Source: a virus | Length of the DNA: 64,000 nt | Strand: one strand, 5' to 3' | IMG/VR virus record: IMGVR_UViG_3300042448_001752 | Span: 31,474 to 95,473 of that record | Part shown: positions 1-64,000 of the stretch, piece after piece | Layout of the letters: every line of letters starts with the position of its first letter | Position numbering within the stretch: position 1 is the first letter of the stretch | Position numbers and translations under genes: made by a program | Notes under the pieces: generated by a model | The model's database searches: none | The model's input: the letters and a program-made list of their open reading frames with translations, nothing else | What the model was told of the DNA's origin: nothing

Positions 1-1
1 T

Positions 2-142
2 AATGTAATAACGTATAACCCTTACAAGTATGATAGTTTTGTATATAAATCGAATAAAAACCCAATATACAAAACAAAAGAAATTGATATGATTAATTTA
101 AAAAACAAATTATTCGTAATAAAAAAAATAAAAAAACATTAA
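2..142 (+). CDS. C-terminal end of an upstream gene (partial, unknown product)
   Basis: This is the only frame open from the window edge; it runs 46 codons to a TAA and the other two frames close at once. The stop lies one base before the ATG of the next gene, the tight spacing seen throughout this genome. The visible tail is rich in Lys, Asn, Ile and Tyr, ends in a Lys-rich stretch, and shows no recognisable motif. The upstream part and start are outside the window. It could be a chance open frame in AT-rich DNA, but the spacing argues for a real gene end. Confidence 0.5.
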   Translation, partial: NVITYNPYKYDSFVYKSNKNPIYKTKEIDMINLKNKLFVIKKIKKH

Positions 143-143
143 A

Positions 144-1178
144 ATGCCATTACCTAAAATTAAAAAAAACATTCCTTTGACACAGTCAAAAACTCTTTTA
201 CCTAGAAGACAGGAATTGGTTGATAAGATTAATAGGGATGGTACCTATCTCCCTAAATCAATATTACATGCCGACTTGGACGGTGGGTTTTTAAATTTTG
301 TTAAAACAGATTTAAAAACTGTTGTTGACGGAAAGGTAATACCTATGGTTGATATTTTAGTTACAACTCAGAATTGGTCTCAATTCACGGAAACTTGGAA
401 CATTCAAAATATTGATAAAAATGTCGAGCCCCCATTCATAACAGTTGTTCGTATTCCTGAAGTTAAGTTTGGAACTAATCCCGCAACACTATACAATATT
501 CCTAATAGAAAACAATATTTCTACGCACAAGTACCTACTTGGGACGGACAAAGACACGGAGCGGACATTTATAAAATACCACAACCTGTACCTGTTGATA
601 TAACATATAATGTTAAGATAGTATGTAATAGAATGAGAGAACTAAACAGTTTCAATAAAAATGTAATTGAGATGTTTGCGTCAAAACAAGCCTATACTGT
701 GATTAAAGGACATTATATTCCAATAGTAATGGGTAATATTAGTGATGAATCGGTATTTGATTTGGAAAAAAGAAAATATTATGTACAAAGTTATGAATTT
801 ATATTACTTGGTTTTTTAATTGATGAAGATGAGTTTGAAGTTTCTCCAGCAATTTCAAGAGTATTACAAGTTGTTGAGTTTGAAACACAGACAACAAGAA
901 AACAACCAAAAAAACTTTCAAACCCCGCAAGTACAACTTTAGATGTTTTATTTGTCGTTGGAAATAATATTATTACACAAATTTTTGATTATACTGTTGA
1001 CCTAAATTTAGGTGAAACCGATAATGTTGAATCGTTTGAGGTGTACATTAATAACGACTATTATGGCTCTGATATTGAACAAATTCAAATAAACACTAAC
1101 GACACTCTTAAATTAATTATTGTTAAAAATGATGACACAAAAGACAGTATAATTAAGCTCAATAATCTATTGGTTTAA
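144..1178 (+). CDS. Putative tail sheath stabiliser/tail terminator, T4 gp15-like
   Basis: A 344-aa protein directly before the sheath gene. In T4, gp15 caps the sheath and tube at the neck end of the tail. The resemblance is in the order of segments: an early stretch on a setting value (VDILVTTQNWSQF, about residues 69-81), a region near residues 150-170 (VDITYNVKIVCNRMREL) that parallels the strand-helix of gp15 in which two tail subunits meet, and a later segment (YYVQSYEFILLGFLIDEDEF) like the conserved C-terminal strand of gp15. T4 gp15 is 272 aa; the extra length is mostly a C-terminal domain after residue 250. The assignment rests on segment pattern and position; a different structural protein remains possible. 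Confidence 0.5.
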   Translation: MPLPKIKKNIPLTQSKTLLPRRQELVDKINRDGTYLPKSILHADLDGGFLNFVKTDLKTVVDGKVIPMVDILVTTQNWSQFTETWNIQNIDKNVEPPFITVVRIPEVKFGTNPATLYNIPNRKQYFYAQVPTWDGQRHGADIYKIPQPVPVDITYNVKIVCNRMRELNSFNKNVIEMFASKQAYTVIKGHYIPIVMGNISDESVFDLEKRKYYVQSYEFILLGFLIDEDEFEVSPAISRVLQVVEFETQTTRKQPKKLSNPASTTLDVLFVVGNNIITQIFDYTVDLNLGETDNVESFEVYINNDYYGSDIEQIQINTNDTLKLIIVKNDDTKDSIIKLNNLLV

Positions 1179-1339
1179 TTCTCTCCGTATATATCGGGTT
1201 TTCCTTTACATTTCTCAACAATAAGTCTTTCTAAGAAACGATACATCTTTATCCCTCTTTTTTCACAATAGGTCTTTAAGATATCATGAGCTTCAATCGA
1301 TATCTTTAAATTCTTTATTTTTTTTTCGTTGTTATCCAT
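1175..1339 (-). CDS. Small ribbon-helix-helix-like protein, 54 aa
   Basis: A 54-codon minus-strand gene in the gap between two rightward tail genes. Its stop overlaps the last bases of the gp15-like gene. The product starts MDNNEKKIKNLKIS: a short strand (KNLKISIE) followed by two predicted helices (AHDILKTYCEKRG and KMYRFLERLIVEKC), the order found in ribbon-helix-helix DNA-binding proteins of the Arc/CopG type. A TATTTATT element (1373-1380, read on the minus strand) lies 33 bases upstream, matching in orientation the motif seen before other genes here. It may be a small transcription regulator; target unknown. The fold call is from pattern only. Confidence 0.6.
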   Translation of the reverse strand: MDNNEKKIKNLKISIEAHDILKTYCEKRGIKMYRFLERLIVEKCKGKPDIYGEN

Positions 1340-1417
1340 GGTAGAAAAAAGGCAGAATTTATTCTCCCTAATAATAAATACTTATAGGAAAGTAAAGTGT
1401 TTTGGTTTTTTTTATAA

Positions 1418-1425
1418 TATTTATC
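1418..1425 (+). promoter_or_regulatory. TATTTATC element upstream of the sheath gene (candidate late promoter)
   Basis: TATTTATC lies 34 bases before the sheath ATG, in the only sizeable gap before it. It matches a set of TATTTATA/C elements placed just upstream of genes in the same orientation. A promoter role is inferred from that recurrence. Confidence 0.45.
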
Positions 1426-1459
1426 AATAAAATAAATTAATTAAGAAAACACAAGACTA

Positions 1460-4400
1460 ATGGCAACAAACAGTAAAGTATTTGTATCACCTGGAGTGTA
1501 TACTTCTGAAGTCGATTTAAGTTTCGTAGCACAGAGTGTAGGGGTTACTACACTAGGTATTGTAGGGGAGACATTAAAAGGTCCAGCCTTCGAACCTATT
1601 TTTATTACAAACTTCGACGAATTCTCAACTTACTTTGGGGGAAGTTCTCCCGAAAAATTCATAAATACTCAAATACCAAAATATGAAGCGGCGTATATCG
1701 CTAAATCTTATTTACAACAATCTAACCAATTGTTTGTTACAAGAATATTAGGTTTATCAGGGTATGATGCGGGTCCATCATGGACAATAACAACTAAAGC
1801 AAACGTAGACCCAGCAACAGTAGATTTCTATTGTGAAAGTGCTACTACGGTTAACTGTATTGACACATGTGTTGATTATAAAGTAGTTGACTTTGCAATT
1901 GATTTCTCAGGTTGTAATAACAGTTTTGGTTCAATATCATTTATTAACCCAACACAAATTCCGGCAGAAATTGCTGAAAAATTAGACATTCCTTACGAAT
2001 TGTTTGATGGAAGTTTATCAACTGTTCGTACAAACATGACTAACCAAATTTTTGATATTCTAAACGAACCGTCTTCAGAAAACACCTCTATTTATTATTA
2101 CGGACCAATTTCAGGAGAAACTTACGAAGCGTTTAGTCCTATCTTTACTGCAGAAACAAATGTATATGGTGTTAATAATGTTGACGCTAACCTTATTGAT
2201 TACGCGGCACCAGAAAATGACCCTTGGTATTATAGTTTATTTGATAATCTTGGTAGTGCGGCATATAGTGGATATTCATTTTGGTCTATTGTCACAGGTT
2301 TGACTTTAACACCACCTGTTATAACAACGACAACAACATTACCAGGAACAACAACAACAACAACAACAAATCCTTGTATTACACCAACCCCAATATCAAC
2401 AACAACTACAACAACTGCTGCACCTGTTAATTGTTATACAGGAACTTTAATTGGTAGAATTTATGTGTTTTCAGGAACTGCGTTTACTGATTATGATGAT
2501 TTAGTAATTGCAACACTTCGTTCAAGAGGTTTGGCGACATACTCAACAGATGATGGACCTGTTTATGAGGTTAGCGGATTAACAGATGTTACTATGGATT
2601 GTTTAGGTGCATATTCAGGTGTAACTAAAAATCCATACGCAACATTTGGTATTAATATTACAAATAAAGATGGTAACACGTATTTCTTTGAAACATCATT
2701 CCAAAATTCTGACCCTAAGTATTTACCAAAAGTATTTGGTTCATCTAACTTTGCAAAACCAAGAACAGTAGTTCCTTTATTTGTTGAAGAAAGATTCCAA
2801 GCTTTATTAAACTACGGATGGAGAAAAGGGTTTATTAGAGGTTTAAGTTGTAACTTAACAGCTTTACCTAACGCAAGACAAGGTTCTGACCCTACATCAA
2901 TCGCTTGGTATTTAGAACAATATCAATCACCAACATCACCGTGGGTAGTATCGGAATTAAGAGGTAACAAAGTTTACAACTTATTTAAATTTACAACAAT
3001 TGCTGATGGTGAGGCGGCTAACACGGAGGTTAAAATTTCAATAGCAAATATTTCATTTAACAATGGAACATTTGACGTATTAGTTAGAGATTTCTTTGAT
3101 TCGGACTCAAGTCCAGTTGTTATTGAAAAATTCACTAACTGTAATATGGACCCTAATGATAATGCGTTCATTGCGAAGAAAATTGGCACTATTGACGGTG
3201 AGTATGAATTGAATTCTAAATACGTTATGATTGAACTTAATGAAGACGCACCAATTGACGCATTACCTTGTGGATTCTTAGGATTTAATTTTAGAGAATA
3301 TGCGGGTGTTAGACCTCCATTCCCAATTATTAAACAAAAATATGATTTTCCAGGTGAGGTAGTATATAATCCACCATTTGGTTTATCTTCAGGAGCTGAC
3401 GATATTACAAGAAGTAATGGTGATAATGTACGTAGAACTTATTTAGGTATTTCTGATACTATAGGTATTGACGTTGATTACTACTATTACAAAGGTAAAC
3501 AACTTCCTTTAGATATTTGTAGTGATTCTACGGGTGAAGATTGGAACTTTAGAAGTAGAGGATTCCATATGGATATTGATGCAAGTGGTATTACTATAGC
3601 TAATGCATTTGTAACAAGTGGAACCCCAGCATTCTATTGTGGTAGTGCACCGTTTACTAAAGACCCTGATACAGAAGCTAACCCTTACTACAGAATTTTT
3701 GCTCGTAAGTTCTCATTCTTAGTACAAGGAGGATTTGACGGATGGGATATCTATAGAGAACATAGAACAAACAGTGATAGATTCGTATTAGGTAGAAATG
3801 GATACTTAAAAGGTTCATGTCCATCAATCAAATATCCTACGGCGACAGGTTGGGGAGCATTTAAACAAATTACGGTTGGAGATAACACACAAGGTTACGC
3901 TAACACCGATTACTACGCTTACTTATTAGGACAAAAAACTTTTGTTAATCCTGAAGCGGTTAATATTAATTTATTTGTTACACCTGGTGTCGATTATGTA
4001 AATCATTCTGACTTAGTTGGAAGTGCGGTTGATATGATTGAAAATGATAGAGCTGACTCACTTTATGTTTGTACAACTCCTGACTTCAACATGTTTGTTC
4101 CAACAACAACTAATACGCAGGATTTAATTTATCCACAAGAAGCTGTTGATAATTTAGACACTGCAGGAATAGACTCTAACTATACCGCAACTTACTACCC
4201 ATGGGTATTAACAAGAGATACTGTAAACAACACACAAATCTATCTACCTGCAACTGCTGAGGTTACAAGAAACTTAGCTTTAACAGATAACATAGCATTC
4301 CCTTGGTTTGCCGCGGCGGGTTACACAAGAGGTATTGTAAATGCTATTAAAGCACGTAAGAAGTTAACACAAGAAGATAGAGATACTTTATATCAAGGTC

Positions 4401-4795
4401 GTCTTAACCCAATTGCAACCTTCTCTGATGTTGGAACTGTAATTTGGGGTAATAAAACACTACAAGTTAGACAATCAGCTCTTGATAGAATTAACGTAAG
4501 AAGATTATTACTTCAAGCTCGTAAATTAATTTCTGCGGTGTCTGTAAGATTACTGTTTGAACAAAACGACCAAAAAGTAAGACAAGATTTCTTAGATGCG
4601 GTTAACCCTATATTAGACGCAATCAGAAGAGACAGAGGTTTATACGATTTCCGTGTAACAGTTTCTTCAGATGCTGCTGACTTAGATAGAAACCAAATGA
4701 CGGGTAAAATCTACGTTAAACCTACAAAGTCGTTAGAATTTATAGACATTACGTTCTATATTACTCCAACAGGTGCATCTTTTGAGAACATCTAA
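1460..4795 (+). CDS. gp18: Contractile tail sheath protein (T4 gp18-like)
   Basis: Forms the contractile outer tube of the tail. The N-terminus (VFVSPGVYTSEVDLS) and the last 200 residues, including FPWFAAAGYTRG, QGRLNPIATF, GNKTLQ and INVRRLLLQ, are classic sheath motifs. At 1111 aa it is far longer than T4 gp18 (659 aa). The extra length lies in the middle: a Thr-rich linker at about residues 288-323 (runs of 5-7 Thr broken by PG, NP and AAP) leads into an added domain, probably exposed on the outside of the tail. Cys residues cluster in the inserted part. Start chosen at the first ATG, after an A-rich leader. The next gene of the sheath-tube pair (tube) follows after one intervening gene. 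Family certain; function of the insert unknown. Confidence 0.96.
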   Translation: MATNSKVFVSPGVYTSEVDLSFVAQSVGVTTLGIVGETLKGPAFEPIFITNFDEFSTYFGGSSPEKFINTQIPKYEAAYIAKSYLQQSNQLFVTRILGLSGYDAGPSWTITTKANVDPATVDFYCESATTVNCIDTCVDYKVVDFAIDFSGCNNSFGSISFINPTQIPAEIAEKLDIPYELFDGSLSTVRTNMTNQIFDILNEPSSENTSIYYYGPISGETYEAFSPIFTAETNVYGVNNVDANLIDYAAPENDPWYYSLFDNLGSAAYSGYSFWSIVTGLTLTPPVITTTTTLPGTTTTTTTNPCITPTPISTTTTTTAAPVNCYTGTLIGRIYVFSGTAFTDYDDLVIATLRSRGLATYSTDDGPVYEVSGLTDVTMDCLGAYSGVTKNPYATFGINITNKDGNTYFFETSFQNSDPKYLPKVFGSSNFAKPRTVVPLFVEERFQALLNYGWRKGFIRGLSCNLTALPNARQGSDPTSIAWYLEQYQSPTSPWVVSELRGNKVYNLFKFTTIADGEAANTEVKISIANISFNNGTFDVLVRDFFDSDSSPVVIEKFTNCNMDPNDNAFIAKKIGTIDGEYELNSKYVMIELNEDAPIDALPCGFLGFNFREYAGVRPPFPIIKQKYDFPGEVVYNPPFGLSSGADDITRSNGDNVRRTYLGISDTIGIDVDYYYYKGKQLPLDICSDSTGEDWNFRSRGFHMDIDASGITIANAFVTSGTPAFYCGSAPFTKDPDTEANPYYRIFARKFSFLVQGGFDGWDIYREHRTNSDRFVLGRNGYLKGSCPSIKYPTATGWGAFKQITVGDNTQGYANTDYYAYLLGQKTFVNPEAVNINLFVTPGVDYVNHSDLVGSAVDMIENDRADSLYVCTTPDFNMFVPTTTNTQDLIYPQEAVDNLDTAGIDSNYTATYYPWVLTRDTVNNTQIYLPATAEVTRNLALTDNIAFPWFAAAGYTRGIVNAIKARKKLTQEDRDTLYQGRLNPIATFSDVGTVIWGNKTLQVRQSALDRINVRRLLLQARKLISAVSVRLLFEQNDQKVRQDFLDAVNPILDAIRRDRGLYDFRVTVSSDAADLDRNQMTGKIYVKPTKSLEFIDITFYITPTGASFENI

Positions 4796-4806
4796 AATAA
4801 AATAAC

Positions 4807-4837
4807 AAACAAGTCGACATAAAACCTCGGCTTGTTT
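4807..4837 (+). terminator. Hairpin after the sheath gene (likely terminator or RNA-stabilising stem)
   Basis: An 11-bp stem (AAACAAGTCGA with TCGGCTTGTTT, one G-T pair) closes a 9-base loop, 12 bases after the sheath stop. The only U-rich stretch is the end of the stem, so termination may be partial. It shows that the in-frame TTG at 4832 is inside the hairpin and not a likely start for the next gene. Confidence 0.6.
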
Positions 4838-4852
4838 AGCCAAATAGTGAAA

Positions 4853-5674
4853 ATGATAAATAGAAAAAGAATAGTAGAAGGTATTGATGAAGAGGGAACA
4901 CCTGACATGAAATACTATTCATTTGATTGGGATGACAACATACTGATAATGCCAACTAAGATTATCTTAAAAGATGAGGACGGTAATAATTTTGGTATGT
5001 CAACTGAGGATTTTGCGGAATATAGAACAGACATAGGTGAGGAACCGTTTGAATATGAAGGACATACTATTGTAGGGTTTAGTGATGAACCATTTAAATA
5101 TTTTGGGGTTGATGGAGATAAACAATTTATTGTTGACTCAATGTTAGCTAAACAAGGTCCTGCTTGGCCTGATTTTGTGGAGGCGTTAAATAACGGGTCT
5201 ATTTTTTCTATCGTTACCGCTAGAGGTCACACCCCTTCGGTAATTAAAGAGGCGGTATACAACCTAATTGTTTCAAATAAAAATGGAATTAACTCAGACG
5301 AGTTAGTTAAGAACTTAGAAAAATTTCGACACATTGCCGATGAGGGTGATTTAAATAAACGTGAAATAATTCGTGAATATTTAGACCTTTGTAGATTTTA
5401 TCCTGTGAGTTATGGAGAAGGCTCGGCAACAAATCCCGAAGAAGGAAAAATTAAAGCTTTAAAAGAATTTGTTCAGTATATTAAAGAAGTTTCTGAACAA
5501 ATTAAGAAGAAAGCGTATTTAAAGAATAAAATAACTAATAACTTTTTACCTATAATTGGTTTTTCAGATGATGATTTAAGAAATGTGGAAAAAGTTAAAA
5601 GTCATTTTGAAAATGAGCCAGATAATATAATTAAGACTTATTCTACTGCAGGAGGAATTAAAAAAGAATATTAA
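4853..5674 (+). CDS. HAD-superfamily phosphohydrolase
   Basis: A 273-aa HAD-fold enzyme that probably removes phosphate from a small molecule or nucleic-acid end. All four motifs are visible: motif I SFDWDDN with Asp25 and Asp27, motif II SIVTARGH with Thr122, motif III Lys around 199-201 (EEGKIKALKEF), and motif IV GFSDDDL with Asp239 and Asp240. A segment between motifs I and II (residues 40-100) would form the cap that sets substrate choice. The ATG at 4853 is preferred over an in-frame TTG at 4832, which lies in a hairpin. It sits between the sheath and tube genes, an unusual place for an enzyme. The substrate cannot be told from sequence; a 3'-phosphatase or nucleotidase role is possible. 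Confidence 0.8.
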   Translation: MINRKRIVEGIDEEGTPDMKYYSFDWDDNILIMPTKIILKDEDGNNFGMSTEDFAEYRTDIGEEPFEYEGHTIVGFSDEPFKYFGVDGDKQFIVDSMLAKQGPAWPDFVEALNNGSIFSIVTARGHTPSVIKEAVYNLIVSNKNGINSDELVKNLEKFRHIADEGDLNKREIIREYLDLCRFYPVSYGEGSATNPEEGKIKALKEFVQYIKEVSEQIKKKAYLKNKITNNFLPIIGFSDDDLRNVEKVKSHFENEPDNIIKTYSTAGGIKKEY

Positions 5675-5751
5675 TAAATAAAACTAGATACTTATATGCT
5701 AAGAATAATTTTTTAAATCTTGAAAGTAAAGATAAAAAATTTATTTGGAGA

Positions 5752-5759
5752 TATTTATA
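5752..5759 (+). promoter_or_regulatory. TATTTATA element upstream of the tail tube gene (candidate late promoter)
   Basis: An exact TATTTATA lies 40 bases before the tube ATG, followed by an A-rich leader. The rest of the 125-base gap (5675-5799) holds nothing else I can recognise. Confidence 0.5.
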
Positions 5760-5799
5760 GAAAACAAAATAAACACAAAATAACAAAAAAAGAAAGAAA

Positions 5800-6288
5800 A
5801 TGGCTGATTTATTGATGAAAATGCCGATACCGTATGAACCAAAAAGACAAAACAGGTTCATTCTTCGGTTCCCAACAACATTGGGTATTAACGAATGGTT
5901 CGTTGAATCTACGTCAAGACCACATATAACTATAAACCCTGTTGAGATTCCCTTCTTAAACACTTCAACCTATGTTGCAGGTCGTTTTACTTGGGGAACT
6001 CTTAACGTTAAATTCCGTGACCCTATTGGTCCGTCTGCGTCTCAAGCTCTTATGGAGTGGGTACGTCTATGTGCTGAATCAGTGACAGGTCGTATGGGTT
6101 ATGCCGCAGGATACAAAAAGAACGTCGATTTAGAAATGTTAGACCCAACTGGTGTTGTTGTTGAGAAATGGATTTTAGAGGGAACATTCTTATCGGATGT
6201 TAACTTTGACTCATTGGCTTATAATACAGACGCTTTAGCAAGTATCACAGCTACAATGCGAATGGACCGTTGTATATTAGTTTATTGA
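5800..6288 (+). CDS. gp19: Tail tube protein (T4 gp19-like)
   Basis: A 162-aa subunit of the rigid inner tail tube, matching T4 gp19 (163 aa) in length. The N-terminal part (PYEPKRQNRFILRFP) and the central GTLNVKFRDPIGPSASQALMEW are characteristic of the gp19 family, which has a fold shared with Hcp. It lies two genes after the sheath, the usual pairing. A strong terminator follows, and a TATTTATA element precedes it, so it is probably made as its own abundant transcript. ATG start after an A-rich leader. Confidence 0.95.
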   Translation: MADLLMKMPIPYEPKRQNRFILRFPTTLGINEWFVESTSRPHITINPVEIPFLNTSTYVAGRFTWGTLNVKFRDPIGPSASQALMEWVRLCAESVTGRMGYAAGYKKNVDLEMLDPTGVVVEKWILEGTFLSDVNFDSLAYNTDALASITATMRMDRCILVY

Positions 6289-6325
6289 TTTTTAACTATT
6301 AAAATATTTCAGTCAAAATATATTT

Positions 6326-6357
6326 AAATCCACATGCTTAGGTATGTGGATTTTTTT
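6326..6357 (+). terminator. Rho-independent terminator after the tube gene
   Basis: A perfect 10-bp stem (AAATCCACAT with ATGTGGATTT), 8-base loop, then a T-run continuing from the stem. It separates the tube from the tail chaperone gene. Confidence 0.88.
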
Positions 6358-6413
6358 GTTTCTATTTAAAAAAAAAGAAATTACTGTATATTTTATTATA
6401 AAAGACAAACAAT

Positions 6414-7172
6414 ATGGACCAAAGTATCATTGACGCAGGAACGGAGAGTTTTAACTTACCTCACGATATAGTACAACTACCTTCAGGTGGTGTATTTTAT
6501 AAATCAAAAAAGAAATCAATTAAAGTCGGTTACTTGACCGCAAATGACGAAAACGCTTTGATGGGGGCAACACAAATGAGTAATGATAATATCATTATGA
6601 CTTTATTACGTAGTAAAATTTATGAACACGATTTAAGACCTGAAGAATTATTGGACGGTGATATTGAGGCTATTCTTATTTTCTTACGTAACACTTCATT
6701 TGGCCCTGAATATAAAATATCTGTAACTGACCCCAAAACAAGTAAACCTTTTTCACATACAGTAGTATTGGATGAGTTAAACATTAAAAAAACACAACAC
6801 CAACCTGACGAAAATGGTGTTTTTACAACAACATTACCGAAATCAGGAGTTTCGGTTAAATTAAAACCATTAAGTTTTGCTGAAACAACTGAAATCAGTA
6901 AAATGGCTGACCAATATCCTGTAGGACGAACGGCGCCAGTCATTACTTGGAGACTAGCAAAACAAATTATTGAAATTAACGGGAATGATTCCAAGGAACA
7001 AATTTCAAATTTCGTTAACTCAATGCCAATTATGGATTCTAAGTATATCCGTAATTTTATTAGAGAAAATCAACCTTCATTAGATTTAGTAAAATCAGTA
7101 AAAGCCCCTTCAGGAGACTTGGTATCTTTCGAGATTACCTTTGGGGTGGAGTTTTTTCGGCCTTTCTTCTAA
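6414..7172 (+). CDS. Tail assembly chaperone, T4 gp26-like (zero-frame product)
   Basis: A 252-aa protein with the hallmarks of the T4 gp26-type baseplate/tail chaperone family: VQLPSGGVFYKSKKK near residue 20, YLTANDENAL, then ELLDGDIEAILIFLRNTSFGPEY. In contractile and siphophage tails such chaperones bind the tape measure protein and help it assemble. The next complete gene is the tape measure candidate, which fits. The zero frame ends abruptly in FRPFF-stop, while the +1 frame stays open and encodes a typical small chaperone tail (see the extension at 7159-7317). This looks like the programmed frameshift long known for tail chaperones (lambda G/GT, P2 E/E'). Confidence 0.8.
   Translation: MDQSIIDAGTESFNLPHDIVQLPSGGVFYKSKKKSIKVGYLTANDENALMGATQMSNDNIIMTLLRSKIYEHDLRPEELLDGDIEAILIFLRNTSFGPEYKISVTDPKTSKPFSHTVVLDELNIKKTQHQPDENGVFTTTLPKSGVSVKLKPLSFAETTEISKMADQYPVGRTAPVITWRLAKQIIEINGNDSKEQISNFVNSMPIMDSKYIRNFIRENQPSLDLVKSVKAPSGDLVSFEITFGVEFFRPFF
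7152..7160 (+). other. Probable +1 ribosomal frameshift site (TTTTTTCGG)
   Basis: Six T followed by CGG, near the end of the tail chaperone gene. Zero-frame codons are TTT TTT CGG. If tRNA-Phe on the second TTT slips forward one base it pairs with TTC, and reading continues GGC CTT TCT into a 52-codon open frame. CGG is an uncommon Arg codon in this AT-rich genome, so a pause there could favour the slip. A -2 slip would reach the same frame. Efficiency and mechanism are inferred. Confidence 0.6.
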
Positions 7173-7317
7173 TCACAAACAATTTTTAATTGAGGAGTAT
7201 TATTTTTTGGCGAGATTTATAAGATTATCTTATACTGAATTTCACATTATGCCAACTTATATGCGAAAGTACCTAATCGATAGAATTATTGAGGACAATA
7301 CACCTAAAAACGGTTAG
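7159..7317 (+). CDS. Frameshift extension of the tail chaperone (gp51/GT-like C-terminal segment)
   Basis: 52 codons in the +1 frame, joined to residue 248 of the upstream protein to make a 300-aa fusion. It has no ATG before its conserved core, so separate initiation is unlikely. The segment reads KQFLIEEYYFLARFIRLSY, then EFHIMPTYMRKYLIDRI: a helix followed by a MP-x-x-x-R-x-x-x-I pattern, typical of the short second partner of tail chaperones in many phages (gpT of lambda, T4 gp51-like proteins). The tape measure candidate follows 44 bases later. A sequencing error that removed a base is the main alternative. Confidence 0.65.
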   Translation, partial: GLSSNHKQFLIEEYYFLARFIRLSYTEFHIMPTYMRKYLIDRIIEDNTPKNG

Positions 7318-7334
7318 TAAAATTGTTTTTGGTG

Positions 7335-7342
7335 TATTTATA
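7335..7342 (+). promoter_or_regulatory. TATTTATA element upstream of the tape measure gene
   Basis: Exact TATTTATA, 19 bases before the ATG at 7362, in the short gap after the chaperone frameshift extension. Confidence 0.45.
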
Positions 7343-7361
7343 CATATATAATATTTAAACT

Positions 7362-9299
7362 ATGGCAGGACCTGAAGATAACGAACTTGGCGGTGACTTT
7401 TTAAGTAAAGTCCAAGGAGCCCTCGAACAGAGTGTTGGTAGAATTACCGACGCTTTGGCAACTAATTTACGTGCTGGTGATATTGCGAAACAAATTCAAG
7501 AAATTGATGATAAAGCGACAACCATTGTTAAATCTTTTGGTCAAGGTCGTGAAAACATTGTTAATTTAAAGGCCGCTATGGCCGATGCGGCCTCTGAAGT
7601 TGAACGAATGGGGGGTAGTTTTGATAATATTGTCACTATCCAAAAAGACGTTGCCGAAGCATTAGGCAGAAATTTAATACTAACATCAAGTTCTTATAAA
7701 GATTTATATGCAACTGCCGAAGTTACAGGTGAATCCGCAAAAACCCTTGTCACTAATTTTAAAGCTGCGGGTATGTCCGTATACCAAGTGGCGGGTGAAA
7801 TGAATAAAGTTGTTAATGTTGCTAGAGAGTCAGGTGTTAACGCTCAGGCGGTTAGTAAAGAGGTTCTTTCAAACATGACCGCATTAAATCAATTTAATTT
7901 TGCGGGTGGTGTTACAGGTTTGGCTAAGATGGCGGCCCAAGCGTCGTTATTAAGAGTTGATATGAATAGGACTCTTACATTGGCGGATGACTTATTTAGT
8001 CCTGATAAGGCAATTGAATTAGCGGCATCTATGCAAAGATTAGGTGTTGCAAATTCTGAATTATTAGACCCTTTACGTTTAATGGATATGGCTCAGAATG
8101 ACCCCGCTGAACTTCAAAACCAAATCTCAAAAATGAGTGAACAGTTTGTTCAATTGGGTGAGGACGGTAAGTTTGAAATTATGCCAGGTGCTAAAAGACA
8201 ATTAATGGAGGTTGAAAAGTCTTTGGGTATGAATAAAGGTGAATTAGCTAAAATGGCGTTAGCAAGTGCTGAGGTTGCGGATAAAATGCAAAAAATTAAA
8301 TTCCCGTCAAGTTTTACTGAAGAAGAAAAAGGGTTAATTGCGGGTATGGCCGAAATGGGTGCTGGTGGAGAGTATAAAATTCAATTAGGTGACGAAGAAT
8401 TAGGTATTAATGAAGCAATTGAAAAACTACAAAAAGACCCTGACCAAATGAAGGCTCTTAAAGAAATGGCTCAACCAAAAACTATGGAGGATTTAGCCAA
8501 AGACCAACTAACAATTTCAAAATCTATGGATAAGTCGTTAGAGTCTATTGCCAATAGAACAGGACGAGCATTGGCTGGTAGTAAAATTGCTAATCAAGCC
8601 TTAGAAGCTCCAAAACTATTATACGATGCGGGAGCTGAAGCCTTATCTGGGGATAAATTAAGTAGTAGAAATATTAGAAGTGGTTTAGGTTCAGGGGCAG
8701 AAGAAGTTTTAGGTTCAATTAACAAGATATTTAAAGGTGAAGGTTCTTTAAGTGATACTTTTAATGTGGTTAAAGATAGTATGTCAACTAGTGCCAAATT
8801 TGTAGACGGAGCTTGGTCTCAGGCATTAGATAAGGGGGCCGCAGCGGCATCAAATTTGGCAAAAGAACAAAACATTTTTCTTGAAATGTTACAAAATGGT
8901 AGTAAAAAATTAGGTAATGCTTTTATGACTTCCGAAAATATACCCACAACAACTGCGAAAGATATGTTAAAGTTACCTGGTCAAAATGTTGAATTTTTAC
9001 CTGAAGATACCTTAGCGTCGTTCACTAAAGGTAAGGATGTTTTATCTGCGTTAATGGGTTCTAATAATAGAAACGAACCCCCAACACAAAGAATGACCGA
9101 TTCAGGGCCTGTTAATATTAATTTAAACATAACCGCACCTTCAAATATTGATACTTCTCAACTTATGTTAGCCTTTGAAAATTCAGGAGTTAAAGAAGCC
9201 ATGGTTACTGCGGTTACTAAAGGTCGATATAATAATGGATTAACCGCCCCAACATCTAATCAAACACAATTGATGGAAATGGCAAGTATGAGAGTCTAA
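7362..9299 (+). CDS. Putative tail tape measure protein
   Basis: A 645-aa, largely helical protein directly after the tail chaperone pair, the standard place for the tape measure that sets tail length and fills the tube. Helix-rich stretches rich in Ala, Lys, Glu and Met run through most of residues 1-480 (for example FLSKVQGALEQSVGRITDAL, KSFGQGRENIVNLKAAMADA). The C-terminal 60 residues change to an Asn/Thr-rich strand segment (VNINLNITAPSNIDTS) that may dock in the baseplate. T4 gp29 is 590 aa, so the length fits. No enzymatic domain is seen. Assigned mainly from position and composition; an internal head or hub protein is less likely. Confidence 0.6.
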   Translation: MAGPEDNELGGDFLSKVQGALEQSVGRITDALATNLRAGDIAKQIQEIDDKATTIVKSFGQGRENIVNLKAAMADAASEVERMGGSFDNIVTIQKDVAEALGRNLILTSSSYKDLYATAEVTGESAKTLVTNFKAAGMSVYQVAGEMNKVVNVARESGVNAQAVSKEVLSNMTALNQFNFAGGVTGLAKMAAQASLLRVDMNRTLTLADDLFSPDKAIELAASMQRLGVANSELLDPLRLMDMAQNDPAELQNQISKMSEQFVQLGEDGKFEIMPGAKRQLMEVEKSLGMNKGELAKMALASAEVADKMQKIKFPSSFTEEEKGLIAGMAEMGAGGEYKIQLGDEELGINEAIEKLQKDPDQMKALKEMAQPKTMEDLAKDQLTISKSMDKSLESIANRTGRALAGSKIANQALEAPKLLYDAGAEALSGDKLSSRNIRSGLGSGAEEVLGSINKIFKGEGSLSDTFNVVKDSMSTSAKFVDGAWSQALDKGAAAASNLAKEQNIFLEMLQNGSKKLGNAFMTSENIPTTTAKDMLKLPGQNVEFLPEDTLASFTKGKDVLSALMGSNNRNEPPTQRMTDSGPVNINLNITAPSNIDTSQLMLAFENSGVKEAMVTAVTKGRYNNGLTAPTSNQTQLMEMASMRV

Positions 9300-9315
9300 A
9301 AATAAACATAATGTC

Positions 9316-9323
9316 TATTTATA
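9316..9323 (+). promoter_or_regulatory. TATTTATA element upstream of the 1693-aa baseplate gene
   Basis: Exact TATTTATA, 15 bases before the ATG at 9339, within a 39-base gap. Confidence 0.45.
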
Positions 9324-9338
9324 ATAAAATTATAGAAA

Positions 9339-12300
9339 ATGCCTGATAGTACATTATCGTTTGTTAACAGTTCTTCATTTAGAAATGCGTTATTAGCCAC
9401 AAATTTGGAGCCATATGATGTACCTGGTGTTTACACACCACCCTCAGGACCTATTGCCTATGAAATACAACAAACAGTAAGTAATGTTATTGATTCACCC
9501 GATGGTTTAATTGCTAATGACCCATTTGCAGCGATATTATATCCATTAAATGAATACGGACCTAATGGTGGTTTTAATACAACTATCACATACAATGGAC
9601 CTCCATTACCCGTTAACCCTAATCAAGGGGAGTACAGTCCAACAGATACGGTATTAGACTTAGTTAATGAGTTTTATATCGACGCCGCATATATTGAAAA
9701 CATATATGGACCTTCTGGTGGGTTTAATGATATGGTAGTTATTACGGATATCCAAAACAATAATAAAATTTATCAACCTTATTGGAATCCACCAACATTT
9801 GTACCGTCTTCTTATACACCATATAGTATATTATTTTCAGATAACCCAAATGGAACTGACGGTTCATTATCTCAGGATTCTTATATTGCTAAAATTGGGG
9901 CGGAACAACTTAATTACTTATTCCAACAAAGAATTGCCGCTGAGATATTTCAAAATACTGTTGGTCAAGTTAACTTAGATTCTTTAAGTGACCCTTTTGA
10001 GGCTGCCTTAATTGCAACAGGACAAGAACCATTAATTTATAAAAACTATAGAATTACTGTCCCTGAAAATCCTATTGTTGCGGCGTTTGATTTGGCAACT
10101 AGATTAGCAAGTGCTTATTGGCCTGTTTCTATGATTCCTGGTGATTACTTCACACAACAACACAAGCCAGGGTTTTTATCACAACAAACATCAAACGCTT
10201 TAAATGTTATCAATCAACTAACGGGAGGGTTTTTAGGTCCAATTCTAAACACATCTAGAAGTGCATCTGAATTATTTTTGGCCAATACGGGTAACGGTCA
10301 AAGGTCAGTTTTATTTCGTAATATTGATTATAACAGATATCAACCTGATTATAAAAATCAATATGGTGGATTATTAGGCGTTGCTCAAGGTTTGGTTAAT
10401 TTAGCTGTTAATTTAATTAATCCTAATAATGGAACTTTAGTTGGTGGTTATTATGTTGGCAGTAGAAATGCGGAACCATCAACAATAACATCACCAGCAA
10501 ATCAAATACCAGTTAATGTCTTTGGACAACAGGACCCTGCGCCTGTTTATGGACCTTCAGAACTTGCAATATTATATGAAGGTAATAATGAAGTGTTAAA
10601 ATTTGGTCTTGCGGCAAAACCATTAAGTGATGGTGGTGGTATTGACGGACAATTTGTTTGGACTTCACCTAAATATAAAGGTAATGCTGGTTTTAATGCA
10701 ACACCTGGTGGAGGTACAGGTAGTTTAGACCCTGAGTTTAACCAAGTTAGTAGTTACTATACAAGAGATGAGTCAACTAATATAACATTCAAAGAGACTT
10801 CAATTTTAGACCAAACTCAAAGATTAATTGAGTCTGCGGATAATGTTACGGGTATTTCTCGTTTAAAACATGTTGGTAATGCAATTAACCAAGTTAGTAA
10901 GGTATTCCATGATGGATATAAAGAAATAACTAAAGGTTCTCAAGTATTATCGTACACTGATTTTACTACGGGGGCAGAAAAAGGAATTGAGTATTGTCGT
11001 GTATTCACTAAGGACACACCTTACTACACTTACGCCGATTTACAAAAAACTGATGGTATTACTACTTCGGGTAGACGTTTTAGTAATTCTGTATTTGATA
11101 ACACATACAACTTAAACATAGCCCCACTTAAAAACCCTGGTTCAACAAATATTCAAATGAATAACCAAGGTAAATTAGTCGCTAAAAAATATATGTTTTC
11201 CATTGAGAATTTAGCTTGGAGAACTTCAAGTAGACCAGGATTTACATATGATGAATTACCTACATGTGAGAAAGGGCCTAATGGGGGTAGAGTTATGTGG
11301 TTCCCACCTTATGATTTAAAATTCTCAGACCAAAGTTCTGCGAATTGGAATTCACAATCATTTTTAGGTAGACCTGAACCAATTTACACTTATAAAGATA
11401 CAAGTAGAACAGGAACACTTTCTTGGAAAATTATTGTTGACCACCCTTCTGTTATGAATGTTATTGTTGAAAAACAATTAAAGGGTCAAAGTAAAGAAAA
11501 ATTAAATTCAATCATTGATTCGTTCTTTGCGGGTTGTGTGAAGTATGATATCTATCAATTAGGACTTAAATTTAATACGATACCGACTAAGGATTTGTAT
11601 ACCTACCAAGAGATATTAAATAACCCTAGAATAACTAAAGAAGAGTTACAAGGTATTAATCAATCTATTCCTAAAGATAATTCGGGTGGGTTGGTGACTA
11701 ACACTGTTGCAACTCCCGCAAATAATACTAATAAGGCGGACACACCTGACAATTCAGGCGTTGAATTTGAAAACGAATTTAACGAATTATCGTTCTATTT
11801 TTACAACGATATTCCCGACCCTAACACAAATAAAATAGTTTCGTCAGTACCTTATCAAGTAACCTATGGAAGTTATACCGCGTCATCATTCATTAGTAAT
11901 TATGTAGATAAAGCCAATGCAGTATTTGCACCAAATTTAAGTTATTGTACAACAAACTCATCATATTGTGATACTAATAAAAAAGTTAAAGAGTTTTATG
12001 ATACGGTAATTATCGACAACTTTAATACAATTGACAATGCGGATAACGGTTTTATTAAAAAGGCGTTTAATTTATTAAAAGAAAAAAACGCAACAATTAA
12101 TTTAACTTTAGTTGGTTCGGCTTCAGCACCTGCCTCAGTACCATATAACATAAATCTTTCTAAAAGAAGAAATGATTCTGTTTTACAATATCTTAAAATT
12201 AGAGGTAAAGAAATTGGGTGTGATATAACACCGTTTATTGATAGTAAAAAATTTATTTTAAATGAATCCGCTTCAGGTGAAACAGAAACTGTGGTGATAC

Positions 12301-14420
12301 CAAAATCGATATCTGGAGGTGCGGGGGCGTCGGTTAATTGTACGACTGATATTAAAAATGGTTCGGGCGTTGTTACATCTAATTCACAAATTTATTCGGT
12401 TGATGCTATGGCTTGTAGACGTGTTAAAATTGTGTCTAAAGTAGTTTTACCGCCAGGGGAAAGTAAAAAAGATACACCGGCCAGCACTACAGAAACCTCA
12501 ACACAACCTAAAACTATTGACATAACAGTTAAACCTATTACCCCAAAACCAACGGTTAGCATTGAGACAAAACTTAAAGAAGGTATTGGTAAACGAATAT
12601 TAAGACAGTTACTTTCTGAATGTGATTATTTCCAAGTAATTGAGGAAAATGTTCCGATGTTATATGACTCAATAAAAGAAAAAATTAAGTATTTTAATCC
12701 TGCGTTTCACTCTATGACACCTGAAGGATTGAATGCTCGTTTAACCTTCTTAAATCAATGTGTTAGACCTGGTGAAACAATCCCAACAATTGGTCCTGAT
12801 GGTAAACCAAAATATAATGACGCTGTTAATACGTCATTTGGAGCACCACCAGTATTAATATTACGTATTGGTGACTTTTATAATACAAAAATTATTCCTA
12901 AGAGTGTTTCATTCACATATGAACCATTGTTATTTGATATGAACCCTGAGGGTATTGGTATCCAACCAATGATTGCCAATGTTACGATGAATTTTGATTT
13001 TATTGGGGGTATGGGTCTTGCTAAACCTGTAGAACAATTACAAAACGCATTATCGTTTAACTATTATGCAAATACTGAGATTTATGATGAGAGGTCGGTA
13101 TGGACTGAAGATACCTCAGCATTAGATAAAACTTTAATGGAATCCATATTACAAAGTCAACCTGTTGAAACTGTTGACAATGTTGATAACCAAATTCAAA
13201 ATGATTTCGGTAATACAATAGGTGACATCGTTAATTTCAACAGAGTTGTTGGAGGTGAAACTGGTGAAATTAGTTATGGTGTTATTATGGATAAGATGTT
13301 GTCTGAGACAACTTCATATTTTAATTCTTTATATAATCAATTGGAAAGTATTGTGTTACAAACTAATTATGGTGTGTTACAATTAGTTAATCAATACAGA
13401 GATTATCAAGATGGTCCTTTAACGGTAGGAACTGTTAGTTACCCAACTAAGATTTATGGTAAACCGTTAATTTCAAAAACATCGGGTAATGACAAAGTTA
13501 ATTTATTCCAAGAATTGTTGGATAAATGCATTGTTGACATTGAGAATGGACTTAATCCAATAATTGCTGAATTAGATACTAACAACTATCCGGATATACT
13601 CCCTAATGAATTTAGTGTCATAAAAACTAATATGATATCTTATTTAAAACAGGTTTATTTAACTTTACCTAATAGTACACAAAAAATTGTTACTGATTTA
13701 ACAGTTAAAGAACAAAACTATGTACAAGTAATTAGAAAATTAATTGTTGTCAATGATAAGACTGATGGTAAAAAATTAGAAAACGGAACACCATTAGTAT
13801 ATAGTATTAGTGGTACTTCAAAAGTTAGTGAAAGTACTAAACAATCGGACCCTTTAATTGGGGATACCTATGATGAGTTTACAACTGACTGTGGTAAAAT
13901 ATACAAAGCACTTAATGATTTTTTAGATGTGTTAAATGCTAAAGAAATTATCACAAACACATATGAAAATACGGGGGATTTTAAAACTGCGGACAATTCT
14001 TTCTTTACCGATGTTTATAAGAAAGAGTTCTTCATGATGGTTGGTAGAAACTTTAGTGATAAAAATAAATTACAGGAGTTTAAAACATTTATATTAACCG
14101 CAAACATTTCATCAAATAAAAAGTTAACGAAGAAGTTTGATGATGTTACTGATGATTTAGCTAAAGAATATAGTAAAGAAATTAAAAAAGAAGAAAAAAT
14201 ATTTTCAGATTTTAGAAAAAGTTCTGAATATAAAACATATATTGAAAGTCCTGATGATATTTTATATCCCGCAGGAAAAACAAGGGTTTTTGATTATACA
14301 ACAGTACCTGACCCAGCAACAGAGGCGGCTCAAAAGAAATTATTAACTGATTTATTTACGACAGTAAACTTAGAACCTGCTAATACTACAATCTTTACAG
14401 GTAAAATTAAATTTGATTAA
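9339..14420 (+). CDS. Giant baseplate/tail structural protein with an OmpA-like domain
   Basis: A 1693-aa protein between the tape measure candidate and the gp53-like gene, so probably in the baseplate or hub. Residues about 860-1030 form a recognisable OmpA-like domain: LVGSASAPASVPYN, then LSKRRNDSVLQYLKIRG, then near the end DAMACRRVKI. Cellular OmpA domains bind peptidoglycan; here the Arg-Arg signature is kept but the usual His-Thr-Asp after the first strand is replaced by Ser-Ala-Ser, so binding is uncertain. Both flanks look structural: before it PSVMNVIVEKQLKGQSKEKL, after it a segment with LILRIGDFYNTKIIPKSVSF and MIANVTMNFDFIGGMGL, which resembles LysM-adjacent hub or tail proteins. 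A Lys/Glu-rich helical C-terminus follows. Confidence 0.65.
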   Translation: MPDSTLSFVNSSSFRNALLATNLEPYDVPGVYTPPSGPIAYEIQQTVSNVIDSPDGLIANDPFAAILYPLNEYGPNGGFNTTITYNGPPLPVNPNQGEYSPTDTVLDLVNEFYIDAAYIENIYGPSGGFNDMVVITDIQNNNKIYQPYWNPPTFVPSSYTPYSILFSDNPNGTDGSLSQDSYIAKIGAEQLNYLFQQRIAAEIFQNTVGQVNLDSLSDPFEAALIATGQEPLIYKNYRITVPENPIVAAFDLATRLASAYWPVSMIPGDYFTQQHKPGFLSQQTSNALNVINQLTGGFLGPILNTSRSASELFLANTGNGQRSVLFRNIDYNRYQPDYKNQYGGLLGVAQGLVNLAVNLINPNNGTLVGGYYVGSRNAEPSTITSPANQIPVNVFGQQDPAPVYGPSELAILYEGNNEVLKFGLAAKPLSDGGGIDGQFVWTSPKYKGNAGFNATPGGGTGSLDPEFNQVSSYYTRDESTNITFKETSILDQTQRLIESADNVTGISRLKHVGNAINQVSKVFHDGYKEITKGSQVLSYTDFTTGAEKGIEYCRVFTKDTPYYTYADLQKTDGITTSGRRFSNSVFDNTYNLNIAPLKNPGSTNIQMNNQGKLVAKKYMFSIENLAWRTSSRPGFTYDELPTCEKGPNGGRVMWFPPYDLKFSDQSSANWNSQSFLGRPEPIYTYKDTSRTGTLSWKIIVDHPSVMNVIVEKQLKGQSKEKLNSIIDSFFAGCVKYDIYQLGLKFNTIPTKDLYTYQEILNNPRITKEELQGINQSIPKDNSGGLVTNTVATPANNTNKADTPDNSGVEFENEFNELSFYFYNDIPDPNTNKIVSSVPYQVTYGSYTASSFISNYVDKANAVFAPNLSYCTTNSSYCDTNKKVKEFYDTVIIDNFNTIDNADNGFIKKAFNLLKEKNATINLTLVGSASAPASVPYNINLSKRRNDSVLQYLKIRGKEIGCDITPFIDSKKFILNESASGETETVVIPKSISGGAGASVNCTTDIKNGSGVVTSNSQIYSVDAMACRRVKIVSKVVLPPGESKKDTPASTTETSTQPKTIDITVKPITPKPTVSIETKLKEGIGKRILRQLLSECDYFQVIEENVPMLYDSIKEKIKYFNPAFHSMTPEGLNARLTFLNQCVRPGETIPTIGPDGKPKYNDAVNTSFGAPPVLILRIGDFYNTKIIPKSVSFTYEPLLFDMNPEGIGIQPMIANVTMNFDFIGGMGLAKPVEQLQNALSFNYYANTEIYDERSVWTEDTSALDKTLMESILQSQPVETVDNVDNQIQNDFGNTIGDIVNFNRVVGGETGEISYGVIMDKMLSETTSYFNSLYNQLESIVLQTNYGVLQLVNQYRDYQDGPLTVGTVSYPTKIYGKPLISKTSGNDKVNLFQELLDKCIVDIENGLNPIIAELDTNNYPDILPNEFSVIKTNMISYLKQVYLTLPNSTQKIVTDLTVKEQNYVQVIRKLIVVNDKTDGKKLENGTPLVYSISGTSKVSESTKQSDPLIGDTYDEFTTDCGKIYKALNDFLDVLNAKEIITNTYENTGDFKTADNSFFTDVYKKEFFMMVGRNFSDKNKLQEFKTFILTANISSNKKLTKKFDDVTDDLAKEYSKEIKKEEKIFSDFRKSSEYKTYIESPDDILYPAGKTRVFDYTTVPDPATEAAQKKLLTDLFTTVNLEPANTTIFTGKIKFD

Positions 14421-14422
14421 TT

Positions 14423-14749
14423 ATGGCGTCAAAACAATATTATAATAGATATAATGACTTTATTTTAAATGGACAACAGACTGTTGTTCCTTATATTACG
14501 TTGCCAAGTAAAAGTACCGATAAACGATACATTTATAAGGCAGGACAGTCTAGATTAGATAAAATGTCGCAACAGTATTATGGTTCACCATTCTTTGGTT
14601 GGGTAATAATGCAGGCAAATCCAATTTATGGAGGACAAGAGTGGAACATTAGTGACGGTTCTATCTTGACAATTCCATTTCCTTTAGTAGCTTCTTTACA
14701 GGATTATAAAAATCAATTGGATAATCATTTCTTTTATTATGGTAGGTGA
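14423..14749 (+). CDS. gp53: LysM-like baseplate wedge protein (T4 gp53-like)
   Basis: A 108-aa protein with one LysM-like module at about residues 38-85: YKAGQSRLDKMSQQYYGSP, WVIMQANP, then DGSILTIP. T4 gp53 and P2 gpX tail proteins share this arrangement and help join the wedges to the hub. It starts 2 bases after the preceding stop, and its own end overlaps the start of the next gene by 11 bases, so the three genes are translated from one message. Whether the LysM fold contacts peptidoglycan or only other baseplate proteins is not visible. Confidence 0.75.
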   Translation: MASKQYYNRYNDFILNGQQTVVPYITLPSKSTDKRYIYKAGQSRLDKMSQQYYGSPFFGWVIMQANPIYGGQEWNISDGSILTIPFPLVASLQDYKNQLDNHFFYYGR

Positions 14750-17700
14750 CACAGAAAATATTTTAGTCGAATTTGACTATAACAACATAACAATCGTAGA
14801 CCCAAACAAAGTTATCGATATAAATGGTAACGCGAAAGAACGATTTATTAAACAAGAAGATTTAGTTTTTTATGCTAACTTGGAGTGTAAAGTTTTACCA
14901 AGAACTAAACTAGCCGTTGGTGTTGCAAATAACGACCAAATTCAAACAGTTTCTATTGCAACAATCAATTTCTTAAAACCTGGTGATAAGACATTTTTAG
15001 ATAATAGTTATACTGACGAAATTACAGGTAAAAATAGTGTTACGGGTGAAGGGGTTAATCAACCTAAAAAAAATTCAATTAGTAATCCTAACAAACCTGC
15101 GGATTTTTTCTTAAGACAAAGTATTAATTCTGGTGGAAAACCAGGGGCGACCGATAACGGACTACTTGGTATAACATCAATTAATATTCGACAAGGATTG
15201 GATTTTTTACCAACAATCAATGTGCAACTTGAAGACGTAAAAGGTAAAGCGTTATTTGAATCAGGAGATAATTCACCTTATGCTGCGTTCTTTAATTTAC
15301 CTTACCCACTTTTCCATTTAACGATTAAAGGTTATTATGGCAAGGCAATTAAATTAGGACTTATGTTACAATCTTTTAGTTCAAGATATGACACATATAG
15401 TGGAAATTTTAAAATTGATTTAAAGTTTTATACTTACAAATATACAATCTTAAGTGAGATTACTATGGCCGCATTGACAGCGACCCCTCACATGTATAAA
15501 TCAAGAATTAAGGTTCAAACAACACAAGGAAGTACTGATAGTAAATTTGTTAAAGTTGAGGATGGTGTTGTTGAAGGTGGGTATCAAAAAGTTAAAGAAA
15601 TGTATAGTGAATATAAATCAAAAGGTATGATACCTGATGATTTTCCCGAAATCACTTTGGTTCAAATGCAAGAAAGAATTGAGAATTTTATTAAAAATGT
15701 GTTGGATAGTTTTACTAAACAAAATTTGGACCCATTAACTAATTTAGATGTTTATCAAAAAACTCTTAATGATTATTCCGGTAATGTTTATTATTTTAAT
15801 GGTTCATCATGGTTTGAAAAGTATATGGATAAGAACACTGCTTTTGTATTAACCAATGGTAATAAAGTTTACACTTTTAAACCTGAAATTAGTTTACAAA
15901 ATAGAGTTACCGCAAAGGCAGAATTAGATGGATATGTAAAAAAATATAATGAGTTATTAGATGGTAATGAAACTGTGGGAGCAAATGGTTCATATAAGAT
16001 TAATAATAAAACAACTAAAATAACAATACCTAATGGTATTAAATCACCAGACACTTTTATCCCAAAACCTGAGATTACAGAAAAAGATATTGATTTAGTT
16101 CAAAGTTATCGATTAGTTAAAGGTGTAAAAACTACACCAACCGACACACAACTTGCGGCATACCAAGCCGAATTGATTAAAAATAAAGTGTTTAATACCC
16201 CTGTTATTAAAAACGCGGACGGTAATATTGAACTAATAAAAGATTATTACATTTTTGAAGGTACAAACACATTTATTGATAATATTGATAAAATGGGTAA
16301 AAAATTAAAAGTTTTTAGAGAACAAATACAAGAAGAACTTACAAAGGCTCTTTCAGAATTGTTACAAAGTAAGGATAATGGTATTGGGTTTGTACCTAAC
16401 ATTAGAAATGTTCTTGCCGTTGTTTTTGCCAATGGAGAGGCGTTCTTAAGATTAATGGACGATGTTCACACGAAAGCTTGGGATAAGAGAGATTCTACAA
16501 TTAGAAAAAACTCTATCTTTAATAGTCAAACCGCTGGTGCGTCACAAGACAATTTAAGTAGTGGTAATAACAAGGAACAACCTATATATCCTTGGCCACA
16601 AATGATTAAAGAAACCTCAGGAACAGACGGGCACGAAAAGTTTGAGATTGTTTATCCTGGTGATTCTTCAGTGATTACTCAGACAAAAGGATTTTTAGCG
16701 GATGAATGGCCTGAAGTTGAATTTGTTGAAGAATTTATTCGAGGTTATGTGGAGAGAACTTCACCTCCGTCAGATAGTACCGCATCTCCAAATGAGTTAA
16801 CGGAACCTCAAAGAATTTCGGTGGACGCTATTGAATTTCCAATTAAAAATGACGTTTATGGTAATAAAGAAGAAGTTAAGTTTTTTTATGAAATATATGA
16901 GAGAGTTTTATTAACAACCTTTTATTCAAGACTTGGTAGATGTAACGACTTTATATCTGATTCGGATAAAGTTACAACTATTATTGCTGATGCTGAGAAT
17001 ATTAACATACTTAAAAGTTTATCAAATGATAATCCATTTATAATTCAAAAACTTAAAGAATATGCCTATACTGGTGAAAATTTTGAGACTGTCCTTAGAC
17101 ATATTTCAAATGAAGGTTTGGGGGAAAGTTGGCAAAATTTTATTAGAGGTATTTTTAATACAAAATATATTAAAAACTTAGTTAATAATTCTAGTTTTGA
17201 ATTTATTAATGAACAAATCCTTAAGAATAGTTTATCACAACCAATGGTTTCATTACCAAGTGAAACTCAATTTGCAGAATATATTAATGACTCAACAACA
17301 TCCAACGAATATGATTTTGCCGATACATACCCTTTTACAAATAAAAATTGGGTTAAAAAATATTTGGCAAATAGTAACACAGTGTTAGATGAAAAATCGG
17401 CTTTTGATACAACACAAATATTAACGTACACTTCGGATAATAAAATTATTACGAATATTGCATCTTATGATTCAGGCAAAAAACCATTTACTAACTTTAT
17501 TTCAGAAATAACAGTGACTCCCACAGAGTATAGTACAACTGTTGGTATGAAAGCGTTTTATGAGACAAGAAAAAACGATTATAAAAATCAATTATTTACT
17601 GAAGGTAATTTAAAGTACAATAATTATAATGGTCTTGTAACTAGTGAACAAACAGTGTCTATGTTTAATACACCGTATTTTATTAATGCAATTCAACAAG

Positions 17701-20700
17701 GTGTAAGTAATTTTAGAAATTTTAGTGAGACACCATATACTGAAGCCGCGTACCTTTTCTTAAATAGTTTACCATTGTCTACTCTACGAGAAAAGTATAA
17801 AACAAAAAATGAGTCTGATGATTTAAATTATATTTTTGCAACACTGAATAAATTTGGTGGAGTACATAAAATACCATATTCTTGGGTTTTAAAATACGGT
17901 TCAATATGGCACCGTTATAAAAAGTATGTTGAAACTGGCGTTGATATTATAGGGGTTTCTTGGGCTAATTTTGATTATCTTAATAACTATGACCCTGTTA
18001 ATAGTTTACCATCAACAATGTATACATTTAGTGCTAGTACTCAAATTGGTATTGTTGATATTGTTTTAGAGAATAATGTAACAATTGGTGGGGAAGTATC
18101 TACAACAATTAACACAGGATTTTATCCTAAATTAATTAATGATTTTAATGTCTTTTACCAAGGATTTGAAATTTTCTCGGCGTACACTAGTACCGCAATT
18201 CAAGAAGGAATTAAATCAGGGTTTACGTTAAATTATGTTGATAAAGCCATTATTAGCAAATCAGAAGGTTTTGACACTTCAATACCTAATAGAGATTTAA
18301 GAATATTTCCTTGGACAGTATCTGTAAATACTTTAGATAATATATCTTCATTTATATTCCCATCCCAAGGTTCATTAGTTAATCAAACAAACAATGAATG
18401 TTTTGACGCAAATACAGGAGAAATAAAATTTGAAGTTATGGGTAATAAGTCAATGTATGATGGTTCAGTTAGAACTTTTTGGACAGCACCCAATTACGGA
18501 TATTTTGATGATAGTAAAATAGTTAAGGTTAATCCGGACCAATACCTAAAAGAAATTTTTTCAGGAAAAAGTTTTCAAGAAAATTATTCATTAAATGGCG
18601 TAATTACTCAATATTCAAATATTAGTGAAATGTTTTCTGTTTTCGAAAAGGATGTTTTAGATTTATTTGAAGTTGAGTTTTTAAATTTTTCAAAATCAAA
18701 ATATGATTATAGTTCGGAAGGTGTCGGTGCAAATGATTCCAATACCGCTAAATTGTTTAAGAACTTTCAAGTTTTAATGATTGAGTTGATGAAGCAACCT
18801 AAAATAACAGGGTCAACAGGTGAAGATTATGTAAGAAATGCTCAATCTGCACAACTTACAAATATTACTAATCTATTAACTAGATTTATTAATAATGATG
18901 TTGTATTTAAAAACGGAAATCCGTCTAACTACGATAAAAAATTATTTTATACGTTCTCAAACTATGATATTACCGACCCATATATTTTGGACAAATACAC
19001 ACTATTAACGCCAAACGCAGTTCCTGTAAATGGTGGAACAACTACATTATCTTCATCAAAAAGTTTATACCCTAATGAGTGGACTACATTAGAAACTTAT
19101 GTTGGTTTTTCAGAAATCCCGCAATTAGTTTATGGAAATAACGGTTCATACATTACTGACTTTTTTGTTGACTTAAACATTTCTTTTACGGTTAATAATA
19201 TAATTAATTTTTCACCAATAATTAAAATTTATGCGACTCAGAAATTAAAAGAGTCCACGATGAATAAAAAAAAATTCATTGGTTTAATGGATGAGTATTT
19301 GAAAAAGTCTTTAGATTTTAAAAATAAAATATTTAATAATTTAATTATTAAACTACAAAAAGCTTTACCCGATGTTAATAACACAGTACAAACGACAATT
19401 GATTCTGTTTTAGAGGGACCACAAACAAAGGTTGAATTATGGGAATCATTTAAGGCAATAAATGATAAATGGATTTCAGGTAATGATTTTAAAACTAAAA
19501 CATTATTTGAGGATGTTTTATTGTTAGATAGAGCGAGTAGAAATATTGGTGATAAGATATTGGTTGATGTTTTTAAATTAAAAAACAGATTAATTAATAT
19601 AAACCCTAAAGCGACAATGCTTAGTTTTGTACAATCAATATTAGTTGAAAATAACTTTGTTGTAATGAATTTACCGTCATATGTTAATTTCTATAATGTA
19701 CAAGATGCGGTTAAAAACCCAAAACCAAAGGTTGAAGGAACATTAGAGTTTGCTAATACACTATTTGGAACTTTCATGAACGTTGATTATAGAGAATCAA
19801 GTGCTAAAATGGTTTGTTTCTTTGGTGGTAAACCAAGTGAACAATTAGATTTAAAAAACAATGTTGATTTTAGATATAGAAATGACGCGTTTGATTTAAG
19901 AAGAGCTAGTGATAATCCGTTAGTTGAAGATTTAACTAATAAGAATGATTGGGATAAATCAAATAAAGTTGTAGGGTTTAATGTTGATATTGGACCTCAA
20001 AATCAGTCTATGTTTTATGGGTTTACTGTTTCCCAAGATGCTGGTCAAGCCACTGCAGAATCTCTTGAAGTGTTAAATCAAATGGCCAATCAAGGTGGTA
20101 ATAGGGGAGGTGCAACACAAAGTAACTCATTATATAACCTATACAAAAATAGAAGTTATTCTTGTAATGTATCCATGATGGGTAATGCTATGATACAACC
20201 AACAATGTACTTTAATTTAAGATACGTCCCAATGTTTAGTGGGCCTTATATGATTACAAGTGTTAATCATAGTATATCACCAGGTAGTTTTGAAACAATT
20301 ATTGAAGGTATTAGACAACCAACCGCATCATTACCTAAAATTGATAATTATTTACAAACATTAAAAACTAATTTATTACAATCTATTATTGAAAAGAATA
20401 AACTTGATACTCAGAAAAAAAATGCGGAAACAAAAGTTAATAGTACTAATGTAATTGGTCAGTCAACTGAGGTTAATAACCAAGCAACACAACAAGATAG
20501 CACCACAGCAAATGATACTATTCAGGAAACTTGTCAACCAAACTCTAAATATGCTCAATGGACACCATTAACAGGGCCGTCAATAACAACATTAAATTAT
20601 AAAAGTGTTATTGGTACTATTGTTAGTCTAACGAATGATGTTAAATTACAAAAAGTTATTTTTTCCTCAATTTATATATCGTCAAATAATAATAACACCT

Positions 20701-21479
20701 TAACAACTTATGAGAATAACTTTGCGGGTATAACTATAGACCAAGATTGGGGTCAATCATCTACTTATTTTGTTGATAAATATTTTTATTGTTCAAGCCA
20801 AAATGTACCTAACGCCACATTCTCAGACTCAACTCAATCAGTCAAATTTTTAGTTGAAAGATGGTCACAAAGAATGAGTTTATTATCCAATGACAGTGCA
20901 TCGGAAATTGCTAAATTTTGGATATTAAATGCTAACACATCTGTTACTGATAAAAAATTAAATCCTGTTAATGTTTACGACCAAATGTCGTCAATAGATA
21001 AAGGAAATATTGAAACTAAAGTACAATCGGCGATTAATGAGTTTAATACTCAAACGGGACAACTTAATGTGGGGTCAACACCACCAGTAACACCACCATT
21101 AATTGATACATACACTTACGCAGTAACAACACCACCATTATTTGAAAATTTAAAGGTTATTGTGGACCCATCGGTCGATGGACTAAGAAATATATTTCAA
21201 ATAGAGTATGGTTATAATATTACTGCGGAGTGTCATGAGGGTAGTGGTTCAGGACAACAATTTGGGACTAATTATGTTTCAACAAATAAACAAAAATTTG
21301 AAATTGATTTACAAGGGTTATTAACAGAATCTGGTTGTAATAATGTGTCGAAAAGTGAGTATACAGGAACTTATAAATACCAAATAACGGTATTTACTAA
21401 ACCTGTTAAACCTGATGGGTCACTTGATACGTCAAGAAACGATTTTTACAAAAGTTATCCTGTAACTTTCACTTTGTAA
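14739..21479 (+). CDS. Giant baseplate hub-like protein, 2246 aa
   Basis: The largest gene in the window, overlapping the gp53-like gene by 11 bases. Residues about 120-240 (LLGITSINIRQGLDFLPTIN, then YPLFHLTIKGYYGKAI and DTYSGNFKIDLKFYTYKYTI) look like a phage hub or tail beta-domain. A second conserved block at about residues 1800-1870 (SCNVSMMGNAMIQPTMYFNL, GPYMITSVNHSISPGSFETI) resembles the C-terminal part of hub proteins of the gpD/gp27 type. Long Asn/Lys-rich stretches fill the middle, with no catalytic motif found. The last 150 residues, after a Thr/Pro linker, look like an immunoglobulin-like domain. I infer a hub role from position and these two blocks; a fused gp27/gp5-like function without a lysozyme is possible. 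Confidence 0.6.
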   Translation: MVGDTENILVEFDYNNITIVDPNKVIDINGNAKERFIKQEDLVFYANLECKVLPRTKLAVGVANNDQIQTVSIATINFLKPGDKTFLDNSYTDEITGKNSVTGEGVNQPKKNSISNPNKPADFFLRQSINSGGKPGATDNGLLGITSINIRQGLDFLPTINVQLEDVKGKALFESGDNSPYAAFFNLPYPLFHLTIKGYYGKAIKLGLMLQSFSSRYDTYSGNFKIDLKFYTYKYTILSEITMAALTATPHMYKSRIKVQTTQGSTDSKFVKVEDGVVEGGYQKVKEMYSEYKSKGMIPDDFPEITLVQMQERIENFIKNVLDSFTKQNLDPLTNLDVYQKTLNDYSGNVYYFNGSSWFEKYMDKNTAFVLTNGNKVYTFKPEISLQNRVTAKAELDGYVKKYNELLDGNETVGANGSYKINNKTTKITIPNGIKSPDTFIPKPEITEKDIDLVQSYRLVKGVKTTPTDTQLAAYQAELIKNKVFNTPVIKNADGNIELIKDYYIFEGTNTFIDNIDKMGKKLKVFREQIQEELTKALSELLQSKDNGIGFVPNIRNVLAVVFANGEAFLRLMDDVHTKAWDKRDSTIRKNSIFNSQTAGASQDNLSSGNNKEQPIYPWPQMIKETSGTDGHEKFEIVYPGDSSVITQTKGFLADEWPEVEFVEEFIRGYVERTSPPSDSTASPNELTEPQRISVDAIEFPIKNDVYGNKEEVKFFYEIYERVLLTTFYSRLGRCNDFISDSDKVTTIIADAENINILKSLSNDNPFIIQKLKEYAYTGENFETVLRHISNEGLGESWQNFIRGIFNTKYIKNLVNNSSFEFINEQILKNSLSQPMVSLPSETQFAEYINDSTTSNEYDFADTYPFTNKNWVKKYLANSNTVLDEKSAFDTTQILTYTSDNKIITNIASYDSGKKPFTNFISEITVTPTEYSTTVGMKAFYETRKNDYKNQLFTEGNLKYNNYNGLVTSEQTVSMFNTPYFINAIQQGVSNFRNFSETPYTEAAYLFLNSLPLSTLREKYKTKNESDDLNYIFATLNKFGGVHKIPYSWVLKYGSIWHRYKKYVETGVDIIGVSWANFDYLNNYDPVNSLPSTMYTFSASTQIGIVDIVLENNVTIGGEVSTTINTGFYPKLINDFNVFYQGFEIFSAYTSTAIQEGIKSGFTLNYVDKAIISKSEGFDTSIPNRDLRIFPWTVSVNTLDNISSFIFPSQGSLVNQTNNECFDANTGEIKFEVMGNKSMYDGSVRTFWTAPNYGYFDDSKIVKVNPDQYLKEIFSGKSFQENYSLNGVITQYSNISEMFSVFEKDVLDLFEVEFLNFSKSKYDYSSEGVGANDSNTAKLFKNFQVLMIELMKQPKITGSTGEDYVRNAQSAQLTNITNLLTRFINNDVVFKNGNPSNYDKKLFYTFSNYDITDPYILDKYTLLTPNAVPVNGGTTTLSSSKSLYPNEWTTLETYVGFSEIPQLVYGNNGSYITDFFVDLNISFTVNNIINFSPIIKIYATQKLKESTMNKKKFIGLMDEYLKKSLDFKNKIFNNLIIKLQKALPDVNNTVQTTIDSVLEGPQTKVELWESFKAINDKWISGNDFKTKTLFEDVLLLDRASRNIGDKILVDVFKLKNRLININPKATMLSFVQSILVENNFVVMNLPSYVNFYNVQDAVKNPKPKVEGTLEFANTLFGTFMNVDYRESSAKMVCFFGGKPSEQLDLKNNVDFRYRNDAFDLRRASDNPLVEDLTNKNDWDKSNKVVGFNVDIGPQNQSMFYGFTVSQDAGQATAESLEVLNQMANQGGNRGGATQSNSLYNLYKNRSYSCNVSMMGNAMIQPTMYFNLRYVPMFSGPYMITSVNHSISPGSFETIIEGIRQPTASLPKIDNYLQTLKTNLLQSIIEKNKLDTQKKNAETKVNSTNVIGQSTEVNNQATQQDSTTANDTIQETCQPNSKYAQWTPLTGPSITTLNYKSVIGTIVSLTNDVKLQKVIFSSIYISSNNNNTLTTYENNFAGITIDQDWGQSSTYFVDKYFYCSSQNVPNATFSDSTQSVKFLVERWSQRMSLLSNDSASEIAKFWILNANTSVTDKKLNPVNVYDQMSSIDKGNIETKVQSAINEFNTQTGQLNVGSTPPVTPPLIDTYTYAVTTPPLFENLKVIVDPSVDGLRNIFQIEYGYNITAECHEGSGSGQQFGTNYVSTNKQKFEIDLQGLLTESGCNNVSKSEYTGTYKYQITVFTKPVKPDGSLDTSRNDFYKSYPVTFTL

Positions 21480-21497
21480 TTTTCTAATAATAAACGA

Positions 21498-21505
21498 TAT
21501 TTATA
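21498..21505 (+). promoter_or_regulatory. TATTTATA element upstream of the 74-aa gene
   Basis: Exact TATTTATA, 13 bases before the ATG at 21519, in a 39-base gap after the hub gene. Confidence 0.45.
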
Positions 21506-21518
21506 TATAAACACTATT

Positions 21519-21743
21519 ATGGACACAAAATTAATATTAGACAACTATTTAGGTAAAAACACCAGAAGCACTGAGAAAGACTTGGGTAATGGTTCTAAAC
21601 AAGTTTGCGATTTAGACACAGGAGATTGTTATACTATCAGAATGAAGGATGGTTTAATTGAAAGAGTTGACAATACAATGACAAAAAATAAAAAAATTCA
21701 GGTTGAAACTCTAACAGGAGTGAAACAACTTTTAAACGGGTAA
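21519..21743 (+). CDS. Small protein of unknown function, 74 aa
   Basis: Not recognised. A soluble, charged 74-aa protein with a central strand-rich stretch (KQVCDLDTGDCYTIRMKDG) carrying two Cys six residues apart. It has its own TATTTATA element and lies 4 bases before the next gene, so the two are probably co-transcribed and late-expressed. It could be a small virion or scaffold component. Confidence 0.65.
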   Translation: MDTKLILDNYLGKNTRSTEKDLGNGSKQVCDLDTGDCYTIRMKDGLIERVDNTMTKNKKIQVETLTGVKQLLNG

Positions 21744-21747
21744 TCAA

Positions 21748-22434
21748 ATGAAAAGAGTAGACAACAGAATTATTGAGGAAATCTCAAGATATAAATCAAT
21801 TAACGATTATATTTTTGAACAAGAGGCAACATTACCTCCACCACCTGAAGAAGGTATTTTACCTCCTGCAGACCCAAGTGCGTTACCACCACCTCCTGCT
21901 GATGCGGGGGCATTACCACCACCTCCTGGCATTGAACCACCTGCGGCACCTGGTGCAGTACCAACCCCTGTTGATGTTGCAACTGACCCTGATGTTGAAA
22001 AAGTTGGTGAAGAAAAAGGTAAGACTGAGGAACTTGATATTAGTGACTTAGTTAATTCCCAAAAACAAGTAGAAAAAAAACAAGAAGAATATTTTGATAA
22101 TTTATTCAAACATCTTACAGACTTAGAAGGTAAATTAGGTGAAATGGATAATATCATGAATAAGTTGAATGACTTAGAAATGAAAGTTGAGAAATATAGA
22201 GAAAAAACACCTCAAGAGAAATTAGAACTTAGAAGTTTAGATTCTGGTCCATTTAATCAAAAATTATCAGATTTCTTTGAAGATAAAGAAGAAGATATGG
22301 AAAAGTCGGGAAAAAATGAATATATTTTAACCCAAGATGAGGTTGAGGATTACTCACCAGTAGATATCAAAAAAACTTTTAGAAATTTTGAAGATTTGGA
22401 TAATCAAATCGATTCTTTCAAACAAGTCAAGTAA
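21748..22434 (+). CDS. Pro-rich, coiled-coil protein (structural or scaffold-like), 228 aa
   Basis: Not assigned to a family. After a short N-terminal helix (RIIEEISRYKSINDYIFEQ) residues 28-75 are almost only Pro, Ala, Gly and acidic residues, with runs of 3-4 Pro. Residues about 95-150 form a heptad-patterned coiled coil (NLFKHLTDLEGKLGEMDNI, NKLNDLEMKVEKYREK). The rest is acidic. This rod-like plan fits a scaffold or an internal linker protein. It is the last gene before a strong terminator and closes the first structural module. The Pro codons make this stretch locally GC-richer than its surroundings. Confidence 0.6.
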   Translation: MKRVDNRIIEEISRYKSINDYIFEQEATLPPPPEEGILPPADPSALPPPPADAGALPPPPGIEPPAAPGAVPTPVDVATDPDVEKVGEEKGKTEELDISDLVNSQKQVEKKQEEYFDNLFKHLTDLEGKLGEMDNIMNKLNDLEMKVEKYREKTPQEKLELRSLDSGPFNQKLSDFFEDKEEDMEKSGKNEYILTQDEVEDYSPVDIKKTFRNFEDLDNQIDSFKQVK

Positions 22435-22440
22435 AATATA

Positions 22441-22463
22441 AAACGGTCTTCGGACCGTTTTTA
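22441..22463 (+). terminator. Rho-independent terminator with a TTCG tetraloop
   Basis: A perfect 8-bp stem (AAACGGTC with GACCGTTT) closed by a stable TTCG loop and followed by T-rich sequence, 6 bases after the stop of the Pro-rich gene. It separates the structural module from the replication module. Confidence 0.92.
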
Positions 22464-22476
22464 GTTTAAAATTTAT

Positions 22477-22505
22477 TTGACAAATACTCAGATTGTACTT
22501 ATACT
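22477..22505 (+). promoter_or_regulatory. Consensus-like promoter TTGACA-17-TATACT ahead of the SSB gene
   Basis: TTGACA (22477-22482) and TATACT (22500-22505) are separated by exactly 17 bases. This is one base from the housekeeping sigma-70 consensus of most bacteria. It lies between a terminator and the SSB gene, with about 30 bases of A/T-rich leader. The structural genes lack such a pair and carry TATTTATA instead, so this is a candidate early or middle promoter. The TTTG at 22476-22479 would also suit the -33 box of Bacteroidota sigma factors. Confidence 0.65.
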
Positions 22506-22540
22506 TATGATAATATAAATCATTAAATACTTTAACAACT

Positions 22541-23392
22541 ATGGCGACAAATTCATTAGACGCAGTTTTGGCTCAATACGAGCAGGCAAAACAAGGTGGT
22601 TCTTCTAACACCTCAAAATTTACACAAGAAGAAAGAATGAAAAAATACTTTGCAGCTATCCTTAAAGATACTGAAAAACAAGGGCAACGAAGACTACGTA
22701 TTTTACCAACACCCGATGGTTCTTCACCATTTAAAGAAGTTTGGTATCACGAAATTCAAGTTGACGGTAAATTTCAAAAATTTTATGACCCGGGTAAGAA
22801 TGACAACGAGCGTTCACCATTGAATGAAGTTTATGAAGAACTACGCTCAACAGGAAAAGAGTCTGACAAAGAATTGGCAAAACAATATTTATCTCGTAAA
22901 TTTTACATTGTTAAAGTTATGGACCGTGATAACGAGTCTGATGGGGTTAAGTTTTGGAGATTCAAACACAACTACAAAAATGAGGGGATTTTAGATAAGA
23001 TTATTCCTATTTGGAGAGCTAAAGGTGATATTACTGACCCTGATAACGGTCGTGACATTATTCTTGAATTAACCAAAGCAAAAACACCTAAAGGTGCCAC
23101 TTACACAGTTATTCAAACTGTTATGTATGATGACCCAACTCCTGTACACGAAAATAAACAAACCGCGGATTCTTGGATTAATGATGAGTTAACATGGGAA
23201 GATGTTTATTCTAAAAAACCTGAAGAATACCTTGAAGCTATTGCTCGTGGAGAAACACCACGTTGGGATTCTGACAAAGGCGGTTTTGTATACGAAAACA
23301 ATCTTGAGACAACAACATCTTTTGGTGGTAAAACTGAACCAATCGTTGACCCACAAGCAAATGATGATAGTGACACCGAATTACCTTTCTAA
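22541..23392 (+). CDS. gp32: Single-stranded DNA-binding protein (T4 gp32-like, without zinc ligands)
   Basis: Binds single-stranded DNA in replication and recombination and recruits partners through an acidic tail. The 283-aa length, the N-terminal charged helix (TQEERMKKYF), the core LRILPTPDGSSPFKEVWYHE and YIVKVMDRDNESDGVKFWRF, and the acidic end finishing DTELPF all match the gp32 family (T4 gp32 is 301 aa). Unlike T4 gp32, whose core is held by a zinc bound through three Cys and one His, this protein contains no Cys at all, so the zinc module is missing. It heads the replication module under a sigma-70-like promoter and is followed by its own terminator. Confidence 0.9.
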   Translation: MATNSLDAVLAQYEQAKQGGSSNTSKFTQEERMKKYFAAILKDTEKQGQRRLRILPTPDGSSPFKEVWYHEIQVDGKFQKFYDPGKNDNERSPLNEVYEELRSTGKESDKELAKQYLSRKFYIVKVMDRDNESDGVKFWRFKHNYKNEGILDKIIPIWRAKGDITDPDNGRDIILELTKAKTPKGATYTVIQTVMYDDPTPVHENKQTADSWINDELTWEDVYSKKPEEYLEAIARGETPRWDSDKGGFVYENNLETTTSFGGKTEPIVDPQANDDSDTELPF

Positions 23393-23404
23393 TTAAACTT
23401 TAAC

Positions 23405-23438
23405 ATAGACACTTGGTATTACTGAGTGTCTATTTTTT
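23405..23438 (+). terminator. Rho-independent terminator after the SSB gene
   Basis: A perfect 9-bp stem (ATAGACACT with AGTGTCTAT), 11-base loop and T-run. It probably allows extra SSB transcripts to end before uvsX, with read-through for the rest. Confidence 0.85.
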
Positions 23439-23471
23439 ATAGTTCAAAACAATAATTTAATTTAACCTAAC

Positions 23472-24455
23472 ATGGCAATAAGAAAAAGAGAAATATCTTT
23501 GGATACAATCAAAGATAAGTTCTCAACAAAAACAAAATACAAAACAGAAAGTTTTTATAATTGTGGTGAGGCTTTTATGAATGCTTGCGGATTACCTGGA
23601 CCTGTAATGGGGGGTATTAATATGTTCTTGGGACATTCAAACACCTCAAAAACAACTGCAATGATATTAGCGGCGGCAGATGCTCAGAAAAAAGGACATT
23701 TACCTGTTCTTATTATAACGGAAAAAAAATGGTCTTGGGAACACGCTATTGAATTGGGATTACAAGCCGAAAAAAATGACCTTGGTGAGTATGATGGTAT
23801 GTTTATCTTTAATGACTCATTTGATGTTATTGAACAAGCAACTAATTTTATTAATGATATTCTTGATGCTCAAGAGAAAGGGGATATCCCTTATAGTATA
23901 TTATTTTTATGGGATTCAATAGGTAGTATTCCTTGTCAGATGACTTTTGATGGTAAAGGTGGTGGAATGCACTCCGCTAAAGTGTTGGCGGATAAAATTG
24001 GATTGGGAATTCATTCTCGCATCTCAAAATCAAAAAAAGAAGATTATCCGTATTATAATACTTTAGTTATTTTAAACCAACCATGGGTGGAATTAGCGGA
24101 TAACCCTTTTGGTCAACCTGAAATTCGTGCCAAAGGTGGGACCGCGGTATGGTTAGCAAGTAGTTTAATATTTTTATTTGGTAATCAGAAAAAAGCGGGT
24201 ATTAGTCATATTGACGCAACTAAAAATGGTAGAAAAGTGTCGTTTGCAATTAGAACCAAAATTTCTATTTTGAAAAATCACGTAAATGGTCTCGGTTATA
24301 AAGATGGTAAAATAGTTGCAGTGCCACAAGGTTATATTGCAGATACAAAAGAATCTTTAGATAACTATAAAAAAGAATATTCAGATTATTGGGAAACAAA
24401 ATTAGGGTATTCTGATTATTCTTTGGATGAATCTGAAGATGACTTTGACGAGTAA
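23472..24455 (+). CDS. uvsX: UvsX-type RecA/Rad51-like recombinase
   Basis: An ATP-dependent strand-exchange protein for recombination-dependent replication and repair. The 327-aa length is below T4 UvsX (391 aa). The Walker A loop is GHSNTSKT (residues 54-61), lacking the Gly normally before Lys; T4 UvsX likewise departs from the standard loop there. Walker B is ILFLWDS with Asp148. FDGKGGGMHSAKVL and later TKNGRKVSFAIRTKIS match the DNA-binding and core region of the family. It lies between the SSB and the exonuclease genes, the partners it works with. The acidic C-terminus (DESEDDFDE) is typical of recombinases. Confidence 0.9.
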   Translation: MAIRKREISLDTIKDKFSTKTKYKTESFYNCGEAFMNACGLPGPVMGGINMFLGHSNTSKTTAMILAAADAQKKGHLPVLIITEKKWSWEHAIELGLQAEKNDLGEYDGMFIFNDSFDVIEQATNFINDILDAQEKGDIPYSILFLWDSIGSIPCQMTFDGKGGGMHSAKVLADKIGLGIHSRISKSKKEDYPYYNTLVILNQPWVELADNPFGQPEIRAKGGTAVWLASSLIFLFGNQKKAGISHIDATKNGRKVSFAIRTKISILKNHVNGLGYKDGKIVAVPQGYIADTKESLDNYKKEYSDYWETKLGYSDYSLDESEDDFDE

Positions 24456-24486
24456 AAAATATTTTCAAAATACTTAAAAATTTTAA

Positions 24487-25491
24487 ATGGTCAAAACATT
24501 AATTGTTGATGGTAACAATTTATTAAAAATAGGATTTCACGGAGTTAAAGATTTTTACCACAACGGAAAACACATAGGAGGGTTATGGCATTTTATCAAC
24601 ACAATTAGACGGTTTATTGACGAACAAAATTTTGATAAGGTTGTTGTTATATGGGATGGGGATGATAACTCTTCTACCCGCAAACTTATTTACCCTCAGT
24701 ATAAAAAAAAACTACTTATAACCGAAGATTTTAAAGACCAATCTTTTGGAGAACAAAAAGAGAGAGTTAAACAATATTTGGAGGAATGTTATATAAGACA
24801 AATTGAAGTAGATAATAACGAAGGTGACGATTTGATTGCGTACTACTGCCAAATATCTGAAGACGAAATTAAAACTATTTTTTCGGGAGATAAAGATTTG
24901 ACACAACTTATCTCAGATAAGGTTTCGGTCTATTCCCCAAACTCAAAACAAGTGTATAAAAATGGGGATAAAATAAAGATTCAATTCCATGAATTTCCGC
25001 ATCAGAATATTAAAACATATAAAATATTATCGGGTGATAAGTCAGATAATATAGATGGAATTTATTATTTGGGCGAAAAAACTTTAGTTAAATTATTTCC
25101 TGAATTGCTTGACCAAACGGTAACTATTACCGATATTTTAATAAAGGCAGAAACTCTTTTAAAAGAAGATAAAGGTAATAAATCTTTACAAAATTTATTA
25201 TCAGGTAAAACTAAAACAGGAGTATACGGTGAAGAATTTTTTATTATTAATGAAAAAATAATAGATTTATCAAAACCATTAATCACCGATGAAGCAAAAG
25301 AATTAGTTGAACTATATTATCGAGAAAGTTTAGACCCTGATGGGAGAGGGTATAGGAATCTTTTAAAGATGATGATGGAAGACGGGTTCTTTAAATTCCT
25401 ACCAAAAGTAGATGATGCTTGGGTTGACTTTGTTCGTCCATACATGAAATTAACAAGAAAAGAAAAAAAAAATTACAAACAAATAAAATAA
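24487..25491 (+). CDS. rnh: 5'-3' exonuclease / RNase H of the FEN family (T4 Rnh-like)
   Basis: A flap endonuclease-type enzyme that removes RNA primers and flaps during lagging-strand synthesis. The metal-binding acidic residues lie in the family order: Asp8 (IVDGNN), Asp57 (VIWDGDD), Glu112, Asp114 and Asp115 (NNEGDDLIAYY), Asp135 and Asp137 (FSGDKDL), Asp184 and Asp187 (SGDKSDNI). The helix-hairpin-helix after SDNIDG begins at about residue 190. The length, 334 aa, is close to T4 Rnh (305 aa). It follows uvsX by 31 bases and precedes an unknown gene by 2 bases. Confidence 0.9.
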   Translation: MVKTLIVDGNNLLKIGFHGVKDFYHNGKHIGGLWHFINTIRRFIDEQNFDKVVVIWDGDDNSSTRKLIYPQYKKKLLITEDFKDQSFGEQKERVKQYLEECYIRQIEVDNNEGDDLIAYYCQISEDEIKTIFSGDKDLTQLISDKVSVYSPNSKQVYKNGDKIKIQFHEFPHQNIKTYKILSGDKSDNIDGIYYLGEKTLVKLFPELLDQTVTITDILIKAETLLKEDKGNKSLQNLLSGKTKTGVYGEEFFIINEKIIDLSKPLITDEAKELVELYYRESLDPDGRGYRNLLKMMMEDGFFKFLPKVDDAWVDFVRPYMKLTRKEKKNYKQIK

Positions 25492-25493
25492 AT

Positions 25494-25946
25494 ATGAAAG
25501 AACAAGAATCAACAAAATTAGAATTTTTAATGATGGTAAATGATAATATCATTGTACAAAGATATTTTAATGTTAGAAACTTTAACCCTGACGGTAAAAA
25601 CTCATTAGAGTTTTATAACCTGTTGGCTAATTTTAGTTATGATATTAAGTATCAACTAAAAATGAAAACCGCATCATACATGATTGACAATCATTATGAA
25701 ATTATTAACAATCCTACAATATTAGATACATCGTATATTGATGGTCCTGAATATTTTAATGTGTATATTAAGATGGGTGATGTGACAATTTGTCAGAGAC
25801 AGTTCGACGCAAAAATATACCCACCTAAGATAAGATACACCGTAGACGTACGCCCACACCTAAAAAATTTACTTATGTCTTTGACTGACATTTTTTCATC
25901 TGAAAATTTAACACTCGAGTACCTTGGACTTCCTTTAAAAGGGTAA
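25494..25946 (+). CDS. Protein of unknown function in the replication module, 150 aa
   Basis: Not recognised. A 150-aa soluble protein placed 2 bases after the exonuclease gene and just before the helicase. It has a mixed strand/helix pattern (IIVQRYFNVRNF near residue 20, YFNVYIKMGDVTICQRQFD near 85) and a helical end (HLKNLLMSLTDIFSS). The slot resembles that of T4 accessory proteins such as the helicase loader gp59 or late-transcription factor gp33, but I see no specific match to either. A replication or transcription accessory role is inferred from position only. Confidence 0.75.
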   Translation: MKEQESTKLEFLMMVNDNIIVQRYFNVRNFNPDGKNSLEFYNLLANFSYDIKYQLKMKTASYMIDNHYEIINNPTILDTSYIDGPEYFNVYIKMGDVTICQRQFDAKIYPPKIRYTVDVRPHLKNLLMSLTDIFSSENLTLEYLGLPLKG

Positions 25947-25954
25947 TATTTATC
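25947..25954 (+). promoter_or_regulatory. TATTTATC element upstream of the helicase gene
   Basis: TATTTATC directly after the stop codon of the upstream gene and 21 bases before the helicase ATG. It is the only member of this motif family inside the replication module, so it may be chance or may give late helicase expression. Confidence 0.3.
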
Positions 25955-25975
25955 AAATACAACAATGAAAAAACT

Positions 25976-27358
25976 ATGGCGTCAAACAAAAATTTCGAAT
26001 ATCTAGGTAGCAGTTTTCAGCTACAATTATTAAACCAAATTATTATCGACAAAGACTTTGCGAGGTCTATTCTTGATGTAATTGAAACAAATTACTTTGA
26101 AAACAAATACTTCAAAATAATTATTCAGATGGTTAAAGAATATTACACAAAGTATGAACATGCACCAGCATTTGACACTTTAGAACAAATCACCAAATCT
26201 GAATTACAACAGGAACTAGCGTCAAAAATTGTTATTGATACTATTAATAAAATCAAAGAAGCTCCACTTGAGGGTGGGGAATTTGTTCAGGAAAAAGCTA
26301 TGAAATTCTGTAAACAACAAGAATTACAGAAAGTAATGAACAAAGCTCAAAAAATCATCGATGGAGGTGAATTTGAAAACTATGATAAAGTAGAACAATT
26401 AGTGAGGAACGCTTTACAAGTTGGGGAAAGAGAAGATGGACAATCTGATGTATTTTTCAATTTAAGTGAGGTTTTAAATGAGGATTATCGTCATCCAATA
26501 CCAATGGGTATCCCAGGTATTGATAGACTCTTAAAAGGAGGTTTGGCTAAAGGAGAAATCGGTGTAGTGTTAGCTCCTACTGGGGTTGGTAAATCAACAC
26601 TACTAACAAAAGTTGCAAATCACGCTTTTAATTTAGGGTATAACGTATTACAAATCTTCTTTGAAGATAACCCAAAGATTATTCAAAGAAAACATATTAC
26701 TTTATGGACAAAGGTTCATCCTGATGAATTGTCCTTAAAGAAAGAGGAAGTTATGATTAAAGTACAAGAGGTAAAAGATACAATGACCAATAAATTAATC
26801 TTAAAAAAACTTCCATCTGATACCGTAACTATGTTACAAATTAAAAATCAAATTAGAAAAATGATTGCCGATGGAGTAAGAGTTGATATGGTATTATTAG
26901 ATTATATTGACTGTGTTGTTCCTGATAGGAATTTAAGTGATGAATGGAAATCTGAAGGTTCGGTTATGAGAGCATTTGAATCAATGTGTCACGAGTTGGA
27001 TTTAGTTGGATGGACCGCAACTCAAGGTAACAGAAGTTCAATTTCGTCTGATGTAGTAACTACCGACCAAATGGGTGGTTCTATTAAAAAAGCACAAGTT
27101 GGACACGTAATCATTACCGTGGCAAAATCCCTACAACAAAAAGAAATGAAACTAGCAACAATAGCAATTACTAAATCTCGTATTGGTGATGATGGGGTTG
27201 TGTTTGAAAATTGTAAATTTGATAATGGAATGTTAGAGATTGATACCGAAAGTTCGGTTACATTCTTAGGACTAGAGGGACAACAAGAAGAGAGAAACCG
27301 TCAACGAGTTAAAGACTTGTTAGACAAAAGAAAAGAAAAACAACAAACACAAAACTAA
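25976..27358 (+). CDS. gp41: Replicative DNA helicase, DnaB/T4 gp41 family
   Basis: A hexameric 5'-3' helicase that unwinds the fork and stimulates the primase. The 460-aa length matches T4 gp41 (475 aa). An N-terminal helical domain (residues 1-150) is followed by the RecA-type core with Walker [10 protein letters not shown] (Lys206), Walker B DMVLLDY near residue 290, and a motif H3/H4-like region with TQGNRSS. An ATG nine bases upstream (25965) opens a frame that closes within 14 codons, so the start is the ATG at 25976. The partner primase gene is not adjacent but 32 kb away at 59.6 kb. Confidence 0.93.
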
Positions 27359-27366
27359 AAAAAAAC

Positions 27367-28314
27367 ATGGAAAAAATTTTAATAGAGAATCCAAATAGAT
27401 TCGTTATTTTCCCAATCGAGCACAATGATATTTGGGAATATTACAAACAACATCAAGCGGCTTTCTGGACTGCGGAAGAGGTTGATTTATCAAATGATAT
27501 TAGAGATTGGGAAAACTTATCAGATAATGAGAGATTTTTCGTAAAAAACGTCTTATCATTCTTTGCGGCATCCGATGGTATTGTTAATGAAAATTTAGCA
27601 GAAAACTTCTTAAAAGAAGTCCAATACCCTGAAGCAAAATTCTTTTACGGATTTCAGTTAATGGCAGAAAATATTCACTCTTTAATGTATTCATTACTTA
27701 TTGATACCTATGTGTCAAACCCACAAGAAAAAGATGAATGCTTTCACGCTATTGATAGATTACCTGCGGTACAAAAAAAGGCAAAATGGGCTTTAAATTG
27801 GATAGAGAACTCAACATTTGAAGAAAGATTAATTGCTTTTGCGGCGGTTGAAGGTATCTTTTTTTCAGGTTCGTTCTGTGCTATTTTTTGGTTAAAGTCT
27901 CGAGGTATTTTACAAGGACTATGTAATGCAAACACTTTGATTTTCAAAGATGAGAACTTACACTGTGACTTTGCAATTCATTTATTAAATAATCACATTG
28001 AAAACAAACCAAGTGAGAAAAGAATTAGAGAAATTTTATTATCCGCATTAGAGATTGAGAAAGAATTCATTATTGAGTCATTACCAATATCTTTAATTGG
28101 GATGAATTCAAATTTAATGAAACAATATCTTGAATTTGTTACTGATGGTTTATTACTTAAACTTGGATGTAAAAAAGAATTTAATGTGGACCAACCATTT
28201 AAATTTATGGAACAAATTGCGGTAGAAACAAAAGGTAATTTTTTTGAATCAAGGACTATGGAATACCAAAAAGCTAAATTGAACGAAACATTGTCATTTA
28301 CGGATGATTTTTAA
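27367..28314 (+). CDS. nrdB: Class I ribonucleotide reductase, small (R2) subunit
   Basis: Holds the di-iron site and tyrosyl radical needed to reduce ribonucleotides to deoxyribonucleotides for phage DNA synthesis. All metal ligands and the radical residue can be placed: Asp40, Glu101, His104, Glu162, Glu196 and His199, and Tyr108 in the motif ENIHSLMY. The stretches AEEVDLSND and [14 protein letters not shown] look closer to the R2 type shared by eukaryotes and many Bacteroidota than to E. coli NrdB. The length, 315 aa, is normal. The gene lies 8 bases after the helicase and 10 bases before nrdA; nrdB before nrdA is the reverse of the enterobacterial order. Confidence 0.96.
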
Positions 28315-28324
28315 ATAAAAATAT

Positions 28325-30757
28325 ATGATGTCATTAAAAATTAAAAAAAGAGGGGGCGATGAGGTGTCCTTTAATCCTCAGAAAATTTATCAGAGAGTTA
28401 AGAAAGCCGCTAAAGGGTTAAATGTTAATTCTGATGAAATTTTTATTAAAGTTATTACTTCGGTACCTACCGAGGGTAGTATAACAACAAAAGAGTTAGA
28501 TAAGTTAGTGTACGAAATTGCGGCGGCATATACTGGTAGTCATCACGATTATTCAAGATTAGCTTCATCAGTTGCAATATCTTCATATCACAAAGAAACT
28601 AATCATAGTTTTAGTGAAACAATGACAGAATTGTACAATAATGGTATTGTTAATGAGATATTAATGAAAACTATTGAAAAATATGGTTCAGAAAATATTG
28701 ATAAAATAATTAATCATGAGAATGATTATAATTTTGATTATTTTGCTTGGCGCTCATTACAAGAAATGTATTTGTTAAAGTTATCTAGTGGTAAGGTTAT
28801 TGAAAGACCACAACACATGTATATGAGAGTTGCCTTATGGGTGACTAAAACATTTGAAGAGGCAGTTGAATATTACAATTCATTATCAAATCAATTGATT
28901 TCACCAGCAACACCTATCATGATTAATGCGGGGACAAAGACACCTCAGTTAGCGTCATGTGTATTACATTACAATAATTCCGATTCCCGCAAAGGTTTAT
29001 TAGGGACATTGAGTGACATTTCAACGTACTCCTCTGACGCGGCAGGTATCGGACTTTCAATGTCAAATATTAGAAGTAAAGAAAGTAGAATTTCAAGTTC
29101 AGGAGGATTTGCGGGTGGACTTTTAAAATATTTAAAAATAGTTAATGAGTCACTTAGATTCTTTAACCAACAAGGTCGTAGACCAGGTAGTGCTGCTATC
29201 TATATTGAACCTTGGCATAAAGATATTATTGATTTATTAGAGATTAAGAAAAATACAGGTTCGGAAGAAATGAGAGCTCGTGATTTATTTACCGCACTTT
29301 GGATTCCTGATAATTTCATGCGAGCGGTTGAAAATAATGATGATTGGTATTTATTCTGCCCTAACGACATTATCTCAAATAATATTAAACCATTACAAGA
29401 GTGTTATGGAAATGAGTACGAAGAAAATTATAAATTAGCTGTCAGTAAAGGTCTTGGTAAAAAAGTTAAGGCTCAAGATATTTGGAATAAAATTATTGAA
29501 TCTCAGATTGAAACTGGAGTCCCTTATTTATGTTCTAAAGATAATGCGAATAAGAAAACAAATCACCAAAATATTGGTGTGATTAAACAATCTAATTTGT
29601 GTAACGAGATTTATCAATTTACTGATGAGAATACTACCGCAATTTGTACCTTGTCTTCTATGGTTTTAAAGAACTTTATTATTGACGGTAAATTTGACTT
29701 TAGATTATTATACAGTGAGGTTAGAAAAGTTGTTAGAGCTTTAAATAAAGTTGTTGATATTAATAGCTACTCTACTGAAAAAGGACGTAAAGGTGGTCTT
29801 GAACAAAGAGCAATTGCGATTGGAACTCAAGGTCTTGCGGATGTCTTTTATCTAATGGATTATATTTTTACTTCTGAAGAAGCAAAGTCATTGAATAAAG
29901 ATATTTTTGAAACTATCTATTATGCGGCTATCAGCGAAAGTAATGAATTATGTAGAACTGAAGAATACCAACCATACAAATTCTTTGAGGGGTCACCAAT
30001 GTCTAAAGGAGAATTCCAATTTGATATGTGGGGATTAAAAAAAGAAGGTTTATCGGGTTATTGGGATTGGGACACGTTAAAAGAAGACGTTAAAAAATAT
30101 GGGGTATGTAACTCTTTATTTACGGCACAAATGCCTGTTGCGTCTTCAGCTAAAATCACTGGGTCTTTTGAAATGACAGAACCGGCTCACTCAGCTTTGT
30201 TTAATAGACGTGTTGTTGGTGGAGAAATTTTGATTGTAAATAAATATTTAATCAATGATTTTGAAAAAATTGGTATTTGGTCTGAGGATTTAAAAAATGA
30301 AATAATTATGAATGAAGGTTCAGTTCAAGGGATTAACTTTAACCATTATTTAGACCCTGAAGACAAAAATTACAATAAAAAAGTTAAACGTATTGAACAT
30401 CTACTTCCTAAGTACAAAACTATATGGGAAATTTCCCAAAGAGATTTGATTGATATGGCTGCGGATAGAGGTCCTTTTATTGACCAATCACAATCAATGA
30501 ATATCTACATGTCAGCACCAACATTACCTAAAATTTCGTCGGCACATTTTCATGGATGGAGACAAGGATTAAAAACTCTTTGTTATTATGTTAGAACTAA
30601 GGCGATTTCTACAGGAGCAAAACATTTAGCTATGGACATCTCTAAAGTTGAAAAACCAAAGATTGAAAAACAAATACCAAAATTGGATGTTATACCTTTT
30701 GACCCAACAATTAAACCAAAGGATTCAGAATTTGAATGTTTTGGATGTGGGTCTTAA
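28325..30757 (+). CDS. nrdA: Class I ribonucleotide reductase, large (R1) subunit
   Basis: The catalytic subunit. An ATP-cone allosteric domain occupies residues 1-95 (LKIKKRGGDEVSFNPQKIY). The active site shows Cys212 (ASCVLHYN), Asn424, Cys426 and Glu428 (SNLCNEI), and Cys441 (AICTLSS), the set used for the thiyl radical and substrate reduction. The C-terminal swinging pair is Cys805 and Cys808 (CFGCGS), which accepts electrons from thioredoxin or glutaredoxin. The length, 810 aa, is full. Two ATGs in a row (28325, 28328) could each serve as start. The gene ends the replication module and is followed by a strong terminator. No thioredoxin gene is in the window. Confidence 0.96.
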   Translation: MMSLKIKKRGGDEVSFNPQKIYQRVKKAAKGLNVNSDEIFIKVITSVPTEGSITTKELDKLVYEIAAAYTGSHHDYSRLASSVAISSYHKETNHSFSETMTELYNNGIVNEILMKTIEKYGSENIDKIINHENDYNFDYFAWRSLQEMYLLKLSSGKVIERPQHMYMRVALWVTKTFEEAVEYYNSLSNQLISPATPIMINAGTKTPQLASCVLHYNNSDSRKGLLGTLSDISTYSSDAAGIGLSMSNIRSKESRISSSGGFAGGLLKYLKIVNESLRFFNQQGRRPGSAAIYIEPWHKDIIDLLEIKKNTGSEEMRARDLFTALWIPDNFMRAVENNDDWYLFCPNDIISNNIKPLQECYGNEYEENYKLAVSKGLGKKVKAQDIWNKIIESQIETGVPYLCSKDNANKKTNHQNIGVIKQSNLCNEIYQFTDENTTAICTLSSMVLKNFIIDGKFDFRLLYSEVRKVVRALNKVVDINSYSTEKGRKGGLEQRAIAIGTQGLADVFYLMDYIFTSEEAKSLNKDIFETIYYAAISESNELCRTEEYQPYKFFEGSPMSKGEFQFDMWGLKKEGLSGYWDWDTLKEDVKKYGVCNSLFTAQMPVASSAKITGSFEMTEPAHSALFNRRVVGGEILIVNKYLINDFEKIGIWSEDLKNEIIMNEGSVQGINFNHYLDPEDKNYNKKVKRIEHLLPKYKTIWEISQRDLIDMAADRGPFIDQSQSMNIYMSAPTLPKISSAHFHGWRQGLKTLCYYVRTKAISTGAKHLAMDISKVEKPKIEKQIPKLDVIPFDPTIKPKDSEFECFGCGS

Positions 30758-30781
30758 TATAAAATAGAAAATTACAACATT

Positions 30782-30814
30782 AATCACGGCAAACTGTCGT
30801 GATTTTTTATTTTA
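30782..30814 (+). terminator. Rho-independent terminator after nrdA
   Basis: A 10-bp stem (AATCACGGCA with TGTCGTGATT, one G-T pair), 3-base loop, then a T-rich tail. It closes the replication and nucleotide module. A GTG at 30799 that could extend the next gene lies inside this stem and is rejected as a start. Confidence 0.92.
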
Positions 30815-30817
30815 CTC

Positions 30818-30825
30818 TATTTATA
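30818..30825 (+). promoter_or_regulatory. TATTTATA element between the nrdA terminator and the gp25 gene
   Basis: An exact TATTTATA just after the terminator and 30 bases before the gp25 ATG. Because transcription from upstream should stop here, the next gene needs its own promoter; this placement is the best single argument that the motif is one. Confidence 0.6.
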
Positions 30826-30855
30826 AGAAATAATCACGACACTATATTTATTGAT

Positions 30856-31314
30856 ATGGCAAATGGAACTACATATGGGATTAATTTTCCTTTTAGAGAT
30901 TCTTATGATGGTAAGTATTTAGACCTTTCTGAGGTAAATGATGAAGAAATCAGAACTGATTTAATTCATCTTTTATTGACTAGAAAAGGTACTCGATATT
31001 ATTTACCTGATTTTGGTACAAGACTATATGAGTTTATATTTGAACCTTTAGATGGACCTACGTTTTCAGAAATTGAAGCGGAGATTAGAGCCTCTGTTGA
31101 AGAGTATATTCCAGGAATAACAATTACTAAGATTGACATAAGTGCGGCTTCCGAAGGGGAGGAAAATAAAGGTACTTATATAAACGACAACGACGAAAGA
31201 GTTTACCGAGTTTCTGATATTGGAACTTTAGAACATACTGCAAGAGTTAAAATTGATTACATCATTACTAATGATGCTTTTAACAATTCAGATTTTGTAA
31301 TTATAAATATTTAA
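30856..31314 (+). CDS. gp25: Baseplate wedge protein, T4 gp25 family
   Basis: A short baseplate wedge component that forms the core bundle with gp6 and starts sheath assembly. The family signature is clear: DLIHLLLTRKGTRYYLPDFG, then RLYEFIFEPLDG, then FSEIEAEIRASVEEYIPGI. From the ATG at 30856 it is 152 aa, close to T4 gp25 (132 aa); a longer form from GTG at 30799 would begin inside the terminator. It is followed after 6 bases by the gp6 gene, the usual wedge pairing. Confidence 0.95.
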   Translation: MANGTTYGINFPFRDSYDGKYLDLSEVNDEEIRTDLIHLLLTRKGTRYYLPDFGTRLYEFIFEPLDGPTFSEIEAEIRASVEEYIPGITITKIDISAASEGEENKGTYINDNDERVYRVSDIGTLEHTARVKIDYIITNDAFNNSDFVIINI

Positions 31315-31320
31315 TGATAT

Positions 31321-33159
31321 ATGGCTAACAAGAAAATATCATACACAACTAGAGACTTCCAATCAATTAGAACTGAGTTAATAAATTTTACAAGAACTTA
31401 TTATCCTGACACTATTGATAACTTTAACGACGCCTCAGTTTTTTCAGTATTGTTGGACTTAAACGCAGCTGTAACTGACAACTTACAATTTAACATTGAT
31501 AGAAGTGTTCAGGAAACTGTATTACAATATGCACAACAAAGGTCATCAATTTTTAATATTGCAAGAACTTACGGATTAAAAGTTCCTGGACTTAGACCGT
31601 CAGTCTCATTAGTTGACTTTTCAATTACGGTACCCGCATTTGGGGATAAGGAAGATTTAAGATACTGTGGTATCTTAAGAAGAGGTTCCCAAGCTAATGG
31701 TGCTGGTCAAGTTTTTGAAACAATTTACGATATTGACTTTACATCAGCAATAAACGCCGAAGGTTATCCTAATAGATTAAAAATACCTAATTTTGATTCT
31801 AATAATAAATTAATTAATTATACCATTGTTAAAAGAGAAACTGTTGTTAATGGTATTACAAAAGTTTTTAAAAGAGTTATAACATCGTCTGATGTTAAAC
31901 CATTTTTAGAAATATTTTTACCTGAAAAAAATGTATTAGGGGTTACAAGTGTTTTATTAAAAGATGGTACGCAATACGCTAATATTCCTACTACCCAAGA
32001 ATTTTTAGGTTCCAACAATAGATGGTATGAAGTTAAAGCGTTAGTTGAAGATAGAGTATTTATTGAAGACCCAACAAAAGTTTCTGATAATCCGGGAATT
32101 AAAGTGGGTAAGTACGTCCAAACAAATGATAAATTTATTACTGAGTACACACCTGAAGGATTTTTTAAAATGACATATGGTGGTGGTAGTCAATCTGCGG
32201 ATGAACAATTAAGGGAGTTTGCAAAAAATGGGTTCACATTAGATTTAAATAAATATTCAAATAACTTTGCTTTAGGTAGTGTTCTTAAAGCTAATAGTAC
32301 ATTATTTGTACAATACCGAGTTGGTGGTGGAACAGGAACTAATTTAGGTGTTAATATTATTAATCAAATAGGCACAGTTTCATTCTTTGTTAATGGTCCA
32401 TCAGAATCAGTTAATACAAGTGTTGTTAATTCATTACGTTGTACTAACGTTGTTGCCGCAATTGGTGGGGCAAATTACCCAACAACAGAAGAAGTTAGAA
32501 ACTTAGTGGCTTTTAACTTTGCGGCTCAAAATAGAGCAGTAACGGTTAATGACTACGATTCTATAATTAGAACAATGCCGTCACAATTTGGGGCACCTGC
32601 TAAAGTTGCGATTACCGAAGAAAATAATAAAATTAAAATTCAGATGTTATCTTATGACGAATCTGGTAATTTAACTGAAATTGTGTCAAACACATTAAAA
32701 AATAACGTTGCTAACTACCTATCAAACTATAGAATGATTAATGATTACATTTCTATTCAAAGTGCTAATGTTGTTGATTTAGGTGTTACTATTGATGTGG
32801 TGTTAGATAATAGTCAAAACCAAGGGGCGGTTATTTCTCAAATAATTACTATTGTATCTGAGTTCTTTAGTCCTGGTAACAGACAGATGGGGGAAAATGT
32901 GTATGTGTCCGACCTTAGAAGATTAGTCCAAAGTGAAAACGGGGTTATTGCGGTTTCAGATATGTTATTCTTTAACAAGGTTGGTGGTCAATATTCTTCA
33001 TCACAAACATCACAATCTTATATAGACACTAATACGAAACAGATTGGTTTAGTTGACGATACTATTTTTGCTGAACCAAGTCAGACCTATCAAATCCGAT
33101 ATCCCAACAAAGATATCAACATCAGAGTCAAAAATCTAAAAACGGTTAATTTTTCTTGA
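31321..33159 (+). CDS. gp6: Baseplate wedge protein, T4 gp6/baseplate J family
   Basis: Forms the ring of the baseplate wedge with gp25 and gp7-type partners. The N-terminal segment (YTTRDFQSIRTELINFTRTY, DFNDAS-like FNDASVFSVLLDLNAA, LQFNIDRSVQE) is typical of T4 gp6, as is the central region with VRNLVAFNFAAQNRAVTVND, which marks the baseplate J core. The length, 612 aa, is near T4 gp6 (660 aa). It follows gp25 by 6 bases and starts with ATG. Confidence 0.95.
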   Translation: MANKKISYTTRDFQSIRTELINFTRTYYPDTIDNFNDASVFSVLLDLNAAVTDNLQFNIDRSVQETVLQYAQQRSSIFNIARTYGLKVPGLRPSVSLVDFSITVPAFGDKEDLRYCGILRRGSQANGAGQVFETIYDIDFTSAINAEGYPNRLKIPNFDSNNKLINYTIVKRETVVNGITKVFKRVITSSDVKPFLEIFLPEKNVLGVTSVLLKDGTQYANIPTTQEFLGSNNRWYEVKALVEDRVFIEDPTKVSDNPGIKVGKYVQTNDKFITEYTPEGFFKMTYGGGSQSADEQLREFAKNGFTLDLNKYSNNFALGSVLKANSTLFVQYRVGGGTGTNLGVNIINQIGTVSFFVNGPSESVNTSVVNSLRCTNVVAAIGGANYPTTEEVRNLVAFNFAAQNRAVTVNDYDSIIRTMPSQFGAPAKVAITEENNKIKIQMLSYDESGNLTEIVSNTLKNNVANYLSNYRMINDYISIQSANVVDLGVTIDVVLDNSQNQGAVISQIITIVSEFFSPGNRQMGENVYVSDLRRLVQSENGVIAVSDMLFFNKVGGQYSSSQTSQSYIDTNTKQIGLVDDTIFAEPSQTYQIRYPNKDINIRVKNLKTVNFS

Positions 33160-33189
33160 TAATTTATTTTCAAAATAAATGAATTATCA
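33157..33189 (+). terminator. Weak terminator-like inverted repeat after the gp6 gene
   Basis: TGATAATT (including the stop codon) and AATTATCA are perfect 8-base inverted halves, with a further short TATTTT/AAAATA pair inside after a 4-base bulge. It is A/T-only, so stability is low, and no T-run follows. Confidence 0.3.
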
Positions 33190-33209
33190 TTTGAAAATAG
33201 TATATAAAC

Positions 33210-33217
33210 TATTTATC
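33210..33217 (+). promoter_or_regulatory. TATTTATC element upstream of the 1828-aa gene
   Basis: TATTTATC, 14 bases before the ATG at 33232, in a 72-base gap after an inverted repeat. Confidence 0.42.
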
Positions 33218-33231
33218 AAAAAAAGACCAAT

Positions 33232-36200
33232 ATGTCCAACTCGTATAGAATAAGAACCAAACCTGGTGTTGATAGCTCAATTAAGATTTTAATTGACCAA
33301 GAGTTTGAATATTTAGAGATTCTTTCTCTAAAAATATTACAAAGCCAAATTTACACAAGACAGTGTTCCGACTATGGAGTTATTGTTGGTAGAGTTAGTA
33401 TTAATAATGGTTTTGGTATTCCTAACGCAAAAGTATCTGTTTTCATACCTTTGGACAGTATGGACGAAAACGACCCTGTTATTTCTGAGTTATATCCTTA
33501 CAAAACTTTATCAGATTTAAATGAAGATGGGTATAGATATAATTTATTACCTTATAAACAACAACATCCAGGTCATAATCCTACGGGGACCTTCTTTACA
33601 AGAGAAGATGTGTTAATCAACCCAACTCTTATTGAAGTTTACGACAAGTACTATAAGTATAATGCGATAACTAATGACAGTGGGGATTATATGATATTTG
33701 GGGTACCTGTAGGGGCTCAAACGGTTGTTGTTGACCTTGACCTTTCAGATATTGGTGAGTTCTCTTTAGCACCACAAGATTTAATTAGAATGGGGATTAC
33801 TACAGAATCACAAGTTTCTGGGACAAACTTTAAATCATCTACAAATTTACGAGAATTACCTCAAATCATTACTTTCGTTAGAAACCTTGAAGTTGAACCA
33901 TTATGGGGTCAACCTGAAATTTGTAATTTAGGTATTACAAGAACTGATTTTGATTTATCCGCAGAATTTAATATTAACATTACACCTACCGCGATTTTTA
34001 TGGGTTCTTTAGTATCATCTATAGAAGAACAGTATGTTAAGAAGAGTTGTAAACCAACCTTAACCTCAGGGGCGCTTTGTTCTTTAGTTGCGGGGCCTGG
34101 TGAGATATTAGCAATTAGACACACAATTGCTCAAGATTCTAACGGACGACCTATATTAGAAACAATTGATTTGGAATCAGGGGGACAAGTTATTGATGAA
34201 AATGGTACTTGGCTTGTGGATTTGCCGATGAACTTGGATTATGTTATCACTAATGAGTTTGGTGAACAAGTTATTTCAGACAACCCAAAAAATGGTATCC
34301 CAACAAAAGGTAGGTATCGATTTAAAGTTAAATGGAACCAATCACCATCAGTTTCTGCTGACCCTATTAAAAGGGGGTATTTTTTAGTTCCAAATATTAA
34401 AGAGTACGGGTGGAAAAAAATTGGAAATATTAACGTAGACCCACTTACTAATAATACCGCAACTGCCTTAAATCGAGACGCGGCACAAAGGTCATACGCG
34501 TTCAGTTTAGATTGGGCGGATTATGGATTAACGGGGACATCCATGGGTAATCAGATGATTGATGAGGCGATTAGGTGTGAAGATAAATTTTACGAGTTTC
34601 AATACAATAAGGTTTATACTGTATCACAATTAATTACTCAATATAGAAATGGGTATGGTAACTGGAGAATTATTGCGATAAAAGATATTTTAGATAGTGA
34701 TGTTAAATGTTCTAGCGACAATAATAAGTTTCCAACAAATGATGCGGTATATAGATTTGATTTAATTTATCTCCTATTTACGATAATGATGTTTGTTTTT
34801 AGACCGATATTATATGTGTTATTACTAATAGTACACATTTTAGCTTTTTTTTTAATGCTTATTGGCCCTATATTAGCAATCATCGCGATAGTTGTCTATC
34901 TTGTTGTTATTACTATCTGTACATTTATTAATGGGGTGATATGGGTGATTAACGGAATTCCTTTTGTTAGTCTTGATTACTTGGATTGTCCTGATGTTAA
35001 GGATATTAAGGAAACGGTTAACCTCCTGTTAAATTTATATAAAAAATTTACTAATTTAAGACTCCCTAATTTATCATATCCCGACTGTGAATTCTGTCAA
35101 TGTACTGATGGAGACGCAATCGTAATTGACAATGCTGATTATCCAGATGCGGTAGCTAATGTTGCACAAACCGCTCAAGAAGCTGGTGCTAATGCGGTTT
35201 TAAGTCCCTTTGAACTTTCAACAAGTTATAACGCGGCCTCACCATATAATACGGATAACCTTGTTTATGAGCAGTTATTTGCGGGGACATCATTAGGTAA
35301 TGCTAACCAAGCAAATAATCCATTAACACCTCAAACACGTGCACCAAAACTTATACCAGTGTCGGGTGGCGTGAGTAATCAAGGTAATGATTATGAGTTT
35401 ACAACAAGTTTAACTCAAGCGGAAAGATTAAATTTATTTAATACTAAAGCAAAGTTTTTCAGAAACGACATTAATAATAATCCTGGTGGTGGTGTTAATA
35501 TAATTAACGTTTCATTTAATCCTAACGATATTGGTGTTACTCACCAAGATAATGTTATCGTACTTATGGTAGACCCTAGCGCGGCGGAAACTTTTCTACC
35601 TGGTAATTTAATAACTTTTCAAGACCCTGCAAACTCTACTGACCCTAATATGACAGGGTTTACGTCTATTAATGATTATGGTACTACGAGTAGTACAGGT
35701 ACTACGGTTAATAATAAACCAGGTAGTACTTCAAATGTTGGTAATATTACAGTCCAATATGCCGATTATACAAACGGTAATGGTCCTGCATTGACTAAAA
35801 CATATACTAGTCAACAAGCTGATAATGATGCGCAGTACGCAAAATTCCCAATGGATGTTGAGTATTTCCAAGTAATTACCGCACAGACTTATTCCGACTA
35901 TTTTACAATATGTAACCAACCAGGAAGTTTTGGTGCTTATCATGGTTTAATAAATAGATTTATTAATAACCATATGAAATTCAATAGAATTTATGGTAAA
36001 TCTTTTGGGTCAGGATTTTGGATAAATGAGTTAAATATTAATTATCCCGGCGCATTTCCACTAATAAAACCTAGTCTTTATTTCCCTGAATTTAATGAAC
36101 AAATTGTTGTTTTTTTAGTTAGAGGGGTTGACCCGTATTCTACAAGAAGTAATTGTGAATACGACCTCAGTGTTTTGTATGGTGATGTTGTGACAGCTTC

Positions 36201-38718
36201 TTCAATTTCTAATACATGGGGTTTTACTAACAGAGTAAAAGTTACTAGTGGTGTTGGTGGGGCGCCTAAATATCATTTAAATCAACCAATTAAACCTGGT
36301 TTTAAAAATATTAGACATAATTTAACAAATAATTTTGATACCGATACTTATAGTGGTCAAAAATTATATTTTGATTCCTTCCATTATCAACCGAGTCCGA
36401 CTGGCCCCGCGGCTTTTAGTGGATTTAATTCTAATTTACAAACTTACTATTCTTCATTAGATAATGGTAGTATGTCGTTCACACCTCAAGTTGGTACTCC
36501 TAGTTTAGAGACTGGTTTTAATTCTGACACAACTTACGGTGTTAATGTTGATGGTAACATTAATTACTTTGCTAGAGAATTTAATTCACAACCAGGTTTA
36601 ATTGACCCAAATACAAATAACTACCTCGCTCCCATAAACCCTTATAATGTTCCAAACACTAATTTTCCCAACACTGTAAGTCGTGGATATTACGATAATG
36701 AAATTATTGAAGGAGGGTCTGGAATGTATTGTCAAACTTTTGTAAGAGCACTTAGCGTAGCGGCAAGTATAGGTGGAACCTACGACTATAAATCATATTA
36801 TTATGCACCAAAATACCCTATTGCTAACATGTCATATAATTTGGGTGGTAGTCGAAAAATAATAATGAGGTCAGATAGATTACCTACATCTACTACATTA
36901 CAAAACAATTTAAATAATAGTTTTGCATTACATAACAATGTTAATTTCTCAGTATATTCAATTAGTGATGATGGTACTTCAGTGCAAGCTCAAGGTGTTG
37001 GTGGCGGCCAATCGGGAAGTATAACGGGTAATACTGCGGACTCATTAAGTGATGGTGAGACGGAACCTCAAATTATTAGTTCAGTTATTGACTCATTCAA
37101 CTGTGGGGCGATGATTAATTTAGACTGTTATAAAGAGGTTAATGGAGAGTTAGTTGTTGATTATACAGGGCCTTGTGGGTATACCTTTTGGAACAAGAAA
37201 CTGGTGACAAAGGGATGTTATACTTTTATAACTACAATTTTTTTATCATTAGTCTCAGACTTTAAATTATTAACCGAGTGGGTTAGTCGTTTATTAATAA
37301 CATTTGCCGCATGTCGAAACGTGTGGGGACATCTGTTCACAAATAATTGGATTAATGGTACTTTATACGCATTTAATTTTAATAATGATGTCACATTTAC
37401 ATCTCCATTATCACCAAATCCAAATCAAGCAAGATATTCTTATTGTGATGATGTGGTTATATTACATAATAATACTAACAATTTTTATTATAGAAGTAGC
37501 CCATGGGACCGAATTGAGTTTATTGGACAAAATAGAGCAACACCAAATACTTTTACTTCGGCATTATTTGGGGGGTATGGTGGAAATATGTATAATTTAT
37601 TATACCCAACGACCATTATGGATTTAGGTCCAAGAAATGATTATTTACAAGATATTGTAATGTCAGATAAATATGATGGATATGTTGCTAATAAATTAAA
37701 ATCAACTACTTTCTCAGATGTTACTGAATTATTAAATTTGTTCGTAATTACTAGGTTGGCTAATTCAAGTTTCTTACAACTATTAATTGGTGGAGGAAAT
37801 GTGTTCTCATATTTTAGTAGAGTTAAAAATATGGTTGATGGGGATTACGCTCAGTCGATTTCAATTAATTCAGAACTTGGAGTTGCACCATTTCAATCGG
37901 CAAATTACCCCGACAGACCTGGACAAGATTCTATTTATATTAATACGCTTTCAGATGATGACCAAGTATTTGGAATATTCTATCAATCAGATACAAGACT
38001 AAGAGATTTAATTAGCCCAAAAAGGACAATTATTGACGATACTGTTCCGGCAACTAATGTGTGCGCGTTTAGTAATATTGAAGTTTCTTCCCAAGACGTT
38101 CCATTTTATCAATGGGAAGTTAGGACAAATAAAGTTGGTTCAAACGATAGTATTTTTGGTAGTCAAGTTAATGGGTGGATGACTGACCCGTTATCTACAA
38201 CTAGTTTCTTTACTAAGAAATATCAAAGTTTAGATAGAATAGAATCAGCGTCAAGATATTTTAGAACTAATTCTACCGCAATGACTAAGTACTTTAAGGG
38301 TTATCTATATAGTGTTGAACCAAAGACCGTTACAGGTGTTTGTAGTATTTTTGGTAATGTTTTAACAATTTATTCTCCCATTCCACAACTTTTACAAGAA
38401 GGGTTTGTATTAAGTGCCGCAGGGATTATTCCAAATACTACGATAATAAGTCAATTAACTGTAGCATTACCAAGTACTGTTGCGGGTGGTTCAGGTACTT
38501 ATCTTATTGATACTCCGCAAAATTTTGTTGGAGGGCCATTTACCGCAGTAGGGTTTATATATAGTGCGGATATTATCACTCAAGACCAAAACACCCCTAA
38601 AGGTAGAGTAATAAACACAGGAGCTCCTTTCTATTTCTATTTTGGTTTGAAGAGAGGTGGTACCGCATTTGATAGATTTGTGATTAAATGGGTCGATACT
38701 AATGATATAACTGCGTAA
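33232..38718 (+). CDS. Giant baseplate-associated protein with internal membrane helices, 1828 aa
   Basis: A very large structural protein downstream of gp25 and gp6, where T4 has gp7. The N-terminus (residues 1-200) includes a carboxypeptidase-regulatory-like beta domain: GVIVGRVSINNGFGIPNAKV and later NDSGDYMIFGVPVGAQ. Residues about 508-580 are a long run of two to three strongly hydrophobic helices (YLLFTIMMFVF, LYVLLLIVHILAFFLMLIG, LAIIAIVVYLVVITICTFI). A Cys cluster follows (YPDCEFCQC). A second hydrophobic stretch lies near residue 1330. Long Asn/Thr/Gly-rich fibre-like regions follow to the end. Membrane helices inside a virion protein suggest it could insert into the host membrane during infection, but this is inference. 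No enzymatic motif is seen. Confidence 0.7.
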   Translation: MSNSYRIRTKPGVDSSIKILIDQEFEYLEILSLKILQSQIYTRQCSDYGVIVGRVSINNGFGIPNAKVSVFIPLDSMDENDPVISELYPYKTLSDLNEDGYRYNLLPYKQQHPGHNPTGTFFTREDVLINPTLIEVYDKYYKYNAITNDSGDYMIFGVPVGAQTVVVDLDLSDIGEFSLAPQDLIRMGITTESQVSGTNFKSSTNLRELPQIITFVRNLEVEPLWGQPEICNLGITRTDFDLSAEFNINITPTAIFMGSLVSSIEEQYVKKSCKPTLTSGALCSLVAGPGEILAIRHTIAQDSNGRPILETIDLESGGQVIDENGTWLVDLPMNLDYVITNEFGEQVISDNPKNGIPTKGRYRFKVKWNQSPSVSADPIKRGYFLVPNIKEYGWKKIGNINVDPLTNNTATALNRDAAQRSYAFSLDWADYGLTGTSMGNQMIDEAIRCEDKFYEFQYNKVYTVSQLITQYRNGYGNWRIIAIKDILDSDVKCSSDNNKFPTNDAVYRFDLIYLLFTIMMFVFRPILYVLLLIVHILAFFLMLIGPILAIIAIVVYLVVITICTFINGVIWVINGIPFVSLDYLDCPDVKDIKETVNLLLNLYKKFTNLRLPNLSYPDCEFCQCTDGDAIVIDNADYPDAVANVAQTAQEAGANAVLSPFELSTSYNAASPYNTDNLVYEQLFAGTSLGNANQANNPLTPQTRAPKLIPVSGGVSNQGNDYEFTTSLTQAERLNLFNTKAKFFRNDINNNPGGGVNIINVSFNPNDIGVTHQDNVIVLMVDPSAAETFLPGNLITFQDPANSTDPNMTGFTSINDYGTTSSTGTTVNNKPGSTSNVGNITVQYADYTNGNGPALTKTYTSQQADNDAQYAKFPMDVEYFQVITAQTYSDYFTICNQPGSFGAYHGLINRFINNHMKFNRIYGKSFGSGFWINELNINYPGAFPLIKPSLYFPEFNEQIVVFLVRGVDPYSTRSNCEYDLSVLYGDVVTASSISNTWGFTNRVKVTSGVGGAPKYHLNQPIKPGFKNIRHNLTNNFDTDTYSGQKLYFDSFHYQPSPTGPAAFSGFNSNLQTYYSSLDNGSMSFTPQVGTPSLETGFNSDTTYGVNVDGNINYFAREFNSQPGLIDPNTNNYLAPINPYNVPNTNFPNTVSRGYYDNEIIEGGSGMYCQTFVRALSVAASIGGTYDYKSYYYAPKYPIANMSYNLGGSRKIIMRSDRLPTSTTLQNNLNNSFALHNNVNFSVYSISDDGTSVQAQGVGGGQSGSITGNTADSLSDGETEPQIISSVIDSFNCGAMINLDCYKEVNGELVVDYTGPCGYTFWNKKLVTKGCYTFITTIFLSLVSDFKLLTEWVSRLLITFAACRNVWGHLFTNNWINGTLYAFNFNNDVTFTSPLSPNPNQARYSYCDDVVILHNNTNNFYYRSSPWDRIEFIGQNRATPNTFTSALFGGYGGNMYNLLYPTTIMDLGPRNDYLQDIVMSDKYDGYVANKLKSTTFSDVTELLNLFVITRLANSSFLQLLIGGGNVFSYFSRVKNMVDGDYAQSISINSELGVAPFQSANYPDRPGQDSIYINTLSDDDQVFGIFYQSDTRLRDLISPKRTIIDDTVPATNVCAFSNIEVSSQDVPFYQWEVRTNKVGSNDSIFGSQVNGWMTDPLSTTSFFTKKYQSLDRIESASRYFRTNSTAMTKYFKGYLYSVEPKTVTGVCSIFGNVLTIYSPIPQLLQEGFVLSAAGIIPNTTIISQLTVALPSTVAGGSGTYLIDTPQNFVGGPFTAVGFIYSADIITQDQNTPKGRVINTGAPFYFYFGLKRGGTAFDRFVIKWVDTNDITA

Positions 38719-38719
38719 T

Positions 38720-40516
38720 ATGGGGAATAGAATAGATACTCGAGTAGTTTTAGGGTCATTAAGGTACAAGTCGGCACCTGACACAAACCTAATGTTTAAT
38801 GTACCTTTAGTTCAAACTAATAAGGAGAATATTGAATTTGATAGGAATATTAATATTGACTTACAACAAGTTTTTGATGATGAAAGACAAAAATCCGATA
38901 CATTTAGACCTGCGTGCAAGTTCTCATTATTATTTAACAATTCTTATAGTGGGTCAACTAATTACGTACCATTAGAAAATAATTTATATTATGTTAACGC
39001 TGTTGCAGCTGCTAAACTACAATGTGGGTATAATCCACAAACTGTTCTTTGGTCAGGGTTTCCACAATATAATGAGTTTGACTTTGTTCGCACAGATTAT
39101 AATGTCCCAGGATATACTCAACCACCCAATAATCATATTACTTTTATACCTAAAAGTGCTTCAAGTTATAATTGGAATTTTTTTGTTAGTTATGCTTATG
39201 ATAATGATTTTACAAAACCATTAGAGGCTATTGACCAAAAAAGTGGACAATTATTACAATGGATTTCTGGTGGAGGAATACCATTTATAATTAATAACAC
39301 AACATTTAATGGACAAAATTTAGTATCATTTAGATGTCCGGTAAAACATGGTTTATCTATTGGTGAGCACGTAAAACTTAACTTCAGTTACATTGGAATT
39401 GACACATTTCAAGTATATTCATTAGGAGACCAAAAATCGGGGAGTGAAGAATACATATTCAATATATATAACGTTGGGTTTACTGGCGCTGTTTTTGTTA
39501 ATAATAAAAAAGGTTTTTTTAAAAGAATTATTGATATTGAAAATCCTAATGATACTACCTCACAATATTATGTTAGAAGACATAAATTATTAACTAACTC
39601 GCAAGACGCGGTATTAGTTAACGCAGGATTTGACCAAAATATTTTTGGTAATAAAAAGAAATTTGAAAGTAGTGGATTTACGCCAAATCGAGTTGCTAGG
39701 GTTTCAACTAAAGAAGGCTCGCAATCATATACACTATCTTTTAATAAAGACATAAATATTAATCCTATTAGAGATAATCAAAAACGACCTATAAGTGAGT
39801 TATTTTTCACTGTCATTTGGAAAGGTTATTTTGGATTAATGTTTGGTACTAAAAAAAATCCAAATGACTATTTAGGTCTTAAACAAGGTTATGAATTTAA
39901 TTTACCGGTTGACCCCGCAAACAATCAACCTAGTTCTTGGTGGGAGAACCTAAACAGTTTATCCGACACAACATTTCCTGTTGGTTTTTATAACACACCA
40001 CTTGGTGCTGGTTTAGGGCCTAATTCAGGGCCAATACCATTTACCTATATTGAATCGTTAAAACAAAATGATATTTTAGATGGGGATTTGTGTGAGTGGA
40101 ATGAATCGGAACAAAAAGAAAGAGTTATCTCAAAATTATATCATAAGTACAGATTTAACCCATTTGTATTAAGTGTGACAGAACCACAACAATCACCCTC
40201 AAACATGTTTGGGTATTATTATCAACCTCATTACCCAATAAAGATTAGGGATTATTCTGATTATATTGAAACGGGTAGTAAACAATTAACTGAGGGTATC
40301 CCTGACTATGCGTTTTATTCGCAAAAAACCGATTCATTTATTTGGAGAGATATATACCAATATGGTTTTATTAATAATGGTATTGGGGTTAATTACCCAT
40401 TTATTAATGGTACCCATTACCCTTATAATTATAATATTTTTAGAATAATTCCGGAAGGAAGTAATTATGGTATAGAAGGATTAACAACTGACCCTATTAT
40501 CGATGGATGTGAGTAA
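38720..40516 (+). CDS. Structural protein of unknown function, 598 aa
   Basis: Not assigned. It begins 1 base after the preceding stop and its end overlaps the next gene by 14 bases, so it belongs to the same late operon. The sequence is rich in Asn, Tyr, Phe and Gly with strand-like stretches (for example ISELFFTVIWKGYFGLMFG near residue 370) and few charges, typical of phage baseplate or fibre proteins. No membrane helix, Cys cluster or catalytic motif stands out. Confidence 0.7.
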   Translation: MGNRIDTRVVLGSLRYKSAPDTNLMFNVPLVQTNKENIEFDRNINIDLQQVFDDERQKSDTFRPACKFSLLFNNSYSGSTNYVPLENNLYYVNAVAAAKLQCGYNPQTVLWSGFPQYNEFDFVRTDYNVPGYTQPPNNHITFIPKSASSYNWNFFVSYAYDNDFTKPLEAIDQKSGQLLQWISGGGIPFIINNTTFNGQNLVSFRCPVKHGLSIGEHVKLNFSYIGIDTFQVYSLGDQKSGSEEYIFNIYNVGFTGAVFVNNKKGFFKRIIDIENPNDTTSQYYVRRHKLLTNSQDAVLVNAGFDQNIFGNKKKFESSGFTPNRVARVSTKEGSQSYTLSFNKDININPIRDNQKRPISELFFTVIWKGYFGLMFGTKKNPNDYLGLKQGYEFNLPVDPANNQPSSWWENLNSLSDTTFPVGFYNTPLGAGLGPNSGPIPFTYIESLKQNDILDGDLCEWNESEQKERVISKLYHKYRFNPFVLSVTEPQQSPSNMFGYYYQPHYPIKIRDYSDYIETGSKQLTEGIPDYAFYSQKTDSFIWRDIYQYGFINNGIGVNYPFINGTHYPYNYNIFRIIPEGSNYGIEGLTTDPIIDGCE

Positions 40517-41318
40517 CAAATATAAATTTATATTACCGACAACGGATAAATATATTAATTTGCCAATAGAACTTAAATGGGATTTTTATGGTAGAGACGA
40601 TAGTATTGAAATTTTCCAAGAAGAAGTTGTTGAAGATATCATAGGAGTTCCTGATGATTTTGAGATTTTAAGATTTGCCCACGATACTTACAGATTTGGA
40701 AACTCTTTTGAAGATACTAAAATAAATTATGAATTTAATTTCTATAACGGTAACCCAAATACTGTTGGAACCTCAACAATTGCGAATTGGGTATGTAGTT
40801 ATTTACCTGAAGGGTTTTCAGCGACAGAAGTTTATTATTATGAAAAACCTTTTACCAAATCATTTTTTAAGTTAGATTTTTATGATAGTAATAGTGGTAC
40901 AAATCAAACTAATTATTTTACTGTGATTTTACCCGTTCAACAGGGTCTTACTGAAAGTGTTAGTATTTCACCCATAAAACCAAACGTTGATATTAAAATA
41001 CCTTCACAATTTTTAGATTATGTTGGGGACAAAGAAGGATTTTTTTTTTATTGGTTGAGAAAAAAAGAATTTATTGATATTAGTACGTTTTATATGTCCG
41101 CAAAATTTTTTGATGCCAGATTAGGTGTATTTGTTAAAATGATGACAGTACCACAATCCACGTTACCTAATGTCTTTTTATTTAATGGTGAAGATAAGTT
41201 TTATTATAAAGTTGTTTTAAACTCTGTTAATCAAACCTATAGAATTTTTAACATTTCTAACGGACTTAGAGTTGGTGAGGGAACCCCCATAAAATGGTAT
41301 GAATATGTAAACCCATAA
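40503..41318 (+). CDS. Structural protein of unknown function, 271 aa
   Basis: Not assigned. It overlaps the previous gene by 14 bases and is followed by the next ATG after 1 base, so translation is probably coupled. It is an aromatic-rich, strand-rich protein (YYYEKPFTKSFFKLDFYDS, GFFFYWLRKKEF) with a C-terminal half that looks like a small beta domain. A baseplate or fibre-attachment role fits the context. Confidence 0.7.
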   Translation: MDVSNKYKFILPTTDKYINLPIELKWDFYGRDDSIEIFQEEVVEDIIGVPDDFEILRFAHDTYRFGNSFEDTKINYEFNFYNGNPNTVGTSTIANWVCSYLPEGFSATEVYYYEKPFTKSFFKLDFYDSNSGTNQTNYFTVILPVQQGLTESVSISPIKPNVDIKIPSQFLDYVGDKEGFFFYWLRKKEFIDISTFYMSAKFFDARLGVFVKMMTVPQSTLPNVFLFNGEDKFYYKVVLNSVNQTYRIFNISNGLRVGEGTPIKWYEYVNP

Positions 41319-41319
41319 T

Positions 41320-42498
41320 ATGGATAATAGAATTTATTATATAAAAATATCTCCAGAAGTTATTAAAAACGATATCTTCAAGGTTAATATATACTCACCT
41401 TATACCGAAGATATTGAGATACCCTTTTGTTGTGATATATATACCCAGCAAGTTACAAAATATGTGACAGGACATACATATGTGTATTCATCCATGACTG
41501 AAATTTTATCAGGTGGAACCAACGGGGATTCAATCTTAACAGGACTTACGGTTCCAATTATGTTAACTGAGAATACGGTTGATTTGGGGTATTATTCAGT
41601 TTTTGATGGAATGGTGTTACAACAGGAAACTATGACTAATTTTTTGTTTTCTGCGACAACAACATTCCCTAACGTATATTATTTTTATAATACTTCCGAT
41701 ACCGAGTTTAAAAAATATTTAGAATTTTCAAATTATTATGTTGATTGGGGTGACGGAACGCCAATACAAACAATAACAACAAACGCGCCAAATTATTACC
41801 AACACACTTACTCAACAATTGGGGAATTTACTATTATTATGTCAGGAATGAGTCCATGGGGTTCAAATATTGTTAAAAAAACAGTTGAAGTTCCATTTAC
41901 TAACATTGTAATAACTAATCCTAATGGTACCGCTTATTTTACACCTGCGGGTGGTAGTTGGAGTGGGACTATGTTTAATTATGATTACATTTTTAGTGGT
42001 GATGCTAGTTGTGACGCACAAATAATGGACATTACAAATTTTACCACAGTCCCTTTTATTGTTACAGGGTACACTAAATCTTCTGTTAGCGATTTAGAAG
42101 TGTACGGAAATAAATATATTTTGTTTGGTGGAAAATATAATATAGGTGTTCAAATAACTGGCACATCGGGAAACATTGGAACATATTGGGGACCACACCT
42201 AACAGAACCATACACTGCATATACAATTAATGGAATGAATTACTATGATTATAGTGATGGTACTACAGTATTTGCGGTTGAGTCTTCGGGATTAACTCAA
42301 GATATGTTAATTTGTTCTGCAATTACAAAAAATGAGGTATTGATAAATGTAATTGATGAGGCTGAAGTTCAAAGTAATGTTTTTGTTGAACGAGGTAAAC
42401 TATCTGGTTTGGAACGAATTGAAAGATTGGGGGAAATTGATAATATAGGTGACCTTGAAAAATACGGATATGAATTTTTTAATATAATAAAAATATAA
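41320..42498 (+). CDS. PKD-domain structural protein, 392 aa
   Basis: Residues about 135-190 form a PKD-like immunoglobulin-type domain: YYVDWGDGTPIQTITT then YYQHTYSTIGEFTIIMSG, with the diagnostic WGDG and the Tyr-x-x-x-G strand. PKD domains in surface proteins often hold other domains apart or bind carbohydrate. The flanks are strand-rich and unassigned; the last 60 residues are more helical (RGKLSGLERIERLGEIDNIG) and could anchor the protein. Placed in the fibre/wedge operon, it is probably a virion surface component. Confidence 0.7.
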   Translation: MDNRIYYIKISPEVIKNDIFKVNIYSPYTEDIEIPFCCDIYTQQVTKYVTGHTYVYSSMTEILSGGTNGDSILTGLTVPIMLTENTVDLGYYSVFDGMVLQQETMTNFLFSATTTFPNVYYFYNTSDTEFKKYLEFSNYYVDWGDGTPIQTITTNAPNYYQHTYSTIGEFTIIMSGMSPWGSNIVKKTVEVPFTNIVITNPNGTAYFTPAGGSWSGTMFNYDYIFSGDASCDAQIMDITNFTTVPFIVTGYTKSSVSDLEVYGNKYILFGGKYNIGVQITGTSGNIGTYWGPHLTEPYTAYTINGMNYYDYSDGTTVFAVESSGLTQDMLICSAITKNEVLINVIDEAEVQSNVFVERGKLSGLERIERLGEIDNIGDLEKYGYEFFNIIKI

Positions 42499-42504
42499 TA
42501 TGGA

Positions 42505-42512
42505 TATTTATT
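42505..42512 (+). promoter_or_regulatory. TATTTATT variant upstream of the 302-aa gene
   Basis: A TATTTATT, one base from the recurring TATTTATA element, in the 85-base gap before the ATG at 42584. The gap also contains a 10-codon open frame from ATG at 42500 that I do not regard as a gene. The T at the last position and the 71-base distance make this weaker than the others. Confidence 0.2.
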
Positions 42513-42583
42513 GTTATAAAAATTTGTGGTAAATGTGGGATAGAAAAAGAAAAAAATAATAAAATATTAATAAATAATTAAAA

Positions 42584-43492
42584 ATGGCAACAGGAACGTA
42601 CGGTACAATTAGACCAGCGGATGTCTCTCCCGAAGATGTGGAAATCATCTTAAATTACACACCATCAAGGGATGAAACAGATAATTTTATCTTAACTAAG
42701 TTAAATGCGACATCAATCTTAAGACCATACTTTAATAACAATGATACTGGTGGTAACCCTAATATTGAAATATTGGGTGGTTTATATAATTTAAGGTTAC
42801 CTTCAGACCAATTTAATAAAATTGGTATCTATACCTTAATGGTTAGACCGGCCCAAATAAGAACAAGAATACTTGATTGTGGTGTTCTATCGGCATTACC
42901 AAATGTTAAAGGGTTAGTTATTGATTTAAATGACGTGCCAACTCAGTTTAGAAATAAATTTGTTAATCAAGGATTGGTTGGTTTTAGAATTGAATATTTA
43001 AATTCTGACGGAACTAAAGTACCTAATTTTTTTAGATTAATAACTTCATCATTTTTTTGTGAACCAGTTGTTCAAAACTTAACTAATACTTCTCAAAAAG
43101 CTATTAGATATAGGTATACTGATAATAATACAAATTTAATTTTTTGTACTGTTTCACCATCATCATCACCTACTAATAAGCCAAATGCAACACCGTATAT
43201 TGGGCAACCTGACCAAGATATCATTATTACAAATACTTTCTTTAATCCAATAACATTGGATATTGAAATTGCTGAACACGATTTCTCAACATTGGCAATT
43301 GCATTGTTTGGTAATCAAACTAAGTCTATGGATGATGGTATCTACACATTATACGATACTCAAAATAACATATACAGACAATACAATTTATATGAAATTA
43401 GAGACCAATTTAATGAATTACTTTATGAGGTTAGACAAGATAGGGGAAATAATATTGACTTCAGTAAAAACTTTACAAATATAACGCAATAA
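42584..43492 (+). CDS. Structural protein of unknown function, 302 aa
   Basis: Not assigned. It has an ordered start (IRPADVSPEDVEIILNYTPS), a central strand-rich region with LYNLRLPSDQFNKIGIYTLMV and IRTRILDCGVLSALP, and a C-terminal helix (YLYEIRDQFNELLYEVRQD-like). Its stop overlaps the start of the next gene by one base (TAATG), so the two are translationally coupled. T4 gp8 (334 aa) would be near gp7 in such an operon, but I see no clear match to it. Confidence 0.7.
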   Translation: MATGTYGTIRPADVSPEDVEIILNYTPSRDETDNFILTKLNATSILRPYFNNNDTGGNPNIEILGGLYNLRLPSDQFNKIGIYTLMVRPAQIRTRILDCGVLSALPNVKGLVIDLNDVPTQFRNKFVNQGLVGFRIEYLNSDGTKVPNFFRLITSSFFCEPVVQNLTNTSQKAIRYRYTDNNTNLIFCTVSPSSSPTNKPNATPYIGQPDQDIIITNTFFNPITLDIEIAEHDFSTLAIALFGNQTKSMDDGIYTLYDTQNNIYRQYNLYEIRDQFNELLYEVRQDRGNNIDFSKNFTNITQ

Positions 43493-46400
43493 TGGCCGTT
43501 ACAAAATATACTTGCCCACCTCAGTCCGCTTCAGGAGCTGGTACCTTTTCCGATAATTTAGTTGGATTCCAATTAGTTACTGGTGGAGGTTTAACGCAAG
43601 GAAATTTTGAATTTGTTAGTTCTATTAATGAAAAAACAAATAGAACCTTTAATACGGGTAATTTCTCAGACCCTATCAGTTTAGATAGTATGGGTGTTAG
43701 TGGTGTGGTACAATCTAAATCTATTTTTGAAAATAACTTTAAGGTTTATCCTAATTTTGACATGAGTCAAATTACCAACTTCACATTATATGGGTCGATG
43801 GTTAAACGTATTTCAGTTTCGGTTGAAACCATTATTAGTAAGTTCCCTGCGGCATTAGAGTCGACATTCATGGGGACTAACTATGTGACAGGTGCAACCG
43901 CAACTAACATTTTATTTAATTCGGTTTACGATGAGACCGTTTTTGATTTGGACGTTTCAAAATTAAGAAATCCATTTGATATTGACTTTTCGGTTAACTC
44001 AACAAGAAATTTAGAATTAAAAGAAATTAGTGTATCTCCATTAAGAGATATGACAATCCAATATGCTAAGTATTCCTTATACGTCAATGGGGTTGGATAT
44101 GATGTTAAATCTTTAACACCAACAACCAATACTTCTAGTGGAATATTACAAATATCCGTTAGTGGAAACCCTTTTTCAGGGCAAAGTATTGTATATTATA
44201 GTTTTGTTATTCGGCCTAACGACTATGAGGTTACTAAAATATTTAATGAAGATTTAGATGAAGTTGAAAATTTCTTATTAAATAGAAGTGTAACACCAAT
44301 TTATACCGCAACATTCCAAGTACCAAGAGAATCTGAAGATGGTACATATTACACCTCAAATCAACCAATTACATGGCCATTGTATGGTGAGTGGAATATT
44401 GATATTATAACCAAATCATTTGAAAATTATTTAATACAATTAAATGAAGTTAGTGAGTATTTTGACATTTATACAACAAATTTAGTCTCAAGATTTTTAA
44501 TTACAGGTTCATTTAAAGAATTTGACACCGTAACTCAAAAAATGGAAAAAGTTCTACAGATTTATGGTAGAAGTTTTGATGAAACTAAAAAATTCATAGA
44601 CGCTTTAGCATTTATGACTTCGGTTAATTATAATGTTGGTAATGATATACCGTCACAATTATTAAAAAATTTAGCACAAACATTAGGTTGGGGAATTAAC
44701 ATTTCACCAATAACCGAGGATGATTTTTTAGGTTCTGTGTTTGGTCAAAAAAATAAAGACAATTCACAATTTACAGGAACGTCACAAAAACAAACTCCCG
44801 ATGAATTAAATTATCAGTATTACAGAAATTTAGTATTAAATTCCGCTTACTTATTTAAATCTAAAGGAACAAGAAAATCAATTGAAGTTTTAATGAGATT
44901 GGTTGGTGCTCCTGAAGCCTTAGTTGAATTTAATGAATATGTTTATGTTGCTGACCAAAAAATTAATTTAGAACAGTTTGATACACAATTCTATAATATT
45001 TCTGGAGGGACATACATTCAAGAATTACCGACTTACGAACAAGGTAATACATTTAACATTATGGGAGTTACCTATACAGGTTTTACTACTCAAACAACAA
45101 TTCAGGATGTTAATATTAACCGAGGGGAATACCCTATGGATTTTTATGGATATCCACAAGCACCTATCGACACTGAAAATTACTTTTTTCAGATAGGTAG
45201 CGGTTGGTTTGAACAAACACCAAAACACAGAGCTCCTGAACAAGTTGATTTAAATAATAGTGTATTCACAGGTTCTAACCCTAATTATCAAACAACTTTA
45301 ATACCTTATTCATACGGTCAAGAATATCTTAATAGATTTAGGGACTTCCCATTTATGACATTAGGTTATAATTTGAGCGCAGTTCCTGATAATAATAAAA
45401 GTTGGACTGATAATGAAGTTGGAATAAGAAGTAATTTAGATGGAGGGATTAATGCTCGTTATTTTGTCGATGATGAAAGATTAGTATTAAATGTTAAAAA
45501 TGTTGATTTATTTTTAAATCCTGCTCAAGGTATCGTATATGACGTATGGTACATGTCTAGACAATATAATTACCCAATCCCAAATCAAGGTTTAAATTAT
45601 GTGGCACCAACTTATTGTAACCCACACCCAAATATCGAGTATCCACAAAGAGGTGGTGTGGATTGGACTGAAATCAACCCACAACCAAAAAGAAAAACAT
45701 TCTTTGAGTTTGCTCAAACATTTTGGCAAAATACTATTAATGTTAGAAACAGACAATATGCTACAGATGGTAAAACAAGTGGTTATCCAACTTTATCTTC
45801 TATTTTTTGGAAGTATTTAGAGTCTCAAAAGACAATAAATATACCTAACGATAATTTCACATATCAAACAATGATTGACTACGTGAATGGTATGGGGGAT
45901 TATTGGATTAGACTTGTTGAACAAATGATTCCTGCAACAACTATTTGGAACACTGGTGTTAAGTATGAAAATTCAATATTTCATAGGCAAAAATTTGTTT
46001 GGAGAAGACAAGAGTGTTGTAAATTTATACCAGTACCATGTAAACCATGTTCATTAACCTCAAACATATATCGATATGATTGTAATATACAATCAGTTGA
46101 ATGTGGTGTGTATCCTTGGTATGGAAGTTCTACTATTAATAGTTTTAATGCGGTTTTAGGTCAAGCGCTTAATAACTATCTTACTGCTAATGGTTATACC
46201 TTAAATGACTGTTTATTAAATACTTTAACAACTAATTGGTTTGTAGAAATAAAAATTAATGACTCAACTGTTATTCAATACCCATTTTTTGATGGAATTG
46301 GTTATACCAATATAAGTTTAAGCTCGCCACAACCAAATGATTGGGATTCCGCATTATTAATAGCATTAAATGATTTAACAATTTACGGATATGACTATTA

Positions 46401-46512
46401 TTTAACAACTACCGATACTATAGTTATTTATAATTCAATTTGCTCCACTTCAGCCTTTGGTGATAACTTCAAACTAAATGTCGGAATAAACTTTAATATT
46501 TTATGTAATTAA
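43492..46512 (+). CDS. Baseplate protein with a P2 gpI/T4 gp7-like segment, 1006 aa
   Basis: The length is close to T4 gp7 (1032 aa), a wedge component. Residues about 310-480 contain the best signal: FENYLIQLNEVSEYFDIYT, then LLKNLAQTLGWGINIS, then YRNLVLNSAYLFKSKGTRKS leading into LMRLVGAPEALVEF. The KSKGTRKSIE pattern is typical of gpI-type tail proteins, where the baseplate meets fibre proteins. The last 200 residues add a Cys-rich segment (CCKFIPVPCKPC) and a small domain. It begins on the stop of the previous gene (TAATG) and overlaps the next start by one base. Whether it is a true gp7 equivalent is not certain. Confidence 0.65.
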   Translation: MAVTKYTCPPQSASGAGTFSDNLVGFQLVTGGGLTQGNFEFVSSINEKTNRTFNTGNFSDPISLDSMGVSGVVQSKSIFENNFKVYPNFDMSQITNFTLYGSMVKRISVSVETIISKFPAALESTFMGTNYVTGATATNILFNSVYDETVFDLDVSKLRNPFDIDFSVNSTRNLELKEISVSPLRDMTIQYAKYSLYVNGVGYDVKSLTPTTNTSSGILQISVSGNPFSGQSIVYYSFVIRPNDYEVTKIFNEDLDEVENFLLNRSVTPIYTATFQVPRESEDGTYYTSNQPITWPLYGEWNIDIITKSFENYLIQLNEVSEYFDIYTTNLVSRFLITGSFKEFDTVTQKMEKVLQIYGRSFDETKKFIDALAFMTSVNYNVGNDIPSQLLKNLAQTLGWGINISPITEDDFLGSVFGQKNKDNSQFTGTSQKQTPDELNYQYYRNLVLNSAYLFKSKGTRKSIEVLMRLVGAPEALVEFNEYVYVADQKINLEQFDTQFYNISGGTYIQELPTYEQGNTFNIMGVTYTGFTTQTTIQDVNINRGEYPMDFYGYPQAPIDTENYFFQIGSGWFEQTPKHRAPEQVDLNNSVFTGSNPNYQTTLIPYSYGQEYLNRFRDFPFMTLGYNLSAVPDNNKSWTDNEVGIRSNLDGGINARYFVDDERLVLNVKNVDLFLNPAQGIVYDVWYMSRQYNYPIPNQGLNYVAPTYCNPHPNIEYPQRGGVDWTEINPQPKRKTFFEFAQTFWQNTINVRNRQYATDGKTSGYPTLSSIFWKYLESQKTINIPNDNFTYQTMIDYVNGMGDYWIRLVEQMIPATTIWNTGVKYENSIFHRQKFVWRRQECCKFIPVPCKPCSLTSNIYRYDCNIQSVECGVYPWYGSSTINSFNAVLGQALNNYLTANGYTLNDCLLNTLTTNWFVEIKINDSTVIQYPFFDGIGYTNISLSSPQPNDWDSALLIALNDLTIYGYDYYLTTTDTIVIYNSICSTSAFGDNFKLNVGINFNILCN

Positions 46513-49500
46513 TGTCTTGTACTTTATTATATACCTCAACTATAACTGGTGATTGTTCAAATACTAATGTTGGAGGATTCACTATAGATATTAATGGTAG
46601 TGCTCCTGATTATTCAATTCAGTGGATTAACCCATCTTCTTTAGGAACTATAGCGTTAGGTGCTGGTGTTATACAATATGAGGTTACATCATTATCTGCG
46701 GGGACTTACACATTTAATATTATTGATTCATGTATACCAACATTAACGATTGTCCCCGTAAATGTATATATATCAAGTGGAACGTGTGTAAGTATTGATT
46801 CTCATACTAATGCTACTTGTGGCCAAAATAACGGTAGTCTTACCGCATCAACCCAAAATCTTTATGGTATAAGTCAATTCTACCTTTACGATACAATTAA
46901 TGGTTATATTACTTCGGCGTCATCAGTGACAAATACTTTTGCATTTGATAATATGTTAAGTCCTGGAATTTATTATGTTATAGGTGATGATGGTGGTGGA
47001 TGTTCCGGTAAGTCAGAAACATGTATTGTTCAAAGTGCGGAAACATTTGACTACGGATTTTATGTTGTTAATGATGCGGGGTGTGCGGTAAATTCGGGTA
47101 AAATATTTATTACAGGATTAACAGGCACGCCACCATACACTTATTTATGGTCAAACGGAGGAACAAACTCATCAATTAGCGGTTTAAGTGCCTCGACTTA
47201 CGGTGTTATTGTTACTGATGGTAATGGATGTACTATTTCTAAATCGGTAACGGTATTACAAGTGCCATTAGTTGGTTTAGGAGCGTTTACCTCAATTAGT
47301 CCAACTTGTTTTGCGTCTAACGGAGAAATTACGGTTACGGTAACAGGTGGAACCGCGCCATATTATTTTTCAGGTTCAAATGGGACTGTTTATATTACAT
47401 TTGACCAAACTTACACTTTTACAAATTTAGCTTCAGGTGTTTTTACAGTACAAGTGACGGATGCTGGTTTATGTAATTTTGTTGCAAGTACAACATTATT
47501 ACCTCCAGGAGGATTTAGTATTGTTGGTATTGGTGTTAATAATTCAAACTGTAACAATAACGGGGGGTCTTTAAACCCAATTCAATTATTTGGTGGTAGT
47601 GGTAATTACACCTATGACTTACAATATCCTGATGGACATCATGATATTGTAAGTACAACAAATCAAAATTGGCAATTTACGGGACTTTCAGGAGGTACTT
47701 ATAATTTAACAATTAATGATGGTGTCTGTACCTTTACCAGTGCTTATACTATCAATAATACTGTTCAATTTAATTTAACAACAACAAGTACAGGAACAAC
47801 TTGTGGTTTTACTAATGGAGCTATTAATTTAGAAATTTCAGGTAGTACAGGGCCTTATACTTACTCAATAAATGGGTTAAGTTTGGTTTCGCCTTTAAGT
47901 GCTTATACATTTAGTAATCTGGCCTCAGGAACATATACGGCTAGTGTTACAGACTTTAGTGGGTGTCAACAAACTAATTCTGTATTAGTTGCCCCATCCG
48001 CAAATCCTAATTTTATATTAAATGCGACAAATACAGTAAATGGTTCTGATGGTACTATCACCGCATACATAACTAATGGTTTACCACCATTTACTTTAAA
48101 TTGGAGTAGTAACGTAAATGGACAAACAGGGGATACGATTAATAGTTTATCAGCTGGCACGTATTCACTTACAGTTATAGATTTTAATGGGTGTTCTACA
48201 ATATCAAGTGTTATTATTACGGGTACAAATAGTGTGGCATCCTATCAGACATATACAATATGTGATACTGATTTTATCAATTCACCAAATGCAATTAAAA
48301 CGGGGCCTAAACAAATGTTAAATGAAGGTTTTTATGATTTAACATTTAATGATATAAATTGTGTGTTAAATGAAGCAATTTTTGAGGCGATTGTGAGTGT
48401 TAGTGGTGATGTTTTAACTCAACAATTTTATGCTGGTACAACATTAAACGAATATCCTGCAGATAATCAATTTTATGACACAATTACGGGGTTATTATTA
48501 CAATTTGATGGTATTGCAAGTGTGGATATTAATCCTCTAAGAAACACTATTCAAATTTTAACTGATTGTGACTCGTTAGTTTCTTTATCGGATGCTCAAG
48601 TTATTATTAACATGAAAATATATTATGATATCTCGTGCGTTAGTTGTCCTAGTCCAACACCAACACCGACACAAACACCAACGCCAACTAACACTCCTAC
48701 ACCAACAGTCACACTTGGGTTAAGTCCAACACCAACAAATACCTCAACTCCAGCAAATACGCCAACACCTACACCAACAAAAACACCAACTCCAACACCT
48801 TTACCGATAATACCAATATGTTCTGTGATAATTAATGGTAGTACTAACGTATCCGCCTATTTTCCATCATCAAATACTAACGTATCTTTAGGTTTTTCAG
48901 TAAGTGCACTTGATATTGCACATACAACAACTAAACTATGGTTGGATACTGGATTGATAATTAAAGAATATAACATAACATTAAACCCTTGGTCAAAAAC
49001 GTTCAACAGAAACATCGCATACCCTTCAGGTGTTTCTTTAGGGGCTGGTTTAGGTGCCATTAGCAGCTCTCAGTTAATCTCAACAAACACTTCAGTATCT
49101 CCTAATCAAATAATTACTTTAGATATTACCACAAGTACCGCAGTTTCAACTGTGATTGGAACACTACTGCCTGGTAGGGAGGTTTCGGGTGATATTTTAT
49201 TAACAACAACAAATAAAATATTAGTTACTAATTCAACTACCTCAGGTCCATATCTTACATATCTAACCCAATATAGTTATCCGTCAGGTACTTTTGAAGT
49301 TGAGGTCGATATTACGTCAACCACACCCCAACCGTATGGTATATTTATCGATAGTGGTAATATATATGTTTGTAACAATGGTGGTCAAATATATAAGGTT
49401 AATGTTAACTTTCCATATACACAAACATTATTTAATAACTCAGGGTTATATGTTGAAGGAGCATCTCAAGTACCAAGTTGTTGTAATACTAACCTAAACT

Positions 49501-49799
49501 TACCTATAACATACTATACTTGGTTTACTAATCTTGATACCTACACATCATCTGATATTACTCCCTGTATAGCCACTGGTTGTGGGGCAAATTTATACAC
49601 AGCAACATCGACAATAGCTCCTGGAATTGTAATATATCAGGATAATGCTTTAACAATACCATTTGTTGGTACTAATTATGGTGTTTCAGGTGGTGGATGG
49701 GGTAGATTGTTTTTATCAGATGATTGCCCAATAATTGGATTGAGAAATATTGCACAAGTAAATGGTTCAGGACAAGTTCTAAGTAATTATACATGTTAA
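46512..49799 (+). CDS. SprB-repeat adhesin-like tail fibre, 1095 aa
   Basis: Residues about 10-575 hold some seven tandem SprB-like repeats. Each ends in a pattern such as [28 protein letters not shown] or [16 protein letters not shown], after a central strand such as [13 protein letters not shown]. SprB-type repeats are found in adhesins on flavobacteria, where SprB moves with the gliding machinery. A conserved block (570-710) follows, then a Pro/Thr linker (about 712-763, [16 protein letters not shown]) and a beta-rich C-terminal domain with propeller-like strands. Its start overlaps the stop of the preceding gene. It most likely projects from the baseplate and binds host surface polymers. 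Confidence 0.75.
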
Positions 49800-49830
49800 T
49801 ATATGACAAACTCAATTAGTTTACTGGTAA

Positions 49831-50007
49831 TTAATCAATTGGGTCTTTTTTACCTAAACCACCATAAAGTCTCATAAGTTTTAGGGATTCATGATAGTTT
49901 TTTTCTAATCTGTCTAGTTCTTTTTCAGGGACACCTTTTTCACAGGCAACCTCATACGCATCTTTAGATTCAGAAACCAATTTTGATATTGTTTTTAGTA
50001 GTTTCAT
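49831..50007 (-). CDS. Small helical protein on the minus strand, 58 aa
   Basis: A 58-codon leftward gene in the gap between the adhesin and the glycosyltransferase; a track limited to 60 codons misses it. The product begins MKLLKTISKLVSESKDAYEV and is helical and charged throughout (KELDRLEKNYHESLKLMRLYGG). An exact TATTTATA lies 4 bases upstream of its ATG on the minus strand (50012-50019), supporting expression. No family is recognised; the motif so close to the ATG may mean a leaderless message. Confidence 0.65.
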   Translation of the reverse strand: MKLLKTISKLVSESKDAYEVACEKGVPEKELDRLEKNYHESLKLMRLYGGLGKKDPID

Positions 50008-50011
50008 ATAG

Positions 50012-50019
50012 TATAAATA
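50012..50019 (-). promoter_or_regulatory. TATTTATA element upstream of the 58-aa minus-strand gene
   Basis: Reads TATTTATA on the minus strand, 4 bases before the ATG of the minus gene. It shows that the element follows gene direction. The distance is too short for a classical leader if the element is a -10 box. Confidence 0.45.
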
Positions 50020-50078
50020 TCTACCAAAACACCATTTATTAAGATGGATGATTAATTATATTTATTTTAAAACATAAA

Positions 50079-51056
50079 ATGGATAAAAATTTAAGATTTG
50101 TATGTGCCCAACCTGATGTACCATATTTTTATTGGCAAGTTAGGGTGTACGTTGAAAATTTTATAGAAAAAGGTATTTTACCAAACCAAATACATGTTAT
50201 TTTTGGTATAGTAACACCAAATACCGAACCAACTTCAGATTCGTTAAAATTAAAAGAATTGGGAATTAATATCCATCATTATTTAGACGACAGAGAACAA
50301 AAACATTATATTCCAAACATTAAGCCATTTTTAATTCATAAATGGTTAAAGGAATTCCCTCAACACGGAGAATGTTTTTTCTTACATGATGCTGATATAA
50401 TTTTTAGAGAATTACCTGATTTTAAAACATTAATGGAGGATGATGTTTTATATCTTTCAGATACTGTTGGTTATATTGGGTTTAATTACATTATGGATTG
50501 TTGTAAAAGATATGAATCTCATCACCCACAATCTAAACAAGGGCAATTACTACAAGAAATGGTTGATGTTATTGGTGTTACGACCGAATGTGTTGAATGT
50601 AATGAAAATAATTCAGGCGGTGGTCAATATTTGATTAAAAAAACAGATTGGATGATTTGGGAAAAAATCTATATGGATTGTGCGCCACTATATGACCAAA
50701 TGATGGATTACCAAAAACGTTTCCCAATAAACCAAGGTGAAATACAATTTTGGACTGCAGAAATGTGGTCTTTATTATGGAACTTATGGTATTTTGGAAA
50801 AGAAACTAAAGTAGTTAAAGATTTAGATTTTTCATGGGCAACCGACTCAATTTCTATTTACGAACAAAGACCAATACTTCATATGGCAGGAGTAACTTCA
50901 GATATGAAAACAACTAAATTTTATAAAGGTGATTTTATTAATGTTAATCCATTAATTAAGTTAACGGAAAATTTTGAATATTTTGATTATGTTGAAGAAC
51001 ATAGTTCTACAAAAAAATATATAGATGTTATGAAATCTATAGTAAAAAAACAATAA
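50079..51056 (+). CDS. Putative glycosyltransferase (GT-A-like, DxD)
   Basis: A 325-aa soluble enzyme. CFFLHDADIIFRE carries a DxD metal/nucleotide-sugar motif (Asp104, Asp106) at the end of a strand, in the usual GT-A position. Later parts fit an acceptor domain: SGGGQYLIKKTDWMIWEKIY, EIQFWTAEMWSLLWNLW, and a C-terminal LHMAGV like the His-x-x-Gly ending of some GT-A enzymes. It stands alone among fibre genes, between two SprB-repeat genes. It may glycosylate the Thr-rich fibres or another virion protein; modification of host surface sugars is the alternative. A TATTTATT variant (50059-50066) precedes it. Confidence 0.7.
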   Translation: MDKNLRFVCAQPDVPYFYWQVRVYVENFIEKGILPNQIHVIFGIVTPNTEPTSDSLKLKELGINIHHYLDDREQKHYIPNIKPFLIHKWLKEFPQHGECFFLHDADIIFRELPDFKTLMEDDVLYLSDTVGYIGFNYIMDCCKRYESHHPQSKQGQLLQEMVDVIGVTTECVECNENNSGGGQYLIKKTDWMIWEKIYMDCAPLYDQMMDYQKRFPINQGEIQFWTAEMWSLLWNLWYFGKETKVVKDLDFSWATDSISIYEQRPILHMAGVTSDMKTTKFYKGDFINVNPLIKLTENFEYFDYVEEHSSTKKYIDVMKSIVKKQ

Positions 51057-51062
51057 TCTGAT

Positions 51063-51079
51063 TATTTATAGTATAAATA
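51063..51079 (+). promoter_or_regulatory. Palindromic TATTTATA-G-TATAAATA element upstream of the 462-aa fibre
   Basis: An exact TATTTATA (51063-51070), one G, then its exact inverse (51072-51079): a 17-base perfect palindrome ending 3 bases before the ATG at 51083. The rightward half matches the recurring element. The inverse half points at no minus-strand gene. Confidence 0.45.
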
Positions 51080-51082
51080 ACA

Positions 51083-52471
51083 ATGACTAACACGACATCT
51101 TTACTTCAACAAAAAAACGAATGTGATGTAATTACAATATTTCCAATGACCGTTGAGTGTTTAGTTAACAATCCGTCATCACAAAATGCGACTGATGGAG
51201 GTTTATCTATTTCTATAACAGGAGGAACACCACCATACATAGTTGCTTGGAGTAATGGTAATATATCTCCGGCAATTAATAATTTAGGTGCTGGTAGTTA
51301 TACGGCAATAGTTACTGACTATTCTTGGTCAGGGAGTGGTCCTGATTATACGGCAACTACAACATGTGTGTTAACCGCACCTATAACACCTACAACTACA
51401 ACCACAACAACGGTTGCTCCTGTATTACTCTATGATATTTGTTTAACAGTGTATAAACAACCAAGTAATTATCAAATACACTTTAACCCTAATGGTATAT
51501 ATAATGGTATCTATAGTAGTGGTTATCAATCATGGATATCAGATGACTCAGTATACCAAATTGTTTGGGGTACACTATACCAGTCATGGACTGTAATTCC
51601 GCCCCCAACAAATCCTGGTTATTATTTACTATCACCCTCACCATATCCACCTTTAACGGGATGGTATATAAATGGTGCGTTAGGAACTGTTGTATCAAAT
51701 CAAGGTCTTTGTGTACCGTTACCAAGTAACCCGTCATTTACATATTCACTTACTCAACCAACTTGTATATGTGATGGTAATATAATTATAACGGCTTCTA
51801 ATGGAACACCACCATATCAGTACTCAGTTGATAATGGAGTGACATTCACTAGTAATTCAGGGCTCTTCACAGGAAAATGTCCTGGAACTTATAGTTTACA
51901 AATTAAGGATTCGTTAAATAATTTAAGTACTGTTTCTACGGCTACCTTAAATAATTTTATTGGAATAACAACATATACTCTTAGTTTGTCACCAGTATCT
52001 ATTACAACGGTAAACAATAACACAACTGTAACAAAACAATATACTTGTACCGTAAATGTTTCACCACCAATCCCTGTTGGAACAACAATTACGTTTGATG
52101 CACAACACATAAATGTGCTTGGTAGAGGGCCTGCCTCAACTGACGCAACTATTGTGACTAATAGTGTTTTAACTAAAAATTCAACAGTAATACCAATAAC
52201 TTCAAGCCCGTCATCAAGTAATACTACCACACAATTAGGTGCCGGTTGTCAATCGGCGCCAATACATAATACAACCCAAACTGATAACTGGATTTCGGTA
52301 TCAATGACAAATGGTGATACCATGGTTATTAATACCACAACAACTATGACTAAAATACAACCAGTACCTCATTGTTTCTTTGCGGATTTCGGTGACACAT
52401 TTTTTGCAGTAAATGGGGTTATTAATGGATGTAGTTGTTGTACGTTAATTATGCCAAATAAAGCGGTATAA
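51083..52471 (+). CDS. SprB-repeat fibre protein with Thr linker, 462 aa
   Basis: A smaller relative of the 1095-aa adhesin. Residues about 25-90 form one SprB-like repeat (GGTPPYIVAWSNGN, LGAGSYTAIVTDYS), followed by a run of seven Thr (about 105-111), a domain with LSPSPYPPLTGWYINGAL, and a second repeat-like unit (NGTPPYQYSVDNGV, KCPGTYSLQIKDSL) at about 235-280. The C-terminal half is strand-rich with several Cys. Probably a fibre or fibre tip on the virion surface. Confidence 0.7.
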   Translation: MTNTTSLLQQKNECDVITIFPMTVECLVNNPSSQNATDGGLSISITGGTPPYIVAWSNGNISPAINNLGAGSYTAIVTDYSWSGSGPDYTATTTCVLTAPITPTTTTTTTVAPVLLYDICLTVYKQPSNYQIHFNPNGIYNGIYSSGYQSWISDDSVYQIVWGTLYQSWTVIPPPTNPGYYLLSPSPYPPLTGWYINGALGTVVSNQGLCVPLPSNPSFTYSLTQPTCICDGNIIITASNGTPPYQYSVDNGVTFTSNSGLFTGKCPGTYSLQIKDSLNNLSTVSTATLNNFIGITTYTLSLSPVSITTVNNNTTVTKQYTCTVNVSPPIPVGTTITFDAQHINVLGRGPASTDATIVTNSVLTKNSTVIPITSSPSSSNTTTQLGAGCQSAPIHNTTQTDNWISVSMTNGDTMVINTTTTMTKIQPVPHCFFADFGDTFFAVNGVINGCSCCTLIMPNKAV

Positions 52472-52489
52472 TAAAATAAAAATTAAGGA

Positions 52490-52497
52490 TATTTATA
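52490..52497 (+). promoter_or_regulatory. TATTTATA element directly before the collar/fibre gene
   Basis: Exact TATTTATA, only 3 bases before the ATG at 52501. If it is a promoter the message would be leaderless, or a ribosome-binding role must be considered. Confidence 0.35.
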
Positions 52498-52500
52498 AAC

Positions 52501-54933
52501 ATGACTTATATATTAAAAAATACATCGGGATTAATTAATACTAGATTAACAGACACTGGAAGACAAAAATTATCTCAAGGTAATTTTAACATCGAGTATT
52601 TTCAAATTGGTGACGGAGAAGTTTCATATAACTCTTTACCAAGTTCATATAATCAAGCTAATACAAACATATTTGAACCTAATTTTAATTCACAAAATTC
52701 AGCACCAACACAATCAAATAAACAATATGTAAAATATCCTTATTATGTTGATGGTGTAACAGGTAATACTTATGGTATTCCTTATTCAGAACCTGTGGTT
52801 TCTCCTGTATATAACCGAGCGGCAATGAGAGGATTTTTTACGGGAGACCTTAGTGCGACAACAATTAATTGGAGTGCAATTACAAATAGTTCTCATGTTA
52901 TTAATTCTAATTATGTTGTTGATATGTCAGTATTAACTGGCGGTACCACGATTATGTTAATTTATTCAGGTTGTAACACCAATATTGTTAGAATGCCTGC
53001 TATAGGTGATTTATTAACAATCTATTATGATGGTAATGGTGACCACAATTGTGCCTGTAGTACTTACCCAACGCCAAGCCCAACACCTTCACCAACCCCA
53101 ACTCCAACCCCATCATATGACCCTTGTATCTTACCACCAACCCCAACTCCGTCACCAACATTTTGTCCAATAACACCGACACCAAATTGTGACCCTGTTG
53201 TGGAACCAGAATGTCTTATGGATATGAGTAGTTGTTACCCAATGATGACATATAAAATTGTCGATATTTGTTTAGGTGTTTACACATTAGATAGGCCAAC
53301 ACCTAATTTTTCAGGAAGTTCAAATGTTTGTTATGCGAGAACTATCGTATATCCGCCAAATATGACATCACTTTATGATACACTAACACCATGTAAACAT
53401 TGGAATGAGGATGTTATTAATTTTGAGTCTGTTTGTTATACAGATGAGTTTGATGTTAAAATTTGGAATATGAATATTCCATGGTCGGAAAATCCTGCGG
53501 GGTTAATTCCGACAATAAATGAAGGATTTGCGGATTTTGGTTCAGCGACATATATCGGGTCAAAAGAATATTTGGGTTATATGTCGAATAGTGGGCAGAC
53601 TGACAGCAGTTCAGTATACTACTACAACTCTTTCGATGAAAAAGTTACTGTACAACCAAAAGACCAAAAATCTATTGCCATTATTCACTATACAAATCAA
53701 AGTATTGATTTCTTTTATGGTGAAAAATTTGCATTAGAACCTTATGACCCTACGGCGCCTGCTAATACTATTGGGCAAGCAAGAAACTTTAGACTACATA
53801 TTCCATGGCTTATGTGGCATAAAAATCCTGAATGTTGTTTAGGTGAAACTTTTTGGGTTGACCCTCCAGGGTATGACGGATTAAATTTATTTCAAGTACA
53901 ATACTTGAAATCTACTAAGAATGCGGATATGAATAACCCTGGTATGAGATACTACCAATTATGGGATACTAATACAAATGATGACGGGTTCCCAAGTAGA
54001 GTTGGTAAAGTTTTCCCTGACCAAAAAATTATAGTGATTGATGATGAAGAGATTATTGCTGCTATGTCTTATAAATCAAATCGTAATTGGACTCTACCTT
54101 CACCAAAACTTACTTTAGTTGCACCAAATACATGTGGTACTGATAATACTTCATATATTGGTGTGTTAACAGGTGATACTGAGTATATGTATGTGACTTA
54201 TAGAATTAGTAATACGATTAATTTTACTAATTCATTACATTGTAACTATTATACTAGAATACAAGGTCCAAATTTAACTTGTATACCAAGTGCGTCGCAA
54301 AACGTGTCAATTAGGTTTGGTCCGGAGTTTGGTTGTTTAAATCAACCAGATTATACACCAACAACTACAACAACTACAACTACAACAACATTATGTCCAT
54401 CTGTTTGTTATACGCCACAAGGATTTTACGGTGATAAATTTGAAATTATATGTCAAAAAGTTATTGGTGATATTAGACCTGATTCGTCCGAGTGGAAAAT
54501 AATCGATGTAACATCACAATTAAGTGCAACAACCGTTGGAGGGTATATTACTCAAAACGGTATAACAGGTAATACATTTACTATTACTCAAGATGACTAT
54601 GATAATGCACCTTATTACGATTTAAATACATATATACCTCTAACCCCTGTTGGAAGCACTACACCATCTTTAAATTTTGGGGACGAATATTATTTCTATG
54701 GTTCGTTAGAAACGGATATTCAAGCTACAATATATGAGATGAGGTATAAAATTAATTTAGGTGTTGCTGAATTTCAAGCAACTTCAAACCCAACATGGAC
54801 TCAAGGGACTGACTCATATATAACTGATATTGGTCTTTACGATTCTGATAAGAATCTTATGATTATATCAAAGATGCAATCACCTGTTTTAAGACAAGGG
54901 ATTCAACAGTTCCTGGTTAAATTTGATTTCTAA
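52501..54933 (+). CDS. Tail-collar/fibre protein with Pro/Thr and Thr linkers, 810 aa
   Basis: The N-terminus (ILKNTSGLINTRLTDTGRQK then LSQGNFNIEYFQIGDGEVSY) has the LTDxGRxxL plus GDG pattern of phage tail-collar fibre proteins, the part that docks on the baseplate. A Pro/Thr/Ser linker with Cys lies at about residues 189-232 ([20 protein letters not shown]), then a large conserved domain, and a second linker of ten Thr at about 621-632. The C-terminal 170 residues form a new domain. The alternation of linker and domain is shared with the sheath insert and the minus-strand 1164-aa protein. A short terminator-free gap separates it from the resolvase gene. Confidence 0.7.
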   Translation: MTYILKNTSGLINTRLTDTGRQKLSQGNFNIEYFQIGDGEVSYNSLPSSYNQANTNIFEPNFNSQNSAPTQSNKQYVKYPYYVDGVTGNTYGIPYSEPVVSPVYNRAAMRGFFTGDLSATTINWSAITNSSHVINSNYVVDMSVLTGGTTIMLIYSGCNTNIVRMPAIGDLLTIYYDGNGDHNCACSTYPTPSPTPSPTPTPTPSYDPCILPPTPTPSPTFCPITPTPNCDPVVEPECLMDMSSCYPMMTYKIVDICLGVYTLDRPTPNFSGSSNVCYARTIVYPPNMTSLYDTLTPCKHWNEDVINFESVCYTDEFDVKIWNMNIPWSENPAGLIPTINEGFADFGSATYIGSKEYLGYMSNSGQTDSSSVYYYNSFDEKVTVQPKDQKSIAIIHYTNQSIDFFYGEKFALEPYDPTAPANTIGQARNFRLHIPWLMWHKNPECCLGETFWVDPPGYDGLNLFQVQYLKSTKNADMNNPGMRYYQLWDTNTNDDGFPSRVGKVFPDQKIIVIDDEEIIAAMSYKSNRNWTLPSPKLTLVAPNTCGTDNTSYIGVLTGDTEYMYVTYRISNTINFTNSLHCNYYTRIQGPNLTCIPSASQNVSIRFGPEFGCLNQPDYTPTTTTTTTTTTLCPSVCYTPQGFYGDKFEIICQKVIGDIRPDSSEWKIIDVTSQLSATTVGGYITQNGITGNTFTITQDDYDNAPYYDLNTYIPLTPVGSTTPSLNFGDEYYFYGSLETDIQATIYEMRYKINLGVAEFQATSNPTWTQGTDSYITDIGLYDSDKNLMIISKMQSPVLRQGIQQFLVKFDF

Positions 54934-54979
54934 TTTTAAGGTTGGATATAATCACTAAAACTTTTTTATAGAACAAAAA

Positions 54980-55582
54980 ATGATTAGAAATAAATTAAAA
55001 GAAAGTCCAAAAGTTTTAGGTCTTGATGTGTCAACTCGAACAATCGGTGTTGCATTATTTGATATACAAAGTAGAGAATTATTAGAATTAACTCACGTAT
55101 CACCAGTTCCAAAACCAAAAGAAGAGTCTAAAATTAAGGAATTATTACTTAAGAGTGATATTTTTAGAAATAAGTTAATTGAATATAAAGACTTAGGTAT
55201 TGTTAAGGTTATTATTGAAGAACCATTATTAAATTCAAATAATGTTTATACTATTAGTATTTTATTAAGATATAATACCTTAATTACTAAAGAAATTTAT
55301 GATGTTTTAGGTATTGTACCTGAATTTATATCCACCTATAATTCACGTAAGTTTGCTTACCCTGAATTAGTTAGAGAAAACAACAAAAATAAGTTTGTTT
55401 TATTTGGGGGATTCCCAAAAGACTGTGATAAAAAACAAATCATATGGGAACAAGTTGCTAAAAGAGAACCACAAATACAGTGGTTGTATACTCGAAACAA
55501 TACATTAAAGAAAGAAAACTTTGACCAAACAGACGCCTATACTTGTGTATTAGGTTATATGAGACAAGAAAAACTTTGGTAA
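54980..55582 (+). CDS. RuvC-like Holliday junction resolvase / RNase H-fold nuclease
   Basis: A 200-aa RNase H-fold nuclease. Asp16 (VLGLDVST) opens the fold, Glu80 and Glu81 (VKVIIEEPL) are the central acids, and Asp182 with Asp185 (FDQTDAYTC) give the C-terminal acids, as in RuvC and poxvirus-type resolvases. Most likely it cuts Holliday junctions or branched replication DNA before packaging, the role of endonuclease VII in T4. The length fits RuvC (173 aa). It stands alone between the collar gene and a convergent minus-strand gene, followed by a terminator. Confidence 0.85.
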   Translation: MIRNKLKESPKVLGLDVSTRTIGVALFDIQSRELLELTHVSPVPKPKEESKIKELLLKSDIFRNKLIEYKDLGIVKVIIEEPLLNSNNVYTISILLRYNTLITKEIYDVLGIVPEFISTYNSRKFAYPELVRENNKNKFVLFGGFPKDCDKKQIIWEQVAKREPQIQWLYTRNNTLKKENFDQTDAYTCVLGYMRQEKLW

Positions 55583-55608
55583 TATCGTATAAATAACCGA
55601 TAATATAG

Positions 55609-55639
55609 AATATCGTCTTTTTAGACGATATTTTTTTTT
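55609..55639 (+). terminator. Terminator after the resolvase gene
   Basis: A perfect 10-bp stem (AATATCGTCT with AGACGATATT), TTTT loop, and a run of T. It ends rightward transcription before the convergent minus-strand gene. A partly overlapping second inverted repeat with the same ATATCG core lies just upstream (55581-55606). An inverse TATAAATA at 55589-55596 lies between them and points at no gene. Confidence 0.88.
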
Positions 55640-55659
55640 ACCTTAAAGTTTTGATTTAC

Positions 55660-58600
55660 TCAATTTTGAGCAGTAGTTGAGGTTATTATAATTGGAACAC
55701 CACAGTTTGCGGTTGTTACTGTAAAAGAATAGTTTATTTCAAAAACTTGGTCAATAGATAATACAGAGTTGTTGTATGAACCAATACTTAATTGAGCATT
55801 CGAAATAAATCCGGTACAAAATGATGAAGGTACCATTGCCTGTAAATAAACCGATACCACAGCACCTGTTTGAACTGAAAAAGTATTTGAATAGACACCA
55901 GCAGCTAAGCTAGATTGAAACGTATATACTATAACACCATTAACTTTTATATTACCCGTTGTCCAAGAACAATAGGTTTTTGTGTGAGTGTAAGACATGG
56001 TACAAGGTTGTGGTGTTACAGTTGTTGTTGTTGTTGTTGTTGGTGTTGCCGCCGCAGAACAAGCATTACAACTAGGGTATGTTGAGAAACCAGTGAAGTA
56101 ATTACCAGACCAAGTAATTACATTTGTGTTTGGGGAAAATTGTCCCGGTGAACATAAGGAAGAGCCAATAAATTTCCAACACACCCCTGTAGTAGGGTTA
56201 CGTAAAACATTCCCAACAATAGTTGTTGGTGTTGCCGGTACAGTTTGAACTAAGACCTGCAGGGTACTAGATGAATTGTTATTATTGTTAGTACAATCTG
56301 TAAACACATAATAAGTTAAACATGGAGTTGGAGTTACGGTTGATGATGGTGTTGGAGGTAATCCTGATGTTACGGTAGGAGTTGGCGTTTGTGTTGGTGT
56401 TTGGGTTGGCGTATTTGTTGGTGTACTTGTTGGCGTAATAACACAGTTTAAACAATCACCTAAATTAGAAAAACCAAAAGGACCTGCAAGTAAATCCATT
56501 TGGTTAATACCTATGATATCGTTGTTTACCCCAATATAACTCACACATTTTGACACACCATCAACAAGTGATTCAAAAACCATATATATTTCTATATCAA
56601 GACCTGGAGTTGGGTTCTCAAGGACACTTGTTGTATAATACATACTACCATTAAAACAGTCTTGGAATTGTTTACTTGATGGACATTTAATTAAGTCATT
56701 AACAGTATTAAATGTTACGTTTCCTAAAAAGTCACACGGTCTGTCAATTGCGGGTGTAGGTGTTGGTGTGGTTGTTACTGTAGGTGTTGGTGTTGGTGTA
56801 ATAGAACTAATCGTTGCATCAACACTAACATTTGAACATACATTTATTGGTGTCTGAGTAGGTGTCTGAGTAGGTGTTGGGGTCTGAGTAGGTGTTTGCG
56901 TTGGAGTAGGAGTAAAGTCACAATCAAATAATGCCGTAAAGTCAACATCACACGGTAATGTAGGTGTTGGCGTTGGTGTAGGACAAATACCTGCAAGTAA
57001 ATTGTCGTCACATAAATCAGGACAAATACTATAACAAGGTGATTTACCCGATAATAAACAAATACCACCTAAACTGGTCGATAAACACCATTGAGTGTTT
57101 GTCGTGTCATAATAAATAAATAATGAATTTAATGTACCAACCCAATAAAAATTAATACCATAAGCACCAACTCTTACGTAGTTATCGTCCCATAAGACAT
57201 TGCCCGTATCATATAAACAATAGTTTATTACCGTACAAAAACCTACAGGTATTGATGTTTCAGTTGGTGTTGGCGTTGGTGTTTCAGTTGGTGTAGGAGT
57301 ATTTGTTGGTGTTTGGGTTGGAGTTTCGGTTGGTGTAGGAGTATTTGTTGGTGTTTGGGTCAGCCCATTTGTTGGCGTATTTGTTGGTGTTTCAGTTGGT
57401 GTTGGTGTTTGGGTTGGTGTATTTGTTGGTGTTTCAGTTGGAGTATTTGTTGGAGTTTCAGTTGGTGTTTGGGTTGGTGTTTCAGTTGGTGTTGGTGTTG
57501 GTGTTTCATTTGGGGTTGGAGTATTTGTTGGTGTAGGTGTATTTGTTGGTGTTTCAGTTGGCGTATTTGTTGGTGTTTCAGTATTTGTTGGTGTATTTGT
57601 TGGTGTTTCAGTATTTGTTGGAGTATTTGTTGGAGTATTTGTTGGTGTTTCAGTTGGAGTATTTGTTGGAGTATTTGTTGGGGTATTTGTTGGTGTTTCA
57701 GTTGGCGTTGGTGTAACTGTTGGTGTTGGAGTATTTGTTGGAGTATTTGTTGGTGTAGGTGTATTTGTTGGTGTTTCAGTTGGCGTATTTGTTGGTGTTA
57801 CAGTATTTGTTGGGGTAACTGTTGATGTAGGTGTATTTGTTGGGGTATTTGTTGGGGTATTAGTCGGAGTTTGAGTCGGCGTTTGAGTCGGAGTATTTGT
57901 TGGAGTTACAGTATTTGTTGGAGTATTAGTTACAGTATTTGTTGGAGTATTTGTTGGAGTATTTGTTGGAGTATTTGTTGGTGTTTCAGTTGGAGTATTT
58001 GTTGGAGTTACAGTGTTTGTTGGAGTATTAGTTGGCGTAGATGTTGGAGTTTCAGTTGGGCTTGGTGTAGGAGTATTTGTTGGAGTTATTGTATTTGTTG
58101 GTGTTACAGTATTAGTTGGAGTATTAGTTGGAGTATTAGTCGGTGTATTAGTTGGTGTATTTGTTGGAGTTACAGTATTAGTTGGCGTTATTGTATTTGT
58201 TGGTGTTGAAGTATTTGTTGGAGTATTAGTTGGAGTTGTTGTTGGTGTTGGTGGAGGATTTGTTGAGGTAAGAGTTGGGGTGGGTGTTGGAGTTTCAGTT
58301 GGACTTGGTGTAGGAGTATTTGTTGGAGTTACAGTATTTGTTGGTGTTGGTGTATTTGATGGTGTTGAAGTATTTGTTGGTGTTATTGTATTTGTTGGTG
58401 TTGATGTATTTGTTGGCGTTATTGTATTTGTTGGTGTTACAGTATTAGTTGGAGTATTAGTCGGCGTATTAGTCGGCGTATTAGTTGGAGTATTAGTTGG
58501 AGTTGGAGTTGGGGTTGGGGTTTGGGTTGGAGTGTTAGTTGGAGTTGGAGTTGGGGTAGGTGTTGGGCTAAGTGGTGGTGTACAATACCAACTTGGAGCA

Positions 58601-59154
58601 TTACACATGTTTAGAGTAACAGTTACAGTTGAATAAGTTGCGTTAGTTTTAACGTCATTAATATATAAATATGGAATTGGGTTTAGTATATTAACACACA
58701 TGTTGAATGTACCAGGCACCTCAAATGGGTATGATAAAGTTTCTCCAAGCTGACAATTATACATGTCAACAAATACTACTCCGTCAACTGCAGGGTCAGT
58801 ATTACCTACGGCATCATTTAAGTCCTTAGAATCAATATAAATGTCAACACACGTACAAGTTGGTAATGGTATAATATTGGGACTTTGACATTTTGCCGTA
58901 TGGTCGACCATACAAGCGGCACAACCACCTCCAGGTGTATACTCAAAATAGGTGTTAACACTATTATAGTGAGTCTCAACATAACCAGCAAGTTTGGCCT
59001 CCCAACATACATCATTTGTGTCATAATAAATTTTACCTGCAATAAACTCTGAGTTTGTAACTCCATCAATTGTTGGCGTACATGGCCTAATAATTACTGC
59101 ATTGTTAAAACAACATCTTAAAAATACTGTATTACATTCTGGTATTTGCGGCAT
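55660..59154 (-). CDS. Giant Cys-rich and Pro/Thr-repeat surface protein, 1164 aa
   Basis: A minus-strand gene in an otherwise rightward region. Cys-rich domains (residues 1-190; about 640-745; about 830-940; 965-1050) are separated by Pro/Thr linkers. The longest linker, about residues 195-635, is made almost only of Pro-Thr units alternating with Asn, Gln or Glu ([19 protein letters not shown]), like a mucin-type stalk. The last domain ends in a strand-rich segment. Such a rod would hold receptor-binding domains far from the particle; Thr would be natural sites for O-glycosylation. Two TATTTATA/C elements, both in minus orientation, precede it and its minus-strand neighbour. No signal peptide is visible, so it is probably a virion protein. 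Confidence 0.7.
57245..58580 (-). repeat. Minisatellite coding for the Pro/Thr stalk
   Basis: About 1.3 kb of degenerate 12-base and 6-base repeats; on the plus strand the commonest unit is GTATTTGTTGGA or GTTTCAGTTGGT (Thr-Asn-Thr-Pro or Thr-Glu-Thr-Pro on the coding strand). Units vary in the third bases but keep the reading frame. Runs such as 57937-57990 are nearly perfect. Slippage could change stalk length between phage relatives. Confidence 0.9.
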
Positions 59155-59190
59155 TTATTTTAGTTTTTTTGTTATATGGTTATCTCAGTC

Positions 59191-59198
59191 TATAAATA
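59191..59198 (-). promoter_or_regulatory. TATTTATA element upstream of the minus-strand 1164-aa gene
   Basis: Reads TATTTATA on the minus strand, 36 bases before the ATG at 59154. The surrounding 190-base gap (59155-59344) holds no other clear feature; a 41-codon minus open frame at 59180-59305 is too weak to call. Confidence 0.5.
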
Positions 59199-59344
59199 CC
59201 TTTAAGGTTCTTTTTATTTTTAAAAAAAATTGTAATACAAATAACGTTTTTTACAAATTTCTCACTTAACCCAACGTAAATTTGTTGTATATTAATTAAT
59301 TTCATATTCCATTCCTATAATAGTATCAATTTAGGTTTTAATGG

Positions 59345-59560
59345 TTATAAACTTAAATAAGTGATAACTTCACAACTATTATTATCAATAACCTTTAGAT
59401 TAAAACTTAACTGACTTCCCATAACTGACGGAATAACAAACGAGTATGGCGCCGAATTGATTGTGTCAATATAAATACATATTGTTATTGGGTCGTCACA
59501 AAGATAAATATCAAATGGAGATGCTCCTGTAATGTTGTTAATTGTTATATTTGTTGACAT
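59345..59560 (-). CDS. Small strand-rich protein related to fibre domains, 71 aa
   Basis: A 71-aa strand-rich protein (ITINNITGASPFDIYLCDD, APYSFVIPSVMGSQLSFNLK, DNNSCEVITYLS) whose plan (a lone strand-rich domain ending in an Asn-Cys pair) recalls the repeat units of the fibre proteins here. It is upstream of and in the same direction as the 1164-aa gene. A TATTTATC on the minus strand (59576-59583) lies 15 bases before its ATG. Perhaps a fibre tip or decoration domain encoded alone. Confidence 0.7.
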   Translation of the reverse strand: MSTNITINNITGASPFDIYLCDDPITICIYIDTINSAPYSFVIPSVMGSQLSFNLKVIDNNSCEVITYLSL

Positions 59561-59575
59561 TGAGATTTCTTTTTA

Positions 59576-59583
59576 GATAAATA
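59576..59583 (-). promoter_or_regulatory. TATTTATC element upstream of the 71-aa minus-strand gene
   Basis: Reads TATTTATC on the minus strand, 15 bases before the ATG. The gap between this and the rightward primase gene (59561-59636) would hold divergent start signals; I see no obvious one for the primase. Confidence 0.45.
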
Positions 59584-59636
59584 TAATCAGAGCCAAAAAC
59601 TTGTGAAGGTTGATTAACTTAATATTTTTAATTATT

Positions 59637-60548
59637 ATGTGTTATATGTCAGACGATAAAGAAATTTTATTAGAATTACTTAGGGAAATCCTTGGTGATG
59701 AAAAACAACATTATGAGTCTAAAGGGCAAATCGCGTTCGACTGTGTAATATGTGATGAAGATAGACATAAAGGTAATTTAGAGGTTAACTACTTACATCA
59801 CGTATATAAATGCTGGAGTTGTGGTGACGTTAATAATACTAAAGGACCTCTTGGTAAATTATTTGACCAATTTGGAAATAAAAAACAAAAAAAAGTCTAT
59901 AAACTACTACAACCCGAAGAGTTTAAACCCAAAGAAGAAAAATTTCAAAAATTAAGACTACCTGAAAGTTTTACTTTATTTAAGGACTCAAGTACCGTTT
60001 ATCCTGTTAGAAGACAAGCCTACAACTACTTAAAGAACCGTGGTATTGGTGATGATATTATTGAAAAATATGGTATTGGATTTTGTGATAATGGTTCCCA
60101 TAAAGGTAGAATTATTGTACCATCGTATGATAAGAAAGGTGAACTAACTTATTATATCGCAAGAAGTTGGGACCCAAACACACGAGCTAAATATAAAAAT
60201 CCACAAGCGGAAAAAGATAAAATAATCTTCAACGAACACTTAATTGATTGGAAAAAAGATATATTTTTAGTTGAGGGTGTTTTTGACGGGTTTTTCCTAC
60301 CAAATAGTATTGCAATGTTGGGTAAACATATGAGTGAATTATTATTTAACTCGTTATACAATAAAGCAAAAAAAAATATAATAATTTCATTGGATGGCGA
60401 CGCTTGGGACAATTCAACTAGATTATACGAAGAATTAAACGGTGGTGGTCTATATGGTAAAATAAAACTATTAAAATTACCAAAAGATAAAGACGTTTGT
60501 GATTTAAAAGGTGAAATTAACGACTATTATTATACTATGAAGTTTTAA
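59637..60548 (+). CDS. gp61: DNA primase, DnaG/T4 gp61-like
   Basis: Makes RNA primers on the lagging strand, working with the gp41-like helicase. A zinc motif occupies residues 36-62 (CVICDEDRHKG, KCWSCG; Cys36, Cys39, Cys59, Cys62). The TOPRIM catalytic domain shows Glu213 (IFLVEGVFDG) and Asp253 with Asp255 (ISLDGDAWD). The length, 303 aa, is near T4 gp61 (342 aa). Start uncertain: ATG at 59637 (after an AT-rich leader) or ATG at 59646 (MSDDKEILL); an in-frame TTG at 59610 is less likely. It starts a run of rightward genes with short gaps. Confidence 0.9.
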   Translation: MCYMSDDKEILLELLREILGDEKQHYESKGQIAFDCVICDEDRHKGNLEVNYLHHVYKCWSCGDVNNTKGPLGKLFDQFGNKKQKKVYKLLQPEEFKPKEEKFQKLRLPESFTLFKDSSTVYPVRRQAYNYLKNRGIGDDIIEKYGIGFCDNGSHKGRIIVPSYDKKGELTYYIARSWDPNTRAKYKNPQAEKDKIIFNEHLIDWKKDIFLVEGVFDGFFLPNSIAMLGKHMSELLFNSLYNKAKKNIIISLDGDAWDNSTRLYEELNGGGLYGKIKLLKLPKDKDVCDLKGEINDYYYTMKF

Positions 60549-60549
60549 T

Positions 60550-60897
60550 ATGGAAATTGGTAAATTAATTAAAGTTAAAGTTGGTGATATCAAAGCTCCT
60601 GAATGTATTGTTTGGACGACGGACAATTTAGATATGGTTGATGAAATTATTAAGAATTACGATGTGAATATTAGTGCTATTAAGATATCAAAAGATTTTA
60701 AACTCATTGATGGTGGTCATCGACTTTGCATACTTTGGGAAGAATATGGGGATAAACATGAGATAATGGTTAGACAAGTTCCAATCAATCAATGGTTGTT
60801 TTATACCATATTATTTACGTTTTTACCAATATTATTTCCCGTGGGAATTGTTTTGAGGGTTTTAAAACAAAAAAAAAATAAAAAAAAATGGAATTAA
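60550..60897 (+). CDS. ParB/Srx-like domain protein with a C-terminal membrane helix, 115 aa
   Basis: It starts 1 base after the primase stop. Residues 1-75 contain the ParB/sulfiredoxin-type signature KLIDGGHRLCILWEEYG (Asp-Gly-Gly-His-Arg at 54-58), which in relatives binds a nucleotide. From residue 81 the chain becomes a membrane helix (WLFYTILFTFLPILFPVGIV) and a basic end (KQKKNKKKW). A membrane-anchored ParB-like domain is unusual. It ends 10 bases inside the next gene. A kinase/nuclease-like role in host takeover is possible, but the function is unknown. Confidence 0.6.
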   Translation: MEIGKLIKVKVGDIKAPECIVWTTDNLDMVDEIIKNYDVNISAIKISKDFKLIDGGHRLCILWEEYGDKHEIMVRQVPINQWLFYTILFTFLPILFPVGIVLRVLKQKKNKKKWN

Positions 60898-61748
60898 ATA
60901 AGATTGCGGAAGAAATTCGAGAGATTTTACAGAAAAGGAGAGATGAGTTAGATTTAACCTTTGTGGAGGACACTCACACATATTATATGAAGGATTTAGA
61001 TGGTAATATCAAAGATGATTACCCTTCGGTGAGTAAGGTTATGAAATATTTTTACGAGGAGTTTGATAGTGAAGGTATCTCTTTAAGAAAGGCTAAGGGT
61101 GACCTTGAAGTCCAACAACAATTACTTGATGAGTGGAAAGCTGCTGGTGATTATTCTACAAACATGGGTAGTAGAGTACACTATTTGTTAGAGAAGAAAC
61201 TTATAGAAATGTTTGGTAATTACAAGGAAGTGCGACAACCAATTTTTGATTGTGACTTTACACAGATACTTAAAGGTGATTCAATGGTCTCGGCTGGAAG
61301 TGATTATTTAAATCTTATGATTGAAAGAGGTGCGGTGTTATTAGATACTGAGATTGTGTTAGGTGACCCTGAATTAGGTTATACAGGACAACCTGATAAG
61401 GTGTGGTTAATCTTTAATAAAGAAATGACCGAGTTTGGTTTGATAATTACCGATTGGAAATCCAATAAACCTAAAAACTTTGAACAGACTCATTTTACGA
61501 CAAAAATGAAATACCCATTTCAAAAACACCCAAACAATGCTTTAGGTCACTATTTCACACAATTACCATTCTATGGTAAATTGTTACTTAAAATGTTGAA
61601 GGGTACTAAATATGAAAATATTAAACTATACGGATGTATTGTTGTTTTAGTAAAAGAGATTGGTGAGTATGAGGAATTTAGAGTACCTAAAGAAGTAATT
61701 ACAACTATTCTTGATATGGATATGAAAAAATATTTGACTAAAAAATAA
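60888..61748 (+). CDS. PD-(D/E)XK nuclease (RecB/Cas4-like)
   Basis: A 286-aa metal-dependent DNA nuclease. The motifs fall in order: a His in RVHYLLE (His98) as in the RecB-type His motif, Glu155, Asp170 (GYTGQPDKVW), Asp189 and Lys191 (IITDWKSNK), and the Q-x-x-x-Y motif (Gln225, Tyr229 in QLPFYGKL). This is the RecB/Cas4 nuclease pattern. It overlaps the preceding gene by 10 bases and is followed by small genes. It could process DNA ends for recombination or degrade host DNA. Confidence 0.85.
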   Translation: MELNKIAEEIREILQKRRDELDLTFVEDTHTYYMKDLDGNIKDDYPSVSKVMKYFYEEFDSEGISLRKAKGDLEVQQQLLDEWKAAGDYSTNMGSRVHYLLEKKLIEMFGNYKEVRQPIFDCDFTQILKGDSMVSAGSDYLNLMIERGAVLLDTEIVLGDPELGYTGQPDKVWLIFNKEMTEFGLIITDWKSNKPKNFEQTHFTTKMKYPFQKHPNNALGHYFTQLPFYGKLLLKMLKGTKYENIKLYGCIVVLVKEIGEYEEFRVPKEVITTILDMDMKKYLTKK

Positions 61749-61767
61749 AAAATAACTATATTTTATT

Positions 61768-61860
61768 ATGAAAAATAATATAACATTGGTATGGGTGCAT
61801 ACCACAACTTTGGATTATTTTATTCCAAATGGATTAACAATAAATTATATAATTAAATAA
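61768..61860 (+). CDS. Possible small peptide, 30 aa
   Basis: A 30-codon open frame that fills the gap after the nuclease and ends 1 base before the next ATG, the spacing normal here. It starts MKNNITLVWVHTTTLDYF after an A/T-rich leader. It also spans a hairpin (TGGTATG with CATACCA). The tight junction makes it plausible, but no family match or coding bias is demonstrated. Confidence 0.35.
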   Translation: MKNNITLVWVHTTTLDYFIPNGLTINYIIK

Positions 61861-61861
61861 A

Positions 61862-62098
61862 ATGGAAGATATTTTAAAACCAAAAATTGACCTTAAAAAA
61901 CAACCAACTGTTGAATGTGAAAAATGTTCCTCAAAATATTTTAAAGAAGTTGTTTTGATAAAAAAAGTTTCTAAACTAATGACTGGTAGTTTTGATGATA
62001 CGTTAGTTCCATTCCCAACATACCGATGTGATGATTGTGGGCATGTTAATTCGGATTTTGTGTTATTTGACGAAGGTAATAATACTAATTTAGTTTAA
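61862..62098 (+). CDS. Zinc-ribbon protein, 78 aa
   Basis: A 78-aa protein with a zinc ribbon formed by two CxxC pairs: Cys19 and Cys22 (VECEKCSS) and Cys56 and Cys59 (RCDDCGHVN). The loop between them is long (34 residues). It is followed after 1 base by the next gene. Small phage zinc ribbons can bind DNA, RNA or host polymerase; the role here is unknown. Confidence 0.8.
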   Translation: MEDILKPKIDLKKQPTVECEKCSSKYFKEVVLIKKVSKLMTGSFDDTLVPFPTYRCDDCGHVNSDFVLFDEGNNTNLV

Positions 62099-62099
62099 G

Positions 62100-62321
62100 A
62101 TGGACTATAAAGAATTTTACATTTGGTTAGATGGGTTTATGACAAATAGATGTTGGACAACAATTAAACAGATTGACATTCAAAGCATTCAAGATAAAAT
62201 GAAAGAAGTTAAAGATGATTTACCTAAATTAGGTGGTAATAAGTTATCTAATGAATTTATACCAAACGCGGCACCAACCAATCCTTTAAGAGATATGATT
62301 TGGGATATCCAAAAAAAATAG
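62100..62321 (+). CDS. Small protein of unknown function, 73 aa
   Basis: Not recognised. It begins YKEFYIWLDGFMTNRCW, then a charged helix (IQSIQDKMKEVKDDL). The N-terminal aromatic-rich segment resembles short conserved proteins of other large phages, but no function is known to me. It starts 1 base after the zinc-ribbon gene and is 10 bases before the next ATG. Confidence 0.7.
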   Translation: MDYKEFYIWLDGFMTNRCWTTIKQIDIQSIQDKMKEVKDDLPKLGGNKLSNEFIPNAAPTNPLRDMIWDIQKK

Positions 62322-62331
62322 TAATGTGATT

Positions 62332-62664
62332 ATGATTGAAGATATTAAAGTTATACACCTTAAGAGTAATGCTCAACAACTTGAAACATGGATTGCCATG
62401 TTAAATGGTGAAATTATAGGCCACATATATATGGAACGAGAAGAAAGTAATAAAATAAAATTCTTAGATGCTTGGGTACATGAGGAACATAGACTAAAAG
62501 GTGTTTTTAGAATGTTGTGGGATACTAGATGGGAATATGTTAAAACTCGTTATAGTGGATATACAGTATATGCTTGGTGTAAACCAGGTTCATTACCATT
62601 ATTAATTGAAAAAGGATTCACTGAAGGTGAGACATCAACTTATGTTGAAAAAATAATAGAATAA
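62332..62664 (+). CDS. GNAT-fold N-acetyltransferase
   Basis: A 110-aa short GNAT enzyme. The acetyl-CoA binding segment is AWVHEEHRLKGVFRMLWDTRW (the usual V-x-x-x-x-R-x-x-G-x), preceded by the strand IGHIYMEREE and followed by YTVYAWCKPGSLPLLIEKGF, the typical C-terminal strand. The ATG at 62332 is preferred to a GTG six bases upstream. The acetylated substrate is unknown; host-takeover modification or antibiotic/small-molecule acetylation are both possible. Confidence 0.75.
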   Translation: MIEDIKVIHLKSNAQQLETWIAMLNGEIIGHIYMEREESNKIKFLDAWVHEEHRLKGVFRMLWDTRWEYVKTRYSGYTVYAWCKPGSLPLLIEKGFTEGETSTYVEKIIE

Positions 62665-62677
62665 ATAAATTAAAACT

Positions 62678-63013
62678 ATGAAAAACTTATTAACCATCAT
62701 TGTTAGTACATCAATTCTTATTGGAATATTTGCCGCCATTATCAATAATAGAGCGAATACCAAATTCAGTGGAGTAATAAAAGATAAAGAAAGAATAATT
62801 GATAGTCTTAAAAAAAACCCCCATGTAGACACTCTATGGTTATCATTACCTGAAGACTCCATTAAGGTTCAAATAGGAAAACAATTAAAAAAAATTCAAT
62901 CTCAAAGGGATAGAAATCGGGCGTTGAAAGAATATATTATTTTTTTAGAAAATGATAACCAATTTTTAGGTAGTGTTCTTGCAGAGAAAGAATTAAAAGA
63001 CGGTATCAAATAA
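62678..63013 (+). CDS. Membrane-anchored coiled-coil protein, 111 aa
   Basis: A single N-terminal membrane helix (NLLTIIVSTSILIGIFAAII, residues 3-22) is followed by a charged helical domain (KDKERIIDSLKK, KKIQSQRDRNRALKEYII), so the product is probably held in the inner membrane. The plan recalls phage spanins and superinfection exclusion proteins, but no lysis genes are near. Function unknown. Confidence 0.65.
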   Translation: MKNLLTIIVSTSILIGIFAAIINNRANTKFSGVIKDKERIIDSLKKNPHVDTLWLSLPEDSIKVQIGKQLKKIQSQRDRNRALKEYIIFLENDNQFLGSVLAEKELKDGIK

Positions 63014-63039
63014 TAAATAAATTACTAAAAACATAAAAA

Positions 63040-63285
63040 ATGAAAAAAAGAACACTTAACGAGTTAAGACAAGAAAAAGAATTTGGTTACAAACCACCGG
63101 TAGATAAGAAAACAAAACCGGAACAAATTTTTGAGATTAAAATTACCATAACAGATGGAGAAAAAAAAATAAAATCAAAAATTAATGTTTCCGATTATAA
63201 AACATCAAAAGAATTACATAACGTTAGTTTAGTTGATGAAACAGTGGCCGCTTTATTAGTTGAATTTGAAAATAATATCAAATAA
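63040..63285 (+). CDS. Small protein of unknown function, 81 aa
   Basis: Not recognised. An N-terminal basic segment (KKRTLNELRQEKEFGYKPPV) leads into a strand-rich small domain (FEIKITITDGEKKIKSKINV, TVAALLVEFEN). It follows the membrane protein gene by 26 bases. The plan suggests a small soluble accessory protein. Confidence 0.65.
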   Translation: MKKRTLNELRQEKEFGYKPPVDKKTKPEQIFEIKITITDGEKKIKSKINVSDYKTSKELHNVSLVDETVAALLVEFENNIK

Positions 63286-63296
63286 TAGAAGTAAAA

Positions 63297-63398
63297 ATGA
63301 TTGATATGTTATATAGATTAAGATATAAATTATTAAAATATGTGTTGTATAATCAACGTAAGATTGATAAAACAACAAAGATTACCCTAAACGATTAA
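63297..63398 (+). CDS. Small peptide, 33 aa
   Basis: A 33-codon open frame (MIDMLYRLRYKLLKYVLYNQ, then a basic tail) 11 bases after the previous stop and 12 bases before the cysteine synthase start. It is basic and amphipathic, with a predicted helix. The spacing fits a gene; the small size and lack of a known family keep this tentative. Confidence 0.5.
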   Translation: MIDMLYRLRYKLLKYVLYNQRKIDKTTKITLND

Positions 63399-63410
63399 AC
63401 TTAATTTAAA

Positions 63411-64000
63411 TTGGAAAATTATTTAGAGGTGGGCCAAACACCACTTATCCCTATTGATATTGATGGAGTCATTATTTGGGGTAAGGCAGAATTTATGAAC
63501 CCATCAGGTTCTGTTAAAGACAGACCAATCAAAAACATTTTAACACGAGCGGTAGAGAATGGTTTATTATCCAAAGGAGGTACCGTTGTTGAAGCAACTA
63601 GTGGAAACGCAGGTATTTCATTTGCCATGTATTGTGCCGAAATGGGGTTTAAATGTGTTATTGTAATGCCATCTAACATGAGTGAAGAACGTAAAAAAAT
63701 GTTACGTCTATATGGTGCGGAACTTATTGAAGTTGGACCTGGTGATTTTGATTCTGCAATTAAATTAAGAGATGAGTTGGCAGAAAAAAATGGATGGTTT
63801 AATGGAAATCAATTTGCATCGCCTTGGAATATAGAGGCTCATAAAGAAGGGACAGGTGTTGAACTAATGTATCAGGCAATTAGTAATAAAATTAGACCAT
63901 CAGCATTTGTATTAGGAACTGGTACTGGTGGAACACTAATGGGGGCGGGAGAAACACTTAAAAATTTTTATTATGATATGGAAATTGTTGCGGTTGAACC
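63411..64000 (+). CDS. cysK: Cysteine synthase (O-acetylserine sulfhydrylase), N-terminal part, cut by window end
   Basis: A fold-type II PLP enzyme that makes cysteine from O-acetylserine and sulfide. The PLP lysine is Lys36 in NPSGSVKDRP; substrate loop EATSGNAGISFA (about 61-72); the cofactor-phosphate loop is GTGTGGTLMGAG (about 165-176); VGQTPLIPI opens the chain as in CysK. Only a TTG (63411) can start it: an in-frame stop lies at 63402 and the next ATG would remove the PLP lysine region's lead-in. The frame is open to the window edge with about 196 codons visible. In a phage this is an auxiliary metabolic gene; the reason is unknown. Confidence 0.88.
   Translation, partial: MENYLEVGQTPLIPIDIDGVIIWGKAEFMNPSGSVKDRPIKNILTRAVENGLLSKGGTVVEATSGNAGISFAMYCAEMGFKCVIVMPSNMSEERKKMLRLYGAELIEVGPGDFDSAIKLRDELAEKNGWFNGNQFASPWNIEAHKEGTGVELMYQAISNKIRPSAFVLGTGTGGTLMGAGETLKNFYYDMEIVAVE

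Follow-up and report, generated by a model that had tools for sequence, protein, structure and literature searches.

To our knowledge, late transcription has been little mapped outside the T4-like phages of Proteobacteria and cyanobacteria. T4 late promoters carry the octamer TATAAATA and depend on gp55, and sigma A promoters of Bacteroidota have a -33 TTTG and a -7 TAnnTTTG element. In the accessible text of the open-access literature that we searched, we found neither a TATTTATA phage promoter nor late promoters of Flavobacterium phages described. According to the available parts of the respective papers, leaderless messages are rare in host surveys (5.5% in F. psychrophilum, PMC9723704; 3.7% of leaders shorter than 10 nt in B. 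thetaiotaomicron, PMC7366714), and TA-led leaderless genes were found in 1 of 37 Bacteroidetes/Chlorobi genomes, with 2.4% of genes (PMC3160421). Individual leaderless phage genes are already known, since the AR9 paper remarks in passing, in the part available, that transcripts of phages often lack a leader (PMC5312081).

The window analyzed here is a stretch of 64,000 nucleotides from a virus record of 95,473 b, and the phage group to which it belongs is probably one of large aquatic phages with Bacteroidota hosts. A first-pass annotation had listed 13 copies of TATTTATA or TATTTATC in gene orientation, 3-40 nt upstream of an ATG, as a candidate late promoter. All 13 coordinates and strands are correct, including the minus orientation of the octamer before three minus-strand genes, and so are four copies reported inside plus genes (22886, 37932, 46425 and 49342). 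The last letter had been given as A or C; A, C or T fits better because TATTTATT also precedes an ATG at two sites. Genes were listed mechanically (ATG starts only, longest ORF first); 6 of 76 ORFs were dropped when checking the 3-40 nt distances (starts before 1600, plus 2758), and later gene counts refer to ORFs of at least 50 aa. The features discussed below are the following.

1418-1425, plus strand: TATTTATC, 34 nt before the tail sheath gene 1460-4795
5752-5759, plus strand: TATTTATA, 40 nt before the tail tube gene 5800-6288
7335-7342, plus strand: TATTTATA, 19 nt before gene 7362-9299 (645 aa, without confident family)
9316-9323, plus strand: TATTTATA, 15 nt before gene 9339-14420 (1693 aa, without confident family)
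21498-21505, plus strand: TATTTATA, 13 nt before gene 21519-21743 (74 aa)
22476-22508, plus strand: non-late promoter-like site before the SSB gene (22541): TTTGAC, 18 nt, TATACTTA; without octamer
25947-25954, plus strand: TATTTATC, 21 nt before the DnaB-like helicase gene 25976-27358 (non-virion exception)
30818-30825, plus strand: TATTTATA, distal copy, 30 nt before the gp25-like gene and preceded by a terminator-like hairpin
30845-30852, plus strand: TATTTATT, proximal copy, 3 nt before the gp25-like gene; predicted leaderless
30856-31314, plus strand: gp25-like baseplate wedge gene (PF04965, phrog_261, phrog_43); message predicted leaderless
33210-33217, plus strand: TATTTATC, 14 nt before gene 33232-38718 (1828 aa)
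50012-50019, minus strand: TATTTATA, 4 nt before gene 49831-50007 (minus, 58 aa, MKLLKTISKLVSE...)
50059-50066, plus strand: TATTTATT, 12 nt before gene 50079-51056 (325 aa; phrog_4417, function unknown)
51063-51070, plus strand: TATTTATA, 12 nt before gene 51083-52471 (462 aa)
52490-52497, plus strand: TATTTATA, 3 nt before gene 52501-54933 (810 aa); predicted leaderless
59191-59198, minus strand: TATTTATA, 36 nt before gene 55660-59154 (minus, 1164 aa)
59576-59583, minus strand: TATTTATC, 15 nt before gene 59345-59560 (minus, 71 aa)

The window holds 11 further minus-strand copies that were not in the earlier list. Three (58664, 59470 and 59503) are within minus genes, and eight (4855, 20775, 21372, 31302, 37666, 40545, 51072 and 55588) are in gaps or on the strand opposite a plus gene. 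The octamer total is at chance level: the window has 28 copies, and 100 shuffles averaged 24.9, with at least 28 in 32 of them. This total would suit a chance product of A+T-rich intergenic gaps, an explanation to which we give practically no credence, as it is refuted by dinucleotide shuffles of the same upstream stretches, by 12 genomes and by conservation among homologs. Within 48 nt of the 44 starts of the window there are 13 sense copies; 300 dinucleotide shuffles averaged 0.84 and never exceeded 4. In these stretches, the reverse complement gave 2 copies, with 1.5 expected. The first 31 kb of the record, outside the window, add five sense copies before 26 genes (0.51 expected).

The octamer is enriched before starts in the relatives as well. 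In 11 of 12 genomes (our record, Flavobacterium phage immuto and nine of ten long relatives), TATTTATA was one of the two top-ranking upstream 8-mers, and it ranked fourth in the remaining long relative, G017, although these genomes are non-independent and include the close pairs G003/G004 and G001/G005. Observed upstream copies (expected in brackets) were 13 (0.45) in our record, 24 (1.6) in immuto, 50 (4.8) in G001 and 55 (2.8) in G012. As a control, the same script placed TATAAATA first in T4. In the cyanophage Mel-JY01, ATATTTAT was found 18 times upstream (2.8 expected) and TATTTATA 11 times (1.8 expected, rank 10), and in 42 kb of LR756508, another relative, the octamer was unenriched.

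Conservation extends to individual genes. The octamer also precedes the sheath gene in immuto (25 nt; homologous to ours at E 7.8e-70) and G001 (37 nt), and the tube gene in the same two phages (21 and 35 nt, respectively). A G002 gene sharing its N-terminus with the 21519-21743 product has it at 11 nt, and a G015 gene with an N-terminus like that of the 49831-50007 product has it at the same spacing as ours. Genes resembling 52501-54933 in size and N-terminus (..(I/L)(I/L)KNTSGLI) have it at 4 nt in G001, G002, G012 and G014. For gene 33232-38718, it stands 13-17 nt upstream of the start in 61 of 78 homologs.

Regarding the genes marked, the octamer precedes sheath, tube, head completion and gp25-like genes in our record, G001 and G003, as well as portal and prohead protease in G001, and terL, portal, sheath, tube, hub and tape measure in immuto. 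The virion genes without it are major capsid (G001 and immuto), terL (G001), prohead protease (immuto) and hub (our record and G001). As had been noted before, it is missing in our record upstream of SSB, UvsX/RecA, exonuclease, NrdF, NrdA and primase, and of gene 25494-25946, previously called a resolvase; the SSB promoter-like site has similar counterparts in G001 and G002. The DnaB helicase (phrog_19, E 2.3e-59) had correctly been singled out as the exception: its octamer recurs in G003 and, at 19 nt, in G001, and is missing upstream of the immuto helicase. The non-virion exceptions of immuto are PhoH and GroES (TATTTATT). Beyond 78.5 kb of the immuto genome, a boundary of our own choice delimiting its virion-gene half, lie 16 of 24 octamer sites versus 0 of 17 early-type sites (p 9e-6), with the other eight octamer sites outside that half.

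The late boxes have no -33/-35 element. In immuto, TTG stands at the -33 distance before 6 of 25 late boxes versus 24 of 25 early boxes, and it precedes few late boxes in our record (3/23), G001 (11/83), G002 (8/46), G012 (16/106) and G015 (13/69). The same genomes hold a separate host-type class with a -33 TTG (TAnnTTTG, 24 versus 4.7 in G001; TAnnTTTA, 31 versus 2.4 in immuto).

The octamer had been called the inverse of the T4 one, and TATTTATA is indeed the exact reverse complement of TATAAATA. One could argue that it marks a T4-type promoter on the opposite strand, transcribing away from the gene; the T4 form is 2-fold over expectation in our record and G001, and the variable last base would match T4 position -13, at which T4 relatives show little conservation according to the available part of PMC1524935. 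We judge this very improbable. Across seven genomes, the gaps separating co-directional genes hold 286 copies of the sense form against 51 expected (5.6-fold), versus 124 against 86 for the T4 form (1.4-fold), and antisense firing leaves the fixed 3-4 nt to the ATG unexplained. Upstream of genes, TATAAATA ranked 151st in our record, with 3 copies (0.45 expected), and 330th in immuto, with 6 copies (1.6 expected).

The tight spacing to the ATG might instead indicate that the octamer acts at the RNA level, as a signal for translation or a repressor target close to the start codon. This seems improbable to us, as the octamer prefers the starts of transcription units. In the jumbo lineage, it is carried by 110 of 265 divergent genes versus just 12 of 566 co-directional genes with a gap below 12 nt, a count partly confounded because such gaps leave little room. 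Terminator-like hairpins lie upstream of 32 of 225 element genes versus 34 of 863 others (p 1.7e-7). At G001 17062 and 45051 the hairpin T-run stops 4-5 nt before the octamer, so that a new transcript would need to start nearly at the ATG. An element in RNA would also fit poorly with two distinct preferred spacings, or with Mel-JY01, in which the octamer persists although none of its 18 copies is at 3-4 nt and 13 lie 27-46 nt before the ATG.

The octamer-to-ATG distance is bimodal in the jumbo lineage. Among 365 copies in six records, 86 stand 3-4 nt before the ATG (2.1 expected), 42 at 5-11 nt, 138 at 12-17 nt and 1 at 0-2 nt; the immuto lineage shows the short class only weakly (8/93). The first-pass annotation had cautioned that copies at 3-4 nt require leaderless messages, and these copies prove to be a conserved, systematic class: for the gp25-like gene (PF04965, E 2.3e-11, clearing the family cut-off), TATTTATH is found at 3-4 nt in 71 of 72 homologs. 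From this bimodality we predict leaderless virion mRNAs. With a box at about -11/-12 to -4/-5, an ATG 3-4 nt past it would coincide with the transcription start, so that the message would begin at its AUG and be translated leaderless, and an ATG 12-17 nt past it would leave a leader of roughly 8-14 nt.

As a possible reader of the box, the first-pass annotation had suggested a gp55-like sigma factor, and a remote gp55-like protein is present in relatives (G001, immuto, where it is gp118, and Mel-JY01). None was found in our record, which is a fragment. The G001 and immuto homologs match each other (phmmer 1e-10), and Mel-JY01 carries a family member at E 1e-43. In this family, 27 of 53 members match phrog_234 at E 0.1, and hhalign against seven gp55 proteins gave prob 90 and E 1.5e-6. 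A structure model aligned to T4 gp55 (7d7c_F) with Z 9.9 and 4.4 Å over 123 residues, although a Z near 10 can reflect an arrangement common in helical proteins. Foldseek against the PDB returned no match for the model at E 0.001, the A1 family profile did not recover T4 gp55 at E 0.01, and the scanned genes were below the Pfam Sigma70_r2 cut-off or unmatched. Of the nine records in which one scan found the gene, seven (G012-G018) had been selected through it, so the independent cases are immuto, G001 and Mel-JY01 only.

A second phage sigma, RpoD-like and 266 aa long (the G003 copy has regions 1.2, 2 and 4), is encoded by nine of the ten long jumbo-lineage relatives (G001-G005, G012-G014 and G018). 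This protein, or host sigma A reading a variant -7 element, could be the reader, given the TA with which both TATTTATA and TAnnTTTG begin and a predicted box position equal to the -12 to -5 of flavobacterial promoters (PMC9723704, in the part available). We regard this as unlikely, though less so than the other alternatives. Immuto, G016 and Mel-JY01 have the box and no Sigma70_r2 match, and the distinct host-type class with its -33 TTG is present in the same genomes. The octamer is unenriched in the Bacteroides phage crAss001, and in the Tenacibaculum phage PTm1 TATATTTG ranks first and TATTTATA 237th. PTm1 lacks the gp55-like gene and still has 4 copies of TATTTATA (0.97 expected), which counts against our preferred reading.

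Taken together, TATTTAT(A/C/T) is probably the core of a -10-only late promoter, most likely read by the divergent gp55-like sigma. Comparative evidence argues for both the late-promoter function and the T4-like polymerase specificity suggested at the outset, the link between sigma and octamer being correlative. Host RNA polymerase loaded with this phage-encoded, very divergent sigma would read the single box in the sense direction, and transcription would begin about 4-5 nt past it, an activity and a start site that we infer from sequence comparison. We lean slightly towards a broader reading, in which a distant gp55 branch reads the reverse complement of the T4 octamer in a widespread late system of Bacteroidota myoviruses, with about one quarter of the late-box genes, including the gp25-like gene, leaderless. 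If so, late infection would rely on a different route of translation start, a phage-wide shift in initiation mode in hosts without Shine-Dalgarno signals, lost where the same sigma/box pair works in a cyanobacterium. With such a simple box, late genes would be recognizable from sequence alone, which would aid hundreds of aquatic phage contigs; one gene gave 234 relatives, and the sigma gene gave 263 and at least 600.

Compared with known systems, the element resembles T4 late promoters in being a single -10-type octamer without an upstream box, placed before virion genes on both strands, with a gp55-like sigma gene in relatives. It is identical to TATAAATA at six of eight bases (TAT--ATA), the central AA of T4 being TT here, which yields the reverse complement. 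The T4 box lies at -13 to -6 (PMC1524935, in the part available) and here at most at about -11/-12 to -4/-5, if the ATGs at 3-4 nt are used; T4-type late transcription starts 5 nt after the octamer, and the spacing would imply 3-4 nt here. T4 octamers stand 14-29 nt before the ATG (14 sites in 100 kb), without the short class. T4 uses a co-activator, gp33, and the gp45 clamp as a mobile enhancer; for the clamp, phrog_223 was found in T4 and in none of 14 non-T4 records, a search that divergent clamps may escape. Bacteroidota sigma A promoters share the leading TA and, for F. psychrophilum, the predicted box position; unlike them, the octamer lacks TTTG and the -33 box. As in TA-led leaderless bacterial genes, for which a box about 10-12 nt before the start codon is a sign of leaderlessness in the available text of PMC3160421, the short class places its box close to the start codon; here, however, it would comprise about one quarter of the late-box genes of one phage lineage, conserved gene by gene and within one promoter class. 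Such diverged sigma-box pairs, in T4 and in this group, would offer a direct test of base recognition by gp55-type sigmas.

All 13 octamer copies listed in the first-pass annotation as a candidate late promoter are present, in gene orientation and 3-40 nt ahead of an ATG. The octamer total in the window is at chance level, with 28 copies against a shuffle mean of 24.9. The special placement that the annotation had claimed is borne out: 13 sense copies lie within 48 nt of the 44 start codons, with 0.84 expected, and the maximum near starts among 300 shuffles was 4. Chance as the source of the octamers is contradicted by this placement and was set aside. The enrichment extends outside the window, as the rest of the same record (here, own record) holds 5 further sense copies ahead of genes against 0.51 expected. 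TATTTATT is a further member of the motif, which then reads TATTTAT(A/C/T). The record (95,473 bases, of which the window spans 31474-95473) is classed as linear and is therefore probably a fragment.

The phage is a myovirus. Its baseplate protein shares 24-28% identity with the baseplate proteins of three others: Flavobacterium phage immuto, Microcystis phage Mel-JY01 and an uncultured phage of 484 kb. A nucleotide search of the phage collection with the first 25 kb and a search with the 1828-aa protein gave no match. Closer relatives come from IMG/VR, where 234 were found and the best 80 of the 234 were used. Ten long IMG/VR records were examined, some in part. The jumbo lineage, taken as that of our phage, comprises G001-G005, chosen through the baseplate gene, and G012, G014 and G015, chosen through the gp55-like gene described below, with records of up to 322 kb; G016 and G017 are immuto-like and were also chosen through the gp55-like gene. 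Mel-JY01 (PP395634), deposited for a cyanobacterium, has the baseplate protein, the gp55-like sigma and the late box in common with Flavobacterium phages.

Genes were taken as the longest ATG ORFs with a minimum of 50 aa, and every 8-mer in the 60 nt upstream was ranked by comparison with its frequency in the whole genome. TATTTATA ranked first in own record and immuto, second in the eight jumbo-lineage relatives and G016, and fourth in G017. The first-ranked word was ATATTTAT, which overlaps TATTTATA, in the eight jumbo-lineage relatives and TATCTTTA in G016; the identical script placed TATAAATA first in T4 (100 kb). Regarding the controls without the gp55-like family, the octamer was not found in Bacteroides phage crAss001 (0.47 expected), and Tenacibaculum phage PTm1 (100 kb) had 4 copies against 0.97 expected, at rank 237, the leading word upstream of its genes being the host-type TATATTTG. 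The profile of the family (A1) found no gp55-like gene in either of them. One 42-kb piece of the 484 kb of LR756508 showed no octamer enrichment, and PF04542 gave one match there, below cut-off. Across 197 sites from G001, G002, G003 and G005, flank conservation was limited to an A directly ahead of the box (68%) and an A-rich stretch 3' of it.

In seven genomes, the gaps between co-directional genes hold 286 copies of the sense octamer against 51 expected and 124 of its reverse form against 86, and an antisense promoter in the T4 orientation was set aside on these counts. In six jumbo-lineage records the box stands at 110 of 265 divergent genes; among co-directional genes it stands at 100 of 212 where the gap is 30-79 nt and at 12 of 566 where the gap is below 12 nt and there is little room. 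In this partly confounded test, the octamer is located at transcription-unit starts. Terminator-like hairpins were detected upstream of 32/225 box genes, 34/863 non-box genes and 44/2000 random places, in a count that took in both own record and G003. In immuto, 24 of the 25 early boxes, which are of the TAnnTTTAG type, are preceded by TTG at the right distance, compared with 6 of the 25 late boxes; for the late boxes of own record, G001 and G012 the values are 3/23, 11/83 and 16/106. The late octamer is without a -33 box, unlike the second promoter class of the same genomes. The pair TTG-N17-24-TAnnTTTG is enriched in G001 (24 against 4.7), G002 (15 against 2.9), G012 (23 against 3.2) and G015 (15 against 2.1), pointing to hosts among the Bacteroidota; in own record this host-type pair showed no enrichment (2 against 1.0). 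Between 22 and 76 kb, immuto (NC_055915) has an early promoter unit that recurs almost unchanged ahead of many small genes: AGTTG(C), some 20 nt, then TATATTTAGGTATCAATAATTAAAA.

Sheath, tube, head completion and gp25-like genes are marked by the octamer in own record, G001 and G003. It is also found at the portal, the prohead protease and an endolysin in G001, and at terL, portal, sheath, tube, hub and tape measure in immuto. The absence that the annotation had reported before SSB, RecA, exonuclease, NrdF, NrdA and primase holds in own record, G001, G003 and immuto, and ThyA has no octamer in G001 and immuto. The octamer marks late genes, with exceptions: the DnaB helicase has it in own record, G001 and G003 and lacks it in immuto, where PhoH and GroES are preceded by TATTTATT and 8 of 24 octamer sites lie outside the virion half. 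Besides, it was not found at the major capsid (G001, immuto), terL (G001), the prohead protease (immuto) or the hub (own record, G001). At the SSB gene (window 22431-22540), a terminator-like hairpin is followed by a TTTGAC-18-TATACTTA site in place of the octamer, and the arrangement is similar in G001 and G002. A weak match to the SprB repeat (PF13573), below cut-off, lies at window 51083-52471; SprB is a name used for a Flavobacterium gliding adhesin.

The proteins of late-box genes often begin with MK(Y/F/I)(L/I)ITE or MKLLKTISKLVSE, with many cases in G002, G012 and G014. Examples are:
window 49831-50007, minus strand, late-box gene with such an N-terminus
G012 31641-33856, late-box gene with an N-terminus of either type
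These N-termini resemble the capsid-targeting sequences of T4, which the prohead protease cleaves, and the genes possibly encode packaged internal proteins. A loose N-terminal pattern was matched by 33 of 86 genes with the octamer 3-4 nt before the ATG (short-spaced), by 66 of the remaining 279 box genes and by 145 of 1084 that lack the box.

A phage-encoded RNA polymerase was set aside as transcriber, since PF00623 matched none of eight records and all 14 controls; PF00940 gave 0/8 as well, a result that carries no information because none of the controls matched either. Remote candidates for the gp55-like sigma factor envisaged by the annotation were found in relatives (G001, immuto gp118 at 78150-78872, and Mel-JY01). 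The T4 late sigma family phrog_234 gave weak matches (E 0.0016 in G001, 0.0083 in gp118) and at E 1 also matches 7 of the 14 cellular controls, which makes it weak by itself; phrog_12791 matched in T4 only. The G001 and immuto proteins are homologous (phmmer, 1e-10), and their families in IMG/VR count 263 and at least 600 loci, 80 of each being used. Of the 53 members selected for A1, 27 match phrog_234 at E 0.1; the next family matches 5. Profile comparison with seven gp55 proteins gave a probability of 90 and an E of 1.5e-6 over the N-terminal half; the A1 profile did not match T4 gp55 at E 0.01, and a PDB sequence search with the protein returned no sigma match. In a fold comparison of its predicted structure (pLDDT 76), sigma factors were most of the best 50 solved structures, with a best Foldseek E of 0.0095 and none below 0.001. 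Against the T4 gp55 chain of the gp55 open complex we obtained a Z of 9.9, a level that helical proteins can reach through common arrangement, and 4.4 A over 123 residues. The family is present in Mel-JY01 (E 1e-43), and the gene was not found in own record or in G002-G005, which are probably fragments. In three records a small gene (N-terminus M.RP.KKEINLT) with an octamer 3-4 nt before its ATG adjoins the gp55-like gene:
G012 136246-136617 and 136632-137348, small gene and gp55-like gene pair
G014 11627-12001 and 12030-12746, small gene and gp55-like gene pair
G015 109293-110006 and 110035-110409, pair of these two genes

The phages carry, in addition to the gp55-like protein, an RpoD-like sigma (266 aa; regions 1.2, 2 and 4), found in G001-G005, G012-G014 and G018:
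G003 110285-111085, RpoD-like sigma
G001 84605-85405, RpoD-like sigma
other jumbo-lineage records, RpoD-like sigma
Synteny with G003 would place this gene about 5 kb beyond the end of own record. That the RpoD-like sigma reads the octamer is spoken against by G015, immuto, G016 and Mel-JY01, in which it was not found. On sequence grounds, the octamer is supported as a putative late promoter class, a variant of the gp55 type. Searches of a collection of open-access papers turned up no description of the box.

Spacing was pooled over own record, G001, G002, G012, G014 and G015, leaving out G003-G005 because they are close to own record or G001.

Distance from octamer end to ATG: genes observed (365), shuffled expectation, immuto lineage (93 genes; immuto, G016, G017)
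0-2 nt: 1, 3.4, 3
3-4 nt: 86, 2.1, 8
5-11 nt: 42, 10.1, 8
12-17 nt: 138, 8.4, 39
18-52 nt: 98, 39.5, 35

In immuto, the short class includes genes 81525, 74579 and 142474. A second in-frame ATG lies within 14 codons in just 13 of the 86 short-spaced genes of the pooled set, so the short spacing does not usually come from a misplaced start. Homologs of two neighboring genes were compared, 80 loci being supplied, with counts that include many near-identical, hence non-independent, loci. Of the 72 located homologs of the gp25-like baseplate gene (PF04965), 71 have the octamer 3-4 nt ahead of the ATG, with spacer letters and flanks that differ from one to another. Next to it, the gene of the 1828-aa protein keeps a 13-17 nt spacing in 61 of 78; among the 17 misses, some have TATTTATG at that place (L076, L081) and others begin at a different ORF. 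The gp25-like gene is preceded by two octamers, 27 nt apart (window 30818-30852), the distal one absent from several homolog lineages and the proximal one in 1/72.

A hairpin was detected within 60 nt upstream of 8 of 55 short-spaced genes, in some cases ending a few bases before the octamer:
G001 17062 and 45051, terminator-like hairpin before a short-class octamer
G002 22675 and 67405, terminator-like hairpin before a short-class octamer
If such hairpins terminate, transcription of the gene has to start no farther than about 20 nt from the ATG. The T4 late octamer is placed at -13 to -6 relative to the transcription start (PMC1524935), which would put the first base of a message of the 3-nt class on the G of the ATG. 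With the flavobacterial -7 box at -12 to -5 (PMC9723704), transcription of the short class would begin on the A of the ATG or one base away from it, and genes with 12-17 nt spacing would have leaders of about 8-14 nt. The trough at 5-11 nt would fit poor translation from leaders of few bases. Leaderless late messages are a strong and testable prediction from the short class.

In Mel-JY01, ATATTTAT ranks first (18 against 2.8) and TATTTATA tenth (11 against 1.8), with boxes, for example, ahead of the gene adjoining terL and of the tail tube; none of 18 copies lies at 3-4 nt and 13 lie at 27-46 nt. With sigma family and box present and the spacing long, it seems that the box accompanies the sigma and that leader length follows the way in which the host starts translation, the strongest single hint, from one genome. 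For the hosts, median leaders of 24 and 32 nt are given, leaderless or very short leaders being described as rare (PMC9723704, PMC7366714). Leaderless messages are not in themselves new for phages: the paper on AR9 describes phage transcripts as often leaderless (PMC5312081). In T4, unlike in the short class, the octamer stands only 14-29 nt from the ATG (14 sites).
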